Source: Sphaerolaimus hirsutus (taxonomy: Eukaryota; Nematoda; Chromadorea; Monhysterida; Sphaerolaimidae). From it: 64,000 nt of DNA. The notes under the pieces were generated by a model. It did no database searches, was not told where the DNA came from, and saw only the letters and a program-made list of their open reading frames with translations. The DNA is taken from the NCBI GenBank assembly GCA_964036195.1, contig OZ038451.1, forward strand, positions 19,170,318 to 19,234,317. The letters are read 5' to 3'. Numbering within the stretch: the stretch's first letter is position 1; every line of letters begins with the position of its first letter. Below are positions 1 through 64,000 of this stretch, one piece after another. A program made the translations under genes and the position numbers.

Positions 1-1469
1 CAGTAATCCAACTTTCAACAGCAGCCAGGGAAAAGTTGCAAAATCACCATTTATGGATTCAGCCGCTGCATTACAGGTGTTTTTTTCTGTTGTTTTTGTG
101 TCGTTGGAATGAGCTGTTATAGTTCATTCATTTTCCACTCAAAGATTACGGAAAATTAAGATCACTCAAATAGCGCCCCCCACTCCTGTCTTTCCCAAGT
201 TTCTTTTGCTAAACTGATACCGTATTTGGGGACTTTCATTCCAAAAGTTAACATATCCAGATTTTTCGATTTTTCAAAATCGCATTTTAAAGTTTGGCGC
301 TGGCCCGGCAGCGCCATGTTTGGGCGACAAAGCTTGCCCTGCACTTTTCAGATATCTCGGACATTTGTCTACAATTTTTGTGTCCCTAAATTTTGTCGGC
401 TGGTAAATATATTGGGAGTTATGTCATATTTTGTAAACCACCCAAAATAAGGAGTAAATTTGAAAATTTGAACTTGAAATGTAAATAACTTCCTAACGGT
501 GCATCGCAGGGCAAAACCAATTACACCACTGAGAAGCCCTTTTCGAGAAGTACACAAACCTAAATTTTCAGATCTATATTTATACCCGTACTCGATTTAT
601 AGAGCAAAATAAATTTGGAAATTCACGTATGCACATTTGGAAATGAAACTTTATTTTGTATGGGAAATCCGGCCGGCTCTTCGCGAGCGATCCGGAGCAC
701 GCGTGCACTTTTGGAAATGAAACTATTTTTTGGATATGTGCACTTATGAAACGAAACTCCGGTGGTCCGACATGGATATGTGCACTTACGAAATGAAAGT
801 TCTGTTTTTCATAGGTGATCTGAGATGGATATGTGCACTTTCGATATGAAAATTGTGATTTTTCTGAAAAATGTAGCACTGTATCTCGGGAACGAAATGG
901 ACTATAACACTGATTTTTTTACCAAAATGGGCAGAATTATACGTGGATGTCGAATCTACAGCTAACTAGATTTTTCTGGATTTGGCGCTTGTGAACTTTT
1001 GGAACGGAAGTCCCCATTTATTCTAATAAAACGGCGCTCTTCCATAGAAGAAATATGGTATATCGTGTCGAATATCAAACATAATTGATATCGAATTTAT
1101 GCAGGCTGCGAGCGCAAAAGTATCGCCGAAACTTCCTCAGTGTAAGGCACTCGGTTAGTTCGCTAAAAGAAACAAAACACTTTTTTGCGTTTAGATTGCA
1201 TAAATAGCGATTTGTCTTTCAGAAAATGTTTCGAAATCCAGCGAGCCGTCTGTGAAAAGTTTGGACTTGAATTCGGGAAAATGTGCGGAGGATTCGCTTA
1301 GTACAGGTTTGCGCTTGAAATGATTGAAGTTTGCACTTAAATATTAATTGTTGAGGAAAATTGTTTTCATGAAATTCCAAGTCTTTTTAATAAATGTTTT
1401 GTAGTAATTTATTTTGTAATAAAAATAGCGCTGCTGAGAGATGGGAAGGATTTATGTATTATTACATTT
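1..1469. other. 5' flank / intron of the SYNRG region, no gene recognised
   Basis: I see no exon here that I can assign. The stretch is AT-rich. Since the exon at 2385 begins in the middle of a protein, this probably lies in an upstream intron of SYNRG, but upstream exons could be hidden here or outside the window. The only structure I can name is the group of GTGCACTT repeats described separately. Confidence 0.4.
622..860. repeat. Degenerate GTGCACTT repeat cluster
   Basis: At least five copies of a word close to ATGTGCACTTWYGAAATGAAA lie near 629, 701, 737, 777 and 829. The core GTGCAC is a palindrome. The same word recurs at about 1547-1572 inside the neighbouring GAGGC element. The arrangement resembles the subterminal arrays of the MITEs elsewhere in the window, but I could not find paired ends for an element here. 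Confidence 0.5.
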
Positions 1470-2360
1470 GAGGCATCTAGTTCCGAATGTCGGTAAAGAC
1501 CAAAGTGTAAAAAAATTAGTTAAGTGCGGATCTGTGATAAGTGCACTTATTTCTTGATAAGTGCACTTAGTGCACGCATGATAGCAAAAGAATTTTTTCA
1601 ATATCTTATACCGTTCCCGAGATATATATATGCCGATTTTTAGAAAAAAAACAAAAAAAATCTTCCGAAACAGGGTATCTCCACCCTCAAATTGGAAAAA
1701 ATTCACTCGAAACAGGGTATCTCCAAAAAGAGCCACCAAAAATTTCACTCGAAACAGGGTATCTCCACCAACGGAAAAAATCATCCGAATTACGGTATAG
1801 ATTTGAAGCAAACAGTCCAAATTCCCGCACAAAACAGAAAAAATCATCCGAATTACGGTATAGAATTCCAAACCAGTTTTTGAAAAAAATCATCCGAAAC
1901 AGGGTATCTCCAAAAAAATCTTTGTCGGAAACAGGGTATCTCCAAAAAGTCTTTGTCCGAAACAGGGTATCTCCACTGCTCACAGGTAAGAAATTTGCTC
2001 TCAAGTGGGGCCAGCAGAATGGCTCCAGCAGAACGGCAGCACAACCGCGCCCGTTGATCCCATGGACTGAGTGGAGATACCCTGTTTCGAGTGATTTTTT
2101 TCAAAAAAATCACTCGAAACAGGGTATCTCCACTGAATCTGCTGACCTGCTATCTATCGAATCATCATAACTCTAGCTATATACGCCGGCCGCAGGGTTT
2201 AAAATATGGAAAATGTAGACAATTTCATAAGCTTTTCAAAAAGTCTTGGGCAAGACTTGTCACTTTGAAGTTGCACGCTCAGACCAACTATGAATTTTCA
2301 AATGCAATTTTGGGAAAACCTAAAATGATGGAGATACCGACATTCGGAACTAGATGCCTC
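1470..2360. mobile_element. GAGGC-terminus MITE with 4-bp TSD (copy 1)
   Basis: The left end reads GAGGCATCTAGTTCCGAATG and the right end is its exact inverted complement. Both sides carry ATTT (1466-1469 and 2361-2364), a 4-bp target duplication. Inside are about eight copies, in both orientations, of GAAACAGGGTATCTCCA and a variant containing ATCATCCGAATTACGGTA. No transposase is visible, so it is non-autonomous. The right end lies 24 bases before a SYNRG exon. The superfamily is not clear to me; the termini match the larger element at 24610-26608. Confidence 0.85.
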
Positions 2361-2384
2361 ATTTACCGTGTCAGTTTGTTGCAG

Positions 2385-5300
2385 GCTCTGATCCGGGAAG
2401 ATTGGAACCAACCAAAATCTATGACAAATATGCAGCTTTGAAAGAGGCAGCTGGGACCTCCGATGATACAGTAAGTTGTAGGCGGTCTTAAAATTATGTT
2501 GAAATTTATTGAAAAGGTCGAAAAAGAATTTTTTTGAAATTGTAAAAGATATTTTTTTAGTAAACATGAAATTTAAACTGTTCTTAATTTTTTTCCAATC
2601 ACACATGAAGAACAACCATTATCAATGCAATTTTTCGGCTGTCATTTCCTCTACAAACATTTCGGTAAATCTTATTAAGTCTGTCCCCATCCATGTGCTT
2701 TTTTAACAGTAGAAAAATTGATCAACAACCTACTCCAAATTAAAATACAAAGAACATATCAGTGTGTGGACATTTACCTCACCTGATAATTACGAATAAA
2801 TCTGATAATTGACCGCACCGTTTGGCGCCAATTGTTACCGCCAAATGTGAAAATCACCCATTGTCCGTACGGTTTCACACCTCATCAACAACCCCCCCCC
2901 AAACCCCCAGTCAGACAGCCTGGAATCGCACCTATCCGCTTGGAAGCGCGTCCTGGAAGCAGCCCAGTCCACGCTGCGCCACTGCACCGACCTCTTTCTC
3001 AAATCGTCCGACGCCAATGTGTGCCGCGCCGTGGTGCAGACCGAAAAGGGCGCTGGTTATATAAGCGCTATTGCTGAGGTTTACAGGGTCGCGTGTAGGA
3101 TTAAAGTCAGCCTGAAGACGACTAGTGAGTTTGGGGGATGAAGGGTTTGAGGCAGGGGTGTTCCTGATTTTGACCCTCTGGGTGTTGGATAGATAGCAAA
3201 GCACTCCTGCGGAGGGATAGATTAGGCAATTAGACCTGAATAAATAGGATAAATTAGGCAATAAATCACATGAACTAGTGATTTTGAAGTTGAAAACGGG
3301 CAATAAAATTTGCGATTTTAAGTAAAAATTGTAAGCAAAATGTCTCAAAAATCACTCCAGATAACTGGGCAATTGGGGGGGGGGGGTTAGGGGATAGATA
3401 GATAGCTGGCCGATTTTGGAGGGCGCCCCCCCCCCACCAGACCCCCCCCCATTGGAGACCCATGGCAAAAAAATAAAATATGTATTTTATGGTTTTTCGA
3501 CTCATTTTTTACGTTTAACTGAGGAATGCTGCCGCCACAGTATCTGAATACTTTTGTCAGTTTTGTGTAGAAATGTAAAATTAGAATCACTCTTCTATTG
3601 CAGCATTCCAAACGGATTTCCTGCTCGATTTGATGGGAAATATCGAGGACAGTTGGCAGACTATTGTCAACTGCACCGGCTGCCACCCGGCACTGGTTAG
3701 TGACATTAAAAGTTGAAAAAACCCTAATGGGGTTAGTCATCCTGAATGTGAGGAAACTGCTCGTAAATGTAGCAGAAACTGTACAGAAATTAGCGATTTC
3801 TGGTGGAAATTGGTGCATAATCTTTCAACGTCGGATCTACATATTTGTAGATTGCTGGACGATTTTTGGGGGGGGGAGAGTTTACCTAGTATGCAAAAAA
3901 TATACCTAAGCAGAGAGATATTTAGATCGCTGAAGGGTGACGACACCATTGGAGACCCGTGGGAACTGGAGTAATGGCAGTGTTGTTCAAATACTGGTAT
4001 TTTTGGAAAACGTAAATGTGAACACCTTTTCCAAATTAAAAGTATATATAGTAAAACGTAAGGTATTTTTAAAATAAACATTTAAAAATCTTCATCAGAC
4101 CTCTTACTTTATCGGCTTCCAATATCTGCCGGAAAAACCTTACAGCTCGTTTTGCTAAATAATGTAATTAGCCACTTGACATAAATCATGGCAAGTAGGG
4201 TTCAAACGGGATCCCGAATACCGAGTATTTCGGGATTTTGTGGTCCCGATCCCGAAACCTCAATCCCGATCCCGAAATTTGAAAAAGCCAATCCCGATCC
4301 CGAGATTTTGAAAATCCCAATCCCGATTAGGGTTCAAACAGGATTCCGATCCCGATCCCGGATCCCGTGAAATTCCGGGATTTACCAGTCCCGATCCCGA
4401 AACCCCAATCCCGATCCCGATCCCGGATCCCGTGAAATTCCGGGATTTACCAGTCCCGATCCCGAAACCCCAATCCCGATCCCGATCCCGAAATCTCAAA
4501 AATACCAATCCCGATCCCGAAAATTTTCAAATCCCGATCCCGATCCCGAGAAACTCCCAAGTCCGGGATCCCGATCCCGGAAAAATTAGTGGAAATTATA
4601 AAAAGTGAAATAATGACGTTTTGGCATGCAAAAAGTGGATGCAAACCCCCAGCGTCAATTTTATGCCACTTTTCTGGCACCCAACAGTGTTTTGAGGCCT
4701 TGATGAACAACTGTGAATGCCAGAAAAATGGCCAAAATCTCTATCCCTAGAACCCAATCCCGATCCCGGAAAAATGTCTATCCCAATCCCGATCCCGTGA
4801 CCCCAATCCCGGCCAATCCCGATCCCGATCCCGAAATCTCAAAAAACCAATCCCGATCCCGAAACCCCAATCCCGATCCCGATCCCGATCCCGAAATCTC
4901 AAAAAGTGAATCCCGATCCCGATCCCGAAAAGTCAATCCCGTTTGAACCCTAATCCCGATCCCGAAAAAAATGCCCCGATCCCGGAAAAATTCACAGCCA
5001 CAAAAGGTGCCAGAAATGGACCAATTTACCAATGGACCAATCGAAATTTAAAGGACCATTTTGTATGCAGTTTGCAAAATTTTCCCCACCTCCCTCTATA
5101 TCTCTGTTCCATGGGCATGGAAACCACTACAAATGAACTGGATACAGTGCCCATTACCATAGTTTAAGGTTAATACACATGCATATATGCCAACCCCGAT
5201 CTAGTGTGACCCCTATTCCGATCCCAATCCTGAAATCTTAGAAAGGCAATGACGATCCCGGTCCTGAAAAGTGAATCCCGTTTGAACCCTAATGACAAGT

Positions 5301-5557
5301 ATACACATTTTCAGCAATCAGTTTCGTCAGTCGATCTATCATCAGCTCTGGCCGCATCGAATTGCACCGATCCTGAGAATTTCTGCGGCATTTGTCTTCT
5401 CAGGGTTGAATTTTCCACCAAAGAACAAGGCACCGGTTTAAATTCTTGCAAAATTGAGTTTGCAGGTAGGAAATATCACGGGCAATGTGCCAATTTTTGG
5501 GTGAATAAGGTGAATCCTGTTTTGCCGTCATTGACGTTGCCAAGCAAACTTTTGTGA
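2385..5557 (+). CDS. SYNRG: Synergin gamma, 3' end (four last exons)
   Basis: Exons are 2385-2470, 2911-3124, 3604-3695 and 5315-5557, all GT-AG with phases that join. The first encodes a stretch containing IYDKYAALKEA. The second and third match the conserved C-terminal helical region of synergin gamma (SLESHLSAWKRVLEAAQ, then ISAIAEVYRVACRIK and LLDLMGNIEDSW). The last encodes a Cys/His module (FCGICLL, then YHGQCANFW) and ends LPSLTLPSKLL. In known animals this protein binds the AP-1 gamma appendage and works in clathrin traffic at the trans-Golgi network and endosomes. The 5' part, including any EH domain, is not seen; it lies upstream of the window or was missed. The introns hold a GAGGC MITE, a CAGGGG element and a hAT inserted in a hAT. 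The assignment rests on remembered family sequence, not on a search. Confidence 0.8.
3153..3474. mobile_element. CAGGGG-family hAT-like MITE, eroded copy
   Basis: It has the family's hallmarks: a left end of CAGGGGTG followed by TTTTGACCCTCTGGG, internal GATAGATAGCTGG and TCCGGAGGGATAGAT-like words, runs of G and C, and a right end GGAGACCC. The final bases are changed and I see no target duplication. It lies in a SYNRG intron. Intact relatives are at 10822-11304, 48252-48738 and 56986-57740. Confidence 0.6.
3978..4080. mobile_element. Left end of a CAGTGTTG hAT-type element
   Basis: It begins CAGTGTTGTTCAAATACTGG and continues with ACGTAAATG and AAACGTAAGG words. These resemble the ends of the TTACG-rich elements at 33897-34599 and 37889-39622. 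No matching right end or target duplication was found, so it is truncated. Confidence 0.5.
4196..5291. mobile_element. hAT MITE with GGATCCCG subterminal repeats (outer copy)
   Basis: The termini are TAGGGTTCAAACG and its inverted complement CGTTTGAACCCTA. Flanks are ATGGCAAG (4188-4195) and ATGACAAG (5292-5299), a 7-of-8 target duplication. The body is an array of CCCGATCCCGAAA-type words whose core CGGGATCCCG is palindromic. A second copy of the same family sits inside it. The right end lies 15 bases before the last SYNRG exon. Confidence 0.85.
4328..4952. mobile_element. hAT MITE nested in a relative (inner copy)
   Basis: It has the same termini (TAGGGTTCAAAC) and sits inside the outer copy's own array. 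It has a perfect 8-bp target duplication, ATCCCGAT, at 4320-4327 and 4953-4960. Between the two GGATCG arrays is about 170 bases of non-repeated sequence (around 4580-4750) that also occurs, reversed, in the copy at 9890-10456 and, degraded, near 21900. Confidence 0.9.
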
Positions 5558-5674
5558 ATTTAATTTTCTGCTTTGGATAATATTGACTTTTCGATGTCTA
5601 TATAAGATATTTTCTATTTTTCAATTTTTTTGATATCTTTCCGGATTCAAAGTGATATATATTTATAATATCTA

Positions 5675-6562
5675 CCGTATTTCCTCGAAATACTTCCCTC
5701 GAAATACCCCCCTCAAAATGGACACTGAGCTTAACCCCCCCCCTCGAAATACCCTCCCTCGAAATACCCCCCAAATTTACCGTATTTCCTCGAAATACCC
5801 CCCCCCTTGAAATACCCCCCCCCTCGTTTGACCCCCCCCCTCTCGAGACCACTATGAAACAATCACCCCCCCCCCTCGAAATACCCCCCCCCAAATTGAG
5901 TGTAAAGGGAACGTACATGACAATAACTGTAGTTTGTGTTCTGTGTACTGCAGAACACACGTTAAAACAATGTCGGTGTCACGTTAGAACAGTGTACATA
6001 CCATCTACATACTAATATTAGTCTACAGAACCTTATAAATGGCGGTTTTTGTTGCATTTTTCGACGTCTGCGTACGTTTCAGACGACAATTTCGTACTTG
6101 GTTTTCAAAATTTTTCTTGTGAAACAATAACGCCCCCCCTCGAAATACCCCCCCCCCTCGTTTAACCCCCCCCCTCTCGGGACCACTATGAAACAATCAC
6201 CCCCCGGGGGGTATTTCGAGGAAATACGGTAGTGTATAGAGAACGTAAATGACAATGGCTGCGGTTTGTCATCCGGGCAATGCAGAACACGTTAAAAACA
6301 ATGACTCTGTTATGTGAGAACAGTGATTATACGTCTACACACTTATACAAGTCTGTAGAGTCTTATAAATGTCGATTTTAGTTGCATTTTGCGACGTCTG
6401 CGTACGTTTCAGGCAACAATTTAGTACTGGGATTTCAAAAAATGTCTGGCGAAATAATAAACCCCCACTCGAAATACCCCACCCCCCTCGTTTAACCCAC
6501 TTCCCCTCAAAATTCTCACTCTGAAAAAATAAACCCCCTGGGTGTATTTCGAGGAAATACGG
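5675..6562. mobile_element. CCGTATT-terminus MITE, TA duplication (outer copy)
   Basis: The ends CCGTATTTCCTCGAAATAC and its complement are flanked by TA. The interior is full of CTCGAAATACCCCCC words and long C runs on the top strand. A second copy is inserted at 5780-6229. It lies downstream of SYNRG, between genes. This is the most abundant family in the window. Confidence 0.8.
5780..6229. mobile_element. CCGTATT-terminus MITE, inner copy
   Basis: The ends are the same and the element is flanked by TA at 5778-5779 and 6230-6231. The outer element reads AATTT-TA before it and TA-GTGTATAG after it. The copy at 38243-38684 shows the uninterrupted form AATTTAGTGTATAG. That empty site supports a 2-bp TA target duplication and a Tc1/mariner-like insertion mechanism. 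Confidence 0.85.
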
Positions 6563-6755
6563 TATATATTTAATGGCTACTTTTTGGTGTCTGCATTTGA
6601 CATTTCTTCAAAATTGTACATTTCGTTCCAAAAAGTTCTCGATCCCTTATCTTCGATACAATATAAATATCATCCGACCACTTTCATTTTTCATTTTTCT
6701 TCAGACACATTATTCATCATGATTCTTATAGTCGTTTTCCGTGGATAGGTGCTAC

Positions 6756-6936
6756 TAGGGTGGGAAAACTTACCTAAAATCTGAAAGTAAATGTGAAATG
6801 CGGTAAATGTGAAAGTAGATGAATTGAATGTAACAATTTAAATGTGAACGAACGAATTTTGCCTGGAATTTGATTTACCACGAAATTTTGTTGCCGGAAG
6901 TACGTAACATGTAATTTACCGTCGTTTCCCATCCTA
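6756..6936. mobile_element. Small TAGGGTGGG-terminus element
   Basis: The left end TAGGGTGGGAAAAC and right end GTTTCCCATCCTA are imperfect inverted repeats. Inside are AAATGTGAAAT and GTAAATGTGAA words. The flanks share GGTGCT but are offset by two bases, so the target duplication is only suggestive. The termini resemble hAT families. Confidence 0.45.
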
Positions 6937-7563
6937 GGGGGTGCTGTCAAAATTTGTCGCTTGAGGCTCTGGTTTTGCTATTTTTTTGGTTTTCTGTTGA
7001 ATTTGTGTGTTTTACATACATTTATGCCATTTCTCACAGTGTCAATCATTTTGTATTTTAGGTCTTATTTTTCTTTGTAGGATGAACTGTCTATTCGTCT
7101 AACTTTTTAGTTTTTCATAAAATACTCACATATCAACCCTACGTGATTTCTTAATCTAAACTTTCTGGATATTTACGATGCTGGCTGATATTTCTGCCAC
7201 GTCAACAATAATTAAGGTTATTTTGTGGCAGAAAAATTGGCACGCACTACAGTTCCTTTGGAACTTTTAAATTTCATTTGATTTCCCATGTTTGTGTCTC
7301 AGATTTCAGGCAGTCATCTTCGCTGTGATAATAAAATCAACTGTACAAAGTGTATACTGAATGGGGCGTCTCGTTTTCAGTTATCTATTTATTTATCTGG
7401 GTTTCTGTGCGTTCGCTAAATGAAACTGTGTCTGTATCCAAATTTTGAAAACTCTGGAATTTCGGGAAAAAAAAGAAAAACAAGTGGGCCATTAACCGCC
7501 AGCTGTCGCCCATGATAAACGCCGTTTTTCATCGGATTTACAACACCAAGGTGGCTTTCGGCA
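6937..7563. other. Intergenic sequence with no recognised feature
   Basis: AT-rich sequence between a small MITE and the unassigned ORF region. I see no exon, RNA gene or paired repeat. Confidence 0.5.
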
Positions 7564-7592
7564 GTGCTTAAGGATCATACTAAACTAGCAGT

Positions 7593-7858
7593 CACTTATT
7601 TGCAGTGCTCCTGTTCGGGTGGTCTTATTGGCAGCGGTGCAGTTGAATTGGCATTGAGCCAAGCTTCTTGGGCTAATTCCACGCTGGAAGGAACGCGCGG
7701 CGGTTTACTTATCGGTCTGTGGGCTTTTTCATGTTGCGATGGTTTTGCTTTCATGCGATTAAATATTGGTCTCTCTAAGTTGTTTCTGGCGCTGAGCGGA
7801 GGTAGCACTGGCGCCGCTTTTCGTGTGCAAAGCGCCTCTGGTGTCACGGCAAGATAGC
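7593..7858 (-). CDS. Unassigned exon-like ORF, possible terminal exon
   Basis: Read on the minus strand, an open stretch follows a possible acceptor (GTGACACCAG) and encodes a hydrophilic, proline-rich segment containing KPPRVPSSVELAQEAW and ending PPEQEHCK before TAA. I do not recognise it. No upstream exons were found, and a hAT copy begins just beyond its 5' end at 7867. The plus strand is also open here (from about 7606, after TTATTTGCAG), so strand and coding status are both uncertain. Confidence 0.2.
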
Positions 7859-7866
7859 ACCATGGC

Positions 7867-8895
7867 TAGTGATGTAAAAAGCGCCAGACTTTTGGCGCCA
7901 AGCGCCAATGGCGCCACAGCAAAATAGCGCCAAGCGCCATGGCGCTTTTCTAGAACATGGCGCCAATAGCGCCAGCGCCAAAATTTTTTGCTGCCCAAAA
8001 GGCAGCCATGCTAATGCAGGTATTGGCTAGGTCCTGTCGGTTAGGTTTTGTAGTAGGTTATGTAGGCTAAGGGTGATGAGCACTGATGAGATCCTGGCAC
8101 CCGCCCCAAAATCATCCCGTCTGTTCGAAAGGGTCGAAATAGGGTTTTCTGTCTGGAGGTGCATGGGAGTGCACCATGGGGCAGTCCCAAGCCCTGTAAA
8201 GTGTAAAGTAACGTGTCAAATGTAAAGTCAAATGCAAAGTAAAGTGTCAATCAAAACAAAAAAGAAAAGATTTTATTACTGAACTTTGCATGACAATTGA
8301 CAGTTTACTTTGCATTTGACTTTACATTTGACACTTTACTCTACACTTTACAGGGCTTGGGACTGCCACCATGTGATTCTTCCAGACATCTTTTGGACAT
8401 CTATTTATTTACTTTGGGGCCTCTACAGTTTGAAGCATTCAGACATTTTACCATTGTATTTACCTTTTTATTCAACATCGACTTTATTTTCAACACGATG
8501 CAATACAATGCATTTGATCGTCACTCGACGGCTCGTGAGCACCATTTGAATTGGGATGGGAACCATTAGGCCCATTATTTGGGGAATTTTTTTTGAATAT
8601 CCTTGCAAAATAAGCAAGTGGAGGGTTTGTTCTTCCTGGAATACATGTGCAGTAACACATTCACTTGTGAAAATTCTGCACACGAGGTCTTTTAAGATAA
8701 AATAATGATCTATCTTTTGAACTCCTTGGTGCTTTTTTGGCGCTTTTTAAAATGCCAGCGCCAAGCGCCAATGGCGCCACGGCATCATAGCCCCAAGCGC
8801 CATGGCGCTTTTCCGTAGCACAGCGCCAAGCGCCAATGGCGCCACAGCAAAAAGGCGCCAAGCGCCAAAAGCGCCATGGCGCTTTTACATCACTA
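7867..8895. mobile_element. hAT MITE with GCGCCATGGCGC repeats (copy 1)
   Basis: The left end is TAGTGATGTAAAAAGCGCC and the right end its complement ...TTTTACATCACTA. It has a perfect 8-bp duplication, ACCATGGC (7859-7866 and 8896-8903). Both subterminal regions are packed with GGCGCCAAGCGCCA and GCGCCATGGCGC words; the core is palindromic. A CAGTCCC-terminus element has inserted inside it. No transposase is seen. Confidence 0.9.
8180..8366. mobile_element. CAGTCCCAAGCCCTGTAAAGTG inverted-repeat MITE
   Basis: The two ends, starting with CAGTCCCAAGCCCTGTAAAG, are near-perfect inverted repeats about 65 bases long, built of GTGTAAAGT and GTCAAATGTAAAG words. The flanks share CACCATG(G/T) (8172-8179 and 8367-8374). 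It is nested in the GCGCC hAT element. Relatives are at 57934-58094 and 63111-63282. Confidence 0.75.
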
Positions 8896-9026
8896 ACCAT
8901 GGCACTTTACATCGCCAGTGACATTGCACGCATGCCGCTTATTCTACAACTTGTGGTGTGGCGACGTTACTTCATGGGTAAATTGTATAGATTATTACCG
9001 CGAGTACTCGAACAGTGTCGTATTTA

Positions 9027-10599
9027 CCGTATTACCTCGAATTACCCCCCCCCCGCAAAATGGGCTGGGGACAGGGGGGGGGGTGGATTGTATACGGAGG
9101 CCGGTGAACGGGGGGGGGCGGCGCCCCACCCTAAAATTTTGCCCCTGTAGTAAGGGAATGGCGCCATGCGTAGGCGCGAAGCCATGGCGCTAGCGCTATT
9201 CGTAGGTGCGACGTGATGGCGCCACTGGCGTTGGTATTGGCGCCAAAACAGTTGTGTATGTCTGTATCTTAAGGCATATACAACGACATGAACAGAAATT
9301 TAAGTTTTTCAGTGGCTTTGTGGCTGCGGAGACTGGTCAGCCGACCGTATGTGTTGTGTGACGGAAAAATTCCTTCAAACTGACAAAATCGTCTTCTGGA
9401 AGTGCCATTTCTGGCATATTTTTCTGTCCGACCCGGGAAGGGGGGGGGGCGGCCGCCCCCCCCCCCCTTGCTACGTCCTTGGCTGGGGAAATAATGCCCC
9501 CCCCCTCGAAATACCCCCCTCCGGAATGATGTACATTATCTATGCAATGTAAATATAATCGGATGACATTACGCCGTACATTTTCCCGGAGGGAGCACTC
9601 CATCATGACGTGATCACTTTCGTCGCCATCATCATCTCTCGCCATCACGTCGTCTTCGTGACGTCATCACTTCGTCGTCAGCACGCCTTCCATAAGTGTT
9701 CGGTTGGCCGTCTGCCAGCCGATGACAACTCCTATCTGTTTGTAGAGTATCGTGTCTGCTAAGTATACATGATGTATTTAGTATTTACTGCTAATTTGCA
9801 TAGCAGCGACACAGACATAGTTTGTGTAGCTATCTACGTGTTTATGTACAAATATATCCTGTTTGGACACATTTATTACCTGTTTTGGGTAGGGTTCAAA
9901 CGGGATTGACTTTTCGGGATCGGGATCGGGATTCACTTTTTGAGATCTCGGGATCGGGATCGGGATTGGGGGATCGGGATTGGTTTTTTGAGATTTCGGG
10001 ATCGGGATCGGGATTGGCCGGGATTGGGGTCACGGGATCGGGATCGGGATTGGGATAGGCATTTTTCCGGGATCGGGATTGGGTTCTAGGGATAGATATT
10101 TTGGCCATTTTTCTGGCATTCACAGTTGTTCATAAAGGTCTCAAAACACTGTTGGATGCCAGAAAAGTGGCATAAAATTGACGCTGTGGGTTTGCATCCA
10201 CTTTTTTGCATGCAAAAACGTCATTATTTCACTTTTTATAATTTCCACTGATTTTTCCGAGATCGGGATCCCGGACTTGGGAGTTTCTCGGGATCGGGAT
10301 CGGGATTTGAAAACTTTCTGGATCGGGATCGGGATTGGTATTTTTGAGATTTCGGGATCGGGATCGGGATTGGGGTTTCGGGATCGGGATCGGGACTGGT
10401 AAATCCCGGAATTTCACGGGATCCGGGATGGGGATCGGGATCCCGTTTGAACCCTAGTTTTGGGTACGTAAATGCCTACTTTTTACTACGATCCTGGCGA
10501 AAATTTCTGACAAAAAAATAAAAAACCCTCGAATAAGCCACCCTCAAATTTTGCTGGCGAAATAATTAACCCCCATGGGGGTATTTCGAGGTAATACGG
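9027..10599. mobile_element. Long CCGTATT-terminus MITE carrying other insertions
   Basis: The ends CCGTATTACCTCGAATTACC and GGTATTTCGAGGTAATACGG are flanked by TA (9025-9026 and 10600-10601). Besides the usual C-rich CTCGAAATACCCCC words, it contains GCGCC-rich scraps near 9120-9240, a fragment similar to the GTCCCTGG-ended family near 9430-9490, and an intact hAT at 9890-10456. Confidence 0.75.
9890..10456. mobile_element. hAT MITE with GGATCG repeats (third copy)
   Basis: The termini are TAGGGTTCAAACG. The 8-bp duplication GTTTTGGG is perfect (9882-9889 and 10457-10464). It is essentially the inner 4328-4952 element in the opposite orientation, including the unique central sequence with TTTTGCATGC and TGGCATTCACAG. 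It is inserted in the CCGTATT element. Confidence 0.92.
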
Positions 10600-10821
10600 T
10601 ATGTCAACTTAGAAATATCTTATGTGCTTCGTAGAATTGTTGCCTGTAGCACTGAATCTCCGTGCGTCTTTTCGATTACACGTCAATCAAGAAAAATGGT
10701 AAACATTGTGTGTGCCTTCCTGAAACCACAAATTACATTCCGCATGCAAAATATATACAATTTTAACAATATGATATTTATTTCATTTTTTAATCAAAAA
10801 TGCTTATTTCACACCTGAAAT

Positions 10822-11304
10822 CAGGGGTCTCGAATGGGGGGGGGTAACCCCCCCCCCCAAACCGCCCAGCTATCTATATATCCCGGAGGCAAAGTTTTGG
10901 GCTACTACCCCCTAAACCCCCCCCCCCAAATCGCCCAGCTATCTACCTATCTGGAGCGATTTTTCAGAAACTATACCCAAAAATCGCTATTTTTCATACC
11001 TATATATAGATTTTCACCTCCAAAATCACTAGTTCATGCATCTAACTGCCTTTTTTCAGCTATTTTAAGTACTATATGCTCTTGTATACCCGTTTTTGAG
11101 CTATTTTACACCTACTTTTAGCGATTTTTCTCCCTTTTCTTCCTTCTATGCCCCGAAAAAGCCTATATATCGAACCACCACAACCCCCCCCCCAAACCCC
11201 CCCAACCCCCCCCCCCAGAAAATTTTTTCAGCTATCTATTTCTCCGGAGGAGCGATTTGCTAACTATCCAACCACTCGGAGGATCAAAATTCAAGATACC
11301 CCTG
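10822..11304. mobile_element. CAGGGGTCTC-family hAT MITE
   Basis: The left end CAGGGGTCTCGAATGGGG and right end AAGATACCCCTG are flanked by a perfect 8-bp duplication, CCTGAAAT (10814-10821 and 11305-11312). Inside are CCCAGCTATCTATC words, long C runs and CTCCGGAGGAGCGATTTGC. Relatives occur at 3153, 33539, 42836, 48252 and 56986. Confidence 0.9.
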
Positions 11305-11524
11305 CCTGAAATTGAATGTATAAAAAGCGTATATATTCGCAACCAAACAAGCACTCTTGCGTCACACCAGACGTCACCTATAATTCCCTATACAAACAGC
11401 TTACAAGTGCACACTCGTTATCAAACCGTTTTGCCGCACATCAAATCATTGGCAAATATTGCTGTGTAAACTTTTCTGTTTAGATTTCACTGCGTTCACA
11501 ATGGGTCGGTTTTAATGAAAATTA

Positions 11525-11931
11525 TTGGACTGTCGGGAAAGTTCGTTCCGTCTCCCCATGGATTGTCGTGAATTGTGAGGTTTGAGTCATTGTATATAAG
11601 CTGGAATTACCACTCATAAACGTTTACTGCGAAATTGATTACATAAAAGTGTATGATAATACATATCTCCAACTTTGTTTTCAACTGATTTTATATTGAA
11701 ATTTCATCAAAAAATCGAAAACTCCGGAAATGGTGGATCGTTCATGTCAAGTTTTGGACATTATTGAGAGATCGATTAGCACTGGATTGACTTTAACGTA
11801 ATCAATTTTGTGGTAAAATTCTATGCTTGAATCAATTCCAGCTTATCTAGCCCGGCTGAAGCCCCACTGGTGTCCAGGACGATCCACTGCGAGACGATCC
11901 GACAACGGAACGAACTTTCCCGACAGACCAA
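11525..11931. mobile_element. Mariner-type MITE, TA duplication
   Basis: The ends TTGGACTGTCGGGAAAGTTC and, inverted, TTGGTCTGTCGGGAAAGTTC are flanked by TA (11523-11524 and 11932-11933). At 407 bp it is too short to code for a transposase. It lies in the 5' flank of the SLC5A gene, about 280 bases upstream of the start codon. Confidence 0.85.
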
Positions 11932-12212
11932 TACTAATGTGCGGGCGCGTTTACTCTAAAGCCTATCAAAATTTCGCCGACAATAACTTATTAATCATTG
12001 AAAATTGAGCTTGTTGTTATCGAAAAGTTTCAAGGGATATTGAATCGATAGCAAAAAGTAATTTCGTCGTAAATAACACTACTGTAATTCTTTCACTTGA
12101 AACGTGTATGCAACTCACAAGGAACTTTTCAGGAATCTATCAGACCCCTGTTGAGCCGTATCACGACTGAAAATCAATCAATTCAAACTAAATTGTGAAG
12201 GATAACAAAAAC

Positions 12213-15200
12213 ATGGCAGAACAGTGCGACGGTTTTGGTGAAGTGACTGTAAATCTGTGGGATTTTCTAGTGATTGCAGTGTACTTTGTGGTCATTTTGG
12301 TGATAGGAATTTGGGTTAGTTCATAGAAATCCGTTTTTGTTTAGATGGGATTTTTGGTAAATAGCTTTGCAACCTGGGCCTGGTTTCATTTTGAGCCATG
12401 GGATACATGTAGGGTTCAAACGATATATCGTATCGGATATCGACCATTTTTTAATATCGAATATCGATATCGAAAATTTTGGAAAAATATCGAATATCGA
12501 TATCGAAAATTTTGAAAAAATATCGAATATCGAATATCGACTATATTTTCGATATATCGATCCTGTATAATGTCCTTAATTAAGTTATTATTATTGTTTT
12601 GAGATATTTGTGATTAATTTGATTTGCTTATAGTATCTAAGTTGATGAGTAAAAGTAAAGTATTTAATGTCATCTTTGTTGGAGTGCTTACTCCACATTT
12701 CTTGTATTTGGTTTGGCCACATACCTACTGAACTACCTACCTCAAATTTGAAGCCAGAAAATGCTGATATGCTGCTTTTTTGCAACATGACCTTAAACAA
12801 TTGGGTTATAAGTATGAATTGTAATATCAACCAATTTTTGTTTGTCTGATACAATTTGATTCATCATGTTTTTTCTTCAATTTTCTCATTCTGACCATTG
12901 TAAACCTTGTTAAAATCACCTGTACTTTTCAGTAAAGAGATAATCAACCATGTTTGCAACCATATGAAAATACAATATGCTGCTTGAAATGTGCCTTGCT
13001 ATACCAAAAGCTAAATATCGAATATCGAAATATCAATATCGAATATCGACCATTTTTTAGTATCGAATATCGATATCGAGGGTCCACATATCGTATCGAA
13101 TATCGATATCGAAAATTTTGAAAAAATATCGAATATCGATATCGAAAATTTTGAAAAAATATCGAATATCGATATCGAAAAGTGATATCGTTTGAACCCT
13201 AGATACATGTATGGATACATAGATTTCAAAGGAAACATAAAAATCTAACAAAAATATGGTCTACGAATATGTGTTGGGGCGGGGGGTTGTGACGTTTTTT
13301 ATGAGGTGACAAACTTCGAGTTGACAAATTCCATAGTTAGACTTCAGATTGTAAAGTAAATTATTTATACTTACGAAAATGCTTATAATTTGTGATTCAT
13401 TTATTTGCAAGTTATTTATTACGAGGTGTTCAATTAGCCGCACTACGCATTAAAAAGTATTTAGTTAGTGTATGGAAAAAAACAACGCAAAATGATAGCC
13501 CCCCAAAGAGACCCCTACATGTGAATGTGACCAAGTCATAGATTTGCATTTGTGATGATCCCTCATTTGTGTTTGCTGGAACTGTCGCCTTTGGGCACTA
13601 GAATATTTATAACCAACCAAGTCACCAAAATCCCCCCACCTTAAATACCCCCCCCCCCCCCCAACGTAGTCATCGCGCATGAGCAGTAATCGTTCCACAA
13701 TCTCTGGCTATTTCCTGGCGGGCAGGCACATGTTCTGGCTGCCAGTGGGCGCCAGCGTTTTCGCGTCCAACATCGGCTCGGAACATTTTGTCGGCTTGGC
13801 CGGCAGCGGCGCCGCCGCCGGATTGGGCGTGGCCGCGTTCGAGTTGAATGTGTGTTGTTGTGGGGGGGGGGGGGGGTTTGGGGGGGGTATTTTTGTGTTG
13901 CCGCGGCGTTATTATGTTTTTTTTGGGAGGTGTGGTGGCGCCGCGCCGAACGCGGCAGAGTTCTGACGCGATTAGTTATGGCAAATTAATCATCCCGCCC
14001 TGCAGTAGCAGAGTGGCGCCGCATAGTGGAATAGTGCCCCAGTTGTGTGCCGCACGACGGCAGGGGTCTCCAATGGTTCAATGTTTAGAGGGGGTCCCTA
14101 ATCGAATTGCATATTCCGATTTTTATGTTTTTATTCTTGTTTTTCAGCATTATTAACACTTCACTACAGGCCCTGATAATCCTGCAACTTCTCGGTTGGG
14201 TTTTCTTGCCCGTGTACATAGCAGCTGGTGTGCACACAATACCTGAATACATGGCCAAGAGATTCGGGGGACAAAGAATTCGCGTTTATTTGGCACTTTT
14301 GTCATTGGTTTTGTACATTTTTACGAAAGTTTCGGTTGGTTTGAATGGTGGACTTTTGCTTCATAGATGTTTTTTCATTTTTGGCGTAAAAGCTATCGTT
14401 TCTACAAACTTGACTAGGGCCAGCTAAAGTTGTCATTGCAAATGCAAACTTTGTATACACATTGCTTATAGTGCACCTTTGGAATGAAACCCATCAATTT
14501 TAGGTGAACATCTACAGTGGGTCAGTGTTCGTACGGGTGGCTCTCGGCTGGTCAATATGGCCTGCGGTTCTAGTGATTTTGTTTTTGACTGCCTTGTGCA
14601 CTGTGGCGGGAGGCTTGACTGCTGTGATTTACATGGACACATTCCAGTGCTTTTTAATGCTAGCTGGCGCCTGCGTGCTCTCTTTCATTGGTGGGCGTGG
14701 TTTGGGTGTTAAAAGTTACCTCAAAATTTAATCGCACATCAAAACATCCACTCGCAGCATTCATTAAAGTCGGTGGCTACTACGAATTGATACCAAAATA
14801 CATGGACGCACTTCCCGACAACTTCACCAGGGCGACATACATTGAATATTCGCGAAATGAAGTTAAAAGTGCCCTCGGAAAATACGGGGTGGCTCATTCT
14901 GAAATTGAAGAGAAATTTTGCGGAGTTCCCAGCGAGAAAGCGTTCAATTTGCTCAGGTGTGAAATTTGATTTGCCGGACATTTTTCGTGGGTGGCCAGAT
15001 TTTGTAACCGCAGTCATATAGATACTGCACGATACAATGTTATTGGTGGCCCACACACTAGTTGACACGTGTCAACTGGTCTGTGCCAACTCAGATCTCA
15101 GCTTCACGTGTCGCAGGAGCGATCTTCCAATGCACTTGCCGTAATATTTGTTATTCAACATTACGACATGTGCATTTGGAGATCACCCTGCGACACGTGA

Positions 15201-18200
15201 AGTCGAAATCTGAGTTCACACACATGTGTTAACTAGTGTGTGGGCCGCGATAAAACACTGTATCAAGCAGCGTATAATTCTTATCGGGCTGCCCTGGCTT
15301 ATAATCGGGCTGCCCGGGCTTATAATCGGGCTGCCCGAGATAAACGCGTCGGGTAAATTGAATTTTGCACTAGGGAACCTTCAGATAGCGATTATCCATG
15401 GCCCGGATTTCTTTTGGGGCAGACACCAGCCAGTATTTGGTATTGGGCTGCGGACCAGGTTATTTTTTGGGCCACTTTTGATTATACTGCTAGGCAATGT
15501 CAGTTGATGGTGGTAATGGTCTGAATAAACCCCTTCCCGGGTCGGACTAAAGAAATGCCAGAAATGGCACTTTTGTAAAGCGATTTTGTTGGCAGTTCGG
15601 AAAAAGCATTTCGGCGCGGCACAGTATGTTTCCTCCATACCTGTGGTTCAGGACAAAAACACTCAAAATCTGTCCCGTCGTCTTGCCTACAAATGGCGCC
15701 AGCGCCATGACCATATCCCGTAATATAGGTCACAATTTTAGGGGGGGGGGGCGCCCCCCCCCCTTCGCCGGGCTCCGTCCGAACACAATCCGCACTCCCC
15801 CGTTCAAAAATCCTAACTACGTCCCTGGCGTATACAATTTTTTTCACACATTGTTGTGGAAGGCGTAATGTAGTTAACGTTAGTGAAACGTTTGCGCAGA
15901 TGTTGGTACAGCGTACGTTGTCGGCACGTTCGCTGTCACACGCGCAGGGCGCCTGTTTGTTTGCGGGGCTGCTCAAAATCCTTCCCATGTTTGTGATCGT
16001 CTTGCCCGGCATGATCGCCAGGGTCTTTTACCCCAGTCAGTTTCGATATAATTTTTTTTTTAACGTAAAATTTAGAAAAAACACTTTTTGCTTAGAATGT
16101 TTCGATGGTAGTTTTTTTACAACGGCTGAAAAACAGAAATACACTACTAATAGCCATTCAAAACCACAATCAAATATAAACCACACAAAATCGGGTCAAA
16201 ATCAAAATCGTTCAATTCCAGACCTGCTCGCGTGCGAGGCCATTCCGGACAAGTGCGCCCAGTGCTGCGGCAACTCGGTCTCGTGCAGCAACTTCGCCTA
16301 CCCCCAGCTGGTAATGAAACTCATGCCTACCGGTAGGGTTCAAAGGGGGTCGGGATTAGGGGTCTGGGTAGGGTTCGAACGGGATCGTGACGATTGTCGA
16401 GATTATCTGCGTACCTGATGATTAGTGATGTAAAAGCCGCCTTGTAAAGCGCTAGCGCCAAAGAAAAAAGCGCCATGACGCCATTTACGCCTGTCGCCAT
16501 GGCGCATTTTACACCATAGTCCTGGCCAATGGCAGGATTTTTAAAAATCTCAATTCCGAAATTCCATTTCTGTTTGGGCCGCAGGAGAAGGACACAATGA
16601 CACTGCGCCCCGTCTAATGCCGAAATTCTTTCAAGTAAAAGAAATTAGTTAAGGTACTGATAATGCACGAGTTTTCATCCCTCACACGGAATCACATTTT
16701 GCACCGTGAATAACCACTTGGAATTTTTCCCGCGCAATTTACATTGAAATGTTCGCAGGCATGCGAGGCATCATGTTGGCTGGTATGCTGGCTGCTTTAA
16801 TGTCTGACCTCACGTCGATTTTCAACTCTTCGGCGACATTGTTTTCGTTGGACATTTGGCACAGGGCCAGGCCCAAAGCGGACAGCAGGGAGCTGCTCAT
16901 TGGTTGGTGAAATTTTTGTGGCCAGGGAAATCGGTTTCCCTGGGGTTATTCACTCGATCATCACTTATTCATTCAATTCTCTACAAAATACACCGAATGG
17001 CGTGCCCGTCGCTCTATATGTATTTATGTATTTATACCTATTTACCTAGATACATATCGGCGATTTTTGGCGCCAATGACATGACGTCATTCCGTCACTA
17101 TGTAAGTCAAATTTTAGGGGGGGGGGTGAACAGGGCTGAGTAAACAAACAGCCCCCCGCTCAAATCCTGGATATGTCTGTGGCTCCTGAGCTCCGGGTCT
17201 ACATGTACACCCGTTTACGTGCTCATCGGGTTTTGGCCCAAGGTCTCACTCAACTCACACATAATTTCACTCAACATAATTTCCCACAACCCCCTTCCCC
17301 CCTCAGTGGGCCGTGTGTGGGTCTTGGTTATGGTAATTGCCGCAGTTCTGTGGGTGCCCATTGTGGGCGAAAAGCAGGGCGGACAACTTTTCATTTACAT
17401 CCAGCATATCGCCGCCGATTTAGCCCCTCCCATCGCTGCCGTTTATTTGATGGCCATTTTGTGGAAGAGAACCAATGAGACCGTTGGTTGAGTTTTTTTG
17501 TGTGGCTCCTTTTTATGGTGTGAGATTATGACTAGGGATGAAAAAAACGTAAATGAACGTTGAAAAAACTTTTCCAGAAAAATCAGCTACCGTATATCCT
17601 CGAATAAGACCCCCGTTGAATAACTACCTCCCTTGAATAACTTCCATTAGGTCTTTTTCGAGGTGGAAACCTTTAAAACCCCCGGCCATCCCTACCCCCT
17701 GAACCCCTCCAGGGCGCATTCACTGGCCTAATGGTGGGCGCGATAATCGGCGTGGTGCGCATGTTGCTCGAGTTTACCTACCCCGCGCCCCAGTGCCCCA
17801 ACCCCGACCTGAGGCCCTTTGTGGTTCGGTTGCAGTACATGTATTTTGCACTGGTGCTTTTTGTGACCAGTGCCATTGTTACTGTGGTGGTTAGCCTTTT
17901 CACCGAGCCGGTGGAAAAGTGGAGGGTAGGTTTTGGGGAAGGGGTTCTTTCTTTTTTTTGGGGGGGGGGGGGTCTTAAGAATTGACTGAAAGCGTCTTGG
18001 AGCGAATTTTTCACTGAAATAATAGCGGCAAGAGTAGGGCTCGAATTCGACTCGACTCGACTTGTGACTCGAGGGTAAAATTGGGTGTCAACTCGATTCG
18101 ACTAACTGCTTTTGCCTGACTCGACTCGAAAAATTTGGCAAATTTCGAGCTAGGGTTCCCATTGAATAATGTCCAAAAATATTAACTTTGAGATAAATTT

Positions 18201-20113
18201 TTGCACTGATACAATTCTACATAATGAACACACACATAGTGATGTAAAAGCGCCATGGCCCTGGCGCCTGGCGCTAGCGCCAAAGCAAAAAGCGCCATGG
18301 CGCTTTCGGCGCTTGGCGCCTTTTTGCTGTGGCGCCATTGGCGCTTGGCGCTGTGCTACGGAAAAGCGCCATGGCGCTTTTGGCGCTTGGCGCTATGATG
18401 CCGTGGCGCCATTGGCGCTTGGCGCTAGCGTTTTATAAAGCGCCAAAAAAGTGGTTCAAAAAAATATATCATTTTTTTATGTAAAAATACCTTGTGTGCA
18501 TAATTTACATGAGTAAATGTGTTTAAGCGTATTCCAGGAAGAACAAATCTACGTACTTGCTTATCTTGTAAACCATTTCCGTGCAAGGATATCCAAAACT
18601 TTTCCGGAATAATGGGCCTAATGATTCCCATCTCAATTCAAAGCTTGCTCACGAGCCGACGAACGACGTTCAAATGCACGTTCGACGTATCTATAAAAAT
18701 CTAAGCATTTTTGCGAGATGGCTTGCCATTTTTACCGTATTTCTTTGAATGGAAAAGCGTCATTCTATTTTTTTCCAACTTTTTTACCTGGCATTCTATT
18801 GGAGGTGCCTTTTTATTGGAGGCTGCCACTCTATTTTTTCACCAATATTTTTCACACATTCTTCATTTGAACATAGTGTTTTTATGAAACATAAACAACA
18901 TTCCATATCACAGAATCAATTCAAACAAAACCAAATGTGAAAACAACCATGAATCTTCCAATTTCTACCTGCCGTTATATTGGGGGGTGCCATTTTATTG
19001 TTTTTGTGGGCACGCAAACGTGCTAAAACCTGCCGTTTTATTGTAGGTGTAGTTCTATCTATTGGAGGTATGCGATTCTATTAGAAGAAATACCCAACTC
19101 TCAGATGTAAAATAACATCAGATAAAGGAAAGTTAACTCGATTTGACTTATTTATATCTTGCTTCTCACACAAATATGTAACTAGCACTGCATTAGCATG
19201 GTTGCACTTTATGAGCAGCAAAATTTTTTGGCGCTGGCGCTATTGGCGCTTGGCGCCAACATCCTCTGGCGCCATTGGCGCTTGGCGCCATGGTCCAGAA
19301 AATCGCCATGGCGCTTTTGGCGCTTGGCGCTATTTTGCTGTGGCGCCATTGGTGCTTGGCGCTCGCATGCCAAAAGCGCCATGGCGCTTTTGGCGCTTGG
19401 CACCAAAAGTCTGGCGCTTTTTACATCACTACACACACACCATCCTCAACTAAATTGCCAAAAAAAAATTTGTCGACACACGTGACAGTGTCGACGCAGC
19501 TTTGATATTTTTTATCGACAACCTGTACTGATCATCGTTAATGAAATTTATCGTTTCCACTTTTCAGCTGATTCGCACCACATATTGGACGAGGAAAGAC
19601 CAGACAGAAAGACCGGATATATATGAATATGCCCACAACAATCCAAAGATTAATTCAAATATTCACAGTGGCAAAGAATCTACCGATAAAATGGAAATGG
19701 AGACTTTTCATTTTGATGTTTCTAGTGTGCCAATTGGAAATAAAGTTGAGAAAAGTGAGGATGGTAGGTTTCGGAGCGAGAAATGTAGATTTTTTATTTT
19801 GGTGGTTTTCAAAATTTTGAACCCATTCTCACAATCACACTTTTTAAACATTAAAATTTAAATGTTAATTTTTTCAGTTATCACTGTGAAACCCAGCTAT
19901 TTTACATCATTTTACTCATGGCTGTGCGGTTTGGAATCGATCGAAATGTCGGCGGATGCTGAAAATGCCATGTTGAAATCTGAAATGAAAATTTCTAAAT
20001 TGGAACAGGATCCGATGGCAAAAACGCTGCTTAATATTGGCTTGGTAGCAATAATTTCACTGGACATTTTTTTGTACGTGTTTTTCTCGACATACAGCCC
20101 AATTGAAGCTTGA
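12213..20113 (+). CDS. SLC5A: Sodium/glucose cotransporter family protein (SGLT-type SLC5A)
   Basis: Thirteen exons: 12213-12314, 13670-13849, 14170-14334, 14504-14690, 14758-14956, 15389-15458, 15900-16035, 16222-16332, 16759-16902, 17307-17482, 17713-17925, 19568-19763, 19878-20113. All are GT-AG, phases join, total 704 aa (human SGLT1 is 664). The sequence follows SGLT1 closely: [43 protein letters not shown] then IWYWAADQ, and [12 protein letters not shown]. The residues known to contact sugar in SGLT1 appear conserved: N and H in [12 protein letters not shown] in FELN, Y and W in WYW, K in LLKILPMF and Q in YIQHIAADL. This predicts a plasma-membrane Na+-coupled sugar transporter, with a last hydrophobic segment near the C terminus. 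The 70-base exon 6 is only in frame with the second AG at 15388. Which SLC5A paralogue it is cannot be settled here. Confidence 0.92.
12410..13201. mobile_element. hAT MITE with ATATCG subterminal repeats
   Basis: The terminus TAGGGTTCAAACG is the same as in the GGATCG elements, but here it is followed by arrays of ATATCGAATATCGATATCG. It has a perfect 8-bp duplication, GATACATG (12402-12409 and 13202-13209). The central part (about 12570-13010) is AT-rich and non-coding. It fills most of SLC5A intron 1. Confidence 0.93.
15048..15246. mobile_element. CACACTAGTTGACAC inverted-repeat MITE
   Basis: The two ends (GGCCCACACACTAGTTGACA) are inverted repeats about 85 bases long with a short central loop. 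Related pieces occur near 22008-22209, 32860-33080, 40110-40150 and 53507-53655. No clear target duplication could be seen. It lies in SLC5A intron 5. Confidence 0.65.
15283..15375. repeat. GGGCTGCCCGA repeat (copy a)
   Basis: Three near-tandem copies of TTATAATCGGGCTGCCC are followed by GAGATAAACGCGTCGGGTAA. CCCGA and TCGGG can pair around the ACGCG loop. Related copies lie at 30175, 31270 (inverted) and 31588. This one ends about 15 bases before SLC5A exon 6. Confidence 0.6.
15525..15827. mobile_element. GTCCCTG-ended hAT fragment in SLC5A intron 6
   Basis: The right end (ATCCTAACTACGTCCCTG), preceded by C- and G-run sequence, matches the inverted left end of the intact element at 34662-35107. 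The left boundary is not resolved. A GGCGCCAGCGCC scrap lies inside. Confidence 0.5.
16333..16520. mobile_element. Fragments of TAGGGTTC and TAGTGATG hAT elements
   Basis: Two TAGGGTTC ends (near 16333 and 16370), each followed by a GGGATCG-like word, are followed at 16428 by TAGTGATGTAAAAGC with GCGCC words and an end like TTTTACACCATA near 16518. I see no full pair of ends or duplication. They lie in SLC5A intron 8. Confidence 0.5.
17590..17700. mobile_element. Left end of a CCGTATATCCTCGAATAAG element
   Basis: It begins TACCGTATATCCTCGAATAAG and continues with TTGAATAACTACC words, like 37911 onward. No right end is present before SLC5A exon 11. Confidence 0.5.
18035..18152. mobile_element. 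Short TAGGGCTCGA element with GACTCGACTCG repeats
   Basis: The left end TAGGGCTCGAATTCG is followed by CGACTCGACTCGACTT; the right end is AATTTCGAGCTA. It looks like another member of the TAGGG-terminus group with its own palindromic word (TCGA), but no target duplication is visible. Confidence 0.5.
18237..19431. mobile_element. hAT MITE with GCGCC repeats (copy 2)
   Basis: Left TAGTGATGTAAAAGCGCCA, right TTTTTACATCACTA, perfect 8-bp duplication CACACACA (18229-18236 and 19432-19439; note the simple-repeat context). Subterminal GCGCCATGGCGC and TTGGCGCTTGGCGC words. A CCGTATTTCTT element is nested at about 18735-19094. It lies in SLC5A intron 11. Confidence 0.85.
18735..19094. mobile_element. 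CCGTATTTCTT element with GTTCTATTGGAGG repeats (copy 1)
   Basis: The left end CCGTATTTCTTTGAATGG follows TA. Inside are words such as CATTCTATTGGAGG and CTGCCGTTTTATTG. The right end CTATTAGAAGAAATACCC has lost the expected CGG. Better copies are at 40776-41456 and 60643-60993. Confidence 0.7.
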
Positions 20114-20920
20114 TGCAAATGTTTTCTTTCATTTTTTTCCTGATTGGGCGGAAAAAATGATTTTTGTGGCTGCTCGATTTGTTTAAAAAATTTCAGCTTG
20201 TTGTAAAAAATCTTATTTCACCCTCTGATTGAAAAAAATTGAACAAAACCGTGCATCGTTCTATCCTTTCTTTTTTGTTTTCTGTCACACCCTGGCCAAC
20301 TTTGTGATTTTCGTATACAAGATGACTGCAATAGCATATTTTTTACTAGTGGTTTCTACATTCTCCCCGTCTGCAGTATGTTCATTTACCATGATATTAG
20401 GGATATTCGTGATTGTGCGTTACCATTTTGCATACGCAAAATTACAGGCTGCCAGGGCGCTGACTACACTGTTATCGTTTAGAATTATTGTTTATTCAAA
20501 CTTCCTTTAAAACAATCATTCTGCTGAACTGCAATTGGTGAACTTTGACATTCATTTTGATGAGCTTATTATATTTTTTTGCTTTTACAACTGGTGCAAC
20601 GGTAGTTTCACAGCGTTATTTATGTTTAATTTCTAGTTATACTACTTAAGTTGAGTTTTATCCTTTTTAATTTCTATCTAGTTATACCACTCTAGTTAGT
20701 CATGTGATCTACATAGTTTTATTTATAGCGGCTTTTTCAGTGATAACCCTTTTTTACAGGTTTTTTCAGAAGTTGTTTCCATTTTTACATATTTTACATT
20801 CTTATTTGTACTGACAGTAATACCCTAGCTGATTCTATTCTGGACACATAAACTGTGTTTGTATGTCAATTTTTGATGGTATTTATGGTACAGCACATTT
20901 ATTATTTGTGTAATTAGTTA
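20114..20920. other. 3' flank of SLC5A, no further gene seen
   Basis: AT-rich sequence expected to contain the SLC5A 3' UTR. I saw no AATAAA placed clearly enough to call a polyadenylation site, and no exon. Confidence 0.4.
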
Positions 20921-21312
20921 CCGTATTTCCTCGAAATATTCCCCCTCGAAATACCCCCAGGTTTTTGAATTGGGGAAAAATTAGACCCCCTCGAAATACC
21001 CCCCCGTCTGGAATGATGTACATCATGTATGCAATGTACATGATGTATATATTGGTCGCTGTGTGCATCGCAGCTACACGCTAGTTTGTGTAGCGATGGA
21101 CGTTGATATGCGTCCAAATATACCCTACTTGGACACGTTGATTATCGGTTTTGGGTAAACAAAAGCATACTCTTTACTCCGCATTTCGTAAAAATTTCTG
21201 ACGAAATAATGACCCCCCTCGGAGAAGCCCCCCCCCCTCGAAATACCCCCCCCCCCTCAAAATTTACACTCAGAAAAAAGAACCCCCCTGGGGGAATTAC
21301 GAGGAAATACGG
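20921..21312. mobile_element. CCGTATT-terminus MITE
   Basis: CCGTATTTCCTCGAAATAT at the left and TTACGAGGAAATACGG at the right, flanked by TA. CTCGAAATACCCCC words lie inside, with about 190 bases of unique sequence in the middle. Confidence 0.8.
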
Positions 21313-21760
21313 TATGTGTAATATTTACACATTTTTATGTTTATGTAGGGGGGCTGGGCTTTGTTGCAAATTGTTGACATGCTGTGTTGGAATTTTCTCT
21401 GGAATTGTTTCTTGTCCAGGCCTCCAAAGGGAAAAAGTAAGGTTTTTAATTTTACCTTGCTGAATTTGTATTTATTTACACTTGAAATTTTGCTTTACAG
21501 GTTCTATTTGTATTTTTGGCCTTTACTTTTTCAATTACATTTCTGATATGTTCTCAGGCGCTTAGCTCTTATCTTCGAAACTTTTTTCATACAAGTTGCT
21601 CAGATTTTCGCCATGTGATGTAGCAGACACAAATTTACTTTTTGGAACGATTTTTTATCTTTACTTTTTAAATTTTCAGTTGAAAGTTAGTTTGTTCAAA
21701 TTCATCTTTTTGGTGATGACGCAGCAAAAGTTCTTTTCTGTGTGCTTCTTCGTTGATGAG

Positions 21761-21965
21761 TAGGGTCCAAATGGAATCCCGAAAATTTGCAAATCCCTAT
21801 CCCAAAACAATTACGTATATGATCCCGATATCGGAAAAATTTGCCAACTTAAATTAAATCGATTTAATGCCATTTTTGCAGTAATAAATGTGATTGGAAA
21901 CCTCGAGTTTCCACTTTATGCCACTTTTCTGGCATCCAGAAGTGTTTTTAGACTGTTTTATCGAC
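21761..21965. mobile_element. Degraded GGATCCCG-type hAT copy
   Basis: It starts TAGGGTCCAAATGGAATCCCG and later contains TTTATGCCACTTTTCTGGCA, which is the unique centre of the elements at 4328-4952 and 9890-10456. The repeats are mostly eroded and no right end was found. Confidence 0.6.
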
Positions 21966-22007
21966 AAATTAAAGAAAAACCTGTACTGTACTGCAACTGT
22001 TTTGAGC

Positions 22008-22209
22008 CCACCTCACCAGTTGACATCACAACCGTGTCAACTAAGTATTATAACATAAATTTTTTAAAGCATCACACTTAACAGAAACTATGAAAATAAA
22101 GTGTCACTATAAACTATGCTCCATCACATAAATATGAAAGTTGAAATCACATGAACAAATGAAATTTTGTAGTCACGAATTTTGATGTCAACTAGTGTGT
22201 GTGGGCCCT
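22008..22209. mobile_element. GTTGACAT / CACTAGTTG inverted-repeat element
   Basis: The left side (GAGCCCACCTCACCAGTTGA) and right side (GTCAACTAGTGTGTGTGGGC) are inverted repeats of the 15048-15246 family. Confidence 0.55.
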
Positions 22210-22703
22210 TTCCGGCAACTGAAAAATTTTGCATCTCGATTTTACATGAGATTACATTTGACACCCCGACTTTCACTTGCACCGCCCCTTCAAGCTTTGC
22301 TGTGTTGTACCGTTTACCGGTGGTTTAACCTTTCTATTTAAAACTCGTGGTTACCTATATTCCATCGGTACTCCATTGACAGCCTTTCCGTTCTGTTTTT
22401 CATTCCCATGTTTACAATCATTGATTTTGTCTGTACTATCGAGGTGTACTTTATAGTATTTAGTAAACAATTGAACTGCTGTATGAAAAATGAATTTTGG
22501 ACGTTTATTTGAGTTTATGCTCTCAAAAAATGTTCGGTTAAAATTCCAATTTCACAGTTCATGTGAAATATTTTACATTCAATCAAATTGATTTATTTTT
22601 AACTGTCGAAACATTATCTCCTATCTATTTCAGTACATAAAATCAACAGTCAGTTGTTGAGGATTTCACCTGACTCCGCCCACTTCGTTACACAACCAAT
22701 CCA

Positions 22704-25700
22704 ATGGCTACTGGAGCGCCGGCTGAAACGCACATCGATTTGGGTGGCAATATTTCCCCTGTGCAAGATTTCTCTTCCGAAACGCAGGATGGCGATGGTT
22801 TGTTTTGACATTTTGTCCATACTGTATGCAGAATCAAAAAAGTGGACGAATTCCCGGGTGTTTTAAGTTTCAGCTGAAATTTGAAGAAGTTTGAATGCTG
22901 TCAAATAATTTGCCAGTAAGCTTTGCCCGAAATTTATTGTGTGATGCTCCTTGAACCACAAGAGTCCAAAGTAATCGATCTATTTAGTTAAATATCTAGA
23001 GTTTCCGTTCCCAATCAAAATTCATGTGTTTCATAATTGTAAAAATTCGTCACTATCACTAATAAATAGAAATAACATCACAATTTATCCATTCAACACT
23101 AAATTATACACAAATGTTCCCTCCCACCCAACCATAGATTCGGTCCCCTCGAATTGGTTTCCCTCTGCGCACCAATTGCTGCTCGGAGGGGGCGGAGCCA
23201 AAGACTCCGCCCTCACCGCTATAGCCAATAATAAAAATGTTGGCGTTGCAAAAGCTTGGCTCAGTGATAGGCACCGGGGAATGAAAAGTTGGAGGGAGTT
23301 TGCAAAGACTGATAAGTGGGTTTGGGGATTTATTTAGTTTGTTTTTAGTTATTGCGGGATCATAATTGCGTAATTGTGTGTTTATCACATTTCACGGGGG
23401 AACTTCTTCCCTTGGGTGATCCCCCAGTGCGGCGTTTGTCGCGAATGCTTGCCAATTCCTCAATTCCATGGCGCTTTTGGCGCTTGGCGCGATCTTGCTG
23501 TTGCGCGATTCGCACTTGCCTCCATACCCATGAAAAGCGCCGTGGCGCTTTTGACGCTTGGCGCTACTTTTGCTCGGCGCCAGGAAAAAAATGCCTGGCG
23601 CAAGCGCCAAAATAAAAAGCGCAATGGCGTTTCTTTCTGGTGCCATTTTTATTTGGCGTCATTGGCTCTTAGCGCCTAAGTTCTGGCGCTTTTTACATCA
23701 CTATCCCTGCAGCAATACTGACTTCAGCTCGGGAGTTATGAGTTATTTTACAAGTGCACACGATACTCAAACTATCTTTACATATTTTGTCACTATATTT
23801 TTATTTTGCAGATTTCATTTTCCCCATGGGCCGGCGGTGGTGGGCAAGCGAATAGTTCGCAATGTGGAATATTTTCAGTCGAATTACGCAGCCGTTTTCA
23901 TTGTGCTTACTGTGTATTGCATGTGGGTTTGATTTGATTTTTTTATAGTTTTTTTTGAGTCGAACACTAATGAATACATGTGGGTTTATGCGTGAATAAT
24001 TGAATGCTCGAACAATCAGACAAGGTACAGTAGATTGTGATGTTACCTATAACCATACAAATGGCCTTGGGGCCATGGGATAGCATTTTAATTAAGCGTT
24101 GATTTCTGAAAACAAATCTTTTTTATCTCGGCTCGTTATTATAAGCATTATGATTAACCGTGCAGGGTTTTCTTCAATCACCAAAAAAATTCACACCACA
24201 CTAATCACCCCCCCCCCCTACCCCCAGCCTAACATCCCCCCTGCTCCTGTTGGCGCTGGTGGCCAGCTCGGGCATGTTCTTCTACATCCGCTCGCGCGGT
24301 CACAGCATCAAGTTGGCCGGCAGGGCGGTGGGCCCCGCGCAGCAGTACATGCTGGCGGCGGTGTTCTCGCTGCCGCTGTTCTACGTGGCCGGCGCGGGCG
24401 CTGTGCTGTTTTGGGTCATTGGTAGGTTTGGGGGTATTGGGCAGGGGTTGCACCTTTGGTAAGTGGAAAGATGAAATTTAAGTGAAAGTTAAATTAAATG
24501 GAAATTTCCAAAATCCAGTGAAATTTGGAAGGCTCGCAAATCAGGCTTTTGTACCCGAAATACGTGGTAGCCATATGAAATCTGCCATTCTGCCTGTGCA
24601 TCTGTAATTGAGGCGTCTAATTCTAAAAGTCGACAAGTCCACAAAATGCGATTTCGAGTAAATCGCATTTTAAGTTTCAGATCCAATTTGTGGTCTGTGC
24701 AGCGTGTCCAATCTGGCTCTCTCATGCTTTACATTAAGTTCCATATGTTGACAATAAAGTGTCAAATTTTCAACCCCTGCTCTCAACGTTTATGTGAAAA
24801 ATGGGGTGTCCATAAAATGCCATTTGGATATTTGCAAGAAATCAGCAGCAAAATCCAGTAAACAAAGGTGGACTTGTCGACTTCTTGCTGCAAACATCTT
24901 CGGACTTGTCGACTTCTTGCTTTAAACCATGTGGACTTGTTGACTTTTTGCACTTGCAAACATTTGATTTAAAAGCACCTGGAAGTTGCGCCATTTTTAT
25001 GGAGTCACGCTATCGACTCCAAAATAGCGCCATTTCCATGGCGTTGGCGCCATTTTTATGGAGTGGTGCTATCAACTCCAAAATAGCGCCATTTCCATGG
25101 TGTTGGCGCCATTTTTATTGAGTGGCGCTATCAACTCCAAAATAGCGCCACTCCATAAAAATGGCGCTAACGCCATGGAAATGGCGCTACTTTGGAGTCA
25201 ACAGCAACACTCCATAAAAGTGGCACCAACGCCATGGAAATGGCGCTATTTTGGAGTCAATAGTGCCACTCCATAAAAATGGCGCCAATGCCATGGAAAT
25301 GGCGCTACTTTGGAGTCAACAGCAACACTCCATAAAAATGGCACCAACGCCATGGAAATGGCGCTACTTTGGAGTCAATAGTGCCACTCCATAAAAATGG
25401 TGCCAACGCCATGGAAATGGCGCTATTTTGGAGTCAACAGCAACACTCCATAAAAATGGTGCCAATGCCATGGAAATGGCGCTATTTTGGAGTCAATAGT
25501 GCCACTCCATAAAAATGGCGCCAATGCCATGGAAATGGCGCTACTTTGGAGTCAACAGCAACACTCCATAAAAATGGCACCAACGCCATGGAAATGGCGC
25601 TATTTTGGAGTTGATAGCGCCACTCCATAAAAATGGCGCTAACGCCATGGAAATGGCGCTACTTTGGAGTCAACAGCAACACTCCATAAAAATGGCGCCA

Positions 25701-26847
25701 ACGCCATGGAAATGGCGCTATTTTGGAGTTGATAGTGCCACTCCATAAAAATGGCGCCAACGCCATAAAAATGGCGCTACTTTGGAGTCAATAGTGCCAC
25801 TCCATAAAAATGGCGCCAACGCCATGGAAATGGCGCTACTTTGGAGTCAATAGTGCCACTCCATAAAAATGGCGCCAACGCCATGGAAATGGCGCTACTT
25901 TGGAGTCAATAGTGCCACTCCATAAAAATGGCGCCAACGCCATGGAAATGGCGCTACTTTGGAGTCAATAGTGCCACTCCATAAAAATGGCACCAACGCC
26001 ATGGAAATGGCGCTACTTTGGAGTCAATAGTGCCACTCCATAAAAATGGCGCCAACGCCATGGAAATGGCACTACTTTTACAAACAATGTTCAGTAAACA
26101 AAAGTGGACTTGTCGACTTCTTGCGTTAATGAAATGGACTTGTCGACTTTTAGCTCTAATCAGGCATGGACTTGTCGACTTCTTGCCCAAAAAAATTTTA
26201 TGGGCAGGGGAGTGGACTTGTCGACTTCTTGCACTTGCAAACATTTTTGTTCCCAGCTTGAAAAAATTTGCCTTATGGGCTATTTTTGTACTTGTCGACT
26301 TTTAGAAATCACTGCCCATAGCGGACTTAACACATTTCTTGCTTTTTTTGTCCCAACAAAAAAGGCTGCACAAGGTGGACTTGTCGACTTTTTGCCCAAA
26401 AACTAGGCGTACTTGTCGACTTCTTGCCCAAATTTTCTCCATTTTCCACCAAAATGGTCAAATTTGGCATGGTCGTATAGGGGAATATGAGGTAGGAAAA
26501 TTTATGGAAAATTTTGAAAAATGAGAGGGACCATCCCCAGATCATTTTCACGGGGTTAACTCAAATTTTCCAAATTTGGACTTGTCAACTTTTAGAATTC
26601 GACGCCTCAATTTGTAATTTTTTCTTGTAATTGTAATTTTGTAATTAGTAACTGAACATGACACTTTACGAAGTGCGAAATCGGTCATTCACATCTGCAA
26701 CCCACTTTTTTCCATGTTTTCAACCATGCACTTTCCCCCATGCACTTTCTACTCGCAGGCGCCTCCATCTTTGTGATAGTTTTGCACGCGGCGCTGTATG
26801 CTTCCGAACCTGTGCCCGGCGCGGAGTTTATCACTGAAGATGTGTGA
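22704..26847 (+). CDS. RABAC1: Prenylated Rab acceptor 1 (PRA1/RABAC1)
   Basis: Exons 22704-22797, 23138-23315, 23812-23922, 24228-24421 and 26759-26847 join in phase to give 221 aa (human 185; the extra length is at the N terminus). It shows the PRA1 core: KAWLSDRHRGMKSWREF, then KRIVRNVEYFQSNYAAVFI, then two hydrophobic hairpins with LTSPLLLLALVASSG, GPAQQYMLAA and YVAGAGAVLFWVIG. It ends ASIFVIVLHAALYASEP plus an acidic tail (EFITEDV). Family members bind prenylated Rabs and VAMP2 and sit in Golgi and late endosome membranes. The start ATG is in a CCAATGG context and opens the frame. Intron 2 carries a GCGCC hAT fragment and intron 4 a 2 kb GAGGC element. Exon 4 is far more GC-rich than its neighbours, with a C run before it and G runs after. 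Confidence 0.9.
23465..23703. mobile_element. GCGCC hAT fragment in RABAC1 intron 2
   Basis: GCGCTTTTGGCGCTTGGCGC words end in CTTTTTACATCACTA at 23703. The left terminus is missing. Confidence 0.65.
24610..26608. mobile_element. GAGGC-terminus element with 4-bp TSD (copy 2)
   Basis: The left end GAGGCGTCTAATTCTAAAAG and the right end are inverted repeats over about 31 bases with two mismatches. AATT flanks both sides (24606-24609 and 26609-26612). Next to each end are several copies of TGGACTTGTCGACTTCTTGC, with the palindrome GTCGAC. The centre is a 59-bp satellite. No transposase is seen. It fills most of RABAC1 intron 4. Confidence 0.88.
24985..26085. repeat. 59-bp minisatellite with an orientation switch
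   Basis: A unit of about 59 bases (ATGGAAATGGCGCTACTTTG plus GAGTCAATAGTGCCACTCC and ATAAAAATGGCGCCAACGCC) repeats about 16 times from roughly 25150 to 26080. Two to three units at 24985-25150 run in the opposite orientation, so the array folds back on itself near 25150. Two variants (AACAGCAACACTCC and AATAGTGCCACTCC) partly alternate, suggesting a dimeric higher-order unit. Confidence 0.88.
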
Positions 26848-27692
26848 AAGCGGGGGCGGGGGTGAAAGAGTTTTTGCAGAGTTTTTGGTATAATGAAAGT
26901 GTACATATGGTGTATTTGAGTACTATACCCTCTGGTGTGGGTTTTGGTGAAAGTTTTTTTAGAAGTTTTGATTGTTCTCTGGAATCTGCAGAATCCATTT
27001 GCAGTAACACAAAACGTTTGAAAATCTTATTACAATGATTTCGAAAAATTGTGAAAATTATTTTTGCTTGGCCTCGTTGGTTGGTGTTTGGTGTGGTGAA
27101 GCTATATTTTTGTCAAATATCAATTTTGAGCATTATAAATATATACATTCGATTCTGAACCGATCCTCCACATTTACTAGTGTCAAGAAGCGCTGAAAGT
27201 TACAAAGTACTGCTATTTCGTCACCACTTACATTGACAAATTTCTATAGTCTTGACACTTGAAACAGTGCAGGATTCGCCCTATTAGTCCCGATGACTAT
27301 GCCGAGTCTTTTTGCCGTTTGTCTGTGAAGATCTTGCGCTAATTATTGCATTTTTAAGATCTGCTCACTTTCGCTCTTTCCGAATGTCGAGGTGATGTGT
27401 GATGAAGCATAAATACTGATCAAATACTTCTGGTGATACATTTTTGGCGATGCAGTTTTGTTCTGATCACGTTTATCGAACTTCCGCTTTCATTGTATAA
27501 ATTTAACATTCGGCGACATTTTCACGCAAAAAAATCTATCTAAAGTGCCCAAAATTTCTGCCGAAAGTGTAGCAGCGAAACAAGTGCGGTACTAGTTCCG
27601 CAAGTGGAAACGTGACAAGAAAGTGTGATGAAGCCATAAGTGAGAAGTCAAGTTACGAGTAAGCTTATAAGCGAACGGTTAACGTATGGATA
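26848..27692. other. RABAC1 3' flank, no gene seen
   Basis: AT-rich sequence that should contain the RABAC1 3' UTR. No exon or paired repeat was recognised. Confidence 0.4.
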
Positions 27693-28216
27693 CCGTAAAT
27701 CCTCGAATAAGTCCCCGGGGAGTTATTTTTTCGTCAGAAATTTTTGAGGGGGGACTATTTCGAGCGGAGGAGTTATTCTTTCATCAGAATAATAAGTAAA
27801 TTGCATGATCAATAAATTGTATGAATGGGGTGAAATTCATGCACGAATCCATTTTTAATGCAATGAAATCAATGCTGGTGAACACCAGCTGCAAAAGAAT
27901 ACATTCTTTAATGTACTTTTCCCCCCCTGGACAACTTCCCCCCGGAGTGTGTTGTATTAGCGTTTTGTCCGTGTTGCATTAGCGTTTTGTCGTGTTGCAT
28001 TAGCGTTTTGTCGTGTTCCATTAGCGTTATGTCCGCACGGACATAACGCTAATGCATCACACCACGGGGGGAAGAAGTCCATGGGGGGAAACGAAGTTAA
28101 CGCATTTAGAGCGTGTTTATACATGTATGTCGTCCCCACCCATAACGTAGGGGGAGTTAATCGAGGGGGGAGTTATTTTTTCCTCAGTCAGCTAACAGGT
28201 ATTCGAGGAATTACGG
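27693..28216. mobile_element. CCGTAAATCCTCGAATAAG MITE with a foldback core
   Basis: CCGTAAATCCTCGAATAAGT at the left and ATTCGAGGAATTACGG at the right, flanked by TA. At about 27955-28065 it contains four tandem copies of GCATTAGCGTTTTGTCGTGT followed by the inverse word (CGGACATAACGCTAATGCAT). Confidence 0.8.
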
Positions 28217-28404
28217 TAAGCAAAATTATGTAGCCCTTTTGGGTTTGCATGTCGCACACTCGCTACTTATTGCAACTTGACTTATCACGTCACTTTTCCG
28301 TTTTATCTTGTCACTTTTCCACTTGTGAAATTGCCACCAGAGACATAAAAAACCTGAGCGCCGGAAAATTGATATCGAATTGACTCTGTTTCTGATAAAA
28401 AAAG

Positions 28405-31400
28405 ATGGCCAGCGACACAGCGCAACGCAGTGATATGAACACTAACTCTGCATTGAGGGTACCGAATCCCGAAAAACCCATAATTATGAGCTCTTGTGGT
28501 GAGATTTAATTGGAAAAACCGCTGGCTTTTTTGTTGGGCAACCCGAGGCATTTTATCGGGTACCGGAAACGAACGATGGCAAACGATGATTTGATAACAT
28601 TTTCTATTTTGCCCGAAGTATAAAAGCTAGAACCCATAAAAATGCTAAACAAATTTTTGTCGCAAAAACTGGAAAACTGACACGATTTTTCCGACACTTT
28701 CCGTAGTTAGGTGTAGTGATGGAAAAGCGCCATGGCGCTGGCGCCTGGCGCTAGCGCCAAAGCAAAAAGTGCCATGGCGCTTTTGGCGCTTGGCGCTAAA
28801 ACGCTCTGGCGCCATTGGCGCTTGGCGCCAGGGTCTGAGAAAGCGCCATGGCGCTTTTGGCGCTTGGCGCCATTTTCTGGTGGCGCTATTGGCGCCTGGC
28901 GCTGGCATTTTAAATGGCGCCAAAAAAGCGCCAACCATGATTATAAAAATTGCTATAATATTGTGAAATCGACACTCCAGTTGCTCAATTTTGAGAGCAA
29001 CTGAATAAATATTGATTTGTGTAAGCGTGTTATGGGACATTAATAGTTATAAAATACTGATAAATATTAGGAGACAACTTTATTATATACAAGGTACACA
29101 AGCATAGGTGTTTCAATGTGTTTACTTTTTACTCAAAAGGTCCTCATATTTGGAAGTGGAGCAAATATTTTTGTTTGCTCAAAAAATGTACTGGTGTTGT
29201 ATTCATCCACCTTTTTTTCATTTTAAGCCCCAACTGATAAACATTGATAACTAAGGGTTGATTTCAAGGAAATGGATTTTTATGTTTTCTAATCGCCTCG
29301 AACACTTTCCCTTCCCGAATGGTTCCCCCCTTCACAATGGTCAAATGAAAAAATAATTCACCAGGGGAATTATTTGAGCAAATACAGTATTTACTCTGTA
29401 TGCGAGTATATGTATTTTTTTCCAGTAAATGTAAATACATTTTAACTACTATGAATACAATAAATTGCTCTGTATAGCAACAAAAATACCACAAATTCTT
29501 GAATAAGCCCTACAATCACTCCAACTGTTAGCCAAATAAGGAACAAATAAACGTCGCTTAAATAAGTCCACCTAAATATCAGCTGTGTGAGGAACATTGG
29601 GCTGTTTGAACATGGTTGATAAAACTTTTATGGCAAAAGTAAAATCGACTACATGGACATCAGCGGTACGTCACAGCTATGCATTCATTATTCTACAAAC
29701 GAATGCAAGAAAATCTTTTTGGCGCTGGCGCTATTGGCGCTTGGCGCCATTACCCTCTGGCGCCATTGGCGCTTGGCGCTGAGGTTCAGAAAAGCGCCAT
29801 GGCGCTTTTGGCGCTTGGCGCTATTTTGCTCTGGCGCCATTGGCGCTTGGCGCTGTGGGTAGGAGAAGCGCCATGGCGCTTTTGGCGCTTGGCGCTAAAA
29901 GCCTGGCGCTTTTTCCATCACTAGTTAGGTGCGAGTTATGCCTGATTCAAAGTGCTAAAATTGATATGGCATCGTAAACTCACTCTGTCTCTGAGTATTT
30001 CTGCCGACTGAAAACTTGGATTTTTTGGGTAAATTGGTGTGACGGCAAATGATGGCAAGTAATTGCTAAATCCTTATGAATATGTACAAAGAATTACGGT
30101 AAAAAAATACAAATCAGGGCTTATTCCGCTCGTTTCATCAATCGGACAAGACGAAACCTAAAAGGTTTAACAGAATCGGGCTGCCCGACAAAACGCGTAG
30201 GGCCAATTGAATTTCTCCCCTGCGGTGTGCAATGGAGCGTCGATCACGGCACGGCGACACAAATTTACATGTTGTATTTGAGAACGAAAATGGAAAAGTG
30301 GGGCGCCGATCTGCGATTGTTCACCGAGGATGGGTTCGAGGATTTTGTGAGTGCTCGATTTCGGTTTTGCGGTTTCCGAGTTAGGGGTGGTTGTCGGTGT
30401 TGGCGTTTATTCTGCGGAAGTTTGAAAATGGGGAGTAGAGGGATAAAGGACTTCTGGGAAACTTGACTTTTGGAAATGGCGTAGACTAAAAAGTTACACC
30501 GGTTGCCACTCTGGGGAGTTATTAAAGGGTGCTGGGAACTTATTCAAGAAAAACAGGCACAATTCATTCAACCATCACGATTCACACTTAACGAATCTAT
30601 TAACATATGTACAACCCGCAGGTGCACAGCAGCGTGATGTGCGCTCACAGCGCCTACCTGCGCGCGGTGGTGCAGAGGGTGGAGCCCCCCTTGAACGTCG
30701 ACTTGACACCCCTGCACTTGGGACACCATGCACTCGCACAGGCCGTGCACTTTGCGTATACGAATGAGGTGTGGCTCAGTTTTCATTTGGGATGGATTTT
30801 TGAGGTGCTTTTTTAGGGTGTTGATGTGGTTTGTTTTTAGATATTTGGTGTCATACGAAGTAGACTGCATGATGAACAGTATTTACAGATTAAAAGTCCT
30901 TTGCGTTCGGCATCCTTTTTGGTTCTTTTCTGTCACTACCTGGGTTGAAAAACCGTAAAAACAAGCCGCCTGTGAACGGTATGGTACATTCTCTCAATGT
31001 CGGTAAACGGTACGATACGGTAAACTTTAACTTTTACCGGTACATTAGGATGACTGTTCCCACCGAAACTACAAAAATTTCCCGCAGATCACAATCCAAC
31101 TTTCAACCTGCGGCGGGCTTTTAGTCGCCGCGCACACGTTGGAAATGTGCCAAATGGAGCTACTAATTTCCGCCTACGTGCGCGCCGTGTCGGCGGTGGT
31201 GAAGTGCGTGCCGCACCTGTACAACATGGCCGCCGTGTTTGGCGGCAGGGAGGGCGCGGCGCTGTGATGCCATTTAATTTGCCCGACGCGTTTTTGTCAG
31301 GCAGCTCGCTTTTGTAAATAGTTTTGTACTTTTGTGACCTTGTCGAGAAGTGCAATTACCTAGTTGGATTAATGGTTATCAGTGACGGAAAATGTGCCAG

Positions 31401-33440
31401 GTCTTTGGCGACAAACGTCAATGACACCGCACCAAATTGGCGCTAAGCGCTTTTGTCTTGGATGGCACAAGAAATAGCGCCAGATGAAAAAAGCATCGTC
31501 ACGTTTCTTACCACTTACATAACTCCAATGTCACTTGATAAAGCTTTTAATTTTCGCTAGAACAGTGCAGAACTGTAACTGTGATTTATTGGGTTGCCCG
31601 AAAAAACGTTTGGGGCTACTTAAATTTCGTCCCTGCGCGCTTGCGGGCTTACTGGGTTCCTGGAGAGTAGAATGTGCCACAGCTTCGCTAAATTGGCCAG
31701 AACTGAGGCGAGAATTTTTTGTATTTTCTCTTGTGAAGGCGTACGCGTGCATACCCAAGATGCTTGAGTATCTATATCGATATTATATTTACCTACTCAC
31801 TAAATAATCAGTAAACATCTAATTTTGTTTCGAGAATGGTCAATATTCAATCTTCATCTACCTACTTTTTATATCCATCAAACCGTATAACCCCCAAAAT
31901 CACAGCAGTTGAACTGTCTATCAGCGGAAGCTTTTGTCGCACTTATGTCCAAAGGCGGCCGGGCGCTCGGCTGCAGATCGGCCCCCTATGACGCGTTCGA
32001 TTTGGTCACCGCACTGGGATACTGGTTTATCGAGAGAGGTGGCGCGGATGGTTTGTTTTTATATACTGTATTGATATGTATTTTTGGTGGGGGAATAAAC
32101 AGATGAGTTGGATTGGCGACGGAATTTAGCCACGAACGCCATATTGTGTCATGACGCCATTGGTATCTTGATCGGTGCCTTGCCTCCTGGGCTTTTTTCT
32201 TATCCCGTCCTGGTGCGAACTTTTTCTGGTACTTTTCCAGGACCCCGTGCCTGTAGTCATTTTAACCCGCTAGTCATATAGACCCGCCAGTCATGTATTT
32301 TAGGGGGATTAGCACAGTGTAAGAGATTAGCGGCAGTGGGTTTAAATTATTAGTAGGGTACATAGCACGGGCCGCAGTGCGTGTACACTCACATTGTTTT
32401 TGTCGCTCTTTGATGGAAATCAGTTGTTACGCATTTGAGCAGTTCTTACGCAGTGCGGCAGTGCAGTACTCTACTGATCATGTAAATCCGCTGCCGCTAA
32501 TCCCCCCGGTACCGTGCTCATACCATCTAAAATGCATGACTAGTGGGTCTACATGATTAGCGGGTTCACATGACTAGCGGGTTCACATGACCAGTAGGCC
32601 TACGTCACACTATCATCGCCCAAATACCGCATATTAACCAACATCAAATAAACACACTTAGGTATATAAAAGGACCCGCTCGCAGCTGCGACACTTGACC
32701 AACTGTGCGCTTCGCTGCGAGTGTTCTCGTGGTCGAGCAGCCAGCTGCAGCCAGTGCTCGTTTACTTGCAATCGGATAAGCGACTGAGCCCCCTGCTGCG
32801 AGCCCTGCGCAGGTTCCACATTCAATCAGAACGTAAGGCGAATGCGCGGATGGTGCCGCACACACTGGGTGTCAACTGGTTTTGGTGTCAACTCGATTTT
32901 AGTTCAATTTAGGTTTCAGGACAATTTTTCAAGTGCACATGCAGCAAGTGTTCAAATCAACATGGCATAATTGATTTCTCTTCGACTTTGCCGCATGCTA
33001 ACTTGAAACTTGTTCTGCGACTTGAACTGAAGTAAAATCGAGTTGACACCAAAACATGTTGACATCCAGTGTGGGTGGAAATGGAAACCCGCGTGTCGGC
33101 GCCTTACGTTCAAATTGAATTTGGCGCCAGGGCCACCGGTGCTGTATGTTTGGCTGGTAGGTTGTGAGCAACGGGTTTATTTTATGTATTCCTTTCACAG
33201 TAGAAAATTGACCATGAAGTGTGTGAAGCTACCCTTGCAACTTCAACATGTTTCACAATATCAGGTGAAGAATCGTTTAGATTCGCTGAGGCATGTTTCA
33301 CAAATGATACACTCTATTTCACGAAACAAAAGTATAGCAGTCTGGCATTGAGCCAAATGCCTCAAATGATTGCGTATAATCACGGTTTATGGAGCGGGCT
33401 GGGATTGGGATTACGAAATTTTGGAATGATTGAGAAATAA
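28405..33440 (+). CDS. BTB/POZ-BACK domain protein
   Basis: Exons 28405-28498, 30201-30346, 30622-30768, 31088-31198, 31906-32050, 32686-32832, 33070-33156 and 33265-33440 join in phase, 350 aa. Exons 2-4 look like a BTB domain (RLFTEDGFEDF, VHSSVMCAHSAYLRAV, QAVHFAYTNE, LVAAHTLEMCQMELL) and exons 5-6 like a BACK region (LNCLSAEAFVALMS and ALGYWFIERG, then LCASLRVFSWSSSQLQPVL). There are no Kelch repeats. Such proteins are often Cullin-3 adaptors; that role is inference. Weak points: the exon 2 acceptor at 30200 lies in a repeat (copy b), and the linker expected between BTB and BACK is short. Exon 4 can also read on to a stop at 31267, which would give a truncated form. The exon 7 acceptor lies in a MITE end. 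Confidence 0.65.
28714..29923. mobile_element. hAT MITE with GCGCC repeats (copy 3)
   Basis: Left TAGTGATGGAAAAGCGCCAT, right TTTTTCCATCACTA, perfect 8-bp duplication GTTAGGTG (28706-28713 and 29924-29931). GCGCCATGGCGC arrays fill both ends. The centre includes an eroded CCGTATT-like end near 29280-29400. It lies in intron 1 of the BTB gene. Confidence 0.92.
30175..30222. repeat. GGGCTGCCCGA repeat (copy b)
   Basis: ATCGGGCTGCCCGACAAAAC, then GCGTAGGGCCAATTGAATTT. It matches copy a near 15326 and spans the proposed acceptor of BTB exon 2. Confidence 0.6.
31270..31312. repeat. GGGCTGCCCGA repeat (copy c, inverted)
   Basis: The inverted complement reads GAGCTGCCTGACAAAAACGC then GTCGGGCAAATTAAAT. 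It starts three bases after the stop codon that ends the longer reading of BTB exon 4. Confidence 0.55.
31588..31645. repeat. GGGTTGCCCGA repeat (copy d)
   Basis: GGGTTGCCCGAAAAAACG, then TTTGGGGCTACTTAAATTT and CGTCCCTGCG. It is a direct relative of copies a and b and lies in BTB intron 4. Confidence 0.5.
32250..32612. mobile_element. ACCCGCTAGTCAT inverted-repeat element
   Basis: The left side (GTCATTTTAACCCGCTAGTC) and right side (GACTAGCGGGTTCACATGAC) are inverted repeats with two or three copies of CCGCTAGTCATGT each, ending at ATTTTAG. Exact borders and target duplication are not clear. BTB intron 5. Confidence 0.55.
32860..33080. mobile_element. CACACTGG-GTCAAC inverted-repeat element
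   Basis: CACACTGGGTGTCAACTGG then GGTGTCAACTCGATTTTAG at the left, and its inverse, ending GTTGACATCCAGTGTGGGTG, at the right. It is related to the CACACTAGTTGACAC family. The right end contains the CCAG acceptor used by BTB exon 7 (33070). Confidence 0.6.
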
Positions 33441-33538
33441 ATACTTGAAGGAAGAATCTGAAATTCTGTATCACTCCCCAATCACACTCAATTGTCATAG
33501 ATACACACCTTTCACTGGTGTGTCTTATTGTTCAAAGC

Positions 33539-33674
33539 AAGGGTTCAGTATGGGATGTTGGGGGGGGGGGGTTACTCCTAAACGCTTCAGCTAACTATCG
33601 ATCCCGAGGAATTTTTTTTGGCTACTCCCGTCGAACCCCCTAAAATCGGAGTTAATATCCACCAAACCCCTGCT
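33539..33674. mobile_element. Short CAGGGG-family hAT copy
   Basis: It runs from CAAGGGTTCAGTATGGG to AACCCCTG, with a G run, CAGCTAACTATCGATCCCGA and a C-rich part. The flanks GTTCAAAG and CTTCAAAC match at six of eight positions. Confidence 0.5.
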
Positions 33675-33896
33675 TCAAACTTATCTCTATTGTTCACCTG
33701 CATTTATTTTTTAACAGCCGATTGTAGATTACTTAAACATGCGTCTTCATTCAAGCGTTTATTGTCATCCAGCATAATTATAACTTTATTTTCATCTTTA
33801 TGGCCACCAAAGCCACATAAGCGCTCCTGGTGGTAGCCGCCTGAGTGAAAAAATTGTAAAATTGTTCACATGATCTGGGTATGCGGGAGTGAGCCG

Positions 33897-34599
33897 CAGA
33901 GTTGCGAAAGCGTATTTACGCTTACCCGAAATACCCGGGTAAATGGGTATTTATACTTACGCTTACGCTTACGCTTTCATAAAATACCCATACGCTTTTT
34001 TACGCTTTCCCAGCCAAAATACCCGGGTACTAAAAGCGTAAAAAATTTTATCACACAGTTTAGTTTTACGCTTTTGAAAAAGCGTAAAAACACAAAAAAG
34101 AGAGTAAACAAGGCTGCGTACCAAAAAAATGACTGCGTGTGTGCAGTAATGCACTGGAAATAGTGGCACATGTACAAATTGTGTCGCAATATGAATGTCT
34201 TGTAAATATGTACTGTGTCATCGAGCAAAATTGTGGCTTCAGGTGAGAAAAATTTGTTGCTGAAAATGGATCCCGACGACGATTTTATCGCCCTTGACAG
34301 CACTAACTCCACATTAGAAGATGAGGATGACTCAAGTGTTGCTGCCGATGAAAAACTAAACAAAATATTAGGGCAGACTATGCTAAATGGACATCCGAAA
34401 AATGTCACCGAGACCTTGATTTGGAAAGAATTCACTGAGCAAAAAGCCTCGAAAATATTTTTACGCTTACGCTTTTATTTACGCTTTCCTAGGTATTTTA
34501 AAAATACCTTACGCTTTCAGTATCCATACTCAAAATTTGGAAAGTGTATTTACGCTTACGCTTACGCTTTCCAAAAATACCGGTAGTTTAACAACTCTG
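33897..34599. mobile_element. hAT element with TTACGC repeats and an internal ORF
   Basis: Left CAGAGTTGCGAAAGCG, right TTTAACAACTCTG, perfect 8-bp duplication GTGAGCCG (33889-33896 and 34600-34607). The arrays are TTACGCTTACGCTTACGC and AAGCGTAAA. The middle, 34200-34450, is not repetitive and holds an ORF described separately. Confidence 0.92.
34215..34450 (+). CDS. Unassigned ORF inside a hAT element
   Basis: An open frame encodes a segment with MDPDDDFIALDSTNSTLEDE, then VAADEKLNKILGQTMLNGHP and a K/E-rich end, before running into the TTACGC array. Codon use looks like coding sequence, unlike the array. I do not recognise it. It could be the start of the lost transposase or a captured host exon. 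A donor-like CAG-GTGAG lies near 34242. Confidence 0.3.
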
Positions 34600-34661
34600 G
34601 TGAGCCGTGCTTTTTGACTAGGTAGGTATTTTCAGTAAAATGTCAAAATAGTTGACAAAAG

Positions 34662-35107
34662 CAGGGACGTATCCAGGATTTTCGAGCGGGGGGGGCTGCT
34701 TGTTTACGGGGGCCAGCGAGCGGGGGGGGCTCAGCCCCCCCCCCCTAATTTTTTTCCCTATGTAGGGACGGAAAAGCATTTTGGCACTAGCGCCATACCA
34801 AGGCGTCACGCCATGGCGCTATTGGCGCTGGCGCCAGCGCCAGGAACCGCTTTACATAGATGTAAATATGCATACATATGCAGCGAAAGTCGCAAAAATG
34901 TGTTCATTTTCAAGGATATTTGTTTACAGAGACCGATGCACTAAAAGTACAATGTATCGGGAAGAAATTGCGCGCTTGCGCGCAAAATTTTTAAGAAACA
35001 TCAAAAAATGTATAGGAAAAATTGAATTTTCCGGCACTTTTTAGGTCTCACCCCGGGAGGGGGGGGGCTGCAGCCCCCCCCGCCCCCCCCCCCTGGATAC
35101 GGCCCTG
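34662..35107. mobile_element. CAGGGACGTATCCAGG hAT MITE
   Basis: Left CAGGGACGTATCCAGGATTT, right CCTGGATACGGCCCTG, perfect 8-bp duplication GACAAAAG (34654-34661 and 35108-35115). Inside, G and C runs flank a short GCGCCATGGCGC-like stretch. Fragments occur near 9430-9490 and 15525-15827. Confidence 0.9.
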
Positions 35108-35248
35108 GACAAAAGCTAGCCAACAGTTCTTTCTTGAATGTGACAAATTTTAACCAAATTTTTACGAGCATATTTACCGGGTTTTATTTGTCACTTGATA
35201 CTGGCAGTGAGAAGTTGAAACTTATTCCGTGCCGCGGCTCTTTTAAAT

Positions 35249-35358
35249 ACAGTATTTCCGCGAATTACCACCCCTTAAATTACACCCCTCGAAACACCCT
35301 AGGTCTTTTCGAGCTGAGGAAAAATATACCCCTTGTGGGTATTTCGAGGAAATACCGT
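35249..35358. mobile_element. Short CCGTATT-family MITE
   Basis: CAGTATTTCCGCGAATTACC at the left and GGTATTTCGAGGAAATACCG at the right, with one CTCGAAACACCCTAGG word inside. Confidence 0.6.
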
Positions 35359-35689
35359 AAATACCTACATAGAAAAGTAGTGCCAGCCTCCCAGGCAGCC
35401 ATGCGCCAATTAAGACGGCGCCAGCGCCATGACATTTTTATAGGCATGTGCGGCTGTCAGATTCACTAACCCCTTGCTTCTGTCTCGATTTTCGGATCGT
35501 TGTTCCATTTTCATCGGTATCTCATCCCTTTGATACCTGTGTGTGTGACATTTTTTGAACGAGTTTTTGGTCAAATTCGGTGGTTGCGGTTAAATACGTA
35601 AATATGTAAATACGTTTTAACAACTATGTTATAGTTGTAAACACCTTGGATGTTCTCACTGCCTACTCTTCTAATATATTTTTTGTGTT

Positions 35690-37064
35690 TTGGCACTCCT
35701 CCAACGTAATTTCTACCTGCCGTTCTATTGTTTTTGTGAGTGCAAAAATGTACAAAAACCTGCCGTTCTATTGGAGGTATGCCGTTCTACACTACTGTGC
35801 AGAATAGTTGAGACTTTTCACACATACAGAAACAGTAGGCTGGGGGTCCACTGCACTTTTTTGCTTCCCAATTTCTTGTCCCTAGCCCAATTTTGATGCC
35901 GTTTGAGTATGTTGGGGTTTGATGCTGGGGCTACAACGAAAAATTTTTGTTTGCTCAAATAAACCCCCAGGCCCGAGATAAGGGGGGTCTATAAAAAGAT
36001 GGTCAATAAATGTACAGAAAAATGGGCAATCTGGATGAGTGTCTTTGAATAATAGTCCATTTCTGGGCTGATTTGAATCATTCAACACTTCAAATGATCA
36101 GGACAACCTGCAGATTCTTTTTTTGTGGTCGGTTTGGTGATGTCTAAATTCCGTATGTCAATTTGACCCAGTTTTTGAACATGAAAAAATAATTTTTTTG
36201 AACATGCTATCATATACTTTAAGCAACGAGGATTCATTTAAAACAGAAATGAGTTCAATATCATCTTCCAATCAAAAGTTATGGCACTTCAAAGTTTTCA
36301 ATGGTGTCTAAATATTTTATGCTTATTTTACTGGGGTTTGCAGCATGAAAATTTTGTTATTGAACAGTCTATAACATACTTTAGACAGAGAGAATTAATG
36401 TGTCAAAAACGTTTTTCCAATATCTTTTTCCAATCAAAAGTTATAGCACTTACAAACTGCCATCTTCATTCCATCCAAAATAATTGCACATTACTCATTC
36501 ACAGCTGGGCTAACTTTTCTCCCTCATTGAGCAAAGCCAAAACCTCAAATTTACACACCAAATAGCCCCACCCAGTAGTATGCCTACCCCCATTTCAGAG
36601 TTGCTGGCAATGGATGCAAAACTGCAGCAAAAACTTATAAATGCCACATTTCCATATATGCATTGCCATATGCTGTTCATGCTTAGAATGTTTCTTGCTG
36701 CACACAGAGCTCAGCGATGCAGGCAAGCAGTTGCCATGGTGAAAATTTTGTTAAAAAATGAACATAGGAGGTTGATATAGACTTTAAAGTGAGATACTGG
36801 GTGGCTACTGCCCAAAACAAGAAAAGTCTCAACTATTCTGAAACATGAACAAACTGAGTTAATATGTTTGTACACTAGGAATATACGCAGATTTGAACTT
36901 GAGGGGCGGTCATCCTGGGCATGTGTAGTCAACCCCCCAGGGTACCCATGTATAGTATCCAAATGTTTTGCATATCAACCATTTCGAAATTCTGGCAACA
37001 TCAATCACGCATCACGAAAAGTCTCAACTATTCTGCACGGTAGTGTATTAGAAGAAAAACGGTA
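35690..37064. mobile_element. CCGTTCTATTGGAGG element, interrupted
   Basis: The left part (35690-35789) has CCGTTCTATTGGAGGTATGC; the right part is TATTAGAAGAAAAACGGTA. The two halves rejoin exactly when the Tc1/mariner-like element at 35790-37045 and one TA are removed. The left terminus CCGTATTTCTTC is not clearly preserved. Confidence 0.65.
35790..37045. mobile_element. Tc1/mariner-like element, 1.26 kb, TA duplication
   Basis: Ends CACTACTGTGCAGAATAGTT and, inverted, CACTACCGTGCAGAATAGTT (about 30-base inverted repeats continuing GAGACTTTTC), flanked by TA (35788-35789 and 37046-37047). The length is typical of a full element, but I see no transposase catalytic motif in any frame, so it is either decayed or non-autonomous. 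Confidence 0.85.
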
Positions 37065-37298
37065 ACTTCTTAAATTTCGCACCAAACTCACCGAATTTCG
37101 TGTGTGAATCGCGGGTAATGACTAAATGTTAACCACTTATTCTGTACTCTCGCCAATATTGGAACAGCCAACGAAGTGGAAAATAGAAACAAGCAGGCGC
37201 AAGTAAATGCCAGATTTAAGTTCATTTTAATTGCCATAAACCTTCAGTTTGAAAAGTTTGAGTTCGCAAACATTTTCAGGTAAATAAGTGGATAAATA

Positions 37299-37723
37299 CC
37301 GTATTCCCTCGAAATACCCCTCGGGGGGTGATTGTTTCAGAGTGCGAATTTTGAGAGGGGGAGGTTAAACGAGGGGGGGGGGGTATTTCGAGGGGGGGGC
37401 TTATTATTTCGCCAGAAATTTTTTTAAATTCCGGTACTAAATTGTCATCTGTAACGTACGCAGACGTAGAAAAATGCAACAATAACCGCTATATAAATAT
37501 AAGAGTCTATTGACTTATATAAGTGTGTAACGCTGTTCTAAGGTAAAATAACAATTGATTGTTTTTAACGTGTGTTTTGCATTCCCCGAATCACAAACCG
37601 CAGTTTTGTTATGTGGGTCATGGGTATTTCGAGGGGGTGGGTAACTATTTCATAGGGTCCATTTTGAGGGGGGTATTGCGAGACGGGGGGTATTCCGAGC
37701 GGGGGTATTTCGAGGAAATACGG
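37299..37723. mobile_element. CCGTATT-terminus MITE
   Basis: CCGTATTCCCTCGAAATACC and GGTATTTCGAGGAAATACGG, flanked by TA. The interior has GGGGGGTATTTCGAGGGG words in both halves. Confidence 0.82.
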
Positions 37724-38242
37724 TAAGTAGGTAAACAAGTAGCTTTATACAAGAAACTGCCATCAAAAGAAAAAATAGTAAAATTCGTTTGTGATGTGCA
37801 GAAGCGTGGACTCGATCTGGCAAATTTTGCTATTTTTTCTGAAATTTGCTCTGGCGCCATTGTATTTTGGTGCTGGGGTTCAGAAAAGCATAGTTGTTAA
37901 AAAGTTTTTACCGTATATCCTTGAATAAGACCCCCCCCCCCCCCTTGAATAATACCCCCCTTGAATAATACCCCCCCTTGAATAACACCCCCCTGTTGGC
38001 GAGGTGAGGAAAAAATAACCCCCCCCCTTGAATAACTCCCCCCCCCCCTCTTGAATAAGTCCCCCCTCTGGGTAAAACGATCGATGAGCAACACACGAAA
38101 ATGAAAACGAGACAAACAGAAAAATAAAGCTGTCTGGGCTGATTCATCGAATGGGGTTTGGTGTGTGAAACGAAAAATACAAAAGAACGCGACTCCGCCT
38201 TTTTCTTTTTTTAAAATATTTTTCATTTTGTGAAAGTGCATA

Positions 38243-38684
38243 CCGTATTTCCTCGTAATACCCCCCCCCCCTCGCAATACCCCCCTCGAAATACCCCCCT
38301 CGAAACACCCCCTCAAAATGGACACTGAGAACTTATAAACCCCCCCTCGAAATACCCCCCAATTTAGTGTATAGAGAACGTAACGCGGTTTGTGATCTGG
38401 AAAACGCAGAAAACACGTTAAAAACGATGACTGTGTTATGTTAGAATAGGGTTTATACCGTCTATAAACTTATGTAAGTCTATAGAGTCTTATAAATGGC
38501 GGTTTTTGTTGCATTTATTGACATCTGTGTACGTTACAAACGACAACTTCGTACTGGGATTTCGAAAAATTTCTGGTGAAATAATCACCCCCCCTCGAAA
38601 TATCCCCCCTCGTTTAACCCCCCCCCCTCAAAAATCCCACTCTGAAAAAATAAAACCCCTGGGGGGTATTTCGAGGTAATACGG
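38243..38684. mobile_element. CCGTATT-terminus MITE
   Basis: CCGTATTTCCTCGTAATACC and GTATTTCGAGGTAATACGG, flanked by TA. It contains the uninterrupted site AATTTAGTGTATAG that serves as the empty-site reference for the insertion at 5780-6229. Confidence 0.85.
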
Positions 38685-38958
38685 TACATTTGCGCGTAAT
38701 CGACCAAGACATAAATGATTTTGGGCGCATACTTTGCAGTCCGCCGAGTATACTCGATAAATACGGATACTCGAATACTGTGTAAATACATTTACGTTTC
38801 CTCCAAAAAAAATACCGGTACTCACTTACTCGTGTACTCTTTGAAAGTACGCGAGTACAGAAAACGTATTTCGAGCAGGCTTTTTATAGGCTTTTTTCGA
38901 GGCATAGAGGGGGGAAAGGGAGAGAAAAGCTAAAAATAGGGACAAAATATTCAAAATA

Positions 38959-39363
38959 CCGTATTACCTCGAAATACCCCCAGGGGGTTTATTATTTCGC
39001 CAGCAAAATTTTAGGGGGGGGGGTGATTCGAGGGGGGGGGTCTATTATTTCGCCAGAAAATTTCGGAAATTCCCCATACTCAGACGTAGAAAAAACACAA
39101 TTACATGGATATATATGTGTTTATAGGCATTTATAACTGTATATACACAGTAACCCTTCTCTAACGTCACTTTATCATCAGTTTTAACGTGTGTTCTGCA
39201 TTGTACAGATCACAAACTGCGGTATTTGTCATGCACGTTATCTTTACACTCAACTTTAGGGGGGGTATTTCGAGGGGGGGTTTATTATTTCCTCAGCCGA
39301 ATTTTAGGGGGGGTATTTCGAGGGGGGGTTAATTCAAGGGGGGGTTAATTCGAGGTAATACGG
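38959..39363. mobile_element. CCGTATT-terminus MITE
   Basis: CCGTATTACCTCGAAATACC and TTAATTCGAGGTAATACGG, flanked by TA. Confidence 0.82.
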
Positions 39364-39712
39364 TAGCATACTATAGCTAGGCAAAAACACGTTAACTAGT
39401 GAATTTGATGGTGAAAAAGTTTGAAAATTAGTGATTTTGAATGAAAATTCGGGCAAAATTTAACAAAAATACTCACTTTCCGGGGACAATTTACTCACGT
39501 TTACTCATGAGTAAAAGTAAACAAAAAATACTTTACGTTTTCTGTACTCACCTGTGAGTAAAAAATAAATACTTTACGTTTACGTTTACTTTCGAACAAG
39601 TTCAGTACATTTAACAACTCTGCAGAAAAGCGCAATGGCAAGTCCTGTATCAAAAAATACATATCATACGCGCACGCATCATTTGAACGCGCCATGGCAA
39701 GTAAACACATCA

Positions 39713-40475
39713 CTAATCGTAGGTAGTAGCGGATAACTTGTGTTGTTGCTAACACCAACTATTTTTTGGGAAAAAGGCCAAGAATAATCTTGTCTTTTAT
39801 AGTGATTAATTTTTTAATCAATTCTGCCGTGGATGCAGGTCATATTTATTTTGCTGACAGCATTTGAGTTTCTAAGTTTTATTAAGGTAATATGGATCAG
39901 TTGATAAGTCAAAGTCGTTTCTGTTTCAATTTCATTTGGTTGCTTACATTGTGTTTATGGTAATATAAATATCATCTCAACGGTAAACTTAAATGACATA
40001 TCAATTATCCTGTCTGAGCTGGATGATCGGGGCGCAAGCAATAAATACATAAAAGCTAGGCATACTTTGATAAATTGTGCTTACACACATTTTTAATCTC
40101 TTCATGGAGGCCACACACACTAGTCGACATCAAAGTCGATGTCAACTAAAAGTTACCTACCTCCATTTTAGTTGACAAAATCAGTTGCCCAGTTGAGAAA
40201 AAATGAGTAGGTAGAGTACGCGTTACATGGTTTTTGCGACTTTTGTCATTTTGTAAAATGGTATGTCCAAACATATTCAAAAAGGAGTTGACCAGGCTTT
40301 CTACAATGTGAATCGCATGAATGTTCCTTCCTATCTGATAGAGCATAATAAATCCCGGTAAAAACAATGCGTCCAAAGGTGATTTATGAGTTTTCTAATT
40401 GTTAGAAATTTCGATAGAAAACTAGTTTGTGTAGCTCAGTTTTAAAATACAACATTTTAACATTCAAATACCACG
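39713..40475. other. Spacer with one CACACTAG-family scrap
   Basis: AT-rich. The only recognisable piece is CCACACACACTAGTCGACAT near 40111-40150, an end of the GTCAAC family. No gene seen. Confidence 0.4.
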
Positions 40476-40617
40476 CATGAAATTTTACTTTTACGTTTTT
40501 ACGCTTTCCTTGGTATTTTAAAATTACCTTACGTTTTAGTATTTATACTTTAAATTTGAAAAGGTATTTAGGTACGTTTACGTTTTCCAAAAATTTACCA
40601 GTATTTTAACAACACTG
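40476..40617. mobile_element. Right end of a TTACG hAT element
   Basis: TTTTTACGCTTTCCTTGG and TACGTTTACGTTTTCC words end in TATTTTAACAACACTG. No left end was found. It abuts a TAGTGGTGTAAAAGCGCC fragment at about 40624. Confidence 0.55.
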
Positions 40618-40775
40618 CTGATTAGTGGTGTAAAAGCGCCATGGAGCAGGCGTTTGCGCTAGCGCCAAACTGGGTGCAGGGTGCTTACCCTCCATGAACT
40701 ATTAGGGGAGTAACCTGAGATCCCTCAAAATGTTGATTTCCAAAAAAAAATTACATGTATAATATTATATGTATA

Positions 40776-41456
40776 CCGTATTTCTTCTAACAGAAGAGCG
40801 CCGTTACCGTAAATTCTCTAATTGGGCGCCCGGCGTACTATTGTTTTCAGCACATTTTTAGGGGGCGCACTATTGGAGAGTGGCGCATTGTCTGAAAGCG
40901 CGGAATCCGCGGCTTGCGCAGATTGCGACATCGTTACGTCGGTTTTTTCTTATGGTGGCGCATTATTGGAGAGTGGCGCATTATACTCGCACAACGTGCG
41001 CAAGGGTGGCGCACTATTGGAGAGGGCGCATTATTGGAGACCTGGCGCCCAATTAGAGAATTTACGGTATATTTTTTTCGTCAACTTTTTTACCTGCCGT
41101 TCTATAAGAGGTTCTATTGGAGGCTGCCGTTCTATCTTTTCACCAATATTTTCAGACATTTTTCATTTGAAGATAGTGTTTTTAATCAAAAATGAACAAC
41201 ATTTTACTATCAGAGCATCAATTCAAACAAAACCAAATGTGAAGATTGAAGATGAAGAACCCTAAATCATAGTTCTGAGCAGCTTGGATGTTCTAATCAA
41301 CCATTATTCTTATATTTGTGTGTTCTGGCACTCTTCCGACATAATTTCTACCTGCCGTTCTATTGGAGGCTGCCGTTCTATTAATTTCGAGAGTGCAAAA
41401 AGTGCCAAAACCTGCCGTTCTATTGGAGGTATGCCGTTCTACTAGAAGAAATACAG
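40776..41456. mobile_element. CCGTATTTCTTCTAA element with CCGTTCTATTGGAGG repeats (copy 2)
   Basis: CCGTATTTCTTCTAACAGAA at the left and CTAGAAGAAATACAG at the right, flanked by TA. Inside are several CTGCCGTTCTATTGGAGG words. An element of another subfamily is nested at 40807-41067. Confidence 0.82.
40807..41067. mobile_element. CCGTAAATTCTCTAATTGGGCGC MITE
   Basis: CCGTAAATTCTCTAATTGGG and its inverse at the right end, flanked by TA (40805-40806 and 41068-41069). Inside are three or four copies of GTGGCGCACTATTGGAGAG. It is inserted in the 40776-41456 element. Confidence 0.88.
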
Positions 41457-42400
41457 TAATACTCTTTAACCACGAACTGTACTTGTACTTTCATTCCACT
41501 CGCCTGATATTGGCGATTTATTTGACGAAAAAAATATCAACCGCAGGTGCGGAAAAATCGGCTAAAAATCGCGGAGATACTGGTCCTCTGGGGTGATAGC
41601 AAAATGTCAAAACCGATTTATGAAGAAAAGCTATTGTGAAAATTACGTGACGTTAATGTGATAATTGCACGTGTTTCTGATGAAATGTTCGTTGACCGTT
41701 TGTCTACATGATATGAACGTGATCATCTTTGGTGAACTGAATTCTTAATGTCAACTCAAGTGAGATGGTGTTGGTGTAGTGCAGGATTGGCAACTGCTTT
41801 TGACATTACAAAGTTGAGAAAGAAGTTACAAATTTCGTGTCGACAGAAGTCGCAACTTATGTCTCAATGGTACGGCATTTGAAAGATAAGCTACAAATGC
41901 TTGATGTTTGTGTGGCAAATTCGTCACAAGGAATACGGATGTAGTAATTTGTCTTCTGATGCCTATATTTCATTTTATGATGTGCTTACTATTATATTAG
42001 ATCAAATGAAACTTTCATTTTCTATTTTCCACACTACCGCAGTGTTACACAAAATCGAAAACATTTCGACAGTCGATAATGTAATTCTATAGACAATAAA
42101 CTTCTTCTAAGACATGATATTGCACAACGAAGCACACACCCACACACTGTACTTCTTCTAATAGCAGAGCACCGGAGTGAAAAATGCCAACGTATACTTT
42201 TTGCTAACTGACAGTTTTTCTAACCAAGCAAAATCAGCAACTTCCAGCAATATCAAACACCACAAAACCATTATTTTGACAGATTTAAAAAGTTTCAGAT
42301 TCCGTTTTTAGCAGCTTTGGCATATTTCCGTCCCAACTTGTGCAAGCTGTTCTATTGGAGGTGTACCAACTGGAACGCATACTTTGCGCAGAAACATACC
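41457..42400. other. Spacer, one eroded repeat, no gene
   Basis: AT-rich. Near 42144-42375 are pieces like ACTTCTTCTAATAGCAGAGC and TGTTCTATTGGAGGTG, an eroded CCGTTCTATTGG element. Nothing else is recognised. Confidence 0.45.
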
Positions 42401-42404
42401 ATAA

Positions 42405-42550
42405 TTGTTTGAATAAAATATTGTGATAAATTTCGTAATTAATTATTCCATAGTAAAAACGAAATATTACGATGAAAAAACTGTATAATTTTTGCGTCAT
42501 CATTCAGATGGGTTAGGGTAGGCTTCATACTAAGTGTGACGTTTGCCGAG
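42405..42550. repeat. Diverged inverted repeat, left arm (flanks ENPP gene)
   Basis: This segment, with GTAAAAACGAAATATTACGA and CATACTAAGTGTGACGTTTG, pairs as an inverted complement with 47090-47265. The two arms lie on either side of the ENPP gene, about 4.7 kb apart. Confidence 0.7.
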
Positions 42551-42835
42551 TATACATGCTGTTACTTTAGAGGAAATACAGCATATCCATGTGCAACAGC
42601 ACAGCTAACAAAATCGCGTTTCTATAATTCACCTGATAAACACTTTCATGAGCATCTCCTTTCTTCTATTGTAAAATCTGAAAAACGTCATCAAAAGCAA
42701 AGTGATCAAAGATGTCCACGCCAGTACAATGAATGCCAGTGTGGTGAAAATCATTAGTCCTGAAATGGGAGATTTTAATGCACATTTAGGCATTTTTTAA
42801 TTGTCAGGATGTGTCCATTATTGGACACCCCTGTC

Positions 42836-43775
42836 CAGGGGTCTTCTAGATTTTGACCCTGCGGGGGGTTGGATTGATAGCAAATCGCTCCTCCGAAGGG
42901 ATAGATACCTGAAAAAAAAATAATTTTTGATTGGGGGGGGGGGTTCGCGGTGGGTCTAATATATAGGCTTTTCGAGGTATAGAAGAAGAAAATGGAGAAA
43001 AATCGCTAAAAGTATGTGAAAAATGGCTAAAAATGGGTATATAAGCACATATAGTACTAAAATAGGTGGCTGAAAATAGGAAGTTAGACACATGAACAAG
43101 TGATTTTGGAGGTGAAAATCCATAAAAAGGTATGAAAATAGCGATTTTGAGCGAAAATTGGGGTAAAGTTTCTTAAATACAGCTCCAGATAGGTAGAAAG
43201 CTGGCCGATTTGGGGGGGGGGGGCGGGTTTACGGGATACATACCGTATTTCCTCGAAATACCCCCCGGGGGGTGATTGTTTCATAGTGCTCCCGCGAGGG
43301 GGGGGGGGGTTAAACGAGGGGGGGTATTTCGAGGGGGGGTTATTATTTCGCAAGAAATTTTTTGAAATCCTAGTACAAAATCGTTGTTTGTGATGTGCGC
43401 TGGGGTAGAAAAATGTATCAATAACTGACATGGATAGACTCCTGGAGACTAATATTAGTACGTAGATGGTATAAACATTGTTCTAACGTGATTCCGACAC
43501 TGTTTTAACGTGTGTTCTGCACTACGCAGAACACATACTGCAGTATTTGTCATGTACGTTCTCTTTACACTCAATCTGGGGGGGGGGGTATTTCGAGGGG
43601 GGGGGTGATTGTTTCATAGTGGTCTCGCAGGGGGGGGTCAAACGAGGGGGGGGTATTTCGAGGAAGTACGGTAGAAGCCAAAAATTGTGCCTCCGGGATA
43701 GATAGTTAGCTGAGCGGCCTCCGGGATAGATAGATTACTGGGCAGTTTGGGGAAGGGGTTACCCCCCAACCCCTG
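42836..43775. mobile_element. CAGGGG-family hAT copy interrupted by a CCGTATT MITE
   Basis: It runs from CAGGGGTCTTCTAGATTTTG to AACCCCTG, with GATAGATAGTTAGCTGAGCG and TCCTCCGAAGGGATAGAT words. The insertion is at 43243-43671. Flanks do not show a clear duplication. Confidence 0.7.
43243..43671. mobile_element. CCGTATT-terminus MITE
   Basis: CCGTATTTCCTCGAAATACC and GGTATTTCGAGGAAGTACGG, flanked by TA. Very similar in layout to 5780-6229, including the GATTGTTTCATAGTG and AACACAT-type words, reversed. Confidence 0.82.
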
Positions 43776-43813
43776 TTTTGAATGCAGTTGAATTATGTGA
43801 AAAAAGCAAAATA

Positions 43814-46218
43814 TTAAACAATACCTCCCACTAAATCATAGCCCTCATTCAGCAAGTCCTGAACTCTGCTCAATGTGCCATTATTTGGCGCTGGTTTCAA
43901 ACCAAGCAAATGACACATCAGTGGATACAAATCAACATTCTCGAATGGAGTTTCTTTCACATAATTCCTAGCAAAGTTTGGCCCTGTCGCTATGAAATAT
44001 GGATGCATGTCTTGTTCAGAATTATTGTATCCGTGGTCACCCACTGAAAAGTGATAAGATTGGTTGCTTGATGAGCAGTTTCTCAATCACTTAAGATCGC
44101 TAGTGATAGAAACAGAACAACATTGCAATGCATATTTTTAAACATTTCAATTTTACAATGTTGATATTTGGTATTAATAAGCTGCACAATATTCAAGATA
44201 ACATTTGAACACAAATATTCAATATATTTTTTCAATTGTTCAGACTTTAATGTTGATAAAGACATAACCATGTTGATGCAGATGTATAAAAAGTGCTCAG
44301 TATGCAATACAATATTGGTACATAAATACAAAAGTTGGTACTCACAGTTGACTTCATTCCCATCTATTTCCATCAACCCATTACTTCTGTGTGCATCAAT
44401 GAAACTCCCCACAATCCTCCAGTGCATATCAGCAAACACTTGGATTGGTAGAATTCTATCTGAATTGTGATAGTGATATTCTGGAGGAATCTATAAAATT
44501 AGGATAATCATGATAAGAATTTTTTTCAATACAATGGCATAAATTAATAGATACCTGATCTTTTTTATACACTGTGATGTGCTCTGCTTTAGACAATGCT
44601 GCCACAACTTTGTCTGTATAGCCTGACAGAAGAGATAAAAAACTAAAAATATACAAATATGAGTAAATGTGTGTAAATATAAATATATAGTATTTATAAA
44701 AAATAAATAACTATGTGATAATTGTGTATGTTTTGTGGTTGTAACTGAGAAAAATTGGGGCGATGTTCTGTTATGAAACTGGCTCGATCTGTGTGGTGAC
44801 ATTTTAGCCAGACAGGTTGATCACAATCACTTATTTATGTGAATTTCAGTGCTTCACCCCCTGATTCATTGTGCAGTGTTAAGGCTTATGGTGACAAACG
44901 ACACCCCAACTTCCCCCTGTGATTTGTCTACACTTTGATATGATATGCTATAAATGAAATGTTCATTACCTGGTGCTGGTTGAATATTTGCATTTGGTGA
45001 GCCACCATATGAAGCGTTGATCCACTCCTTGTTCAGATATTTACTCAAATCAACACTATTCTGTTTTGGTGTTGATGTCATACCATGATCACTTGTCAGT
45101 ATAATATTGGTCCTATCAAGCAGTGAATGCTGCTCCAATTTGTCCAGTATAAGGTTTGTAAATGTGTCAAGTTTCACAAGCATTTCTCCAATCTCTTTTG
45201 AATCTGGCCCAAATTTGTGCCCATGTAGATCTGGCTGTTCAATGTATAAAACACCCAGATTTATTGGGTCATCAGGGTCTGTGAACCATGTGATTATTTG
45301 ATCAAGTCGTTTCTCCCAGGGCATCTTTTCATTCAAAGAAATGTAGTTTGATGACCGCTGGCCCTGAGAATTGTTCATTTTTTATATTTATAATTTCATG
45401 GGTTTCCAGTGACGAGTGGGAAATGAGATACTGGGTACACTGAAATTGTGGAAAAAAATTGATGAAGATTTTGTCTATACATGTTTGTGTTATGCACTTA
45501 TCAACACTTATAAGCACATTTACCTTTATGGCAACATCACAAGATGCCCACATAACACATCCAGATTTCCTAGCAGCAAACTGATTTGTCACCCAAATTG
45601 GTTCACCCAAGAAAAATCTTGGGTCAGTTTTAGACTTCTTTGACCAGTAGTCAAACCTTCCAAGCACTGGGTCCCAAAAATCATTCCCCACAATTCCATT
45701 TGACTCCTCATACAATCCAGTTGCCATCACATAGTGATTTGGTGCTGTTTTTGTTGCAAATGCATTTTTCATGCCATTCCTTGACCAAGCACCAGACTCC
45801 ATCAATGCTTGGTATGTTGGCAAATTTTTCAGGTGTTTCTGGAAAATGTAATTATAATTATAATTATTATAATTATTTACTTGTGATTTTTGTCATAAGG
45901 TCATTAACTTAATTGACAATAGAAAAGGGTATATTATGAAAAATGGATACACCAAATTACCTGGATGTAATCCCATCTGAATCCATCGTAAGAAACCAAT
46001 AGCAGATTATTCTTTGCTGATGGTGTGGAACTCCAAATCAAAAGCATTATTCCAATTATGAGCAGAATTGTTGCACCCACTATGCAAGCAATTGCAATAA
46101 TCATTCTAGTTGATGCTAGGAAGTTTGTTGGGTAATTATTTGATGGTTGTGATTCACAGACATTTTGATCACAATTTACTTGTACAGGTTTAGGATCCCT
46201 GAAGTGTATTCCAGTCAT
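43814..46218 (-). CDS. ENPP: Ectonucleotide pyrophosphatase/phosphodiesterase (ENPP4/5-like)
   Basis: Six exons on the minus strand: 46218-45961, 45838-45524, 45363-44970, 44622-44555, 44490-44346, 44043-43814, all in phase, 469 aa. The metal and catalytic motifs of the family are present: SYDGFRWDY, the threonine in KTAPNHYVMATGL, DLHGH, SDHGM and GDHGYNN. The C-terminal part (YFIATGP, NVDLYPLMCHLLGLKPAPNN) is closest to ENPP4/5 as I remember them. These enzymes cleave phosphodiester or pyrophosphate bonds of nucleotides or lipids outside the cell. Unlike vertebrate ENPP4/5, which have a signal peptide and a C-terminal anchor, this protein has one membrane segment at residues about 39-64 (IIAIACIVGATILLIIGIML) and none at the end, so I predict a type II protein. 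No somatomedin-B domain is seen. The ATG at 46218 is the first in frame. Confidence 0.9.
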
Positions 46219-47089
46219 TCTGCAATTATTCTGAAACGCAATAAAAGTACAAACGTTGCAAGAGCAGAACGCTGAAAATTAAAGTGAAATGAATATTTAG
46301 GACTGATTAGATACCGTATACCACGTAATGGCAAAAAAACAATGCTACATTTTTGTGTTTTTGTAAACATGTTAAACAAGAACAGCCAGTTTTTAACTGA
46401 ATTGAATTGTATATTTTTAATGAAACAGCAGTCTTTTTTCAAAACTGTTTCAACTGCCAAACATGCATCCATAAATAGGTATAAACATTTTAAGTTTTGC
46501 ATTTGATGTTGGCACTTTATTAGACAAAACGTGGGATTGTATTTACATTTAAAATATTTACTTCACTAGATATACATTGGAGTAATTAGAAAATTGAGTG
46601 GAATACCTTAATGTATTTTATCAGTAAAAACGTTATCATTTTTAGATAAACAGCTAATGGAACAACTTCAAATGTCAAAAACTTCACAAACAAGCATGTG
46701 AACATAAACTTGGATTTTAAAATGACATACATCTACACTTTCAGCTGAAACATGAATAGAAAATGTTGACATTACTCTCACATTTTATACTTTGCTAAAC
46801 AACAGGCATAACATCAGTGCAGAGAGAAATAATGATAATAGGTAGATGTCCTACAAATTATTTACCTATGCATTCCTGTACATAGGATTATTTGATTGGG
46901 CATGACTTTTTTTAAATGATTTTGCACAAGTTGTTTAGGTATGTCATTTATATCCACAACTCCCTGTTACATTGAGATTCTGGTGCCAATTCGGCAGTAG
47001 AGAAAGGGACCATTGAAGTCATAAGTAAGGCAGTTGACAAGGTACCTAATTCGATTGACAAGTAAATTTAGAAAATTTTTTGCTCTTGA
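46219..47089. other. 5' flank of ENPP, no other feature recognised
   Basis: AT-rich sequence upstream of ENPP on its strand; it should hold the promoter and any 5' non-coding exon. I could not identify a promoter motif with confidence. Confidence 0.4.
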
Positions 47090-47265
47090 CAAATACTCGG
47101 CGGACATCACACTTAGTATGAAAACCTACCATAACCCAATAGAACAATGAACCAAAAATTACATAGGTATAATACCTATACAGTTTTTTCATCAAAATAT
47201 TTCGTTTTTACCGTAGAATAGTTCATTATGAAATTTATAACAAAATTTGATTCATTAAATTATGG
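47090..47265. repeat. Diverged inverted repeat, right arm (flanks ENPP gene)
   Basis: Inverted partner of 42405-42550: TCACACTTAGTATGAAAACC and TTTTTTCATCAAAATATTTC match its complement, with several small gaps. Confidence 0.7.
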
Positions 47266-47569
47266 TAGGATTCTGTGCATTCTGTGCGGTCCGTCGAGTA
47301 TACAAAAATGCAACATGCAACCAGGAGTCGAAAAATATACGCAGTTAGCGGAAAATCGAGGTCATTTGTCATAATTTGACCTCCTTTCGCAAACAAACAT
47401 CTTCTTGCGAAACATTTTTAGCGGAACAGAAAAAAGTGTCCGAAAACGTCAGAGTATTTCGATTACCGCGGATAGTTTTTACAGACACAAAAATTGCAGC
47501 TTTATTGGATAAATAAAAGAGAAAAACGAAAGGTTGGCCGTTTTCTGGTCGAAATCACGGCGTTTTATA

Positions 47570-47984
47570 CTTATTGTCAGTACTTTTCTATTGCATACGG
47601 CGCGTGGCTTGGATCAACGGGTGGGCAACAGACGTCATTATGCGGCTTAAGCGGATTATCGTGGCATTTGTAGATAAATAATGAAACATAGGCAAAGAAA
47701 TGATCGAGTGCATTATTACATGCCCCAGAATTCGCCTTGATAAAACTTATCCCCAGTTTTTACCTGCATATGAGTGACAGCCAGTTGCAAATAAATTTCC
47801 GAAAGTCTACAATTCACCCGCCCACAGCTGAGAAGTTCATTTGTAACATCACGATAAATCACTCTATTGTATTATATTTTACTTTACATATGCATGCATT
47901 GCGCTATTTGTTCTGATGGCGTCTGTTGCACACTTATCGACCCAAGCCACGCGCCGTATGCAATAGAAAAGTACTGACAATAAG
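47570..47984. mobile_element. CTTATTGTCAG inverted-repeat MITE, TA duplication, upstream of LRRC59
   Basis: The ends CTTATTGTCAGTACTTTTC and CAATAAG are inverted repeats about 75 bases long, flanked by TA (47568-47569 and 47985-47986). The right end is 56 bases from the LRRC59 start codon, so the element sits in the promoter or 5' UTR. Confidence 0.82.
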
Positions 47985-48040
47985 TATAGTGAACCGAAAT
48001 CACAATCTGCGTGCAAATTTTCCCGATTTTCGGATAAAAA

Positions 48041-51000
48041 ATGGCTTCAGTTGGCAAAACGTTCAGTATCAAAGAGCTGAAATCACGATTGGACGAAAAT
48101 GAATTGGATCTTAGTTTGTCAGAATTGCGAGTCGTTCCTGTACAAGAATTGGTTTGTTTATTGAGTATTTACAACTTTATTTTGTATTTTGTATAGTGTA
48201 GTGTATTTTGTTATATAGTGTATTTTCGGTGCGAGTGTTTTTGTCCTAGATCAGGGGTCTCCTAGGGGGGGGGCTGTGAGGGCTACCCCCCCAAATCAGC
48301 CAGCTATCTATCTATCCCGGAGGCCGCTCAGCTATCTATCTATTCCGAGGCAAAATTTTTGGCTACTACCCCCAAAGACCCCCGCCAAATCGCTCAGCTA
48401 TCTATCTAGCTGAAGTAGTTTTTGAGAAATTTGGCCCCAATTTTCGCTCAAAATCACTAATTTTCGCACCATTTCATAGTTTTTCACCTTCAAAATCGTG
48501 CTTTCCGGCTATATACATGGTTATATACCTATTTTTAGCCATTTTAAACCCACTTTTGGCTACTTTTATCTGATTATCAGCGATTTTTTCCCTTTTCTGC
48601 CTTCTTAACCTTGAAAAAGCCTATATATTGTGCCCCCCCAGCCTCCCCCCCAGAAAATTTTTCAGCTGTCTATCCCTCCGGAGGAGCGATTTGCTATCTA
48701 TCCAGCCCCCGTGAGGGCCAAAATCTTGGAGACCCCTGTCCTAGATTCAGTTCAGAAATCATGCCGAAGACCGTCCTTGTGACTGTAATTTTGTAAAATT
48801 TTCGATTGTTCGCGGAAATGAACGTAATTAAATGTAAAATAGATTGTGAAATTTCATTGTGATTCTTCTGAACCTTCTTCGATTTTAAATACCATAGGCA
48901 ACACTCACTGGAATTTTATTGGCGGGAGTTATGAGTTGAACGCGGCAACGAAGTCATATCTTCCAAAAAAAATTTGGGTGGAAGAACCGGCCCACCAATA
49001 AAGTTTTAAGCAATAAGCAATCCTAGTGCTTTAAGGAATTCGCATAAAAATAGGCCTATCATTTTTTATTTACACAGGTTTTCGTTCAGAATATCTCTTA
49101 TTTGTGCATTTTAGTTCGACACTTCTAGAAGCACACATGTACTCATTCAGTAAAAGTTAATAAGTGTTAAAAACTATGGTTCTCCCTTCCCTGCAGTCGC
49201 ATCCTCAACTGAGCAAAGTGACCTCGCTGGATCTGTCCGACAACAAGCTGTCTACCTTGCCGGACGCATTCTGCTCGCTGACCAATTTGTGCAGGTTGAA
49301 TCTCAGCTCCAATCAGCTGAGAGAGCTGCCCGACGATTTTGGCAACTTGGTCAATGTTGTCCACTTGGATTTGTATAGGAACAAGTTGGAGGTTTGTACA
49401 GGGGTGAAAATGTGTAGGGGTTAGCATCGAAAAATTTCAAAAATACCAAAAAATATAAGATTTTTTCTATTTTTATTTTTGCCAGGATTTTCCAGAGATT
49501 GATTCATTTTACTTTTTGAGAGTTTTTCTGCTATTTAAAAAAAAATAATTTTTTCAAAATCAGAACATGTTATTTCTTTATTTTTTCCTCAGAGGTTGAA
49601 TAAAATCTAAGATATTCTAAGATTATATCTTTAAATAAAAATAAATCTACAATTAAGTTACCACTAATACTCTACTTGCCACTTCTCTTGTTACTTATCC
49701 GCGAAATTACCACCACGTTTTGTCGGCTAGAACCCCATACACAAGTTTACCCGGTGCACAAGTAGCAATAAGAAGACATTTAGCCAATAAACATCAATCT
49801 TCAGACTGTGTTCGCAAGTTGTTGATGCCGGGGTAGTCGCTCGAGAACAAGTTGTCCATGTACATGCGTATTTACATGAATGTTGAGAAATAAATGTGAA
49901 AGATGTCAAGAATAATATGGACTTTTTCATCGAGAATAGTAGCGATGCACACGCCTCACTCACCCCCGCTTGCAGAATCTACCAATAAAGTTGCTTGTTT
50001 TGTGTAGCTTCATTTTGGTGGGAAAAAAGGGGTTGAAATATCCGGTACCAATGTAGACCCGGTGCTGATGTACGGCCCCCGTACTTCAGCACTGGGTCTT
50101 GGGCACTGCAGGGGTTCGGTATGGGGGGTTGAATGTGGGCAGTTACCCCCAAACGCCCAAACAGCAATCTACATGGTCGGGCTGAAAAGTCCCCGGGCAG
50201 TGCTCGCCATTCGCGCTAGGGGTAAGCTACGGTCATAAAATTTTAACGTTGATATATCAGGTGTCTTGAGTTACCATCCAAAATTTCACCCCTCTAGCTC
50301 CACCCACTGTGGAACTGTGGGGGTTACAATTTCGGTCATTTTGTACTGATGTACAAATGGTGCTCTAGCTCAATGCTGCTCTAAGTAGTGATCATGAAAC
50401 TTTGGCTAGTGTAAGCGGGCCAGGCTCATTACGCACATAAACGCATCACGCACATGCGCCCGTTACGCACAGGATCAAAGTCCGCCACGCACAGACACCC
50501 GTTGCGCACACAACTGGGGCTGTGTGCGTAACGGGCCCTGTGCGTGGCGGGTTTCTGTGCCCAAAATCCAAAACTTCTGACGAAATAATAACTCCCCTGC
50601 GGTTGTATTCGAGGATACACGGTATTCATTATTGGAGACAATGAAATCATTTGTCACTACTTACTTCATGACAACTTTCAGTCATACCATAAATACCAAG
50701 AACATTTATTTGTTTGGTGCTATTTTTCATTGTGCGGCGTTTACACGGATTTCATGGCTACAACAAATCTTTTTTTTAAAGTTCCATAACTCCGGAATAA
50801 AGTACCATATTCATGAGTAAAAATGGTTGAGTATATATCATACTTAGGTGTATATGTGTGTGTAATTTCAGTTCAATTGGCTCAGTCATTAAATAGTTAT
50901 GGACCGTTGAATTTTTTTTATTCCGCCGGGCCTTCCGACAGCTTTCCGACAAATCTGAAAAAACTCAATTTTCACGCTGCGACAGTGTGACGATCACAGA

Positions 51001-54000
51001 TTGTCGTCACACGCAGAATCGGACAGGACAACAAAGTGGTTGATATTTGATAATGAGGCCGATTTGTCGTCACAGACGTAAAATTTGCAATTTTCATTAA
51101 AAAAATGTCTGTGACAACACACATTTTTTGTCGTCACACGAAATCCGTGTAAACACGGCCTTATGATGTAAATAAATGTCCCTTAACAGCTCGCATACAA
51201 ATTCGGTACGCACAGAAACTCGGTACGCACATGGCATCCTGTGCGTAACGGGCCTGTGTGCGTGCCGAGTTTCTGTGCGTACAGCTACAGGCTCAGTGTA
51301 AGCCACCAGTGTTGGTAATGTGCTGATAATATTCAACACTTTTATCAACATCATTGCTATTAAGGTAAAATTAGTATGCAGATCAGGGTGATGTGCAAGA
51401 AACGTGGAACTGTGATGGATGTTTTTGGTGATTATCTGAGATCATGTTGTAATGCAGTGATTTTAATGTTGTTTTGAAATGTGCAGTAAGTGAGTTATGT
51501 GTTTAAAATTTCCCTATGTTTCATTACTAATCTGTAGTGGGCACATTACCTGTGTTCAACAGCAGTGTGCATGCAAAATGCGTCTTGTATTAACCACTTT
51601 TTGAGAAGGAGAGGCAGAATAATGAATTTGGTAGTGGGAGTAGTGACAGTAATGACAATATGGACTAGACTTATGATATCATAGCTAATGTTCGTTGGTG
51701 CTGGCACATTGCCAACACTGGTGGCTTACACTAGCCAACGTTTCACGATCACAACTTAAAGCAGCATTGAGCTAGAGCACCATTTGTACATCAGTACAAA
51801 ATGACCGAAATTGTAACCCCCACAGTTCCGCAGTGGGTGGAGCTAGAGGGGTGTAATTTTGGGTGAACTCTCAAAACACCTGGTTTATTAACGTGTTAAA
51901 ATTTTGTTACCGTAGCTTACCCCTAGCACGAATGGCAAGCACTGCCCGGGGACTTTTCAGCCCGACCATGTACATATCTATCTAGCTGTTTTTCTCCCCG
52001 TTTTTCCTTCTAAAGCTTGAAAAACCGTATATATTGAACACCTGCGAACCCGCCGTCAAAAAACAAAACAAGTATTCACATGATTAGTGATGGAATGGCG
52101 TCATTTGAGGGCGTCAAAAGAACGCCGCACCATGGCGTCTATATTTACTACTTTTGCTACTTGTGCACCGGTACATGGCCGTTTGATCCAGATTGATTCT
52201 TATTGCTTTCATACTCTTTACAAAACGAATGGTGTCCCTTATGAAAACCTTCCCGCTCAGGATCTGCCCGCCTCAATGCACAGAATGCGATCCCTAAAAT
52301 GGCTCGATTTGAAAGACAACCCCTTGGATACTGAATTGGCCCGTGCAGCGGGTCAATGTTTGGATGAGAAGCAGTGCAAAATTGCCGCGCAAAATGTGCT
52401 CAAATATTTGGCAAGTGTCCAAGCTAGGATTGATAGGGCTAAGAACAAGAAGGCTGAACAGCAGAAAGGTTGGCTTTTTGTTTGTGTTTAGAGTCAAACG
52501 GGATCCTGAATCCTGACATATTTAGGGATTTTGCAGCCCCGATCACGAAACTTCAATCCCGATCCCGAAAACTAAAAGACCAATCCCGATCCCGAAAAGT
52601 CATTCCCGTTTGAACCCTAGTTGTGTTCAGATGATCTGACATTAAGTTGATATCACTTCAATATAAATCAAGCTAAGTGAAAAACAGCAGAAATAAAAAC
52701 AAAAATTTCCAGCCGAAGCTGCAAAAGAGCGCGCTTTGGAAGAGGAGAAACGTCGCGAAGTTCAGGCGAAAAAACGACGCGAAAAAGAGCAGCGCAAAAA
52801 TGAAAATAGACAAAAATTCCAGGACGCTGAACGAAAAAGTCAAGTGAAAAGTGACAAAATGAATGGGTCACCCGCGGGCAAGTCGGATAAAAGTAGGGCA
52901 GCTAATAAAACGGGTGGCAGTAGGGCGGAATCTGTGAAGAGTCCTAGTGTTATTTTGAAATGTGAGTTAACTTTTTAGTACGTTTGTTTCCTTCCGTCGG
53001 CGTATTATCGTGCCACCTGTCGGTAGTTATTTAGCGGGGTCCGAACGCTTCACCTATCTTTTCCGAAACAAGATTTTTCGCTACTTCACCCTGAACCGCC
53101 CCCCGCACCCCAAATCGGAAAGCTATGTGGACATTTTTGAGAAATTTCACGCATTTTGACGATTCTCGTCGCAACACCCAATCCCGTTTCTGACGACAAA
53201 AAATCTGCAAATTAATGGTGTCAAGTAAAAACGCGATCTAGAAAACCCAGTCTCATTTGAACCCATCAGGTATCTATCTCAAGTCCAAAAATGCACTCAT
53301 TCTGTCAAAATTACCCCCCCCCCCAACCCTCAGGCTGCAAGCTGCTCTTCCAGCTGTTGTATTTCGTGTTCATCATGGGGGTGTGCGCCATTTTGGTAAC
53401 CGCGGCGGCGTTCTACAGCAACTGCACCATGGGCCACAAGTGGATACCGAAAAGCGAGCCGCTCTGCAGGGACTTTTTCTCCTGGTTTGTTGGGTTTACG
53501 TCCCAAACGCACTAGTTGACATTGCGAATTCGTGCCAACTGAATGTCAACTAAAAATGAAATTTTTTAAGGCATCACACTATGCTGTATCACATAGGAGA
53601 GTTTTACTCACATAATAAACCAAATTTTTGTTGAATTTGATGTGTGTGGGCGTTTTCTGACTGTTTTTATTTCCCTTTTGAAAAGTGTTTCGGTTATTTT
53701 CATTTCGCCGTTGAAGAGTGTGACTAGCAAATTTCATTTCCCCATTGAAGAGGGGTTCTAATCATTTTCATAAGGGTTCTTATCCTTCTTATCTAAGGAG
53801 CAGCCATATTTACGCCCCCGTTAAAATGTCCCGTTTGTATTGATGGAACGGCGCAATATTGCCATTTGCGCGAAGGGCGGCTGTATATTGATAAGCGTAA
53901 GCTCATAATACAGGCAATTATGACACCGAGCACCTTATTGAGTATGCAAATACGTTTGAAGCGCGTACGTCCGTGAAAAACGTCTTCTGTGACTAGGGTT

Positions 54001-55594
54001 GGAAAAAAAACGTTTTTTTTAACTCGATGTTTAAAAAAAAAAAAAACGTTTTTTAAAAAAAAAAAACGTTTTTTTTTTAAAGCTCCCAGATATGACCTAG
54101 TGTCAACATATATAGGTATATCAGACACTGGCAATACTCTGTGATGTTAAATATGACCATATAATGGCTGTGGAGGCATGGGATAGCATTATAAGTGGTG
54201 ATTTGTGTCAAAAATATCCATTTTTCGTCGACATATCGTTCGTATATCGCCTTATAGTCAAATGTTCGTGACTTCAGGTAAAGTTTGGCACAGAATGGTG
54301 ATCAAACAAGGTTATAAAAGGAGGTTGTTACTTTGGGAGTGAAGTTACACACTGTGGAGGTACATGGAAGCACATTACCTCAATATTATATATTACAGCA
54401 ACATATGTCGGCTTATTCACCCATGGTAGCACATAGAAATGGATGTTTTGATACTAAAAATGCAACAAAACCAATGAAAACAACCACCAATGTCAATTTG
54501 TGTGTGAAATTGCGCGCATGCGCGCAAAAATTTTGCAAAATACCTAGTGCTTAGTACTTAAAATTTTGGCCGATGTTTTTTTAAAAAAAAAACATTTCGG
54601 ACGTCATGTTTAAAAAAAAAAAAAACGTTAAAAAAAAAACATCGGCCAACCCTATCTGTGACGTGTGAGGAATATTAGGAATATGACGCAATGAGGAAAT
54701 GAGGAATATGACGCAGATTCCAATCGCAAATTACGCAAGCACAAAATCAGCATATAAAACTGATATTCCTGTTCCCGTAACAAGTGTTCATCCCCTGTCC
54801 TTCATTCAATCAGCCAGAGGTCTTTTCATTATTCCACCCATTTCACCCACCCAAACATCGACTCCGCCCCCTTTCAGGGCATCCACGGGTGAAACTCCGC
54901 CCACAGTGCGACTGCACGCGCAAATGACGCTGAGCGCTTCAGCAGAAGCTATTCGCTCGTTGGCCGCCAATGCTACCAAACACGATTATGCAGCGGCGGC
55001 GGGAAATTTGTATGAGGCTGGAAGAAGGTTGACAGTGAAAACTTGGGATAGAAGTGTGGTGTTGGTGAGTTTTTTTGGGGTTGGATTATGGTGGATTTGA
55101 ATAAGTGGGATCAATTATGCGAGTGGATAAGTGACGGGAAGAGTGGTGAATACAGTTACCGTGGTAAATAAGTCAAGTGACATGTATACTGATAGCAAAA
55201 TGTGTAAATGAAAATCCACGTCAATTATTAATTTCATTGTCCCTTGACGCTCAAGACGTTTTCTCACTTGTCCACTTGCTCAACACGCGATGCTTCTATC
55301 TCCAAATTCAACTTGAAGCTGGCATGTTGCCAACATCCCCCACTTTTTCAGTATCACGAGCGCATATCCCCAGCAATGTCAAATGCAACTGTGATTGCCA
55401 GGGAGTACGCACTTGTAGCTGGACATTATTTGACCGTGGGCCTGGATTATGCCATCGGTTTCGCAGTAATAGGATTTCACTGGCTTATTGGTTTGTTTCG
55501 GATTTGGGACTGGTTTTGTGGAAAAACGCCAGAAAAATGGCGCCGTGGCGCCACAAATTATTCGGCGCCATTATATACTGTAAGGCGGCTGTAA
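48041..55594 (+). CDS. LRRC59: Leucine-rich repeat protein 59 (ribosome-associated ER protein)
   Basis: Exons 48041-48151, 49197-49391, 52261-52468, 52713-52961, 53334-53484, 54878-55064 and 55352-55594 join in phase, 447 aa. Exons 1-3 match human LRRC59 almost block by block: [39 protein letters not shown], then [12 protein letters not shown] and CLDEKQCK. Exon 4 is a K/R/E-rich coiled coil ([15 protein letters not shown]). Exon 5 has the single membrane segment ([19 protein letters not shown]). LRRC59 is an ER-anchored protein with cytosolic LRRs that binds ribosomes and helps nuclear import of FGF1. The human luminal tail is about 40 residues; here exons 5-7 add about 170, and exon 7 has a further hydrophobic stretch ([16 protein letters not shown]). 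A donor-like ACT-GTAAGG near the stop could splice on to sequence at 55827, so the 3' end is uncertain. Confidence 0.88.
48252..48738. mobile_element. CAGGGGTCTC-family hAT MITE
   Basis: Left CAGGGGTCTCCTAGGGGG, right TTGGAGACCCCTG, perfect 8-bp duplication TCCTAGAT (48244-48251 and 48739-48746). CAGCTATCTATCTATCC words, C runs and TCCGGAGGAGCGATTTGC inside. LRRC59 intron 1. Confidence 0.92.
50172..51970. mobile_element. Long-TIR mariner-like element, TA duplication
   Basis: The ends CATGGTCGGGCTGAAAAGTC are inverted repeats that continue for about 245 bases on each side. TA flanks both (50170-50171 and 51971-51972). Almost nothing but TIR remains once the hAT at 50417-51295 is removed. LRRC59 intron 2. 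Confidence 0.85.
50417..51295. mobile_element. ACGCACA-repeat element with 8-bp TSD
   Basis: Flanked by a perfect GTGTAAGC (50409-50416 and 51296-51303). The other TIR arm of the host (GGCTTACACTAGCC near 51721) confirms the empty site. Subterminal words are TTACGCACA, CGTTACGCACAGG and their inverses. Terminal repeats are weak (GGCCAGGCTCA and TGAGCCTGTAG). A further inverted pair (TTTACACGGATTTC, 50737 and 51137) suggests yet another insertion within. Confidence 0.75.
52489..52619. mobile_element. Short GGATCCCG-type hAT copy in LRRC59 intron 3
   Basis: TAGAGTCAAACGGGATCC at the left, CCGTTTGAACCCTA at the right, flanks TTTGTGTT and GTTGTGTT (7 of 8). At 131 bp it has only the arrays and no unique centre. 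It starts 20 bases after the exon 3 donor. Confidence 0.82.
53507..53655. mobile_element. GCACTAGTTGACATT inverted-repeat element
   Basis: AAACGCACTAGTTGACATTG at the left and GATGTGTGTGGGCGTTTTC at the right. It belongs to the GTCAAC family. LRRC59 intron 5. Confidence 0.5.
53994..54654. mobile_element. hAT MITE with AAAACGTTTT repeats
   Basis: Left TAGGGTTGGAAAAAAAACG, right CATCGGCCAACCCTA, perfect 8-bp duplication TCTGTGAC (53986-53993 and 54655-54662). Both ends have A- and T-runs around ACGT. The centre (54090-54560) is unique. LRRC59 intron 5. Confidence 0.93.
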
Positions 55595-56017
55595 TATTTA
55601 CTTATTGTAATACCTCTTAAAAAAATTTGAGCTATATTCTTGAAGGCTTTTTGGCTGTAACATTAGCTTTTTCTTGCAACGGGAAATAGCGAGGAATTAT
55701 CAAAAATGTCTCTATATATTCTCGGTAGCTTTTTAACTAAATGTTTAAAAAAATTGACATAGAAATAATAACGTCAAAGCGCTGTGAGTACATTTATTTT
55801 AAAACGACTTATGCATTTTTCCAGAAAGAACGTCGATATTGGCGCGATGGGCAATACGACATGCAAGTAATTTTTATGAAAATTCAGATAAATACTGGGA
55901 AAGATTGAAACACTATTGGGAAAATGTTAAGTAGATTTAGCTGCTTTCTTTGTTTGTTTTGTTTCTAGGTTGCAAGTGGGTTAAATTAAATATTGAAAAT
56001 CTCTTATAAGCTATGAC
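55595..56017. other. LRRC59 3' flank with a possible alternative last exon
   Basis: After TTTTTCCAG (55816-55824), one frame reads HASNFYENSDKYWERLKHYW before TAG, which looks like real coding sequence. It does not join in phase with the ACT-GTAAGG donor in LRRC59 exon 7, so I have not included it. Confidence 0.3.
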
Positions 56018-56273
56018 CAGGGTTGGTCACTTAAATTTCATTTTACCAAAAACTTTATTTTAATGATAACAGACCTGTGAAATCAGGTTTTAAAGTATAT
56101 TGGTTTTAAAGTATATTTACATTTTTTGTTCGTGTTTTTTTGGGAAAAATTTTTCTTAATGTTATTTTCCAACCCTGGTGCCAGTCCCGCAAGTTGCAAA
56201 GTTAAAAGTTAAGTAAAATGATAAATGGAAAGTTCAGAGTAAAGTACTTTGCAACTTGAGGGACTGGCCCCTG
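56018..56273. mobile_element. Composite CAGGGTTGG / CCAGTCCC element
   Basis: A perfect 8-bp duplication GCTATGAC (56010-56017 and 56274-56281) encloses two inverted-repeat units side by side: CAGGGTTGG...CCAACCCTG, then GCCAGTCCCGCAAGTTGC...CTTGAGGGACTGGC. I cannot tell whether the second unit inserted into the first or they moved together. Confidence 0.65.
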
Positions 56274-56281
56274 GCTATGAC

Positions 56282-56985
56282 ACTTTCATAATGCACTACC
56301 GAAATTTAATCACTGTTTTGGGTCAATTTTTGTCATGTGTATGTTGCAGTGTGTTGTTGTTATTCTTTGATATATTCATGCGTTTCCACATACCTGATAT
56401 TTAATTTTATGTGACCCGCAGCTCCTTAAGAGTTGCAAGTCAATTACTTGTTTGCAGCTTTTTGACCAAAAAGCTCACTCCAGTCACAAATTACATTTAA
56501 GTAAAACAATTCTTTCATTTTTCTTCAATTTTCAAACGGCTCCGCGGAAATAAAAACTTGCCAAAGTTCCATGTATTCGTACTTAAAAATGTGGACAGCC
56601 AAAGCACAAAACGATTTTTGTGCGCAGAAATATGTAGGTATTTCTAACCAGAACCAGATATTTATATTCATTTACTTCAAGTGTAAATCTACAGCAGCAA
56701 AACTCCGACAAAAATCACATTTTTCACCAGTGTCGCACTTAAATATTAAAGTGTTTTTCTGCCGGTGTGGATGAACAATTGCGGGAAAATGAAGTGCTGT
56801 AAACAAAATGAATCTATAGGCCGAAGATGACATTAGGCAAACGTGTGAATCTGAGCAAATCAGAGTTTTTCTTTAAAATTGAATAGTATTCAGGGGTTTG
56901 GGGGGGGGCGCTATGCTAAAATTTTACCATCAATATCATTTCTAGCTGTGGCAAAGTGTGATATAATATTTGGATGATGAATACG
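56282..56985. other. Spacer between LRRC59 and the CAGGGG element
   Basis: AT-rich; no gene, RNA or paired repeat recognised. Confidence 0.45.
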
Positions 56986-57740
56986 CAGGGGTATCTTGAA
57001 TTTTGATCCTCCGAGTGGTTGGATAGATAGCAAATCGCTCCTCCGGAGGGATAGATAGCTGAAAAATTTTCTGGGGGGGTTATGGTGGTTCGATATATAG
57101 GCTTTTTCGGGGCATAGAAGGAAGAAAAGGGAGAAAAATCGCTAAAAGTAGGTGTAAAATAGCTCAAAATGGGTATACAAGAGCATATAGTACTTAAAAT
57201 AGCTGAAAATAGGCAGTTAGACGCATGAACCAGTGATTTTGGAGGTGAGAATCTATATATAGGTATGAAAAATAGCGATTTTGAGCGAAAATTGGGGTAT
57301 AGTTTCTGAAAAATCGCTCCAGATATACTAGGCGTACATGATACTCTGCCCTCGCACTGATTTATGTCTCGTGTTGGAAGTGTGCCAATGATTGTAAAAT
57401 CATGCGATTTCCATAAAAAGATGAAAAAATTTATCGATGTGAATATGATAATGAAAAACATTATTACAACAATCAACTTTGTCATGTTTTTATGCAACTC
57501 GCACGCGTTAACCATCGTTGGCACACTTCCAGCGGGAACCACGCGTGCAGGGTGTAAAGTAACCGGAGTATAGGTAGATAGCTGGGCGATTTGGGGGGGG
57601 GGGGGTTTAGGGGGTAGTAGCCCAAAATTTTGCCTCCGGGATAGATAGATAGCTGAGCGGCCTCCGGGATAGATAGATAGCTGGGCGGTTTGGGGGGGGG
57701 TAACCCCCCCCAACCCCCCCCCCCCCATTCGAGACCCCTG
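56986..57740. mobile_element. CAGGGG-family hAT element with an internal foldback
   Basis: Left CAGGGGTATCTTGAATTTTG, right ATTCGAGACCCCTG, flanks TGAATACG and TGAATACT (7 of 8). At about 57330-57575 it carries a foldback whose arms both contain GGAAGTGTGCCAA, probably a later insertion. Confidence 0.85.
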
Positions 57741-57933
57741 TGAATACTTTGGTGTGTTAGTGGGGTAAACCTTCTCTCCCGGCCTCTGGCACCTTGCCAA
57801 GTACTATAAAGTTGTCAGTGGCCAGTGTTAGGATGCCCTTCACCTCTATGTTAATTGTAACTTGACGTACAACTCAACATTGCTTTGACAAGGTATAATA
57901 TAGAATTATCTCTCCGCACTCCCCTCGTGCCAA

Positions 57934-58094
57934 TCCCAGACCCTGTAAAGTAAAGTGTCAAATGTCATTTAAAATGTTAAGTAAAGTGTCAATTGTCATG
58001 CAGTTCAGTTCAGTGATGAAATCTTTTCTTTTTTGTTTTTATTGGCATTTTACATGACATTTGACACTTTACTTTACACTTTACAGGGTCTGGG
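57934..58094. mobile_element. CCAGACCCTGTAAAGTAAAG inverted-repeat MITE
   Basis: The two ends are inverted repeats of GACCCTGTAAAGTAAAGTG with TGTCAAATGTCAT words, like 8180-8366. It ends about 30 bases beyond the Ral stop codon, so it may lie in the Ral 3' UTR. Confidence 0.7.
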
Positions 58095-58121
58095 TTAAAC
58101 CCTCAAATATAAAATACATTG

Positions 58122-60092
58122 TTATAAAATCACGCAAGCAGAGCTTGTTCCAGAGGTCCTCTCAACGGAATTGGCACCGTGCGTTGCATTATTGTTTCTG
58201 GCTCCATTCAAAGTGCTCGCAGCCAGTTGTGCCGTACTCAATGCACCTTTTTGTCTCCTCACTTCTCTGACAAGTTCGTAGAAAATTCTGTCAACATTCA
58301 GTGCATCTTTTGCGGATGTTTCTACATAGGGAATGGCCCATTTGTCTGCAGTTTCGTGGCCAACTTGACTGGTCACTGTCCTGTCTGGGTTCATGTCACA
58401 CTTGTTGCCCACCAAGACCATGGCTAGGGGCGTTTTGTCATTACCTTTTACTCTCATTATGTGCTCTCTGCGGGGGTGAAATATGAAAATTCGTTGATTA
58501 TATATATCATTCATGTGATTATCTAAGTTTCTTTACTTATATTTTCACGGTTTATATAAACCTGCGTACACTGGATGTGTGAAGCAAGCTAGGCGGAGAC
58601 ACACCAAAAGAACTGATTCCACGGGTAGAAACGCAACCAGGAATGTGGCAACTCCTAAGCAGATTTACCAAGTGTAATCACTATGTAAAATGCACCAGAA
58701 ATTCAGAATCTTGGAGTGCACTGAGCAGCTCATAGCTGACATGGCTGGATGATGTCAAAGTGGATTGTGCTTGCGCAATTTATTGTGAAGACTTCACAAC
58801 GCTTCACCACGACTCAGACCCATTCTGCTCTTTGTATAAGTGAAAAATGCTGACCTTAAATCCTGAATGGCATCAAAAGATTCTGTATCAGTGATAGAAA
58901 ATACACACAGAAATCCTTCTCCTGTTCTATAGTAGTTATCCCTGTATGAAAAAATTCCTTACAATATTGTGAACATATTAAGAAGCAACAAAAATGTAAA
59001 TACCTAATTGCAGCATAATCCTCCTGTCCAGCAGTGTCTAAAATGTCAACTGAACATTCCTGTCCGTCCAACAAAATTTTCTTCCTGTATGAATCTGCCT
59101 TTGTGGGCTCATACTCTTCCACAAACTGAAAATTTTTACAGTTACATGTGTAGTTTATATCTTATATCCTAAAAGCACTTTATTTTTTTGCATATGGCTA
59201 TTCTATAGCTTTTATAACTTTTCATCAATACTATGCTGCATTCACCATCAAATATTTACAAATAAATATTGTAATTTCTGGCTGCTACATTCCATGCACA
59301 CATTCATCACTCGAGTATCCCCGTCAAGCACTACTTTCTACAATTTATTTATTTAGAAAATCAGAATATCCAGTAAGTGCAAACTCCCTACAGCACAATT
59401 TTTGTTAGTGATGTAAAAAGCACAAATAGGTTGCTGCCAAGTCCTTTTCCCATCCATAGTTCCAAAGCAAAATGGTGCAAAGCACCAGAGCCATGGCGAT
59501 ATAGCCCAGTGTAATGATGGAAAAGAGCCATCGCGCTAGCGCCAAAGGAAAAAGCGCCATGGCGCTTCTGTCGCTTGGCGCTGCTTTGCTGTGGCGCTTG
59601 GCCCCACACCCGTAAGAAGCGCCATGGCGCTTGGCGCTATTTTTGCCTAGCGCCGGCGCTAGCGCCAAAGCACCATGGCCCTTGGCCCCATTTTGCTCTG
59701 GCACTTGGTACTGGGGCTCGGAAAAGCGCCATAGCGCTTGGCGCTTTTTTCATCACTACCCCAATGCTTGCATCAGCCGCGCAGAAATGGATAAATGGGC
59801 ACCTATTTAGGCTCACTTTAGGTACTCACTAATCCTGGCACGTATTTACGTATCACATGGCACCCCACAGCCACAAAAAGCTACTAAAAGGTTCACCAAC
59901 CTCGCCATACATAAACCTCAAAGTGAGTGCACTTTTGCCCACTCCACCTGTGCCCACCACGATGATCCTGTGCAAGTCAGCTGACAGGTCACTCAGCTGC
60001 CTTCTGTGCTGCTGGTTCAAGGCAGTGCCGGAGCTGAGGGACACTGAGATTTGGCCGGATGGTGACGAGATTCTGGTTGGTGGGGAGGTCAA
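58122..60092 (-). CDS. RAL: Ral small GTPase (5' end uncertain)
   Basis: Minus-strand exons: from at least 60092 to 59901, 59125-59004, 58941-58855 and 58467-58122, in phase. The order of motifs is that of Ral[22 protein letters not shown] (the Ral-specific effector loop), [24 protein letters not shown] and ETSAK, ending CVIL, a geranylgeranylation signal. Ral binds exocyst and RalBP1 and works in exocytosis and endocytosis at the plasma membrane. There are at least 30 residues before the G domain ([18 protein letters not shown]), against about 12 in human. The frame stays open upstream to a stop near 60150 with no ATG; 60092 is a TTG. So the true start must be in an upstream exon I did not find. 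The variable tail has [19 protein letters not shown] instead of a long K/R stretch. Intron 1 contains a GCGCC hAT copy. Confidence 0.9.
59408..59758. mobile_element. GCGCC hAT copies in Ral intron 1
   Basis: One left end (TAGTGATGTAAAAAGCAC) at 59408 and a second (TAATGATGGAAAAGAGCCAT) at 59514 share one right end, CTTTTTTCATCACTA. The flanks of the second, GCCCAGTG and CCCCAATG, match at six of eight positions, which would make it an insertion inside an older fragment. Confidence 0.6.
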
Positions 60093-60239
60093 GTTGGCGG
60101 GTGAGAATCTCGCATGCAGTTGGGAGTGTAAAGCTGGTGAAGCATCGTGAGGTCACCTATTTTACCATTCAATCGGACACGTCATGCAAATTACAGTCGG
60201 TAATGTTATTCACATATTAGGTTAAGTTTTGCAAGACAT

Positions 60240-60473
60240 TTGTCAGTTTATAGGGTGCGGGGCGCGGGCCGCTCCGTGGCAGATTTCCGTGCGAAGTATC
60301 AACACGAAGCGCCCAGTGACATTCTAAAACGTAGCACCAGAAGTGATAGGTGCGATCAATTCCACCATGCCAGAACCCGCTGGGTAGAACGCCAACCAAA
60401 ACTTAGTTTTCCAGAACAGTCGCCACTAGCGAATTCCGCCAGCGACAAGGAAAGTTATGTTGGGCGAATTTAA
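60240..60473 (+). CDS. Unassigned exon-like ORF upstream of Ral
   Basis: After an acceptor-like CAGTTTATAG (to 60252) the plus strand is open to TAA at 60473 and encodes a basic segment (GRSVADFRAKYQHEAPSDIL, then RWVERQPKLSFPEQSP and ending SDKESYVGRI). Base composition is more even than the surrounding AT-rich sequence. I do not recognise it. It may be a terminal exon, a small gene, or a chance frame in the Ral promoter. Confidence 0.25.
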   Translation: MSVYRVRGAGRSVADFRAKYQHEAPSDILKRSTRSDRCDQFHHARTRWVERQPKLSFPEQSPLANSASDKESYVGRI

Positions 60474-60642
60474 ATGCTCGCTATTTTTCGCTAGTATACC
60501 ATCTAGTCTTATCTTATTCAAATCATGTGCCACTCCAGGTACTTGATGAAAAATAGAAAATTCACAAGCACTCTTTCGCTGGGAATTTAACAATTTTCAG
60601 GGTGCGCGACTGCATCCAACCGGGGCGGAACATGAATGAATA

Positions 60643-60993
60643 CTGTATTTCTTCTAAAAAAACGGCATACCTCCAACAGAACGGCAGGTTTTGGATCATT
60701 TTTAAGCCACGGAAAAAATAGAACGACAGCCTCCAATAGAACGGCAGGTGGAAAATACATTGGAAGAGTGCCACTGCACAAAATAAAAAATGGATTGAGA
60801 ACATCCAAGGTGTTCAGAACTATGATTCAGGGGTTGTTTGGTTTGAATAGATGCTCTGAGATTGAATGATGCTCATGTTTCATAATAAAATACTTGGTTC
60901 AGCTGAAAAATGTGTGAAAACGAAACTCCAAAAAAGGCAGGTAAAAGACTTGACGAAAAATAGAACAGCGCTCTTCTATTAGAAGAAATACGG
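60643..60993. mobile_element. CTGTATTTCTTCTAA element with CCGTTCTATTGGAGG repeats (copy 3)
   Basis: CTGTATTTCTTCTAAAAAAA at the left and CTATTAGAAGAAATACGG at the right, flanked by TA. CCTCCAATAGAACGGCAGG words in between. Confidence 0.82.
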
Positions 60994-61486
60994 TATGTAC
61001 CTGTAATCATCATTGCTTCTTTCATCCACACAACATCTCTTCCAACACGGACAAACCCTCAAAACAGCACGGCGCCAGAATTTTCTGGTCCAAATTTTTC
61101 TGTACCAAGGTTTTGCTTGTGATAACGCCATTGAGAACTTGTTGTGAAATAAGTAGATTCGATGTCACATCCCGTCACATGTCACGAACAAGCCGGAATA
61201 TTTTAACGAGCAATTACTGCAGACTTTTGCGCATGTAGAATTGCGGCATAGGTCTAATTATTTCGGCAATGTGCCAACCGTGGCAGTTTTGTAGAGACTA
61301 AACTAAATAAGTGCATGCATAAAATGTTTCAGTTGCTAGGCAACGGTGCATGAATAGGATGTGACGAGTGTACATGAATAGTATATAATGACTGTGTATT
61401 TACATTTGTTTGGCGACCACTAAATTTAATTGTGTTGGCACATTTTTATACGTGCAGGAAATTTGATTCTGTGGTAAAAATATATA

Positions 61487-62648
61487 AACAGGGGACACGC
61501 CAGGTCCGCCACCCAAATTCTGTGTCGGTGCCGGACGCCATATCTCCAGTTGTAGTGGGGGGATTTATTCGAAAATTTGAGGGAATTACTCGAAACCCCC
61601 CACTACTATATACGGGCTGGGGAAGGTCGGCGACCCACCTGAGTTTGGGTCGCCATATACATGAATAGTTTTGTTTTTGAAAAAATCGCTGTCCACGCGA
61701 GGTCCGCCACCGTGTTTTTTTAATAAAACGGGCTGCCAAACTAAAACTGTTGGGGGGAATTGATTGAAATTTTGAGGGGGTGTACACGACACCCCCACTA
61801 CTTTACACAAAAGGTTTTACCCCTGGCGACCCCGCTGAGGGTGGACCGCAGGAAAATAAACTGATTTTTTTTGAAATCACTGTAATGATGTCATCAATGA
61901 TGTCATTCCAGGAACAAAATTTGCCTAGTGGGATTGCTTTTGTGTTGACCCCCATCAAATCTCCTCCATGGTTGATTTTTGGGGCAATGTTGTTTACGCA
62001 ATTTTTTACCTTAAATCATCTCCAAGAGGACATTGTAAACCAGCTTTAAAAGTGTGTATCAAAGATTTGACTTAAATCGAAATTTAATCTGGAACTTGTG
62101 TATGGGTGTCAAATACACTTTCGTACCAGATCAAATTTTCATTTTAAAATTGGCTTTTTTAATACTCACTTTTTACAGTGGTATAGATTGTCCTCTAAGG
62201 GACATTCTAATGTAATTTTTTTTTTGCTGTCCAGTGCCAAACCTGGACAGCGAATTCTCAAAAATATCATTTTATTTTCAAGCAGTTCACTCTCAGGGGG
62301 GTCGCCAGGGGGCTCAACCTTCCGCGAAAAGTAGTGGTGGTTGTCGTGTACACCCCCTCAATATTTCGATCAATTCCCCCCAACAGTTTCAATTTGGCAG
62401 CCTGTTATATTGAAATAACACGGGGTGGCGGACCTGGCGTGGACAGCAATTTTTTTCAAAAAAAATATTCATGTATACGGCGGCCCACACTCAGGTGGGT
62501 CGCCGACCTCCCCCAGACCGCATAAAGTAGTGGGGGGATGTCTAGTATATAACCTCAAAATTTCGAATAAATCCCCCCACTACAACTGGAGATATGGCCA
62601 CGGGCACCGACTCAGAATCTAGGTGGCGGACCTGGCGTGTCCCCTGTT
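61487..62648. mobile_element. Foldback element with inverted repeats of several hundred bases
   Basis: The ends AACAGGGGACACGCCAGGTC are inverted repeats flanked by TA (61485-61486 and 62649-62650). The repeats extend about 350-400 bases inward on each side (for example GTCGGCGACCCACCTGAG at 61628 and its inverse near 62495) and each arm contains GAGGTCCGCCACC words again. Only about 350 bases in the middle are unique. Confidence 0.85.
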
Positions 62649-63110
62649 TACAAATGTGCGTCCAATGCCTATTGTATGCAAAAAAAATTTCAGCAAACTT
62701 GCATACAAACGCAGATGCGACCAGATGGTGCGATAAGAATATTCACTCTTTATTTTTTATCAGTGCAGGCAGTAGAATATTTGTAAAATTGCTGTTTCTG
62801 GATTTCGGGACTGAACTTATATTTCATGTTGCGTTATTCTGGTACGGGTAAATACCGTATATTTTATTTATCTATATTCATCTTATCTATCTCTCTACTA
62901 TTTTATCAGGCTCCTTGTGAGATGTAAAGTTTCAACGGTATATACATACCTTAAAAATACACACAATAGAGATCGTTGAAAAAAACGTCGGAAAATACCT
63001 AATAAAATATTTATCATTGCAGTCCTAATGACAGGTGAAAATTGCGCCCGTGAAAAAGTGAAAATACAAGTTACCAGCCAGATATTTATCCCCAAATTAC
63101 CAGGTAATAG
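62649..63110. other. Spacer, no feature recognised
   Basis: AT-rich, no exon or paired repeat recognised. Confidence 0.4.
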
Positions 63111-63282
63111 TACAAGCCTTGTAAAGTGTAAAATCAAGTGTCAAATGTCATGTATTTAAAATATCAATCAAAAAATAAATTTTATTACTGTACTATGCAT
63201 GTCAATTGACACTTGGCATGTCGGACAAATTTGTTTGACATTTCTCGTGGCGACATTACACTTTACAGGGCTTGTGACTGGC
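63111..63282. mobile_element. CAAGCCCTGTAAAGTG inverted-repeat MITE (third copy)
   Basis: CAAGCCTTGTAAAGTGTAAA at the left and TACACTTTACAGGGCTTG at the right, with GTCAAATGTCATG words; the same family as 8180-8366. Confidence 0.65.
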
Positions 63283-63297
63283 ACTAGGACCTCCCAC

Positions 63298-63520
63298 TAG
63301 TGATGTTAAAGGCACCGGGGAAAATGGCACCGCACCGCACCGGCACCTTTGCCAACGCATGAAAAGGGCACCTGGCACCCTGGGGCACCGGCCAGAAAAT
63401 GGCACCGCACCGCACCGGCACCAGTGCCTTTTGGAAAAAATGGCACCAGCACCGAAGGGCACCGGCGGGTTGCCGGTGCTAGCACCGAAAGGCACCGCAC
63501 CGGGCTGGAATTTCTGAAGT
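63298..63520. mobile_element. TAGTGATG hAT end with GGCACC repeats
   Basis: The left terminus TAGTGATGTTAAAGGCACC is that of the GCGCC elements, but the array is GGCACCGCACCGGCACC. No right end is found before the window ends, so it is either truncated or continues beyond. Confidence 0.6.
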
Positions 63521-64000
63521 AAATATCGGGCAGTTTCTCAGTGGTCTCACATTTGGAAGTGCATATTTCCATGAATTTTCAACCGATTTTGATGGTTGAG
63601 CACTTAAAATGATCAGAATGATGTGGCAATCACTTTTATGAAGCAATTACAATGATTACAAATGAAAGATAAAATATTTAATTCATGACAATGTCCATAG
63701 CCACTATTGTCTACTGATCGGAGTCGTTGCTGTACAGAGAATGGAACTATCTCTGTCATAAACTGACAAAAAATTTTGAACAAAAAAGTAAGATAAATAT
63801 AAAATAAAAATAATTTAAAATTCAACAAAATTTTAGATTCGCTCATCAGATCACGTATCGGGTATAATGGATTTCACAGTAGGTATATTTATTTGATGGG
63901 AGGTTTACAAAATAGGCAAAAATGGTTGGGCAAATATATCGCTGTTTTTTGAAAATATGATTAAGCACATACTATGGACAAAATTGCACAGCACATGAGG
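63521..64000. other. End of window, no gene recognised
   Basis: AT-rich. It may be the interior of the element that starts at 63298. Confidence 0.4.

Follow-up and report, generated by a model that had tools for sequence, protein, structure and literature searches.

hAT-like elements with common terminal tips and different subterminal words in Sphaerolaimus hirsutus

In the 64,000-nt stretch of Sphaerolaimus hirsutus DNA analysed here (the window), some hAT-like elements keep their terminal tips while the words repeated next to them are swapped. This is seen most fully between families A and B, which have tip, word-masked spacers and word positions in common and in which the word is completely exchanged: family A totals 92 copies of ATCCCG and none of ATATCG, and B holds 36 of ATATCG and none of ATCCCG. 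We consider it probable that these are non-autonomous hAT elements whose words are putative BED-finger sites, and that A and B go back to a single ancestor, the word having since been exchanged and the ends kept. The proposal of the earlier note, that closely related transposases have diversified mainly in their recognition word, is supported in part, most clearly by A and B.

The elements are apparently hAT-like and non-autonomous (Table 1). A scan for tips plus flanking duplications (100-6000 bp, 11-bp tip, at most two mismatches) returned 53 raw matches, including 12 clean elements with a perfect 8-bp target-site duplication. Perfect duplications had been reported for fourteen; three further elements (4196-5291, 56986-57740 and 52489-52619) match at 7 of 8 positions, and the single ends D and F fall outside this count. 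Matches at 866, 8257 and 41202 look like chance, and the remaining ones lie in word arrays or in a satellite near 25000; the same scan of 20 sequence shuffles gave 0-4 matches each. These shuffles replaced an offset-flank null (118 matches in 10 offsets, against 18 real), which was uninformative because the arrays repeat themselves. The short terminal inverted repeats start with YAG, except at the 5' tip of G2, which starts CATAG. Subterminal repeats are present near both ends (A, B, C and G1 counted per end, E with pooled arms), and for 15 of the 17 elements or ends the top arm 6-mer is commoner than in any of 200 dinucleotide shuffles; in H1 (5 vs 8) and I (6 vs 6) the repeats are not above shuffles. 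The top word of G2, ATTCAA, comes by our reading from the nested insert. Neither D (63298) nor F (18035) has a partner within 6 kb or up to the window end, and a decayed C pair at 59512-59758 (duplication 6/8) is the only plausible partner among the other single ends.

Table 1. Elements, single ends and related ends in the window (TSD, target-site duplication; TIR, terminal inverted repeat)
Feature	Positions	Strand	Description
A1	4196..5291	+	hAT-like, word ATCCCG (13 ATCCCG, 0 ATATCG, A2 excluded); TSD 7/8, TIR 12/12; broken by A2
A2	4328..4952	+	ATCCCG element inside A1 array, 40 ATCCCG; perfect TSD ATCCCGAT, which includes the word; empty site matches A array
A3	9890..10456	-	ATCCCG element, 34 ATCCCG; perfect TSD; right-type end at 9890, left-type at 10456
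A4	52489..52619	+	131-bp ATCCCG element, 5 ATCCCG; TSD 7/8
B	12410..13201	+	tip as in A, word ATATCG, 36 copies; perfect TSD
B left inverted word pair	12421..12430	+	CGATATATCG; bases 12-21 from tip, centre 16.5
C1	7867..8895	-	tip TAGTGATG, GCGCC x29; perfect TSD
C2	18237..19431	+	tip TAGTGATG, GCGCC x43; perfect TSD
C3	28714..29923	+	tip TAGTGATG, GCGCC x48; perfect TSD
D	63298..63520	-	single end; tip TAGTGATGTTAAA and GCACC array
E	53994..54654	+	tip TAGGGTTGG, words AAAACGTTTT; perfect TSD
F	18035..18160	+	single end; tip TAGGGCTCGA and GACTCGACTCG words
G1	33897..34599	+	tip CAGAGTTG; GCGTAA x15, ACGTAA x0; perfect TSD
G2	37889..39622	+	tips CATAGTTG/CAGAGTTG; foreign insertion nested inside; perfect TSD
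G1 right-end relative	40483..40617	-	mixed words: 3 ACGTAA, 1 GCGTAA
G1 right-end relative with ACGTAA	3978..4076	+	alignment; blastn 76% over 106 bp

The tips and words listed by the earlier note are present at or near where it placed them, with some adjustments. At 52489 the 13-base tip forms the 3' tip only, the 5' tip being TAGAGTCAAACG; at 4328 it is present with one mismatch; 7867 is the palindrome-free end, the palindrome lying at 8895; and 37889 reads CATAGTTG and is broken by another insertion, TTTACG standing at the 3' end. Most words had been called palindromic, which ATCCCG, ATATCG, GCGTAA and GGCACC are not; palindromes form where two words meet head to head. Tips are identical over 13 bases between A and B and between the right ends of G1 and G2, and match at 12 of 13 between C (GCGCC) and D (GCACC); the remaining between-family pairs match at 5-10 of 13. 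Against A, the tips of E and F score 9/13, those of C, D and G 6-7, and those of H and I 6. E and F are therefore somewhat nearer A than unrelated tips are, yet far from 13, and with E, F and G at 9, 9 and 6 a close kinship with A is unsupported. Diversification of the word between close relatives is supported for A and B, partly for G1 and its relatives, and weakly for C and D.

Behind the tips, six of the seven end comparisons, all made against the one B copy in the window, show the word-masked spacers of A and B aligning better than their base shuffles. For the right ends of A1-A4 against B the shuffle counts are 5, 4, 0 and 3 of 500; for the left ends (A1-A3 only) they are 0, 107 and 11, the A2 left end being not above chance. 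Shuffling spacer order gives a weaker result (right, 11, 37, 28 and 10 of 500; left, 1, 186 and 3). In a control comparing all like ends, all four A-B right pairs rank in the first five out of 46 right pairs between families, and the A1-B left ends lead the 30 left pairs between families with a z of about 5, like A1-A2; other pairs there reach z 2.2-2.8 (A4-C2, A2-G1, C3-G1 and B-E). Word positions also agree: the left ends of A1, A3 and B each have words at bases 12 and 16. Of the 12 right-end words of B, 11 have an A2 word no more than 2 bp away (31/5000) and 9 have an A3 word that close (246/5000).

Could A, B and the rest instead be independent old hAT lineages that acquired their arrays separately, their tips alike through a common hAT pattern (YAGNGNTNNNAAA in the window)? 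The distant tips of E, F, G, H and I (6-9 of 13 against A) fit this, as do the lack of a blastn match between A and B and the scores of some unrelated pairs in the word-masked test: in a comparison of 17 pairs over 75 bp, the count is 1/1000 for A2-C1 and for A2-C2 and 7/1000 for B-G1, where A2-B and A3-B give 10 and 24/1000. C and D likewise lack convincing common spacers. They have tip and first word position in common, D being known from one end only (right-type by polarity, with 18 sense words and one antisense). A common scaffold in C and D as a third such pair was not supported, the spacers scoring 276, 250 and 102 of 1000 in the 75-bp test and 16-55 of 500 in the like-end control. Independent descent nevertheless leaves unexplained why A and B, besides identical tips, have spacers and word positions in common and come out ahead among between-family pairs, and why G1 and its relative at 40483..40617 align at 81% identity over 143 bp; we regard it as unlikely. 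In the G group the first base of the word is changed in most, not all, copies of the G1 relatives, the words of the relative at 40483..40617 are mixed, and G2 has 5 ACGTAA and 1 GCGTAA. Separately, the right ends of A and C have the spacer GACTTTT in common (1/1000 in two pairings, 195/1000 in a third), which is suggestive only.

The ends of these elements resemble those of Hermes, the house fly hAT, in which an inverted subterminal pair centred on base 19 lies by the left tip and the later repeats run antisense in the left end and sense in the right end (PMC10368747). An inverted pair beside one tip only was found in A1, A3, B, C1-C3 and E, centred at 16.5 (A1, A3, B), 18.5 (E) or, in C and G1, 19.5; for C, E and G1, which end is called left depends partly on the palindrome itself. 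The pair is complete (6/6) in E at 18.5 and in B (shuffle P 0.005, unadjusted), and of the 40 ends tested for palindromes, 5 give P<0.05, also unadjusted. The altered left ends of A2 and A4 lack the pair at 16.5, H and I have no such pair beside one tip only, and G1_3, H2_3 and others also score 5/6; as the right end of G1 reaches that score, the assignment of G1 to this layout is ambiguous. Word polarity in A is 41 sense to 0 antisense at right ends and 8 to 38 at left ends; in G1 it is 7 to 0 and 2 to 6. Within an element, one arm repeats the other in direct orientation, the longest exact direct and inverted matches being 51 and 11 bp in B, 38 and 9 in A2, and 31 and 19 in C3, although words of one polarity already favour direct matches.

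We suggest that the words are putative sites for a transposase's BED zinc finger, and that a Hermes-like plan was kept, with two words head to head by the left tip and the others mostly on one strand. A and B would stem from one ancestor in which every word copy changed while tip, spacers and word positions largely stayed. Under transposase pressure, the finger may have changed first, the altered word then being rewritten across both arms. Direct-copy arms could let a new word pass from one arm to the other, plausibly through duplication and template switching while gaps are repaired. A search for a transposase with BED, RNase H-like and hAT dimerisation domains found none in 107 of 240 ORFs of at least 75 aa (composition-filtered) or in 8 chosen ORFs, some of which are among the 107; that zinc fingers read the words, and that cross-mobilisation is thereby avoided, is accordingly what we infer.

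One transposase moving all families through a common tip, with words irrelevant to specificity, has parallels in maize Ds1 elements, some of which move without the AAACGG word (PMC3260210), and in the reported mobilisation of Hermes by hobo (PMC3517528); uniform, unmixed words inside A and inside B would then be unexpected, and we think it quite improbable. Neutral turnover of the tandem arrays through slippage and conversion, the words playing no part in recognition, would suit the exact local duplications (65 bp x 2.2 at 4346-4490; 33 bp x 2.7 at 13094-13181) and the direct copies between arms, but is also quite improbable given the near-constant distance of the inverted pair from the tip despite different words and the reported binding of subterminal words by the Ac, Herves and Hermes transposases.

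Among known systems, Hermes has a similar plan, whereas its word is AAGT/AAGC; the window has CGGGAT, CGATAT, GCGCC and further words, densely arrayed in arms that are direct copies. Maize Ac/Ds is similar in its 8-bp duplications, 11-bp tips, about 200 bp of transposase-bound subterminal hexamers and non-autonomous derivatives with unrelated interiors (PMC3260210); it has one family word, AAACGG, whereas here the word differs between same-tip elements. Herves and Kat1 also combine a short subterminal motif with binding or polarity unlike between ends, and differ in the word. hAT DNA-binding domains bind diverse 8-mers (CGG, GCGC or AT-rich), and in four hAT proteins the motif matches the transposon's own subterminal regions (Yellan et al. 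2021, PMC8097297). These CGGBP/hAT domains are a precedent for diverse specificity of BED-type domains; the proteins come from many species, and the part of that paper considered here describes no word exchange on a common transposon end. Nor do the titles and abstract openings of the literature searched describe one on a common hAT tip; PMC2872659 concerns piggyBac-like MITEs.

More tentatively, and on the doubtful side of possible, the genome may hold several parallel hAT systems acting as separate addresses, with fixed geometry and an exchangeable half-site word, in which rewriting of the arms split families while tips were kept. The mixed-word G relative at 40617 would then be an intermediate in transition. 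How a transposase and its many scattered sites change together is difficult to follow, since all of the sites have to change. Sister elements that keep their tips and have similar spacers but a wholly exchanged word would supply matched pairs for binding and cross-mobilisation tests, to which a mixed-word end would add, and direct-copy arms suggest a concrete route. Such elements are natural material for studying how transposases change targets.

Scans of viral contigs gave 96 and 4 matching stretches, 96 being about chance by a rough estimate; nine of the 96 have two words within 220 bp of a tip, never more. These nine seem to be one conserved sequence and the four two coding sequences, and no conclusion was based on them. 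CpG in every word was also dropped, and with exceptions in G2, H2 and H3 and a window CpG o/e of 0.906 we make no methylation claim; CG lies inside the top 6-mer in 14 of 17, under a filter that favoured CG words.

The pattern among the hAT-like elements is real and ordered and falls inside a known transposon class; A/B is a good case of it, G a partial and C/D a weak one. The commonest 6-mer of the arms, the subterminal parts that bear a short repeated word, exceeds the maximum of 200 shuffles in 15 of the 17 elements or ends compared; in H1 and I, two of the hAT-like elements outside A-G, it does not, and the top 6-mer of G2 belongs, by our own reading, to a nested insert. Word copies counted in the window are mostly uniform within elements: ATCCCG/ATATCG occur 92/0 times in A and 0/36 in B, GCGTAA/ACGTAA 15/0 in G1 and 1/5 in G2, and GCGCC/GCACC 120/9 in C and 0/19 in D.

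Across the 13 terminal bases (the tip), A/B share 13, C/D 12 and the right tips of G1/G2 13, whereas the remaining between-family pairs share 5-10 (the left G1 tip counted with its family), including E and F against A at 9 and G against A at 6; A-G tips match those of H and I at 5-8. On these scores (12-13 against 5-10 of 13) the list in the earlier note therefore combines sister pairs with tips of only moderate likeness, those of E, F and G to A.

To compare A and B beyond their words, every word was replaced by one symbol, the remaining sequence was aligned, and spacer bases or spacer order were shuffled as nulls. Of 500 base shuffles, 5, 4, 0 and 3 reached the real score at the right ends of A1-A4, and 0, 107 and 11 at the left ends of A1-A3; the corresponding spacer-order counts were 11, 37, 28 and 10, and 1, 186 and 3. 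As a control, the base shuffle was applied to all like-end pairs, 55 right and 36 left, of which 46 and 30, respectively, join different families. All four A-B right pairs fell within the top five between-family pairs, with A4-C2 ranked between them; at left ends A1-B ranked first between families (z ~5, near the within-family A1-A2), A3-B fourth and A2-B eighth. Pairs A4-C2, A2-G1, C3-G1 and B-E also scored above chance, and in a 75-bp version A2-C1, A2-C2 and B-G1 outscored A2-B. Given this ranking and these other pairs, the A1-B left end is the strongest evidence for a shared A/B scaffold, with the right ends lending moderate support. The control left the odds of the readings unchanged. Right-end words of B lie within 2 bp of those of A2 in 11/12 cases (31/5000 permutations) and of A3 in 9/12 (246/5000). 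At their left ends, A1, A3 and B have words at bases 12 and 16; those positions are altered in A2 and A4. A blastn search gave no A-B link.

The G1 right end aligns by blastn with ends at 40617 (81% identity, 143 bp) and 3978 (76%, 106 bp). By our reading of the alignments, the first base of five G1 words is G->A in three at the 40617 end, with one decayed and one unchanged; ACGTAA occurs three times and GCGTAA once in this end, and word exchange between the two is, as read from these sequences, incomplete. C and D have the tip and first word position in common; shared spacers were not convincing, with 276, 250 and 102 of 1000 shuffles reaching the score in one test and 16-55 of 500 in the all-pairs control.

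A head-to-head word pair adjoins the tip at one end of A1, A3, B, C1-C3, E and G1, termed left (for C, E and G1 partly on the basis of this pair), centered at position 16.5 from the tip in A and B, 18.5 in E and 19.5 in C and G1. Per-end palindrome statistics are modest (unadjusted P<0.05 in 5/40 ends, and a few other ends also reach 5/6 pairs); the weight lies in different words recurring near the same tip distance. Sense/antisense counts, by strand of the word, are 41/0 right and 8/38 left in A, 16/4 and 4/12 in B, 41/14 and 24/40 in C, and 7/0 and 2/6 in G1. This polarity is similar to that described for Hermes, in which an inverted pair centered on base 19 adjoins the left tip, later repeats are antisense at the left and sense at the right, and shifting the pair by one base is reported to impair cleavage (PMC10368747).

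Between the inverted tips, by contrast, the two arms of an element match as direct repeats. The longest exact direct/inverted matches are 51/11 in B, 38/9 in A2, 33/9 in A3, 10/6 in A1, 30/16, 30/23 and 31/19 in C1-C3, 24/14 in E and 22/11 in G1, with little or no direct excess in H1 (15/11), H2 (11/10) and I (13/14). Uniform word polarity by itself favors direct matches; here the copies take in spacers too, and arms also contain local tandem duplications. This pattern suggests that block copying within and between arms could spread a new word while keeping its polarity. Subterminal motifs are described as being used by Ac, Herves, Kat1 and Hermes, and the 8-mer preferences of hAT DNA-binding domains reportedly vary widely, including GCGC and AT-rich sites (PMC8097297). 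The likeliest reading is a joint change of word and transposase finger, with geometry held by transposase assembly. Such a joint change may serve to avoid cross-mobilization. Cross-reaction between related hAT systems is possible, because hobo reportedly mobilizes Hermes (PMC3517528).

Scanning for tips that match at 9/11 bases or more, lie 100-6000 bp apart and are flanked by a perfect 8-bp duplication gave 53 hits. Of these, 12 are clean elements, three are chance-like, and the rest lie in word arrays or in the satellite around position 25000; when the window was shuffled 20 times, each shuffle yielded 0-4 hits. The window is eukaryotic and, judged by its genes, probably animal-like, with ORFs that match Phosphodiest, Ras, SSF, PRA1 and Ets in Pfam. 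As far as seen, the hAT-like elements are all non-autonomous, because no transposase domain was found in the ORFs scanned (107 of the 240 of at least 75 aa, and eight chosen ORFs).

Elements and neighboring repeats in the window (perfect, clean element with perfect 8-bp duplication; 7/8, duplication bases matching)
Feature	Positions	Duplication	Remarks
A1	4196-5291	7/8	ATCCCG
A2	4328-4952	perfect	ATCCCG
A3	9890-10456	perfect	ATCCCG
A4	52489-52619	7/8	ATCCCG
B	12410-13201	perfect	ATATCG
C1	7867-8895	perfect	GCGCC
C2	18237-19431	perfect	GCGCC
C3	28714-29923	perfect	GCGCC
D	63298-63520		GCACC; single end
E	53994-54654	perfect	
F	18035-18160		single end
G1	33897-34599	perfect	GCGTAA
G2	37889-39622	perfect	ACGTAA
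CAGGGGTCTC family	10822-11304	perfect	C/G runs, GATAGATAGC repeats; without A-G array layout
CAGGGGTCTC family	48252-48738	perfect	as above
CAGGGGTCTC family	56986-57740	7/8	as above
CAGGG-CGTATCCAGG element	34662-35107	perfect	short C-array-like interior stretch (blastn matches 28-54 bp)
C-rich CCCCCCTCGAAATA-like repeats	5683-6564, 37939-39355, 43303-43342		those at 37939-39355 nested in G2; inverted tips of TACCGTATT type seen by eye in places
Satellite	24988-26078		59-bp unit, ~16 copies; ATGGCGCC words resembling those of C
TTACGCACA-like repeat cluster	50429-50526		contains GCGTAA; no adjoining hAT tip noticed
17-bp tandem repeats	32254-32294, 32535-32591		CATGACTAGCGGGTTCA and near complement of CATGACTAGCGGGTTCA

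A2 sits in the A1 word array with a word inside its duplication, and none of 300 background sites scores as high. Among 15 sites examined, the empty site of G2 resembles a right array of C type (0.013), and the C1 empty site gives a weak array match (0.053); hAT arrays may be favored as insertion targets. The C-rich repeats are perhaps a separate transposon family. Finally, ACTTTACAGGGCTTG is common to the D flank (63258-63275) and the interior of C1.
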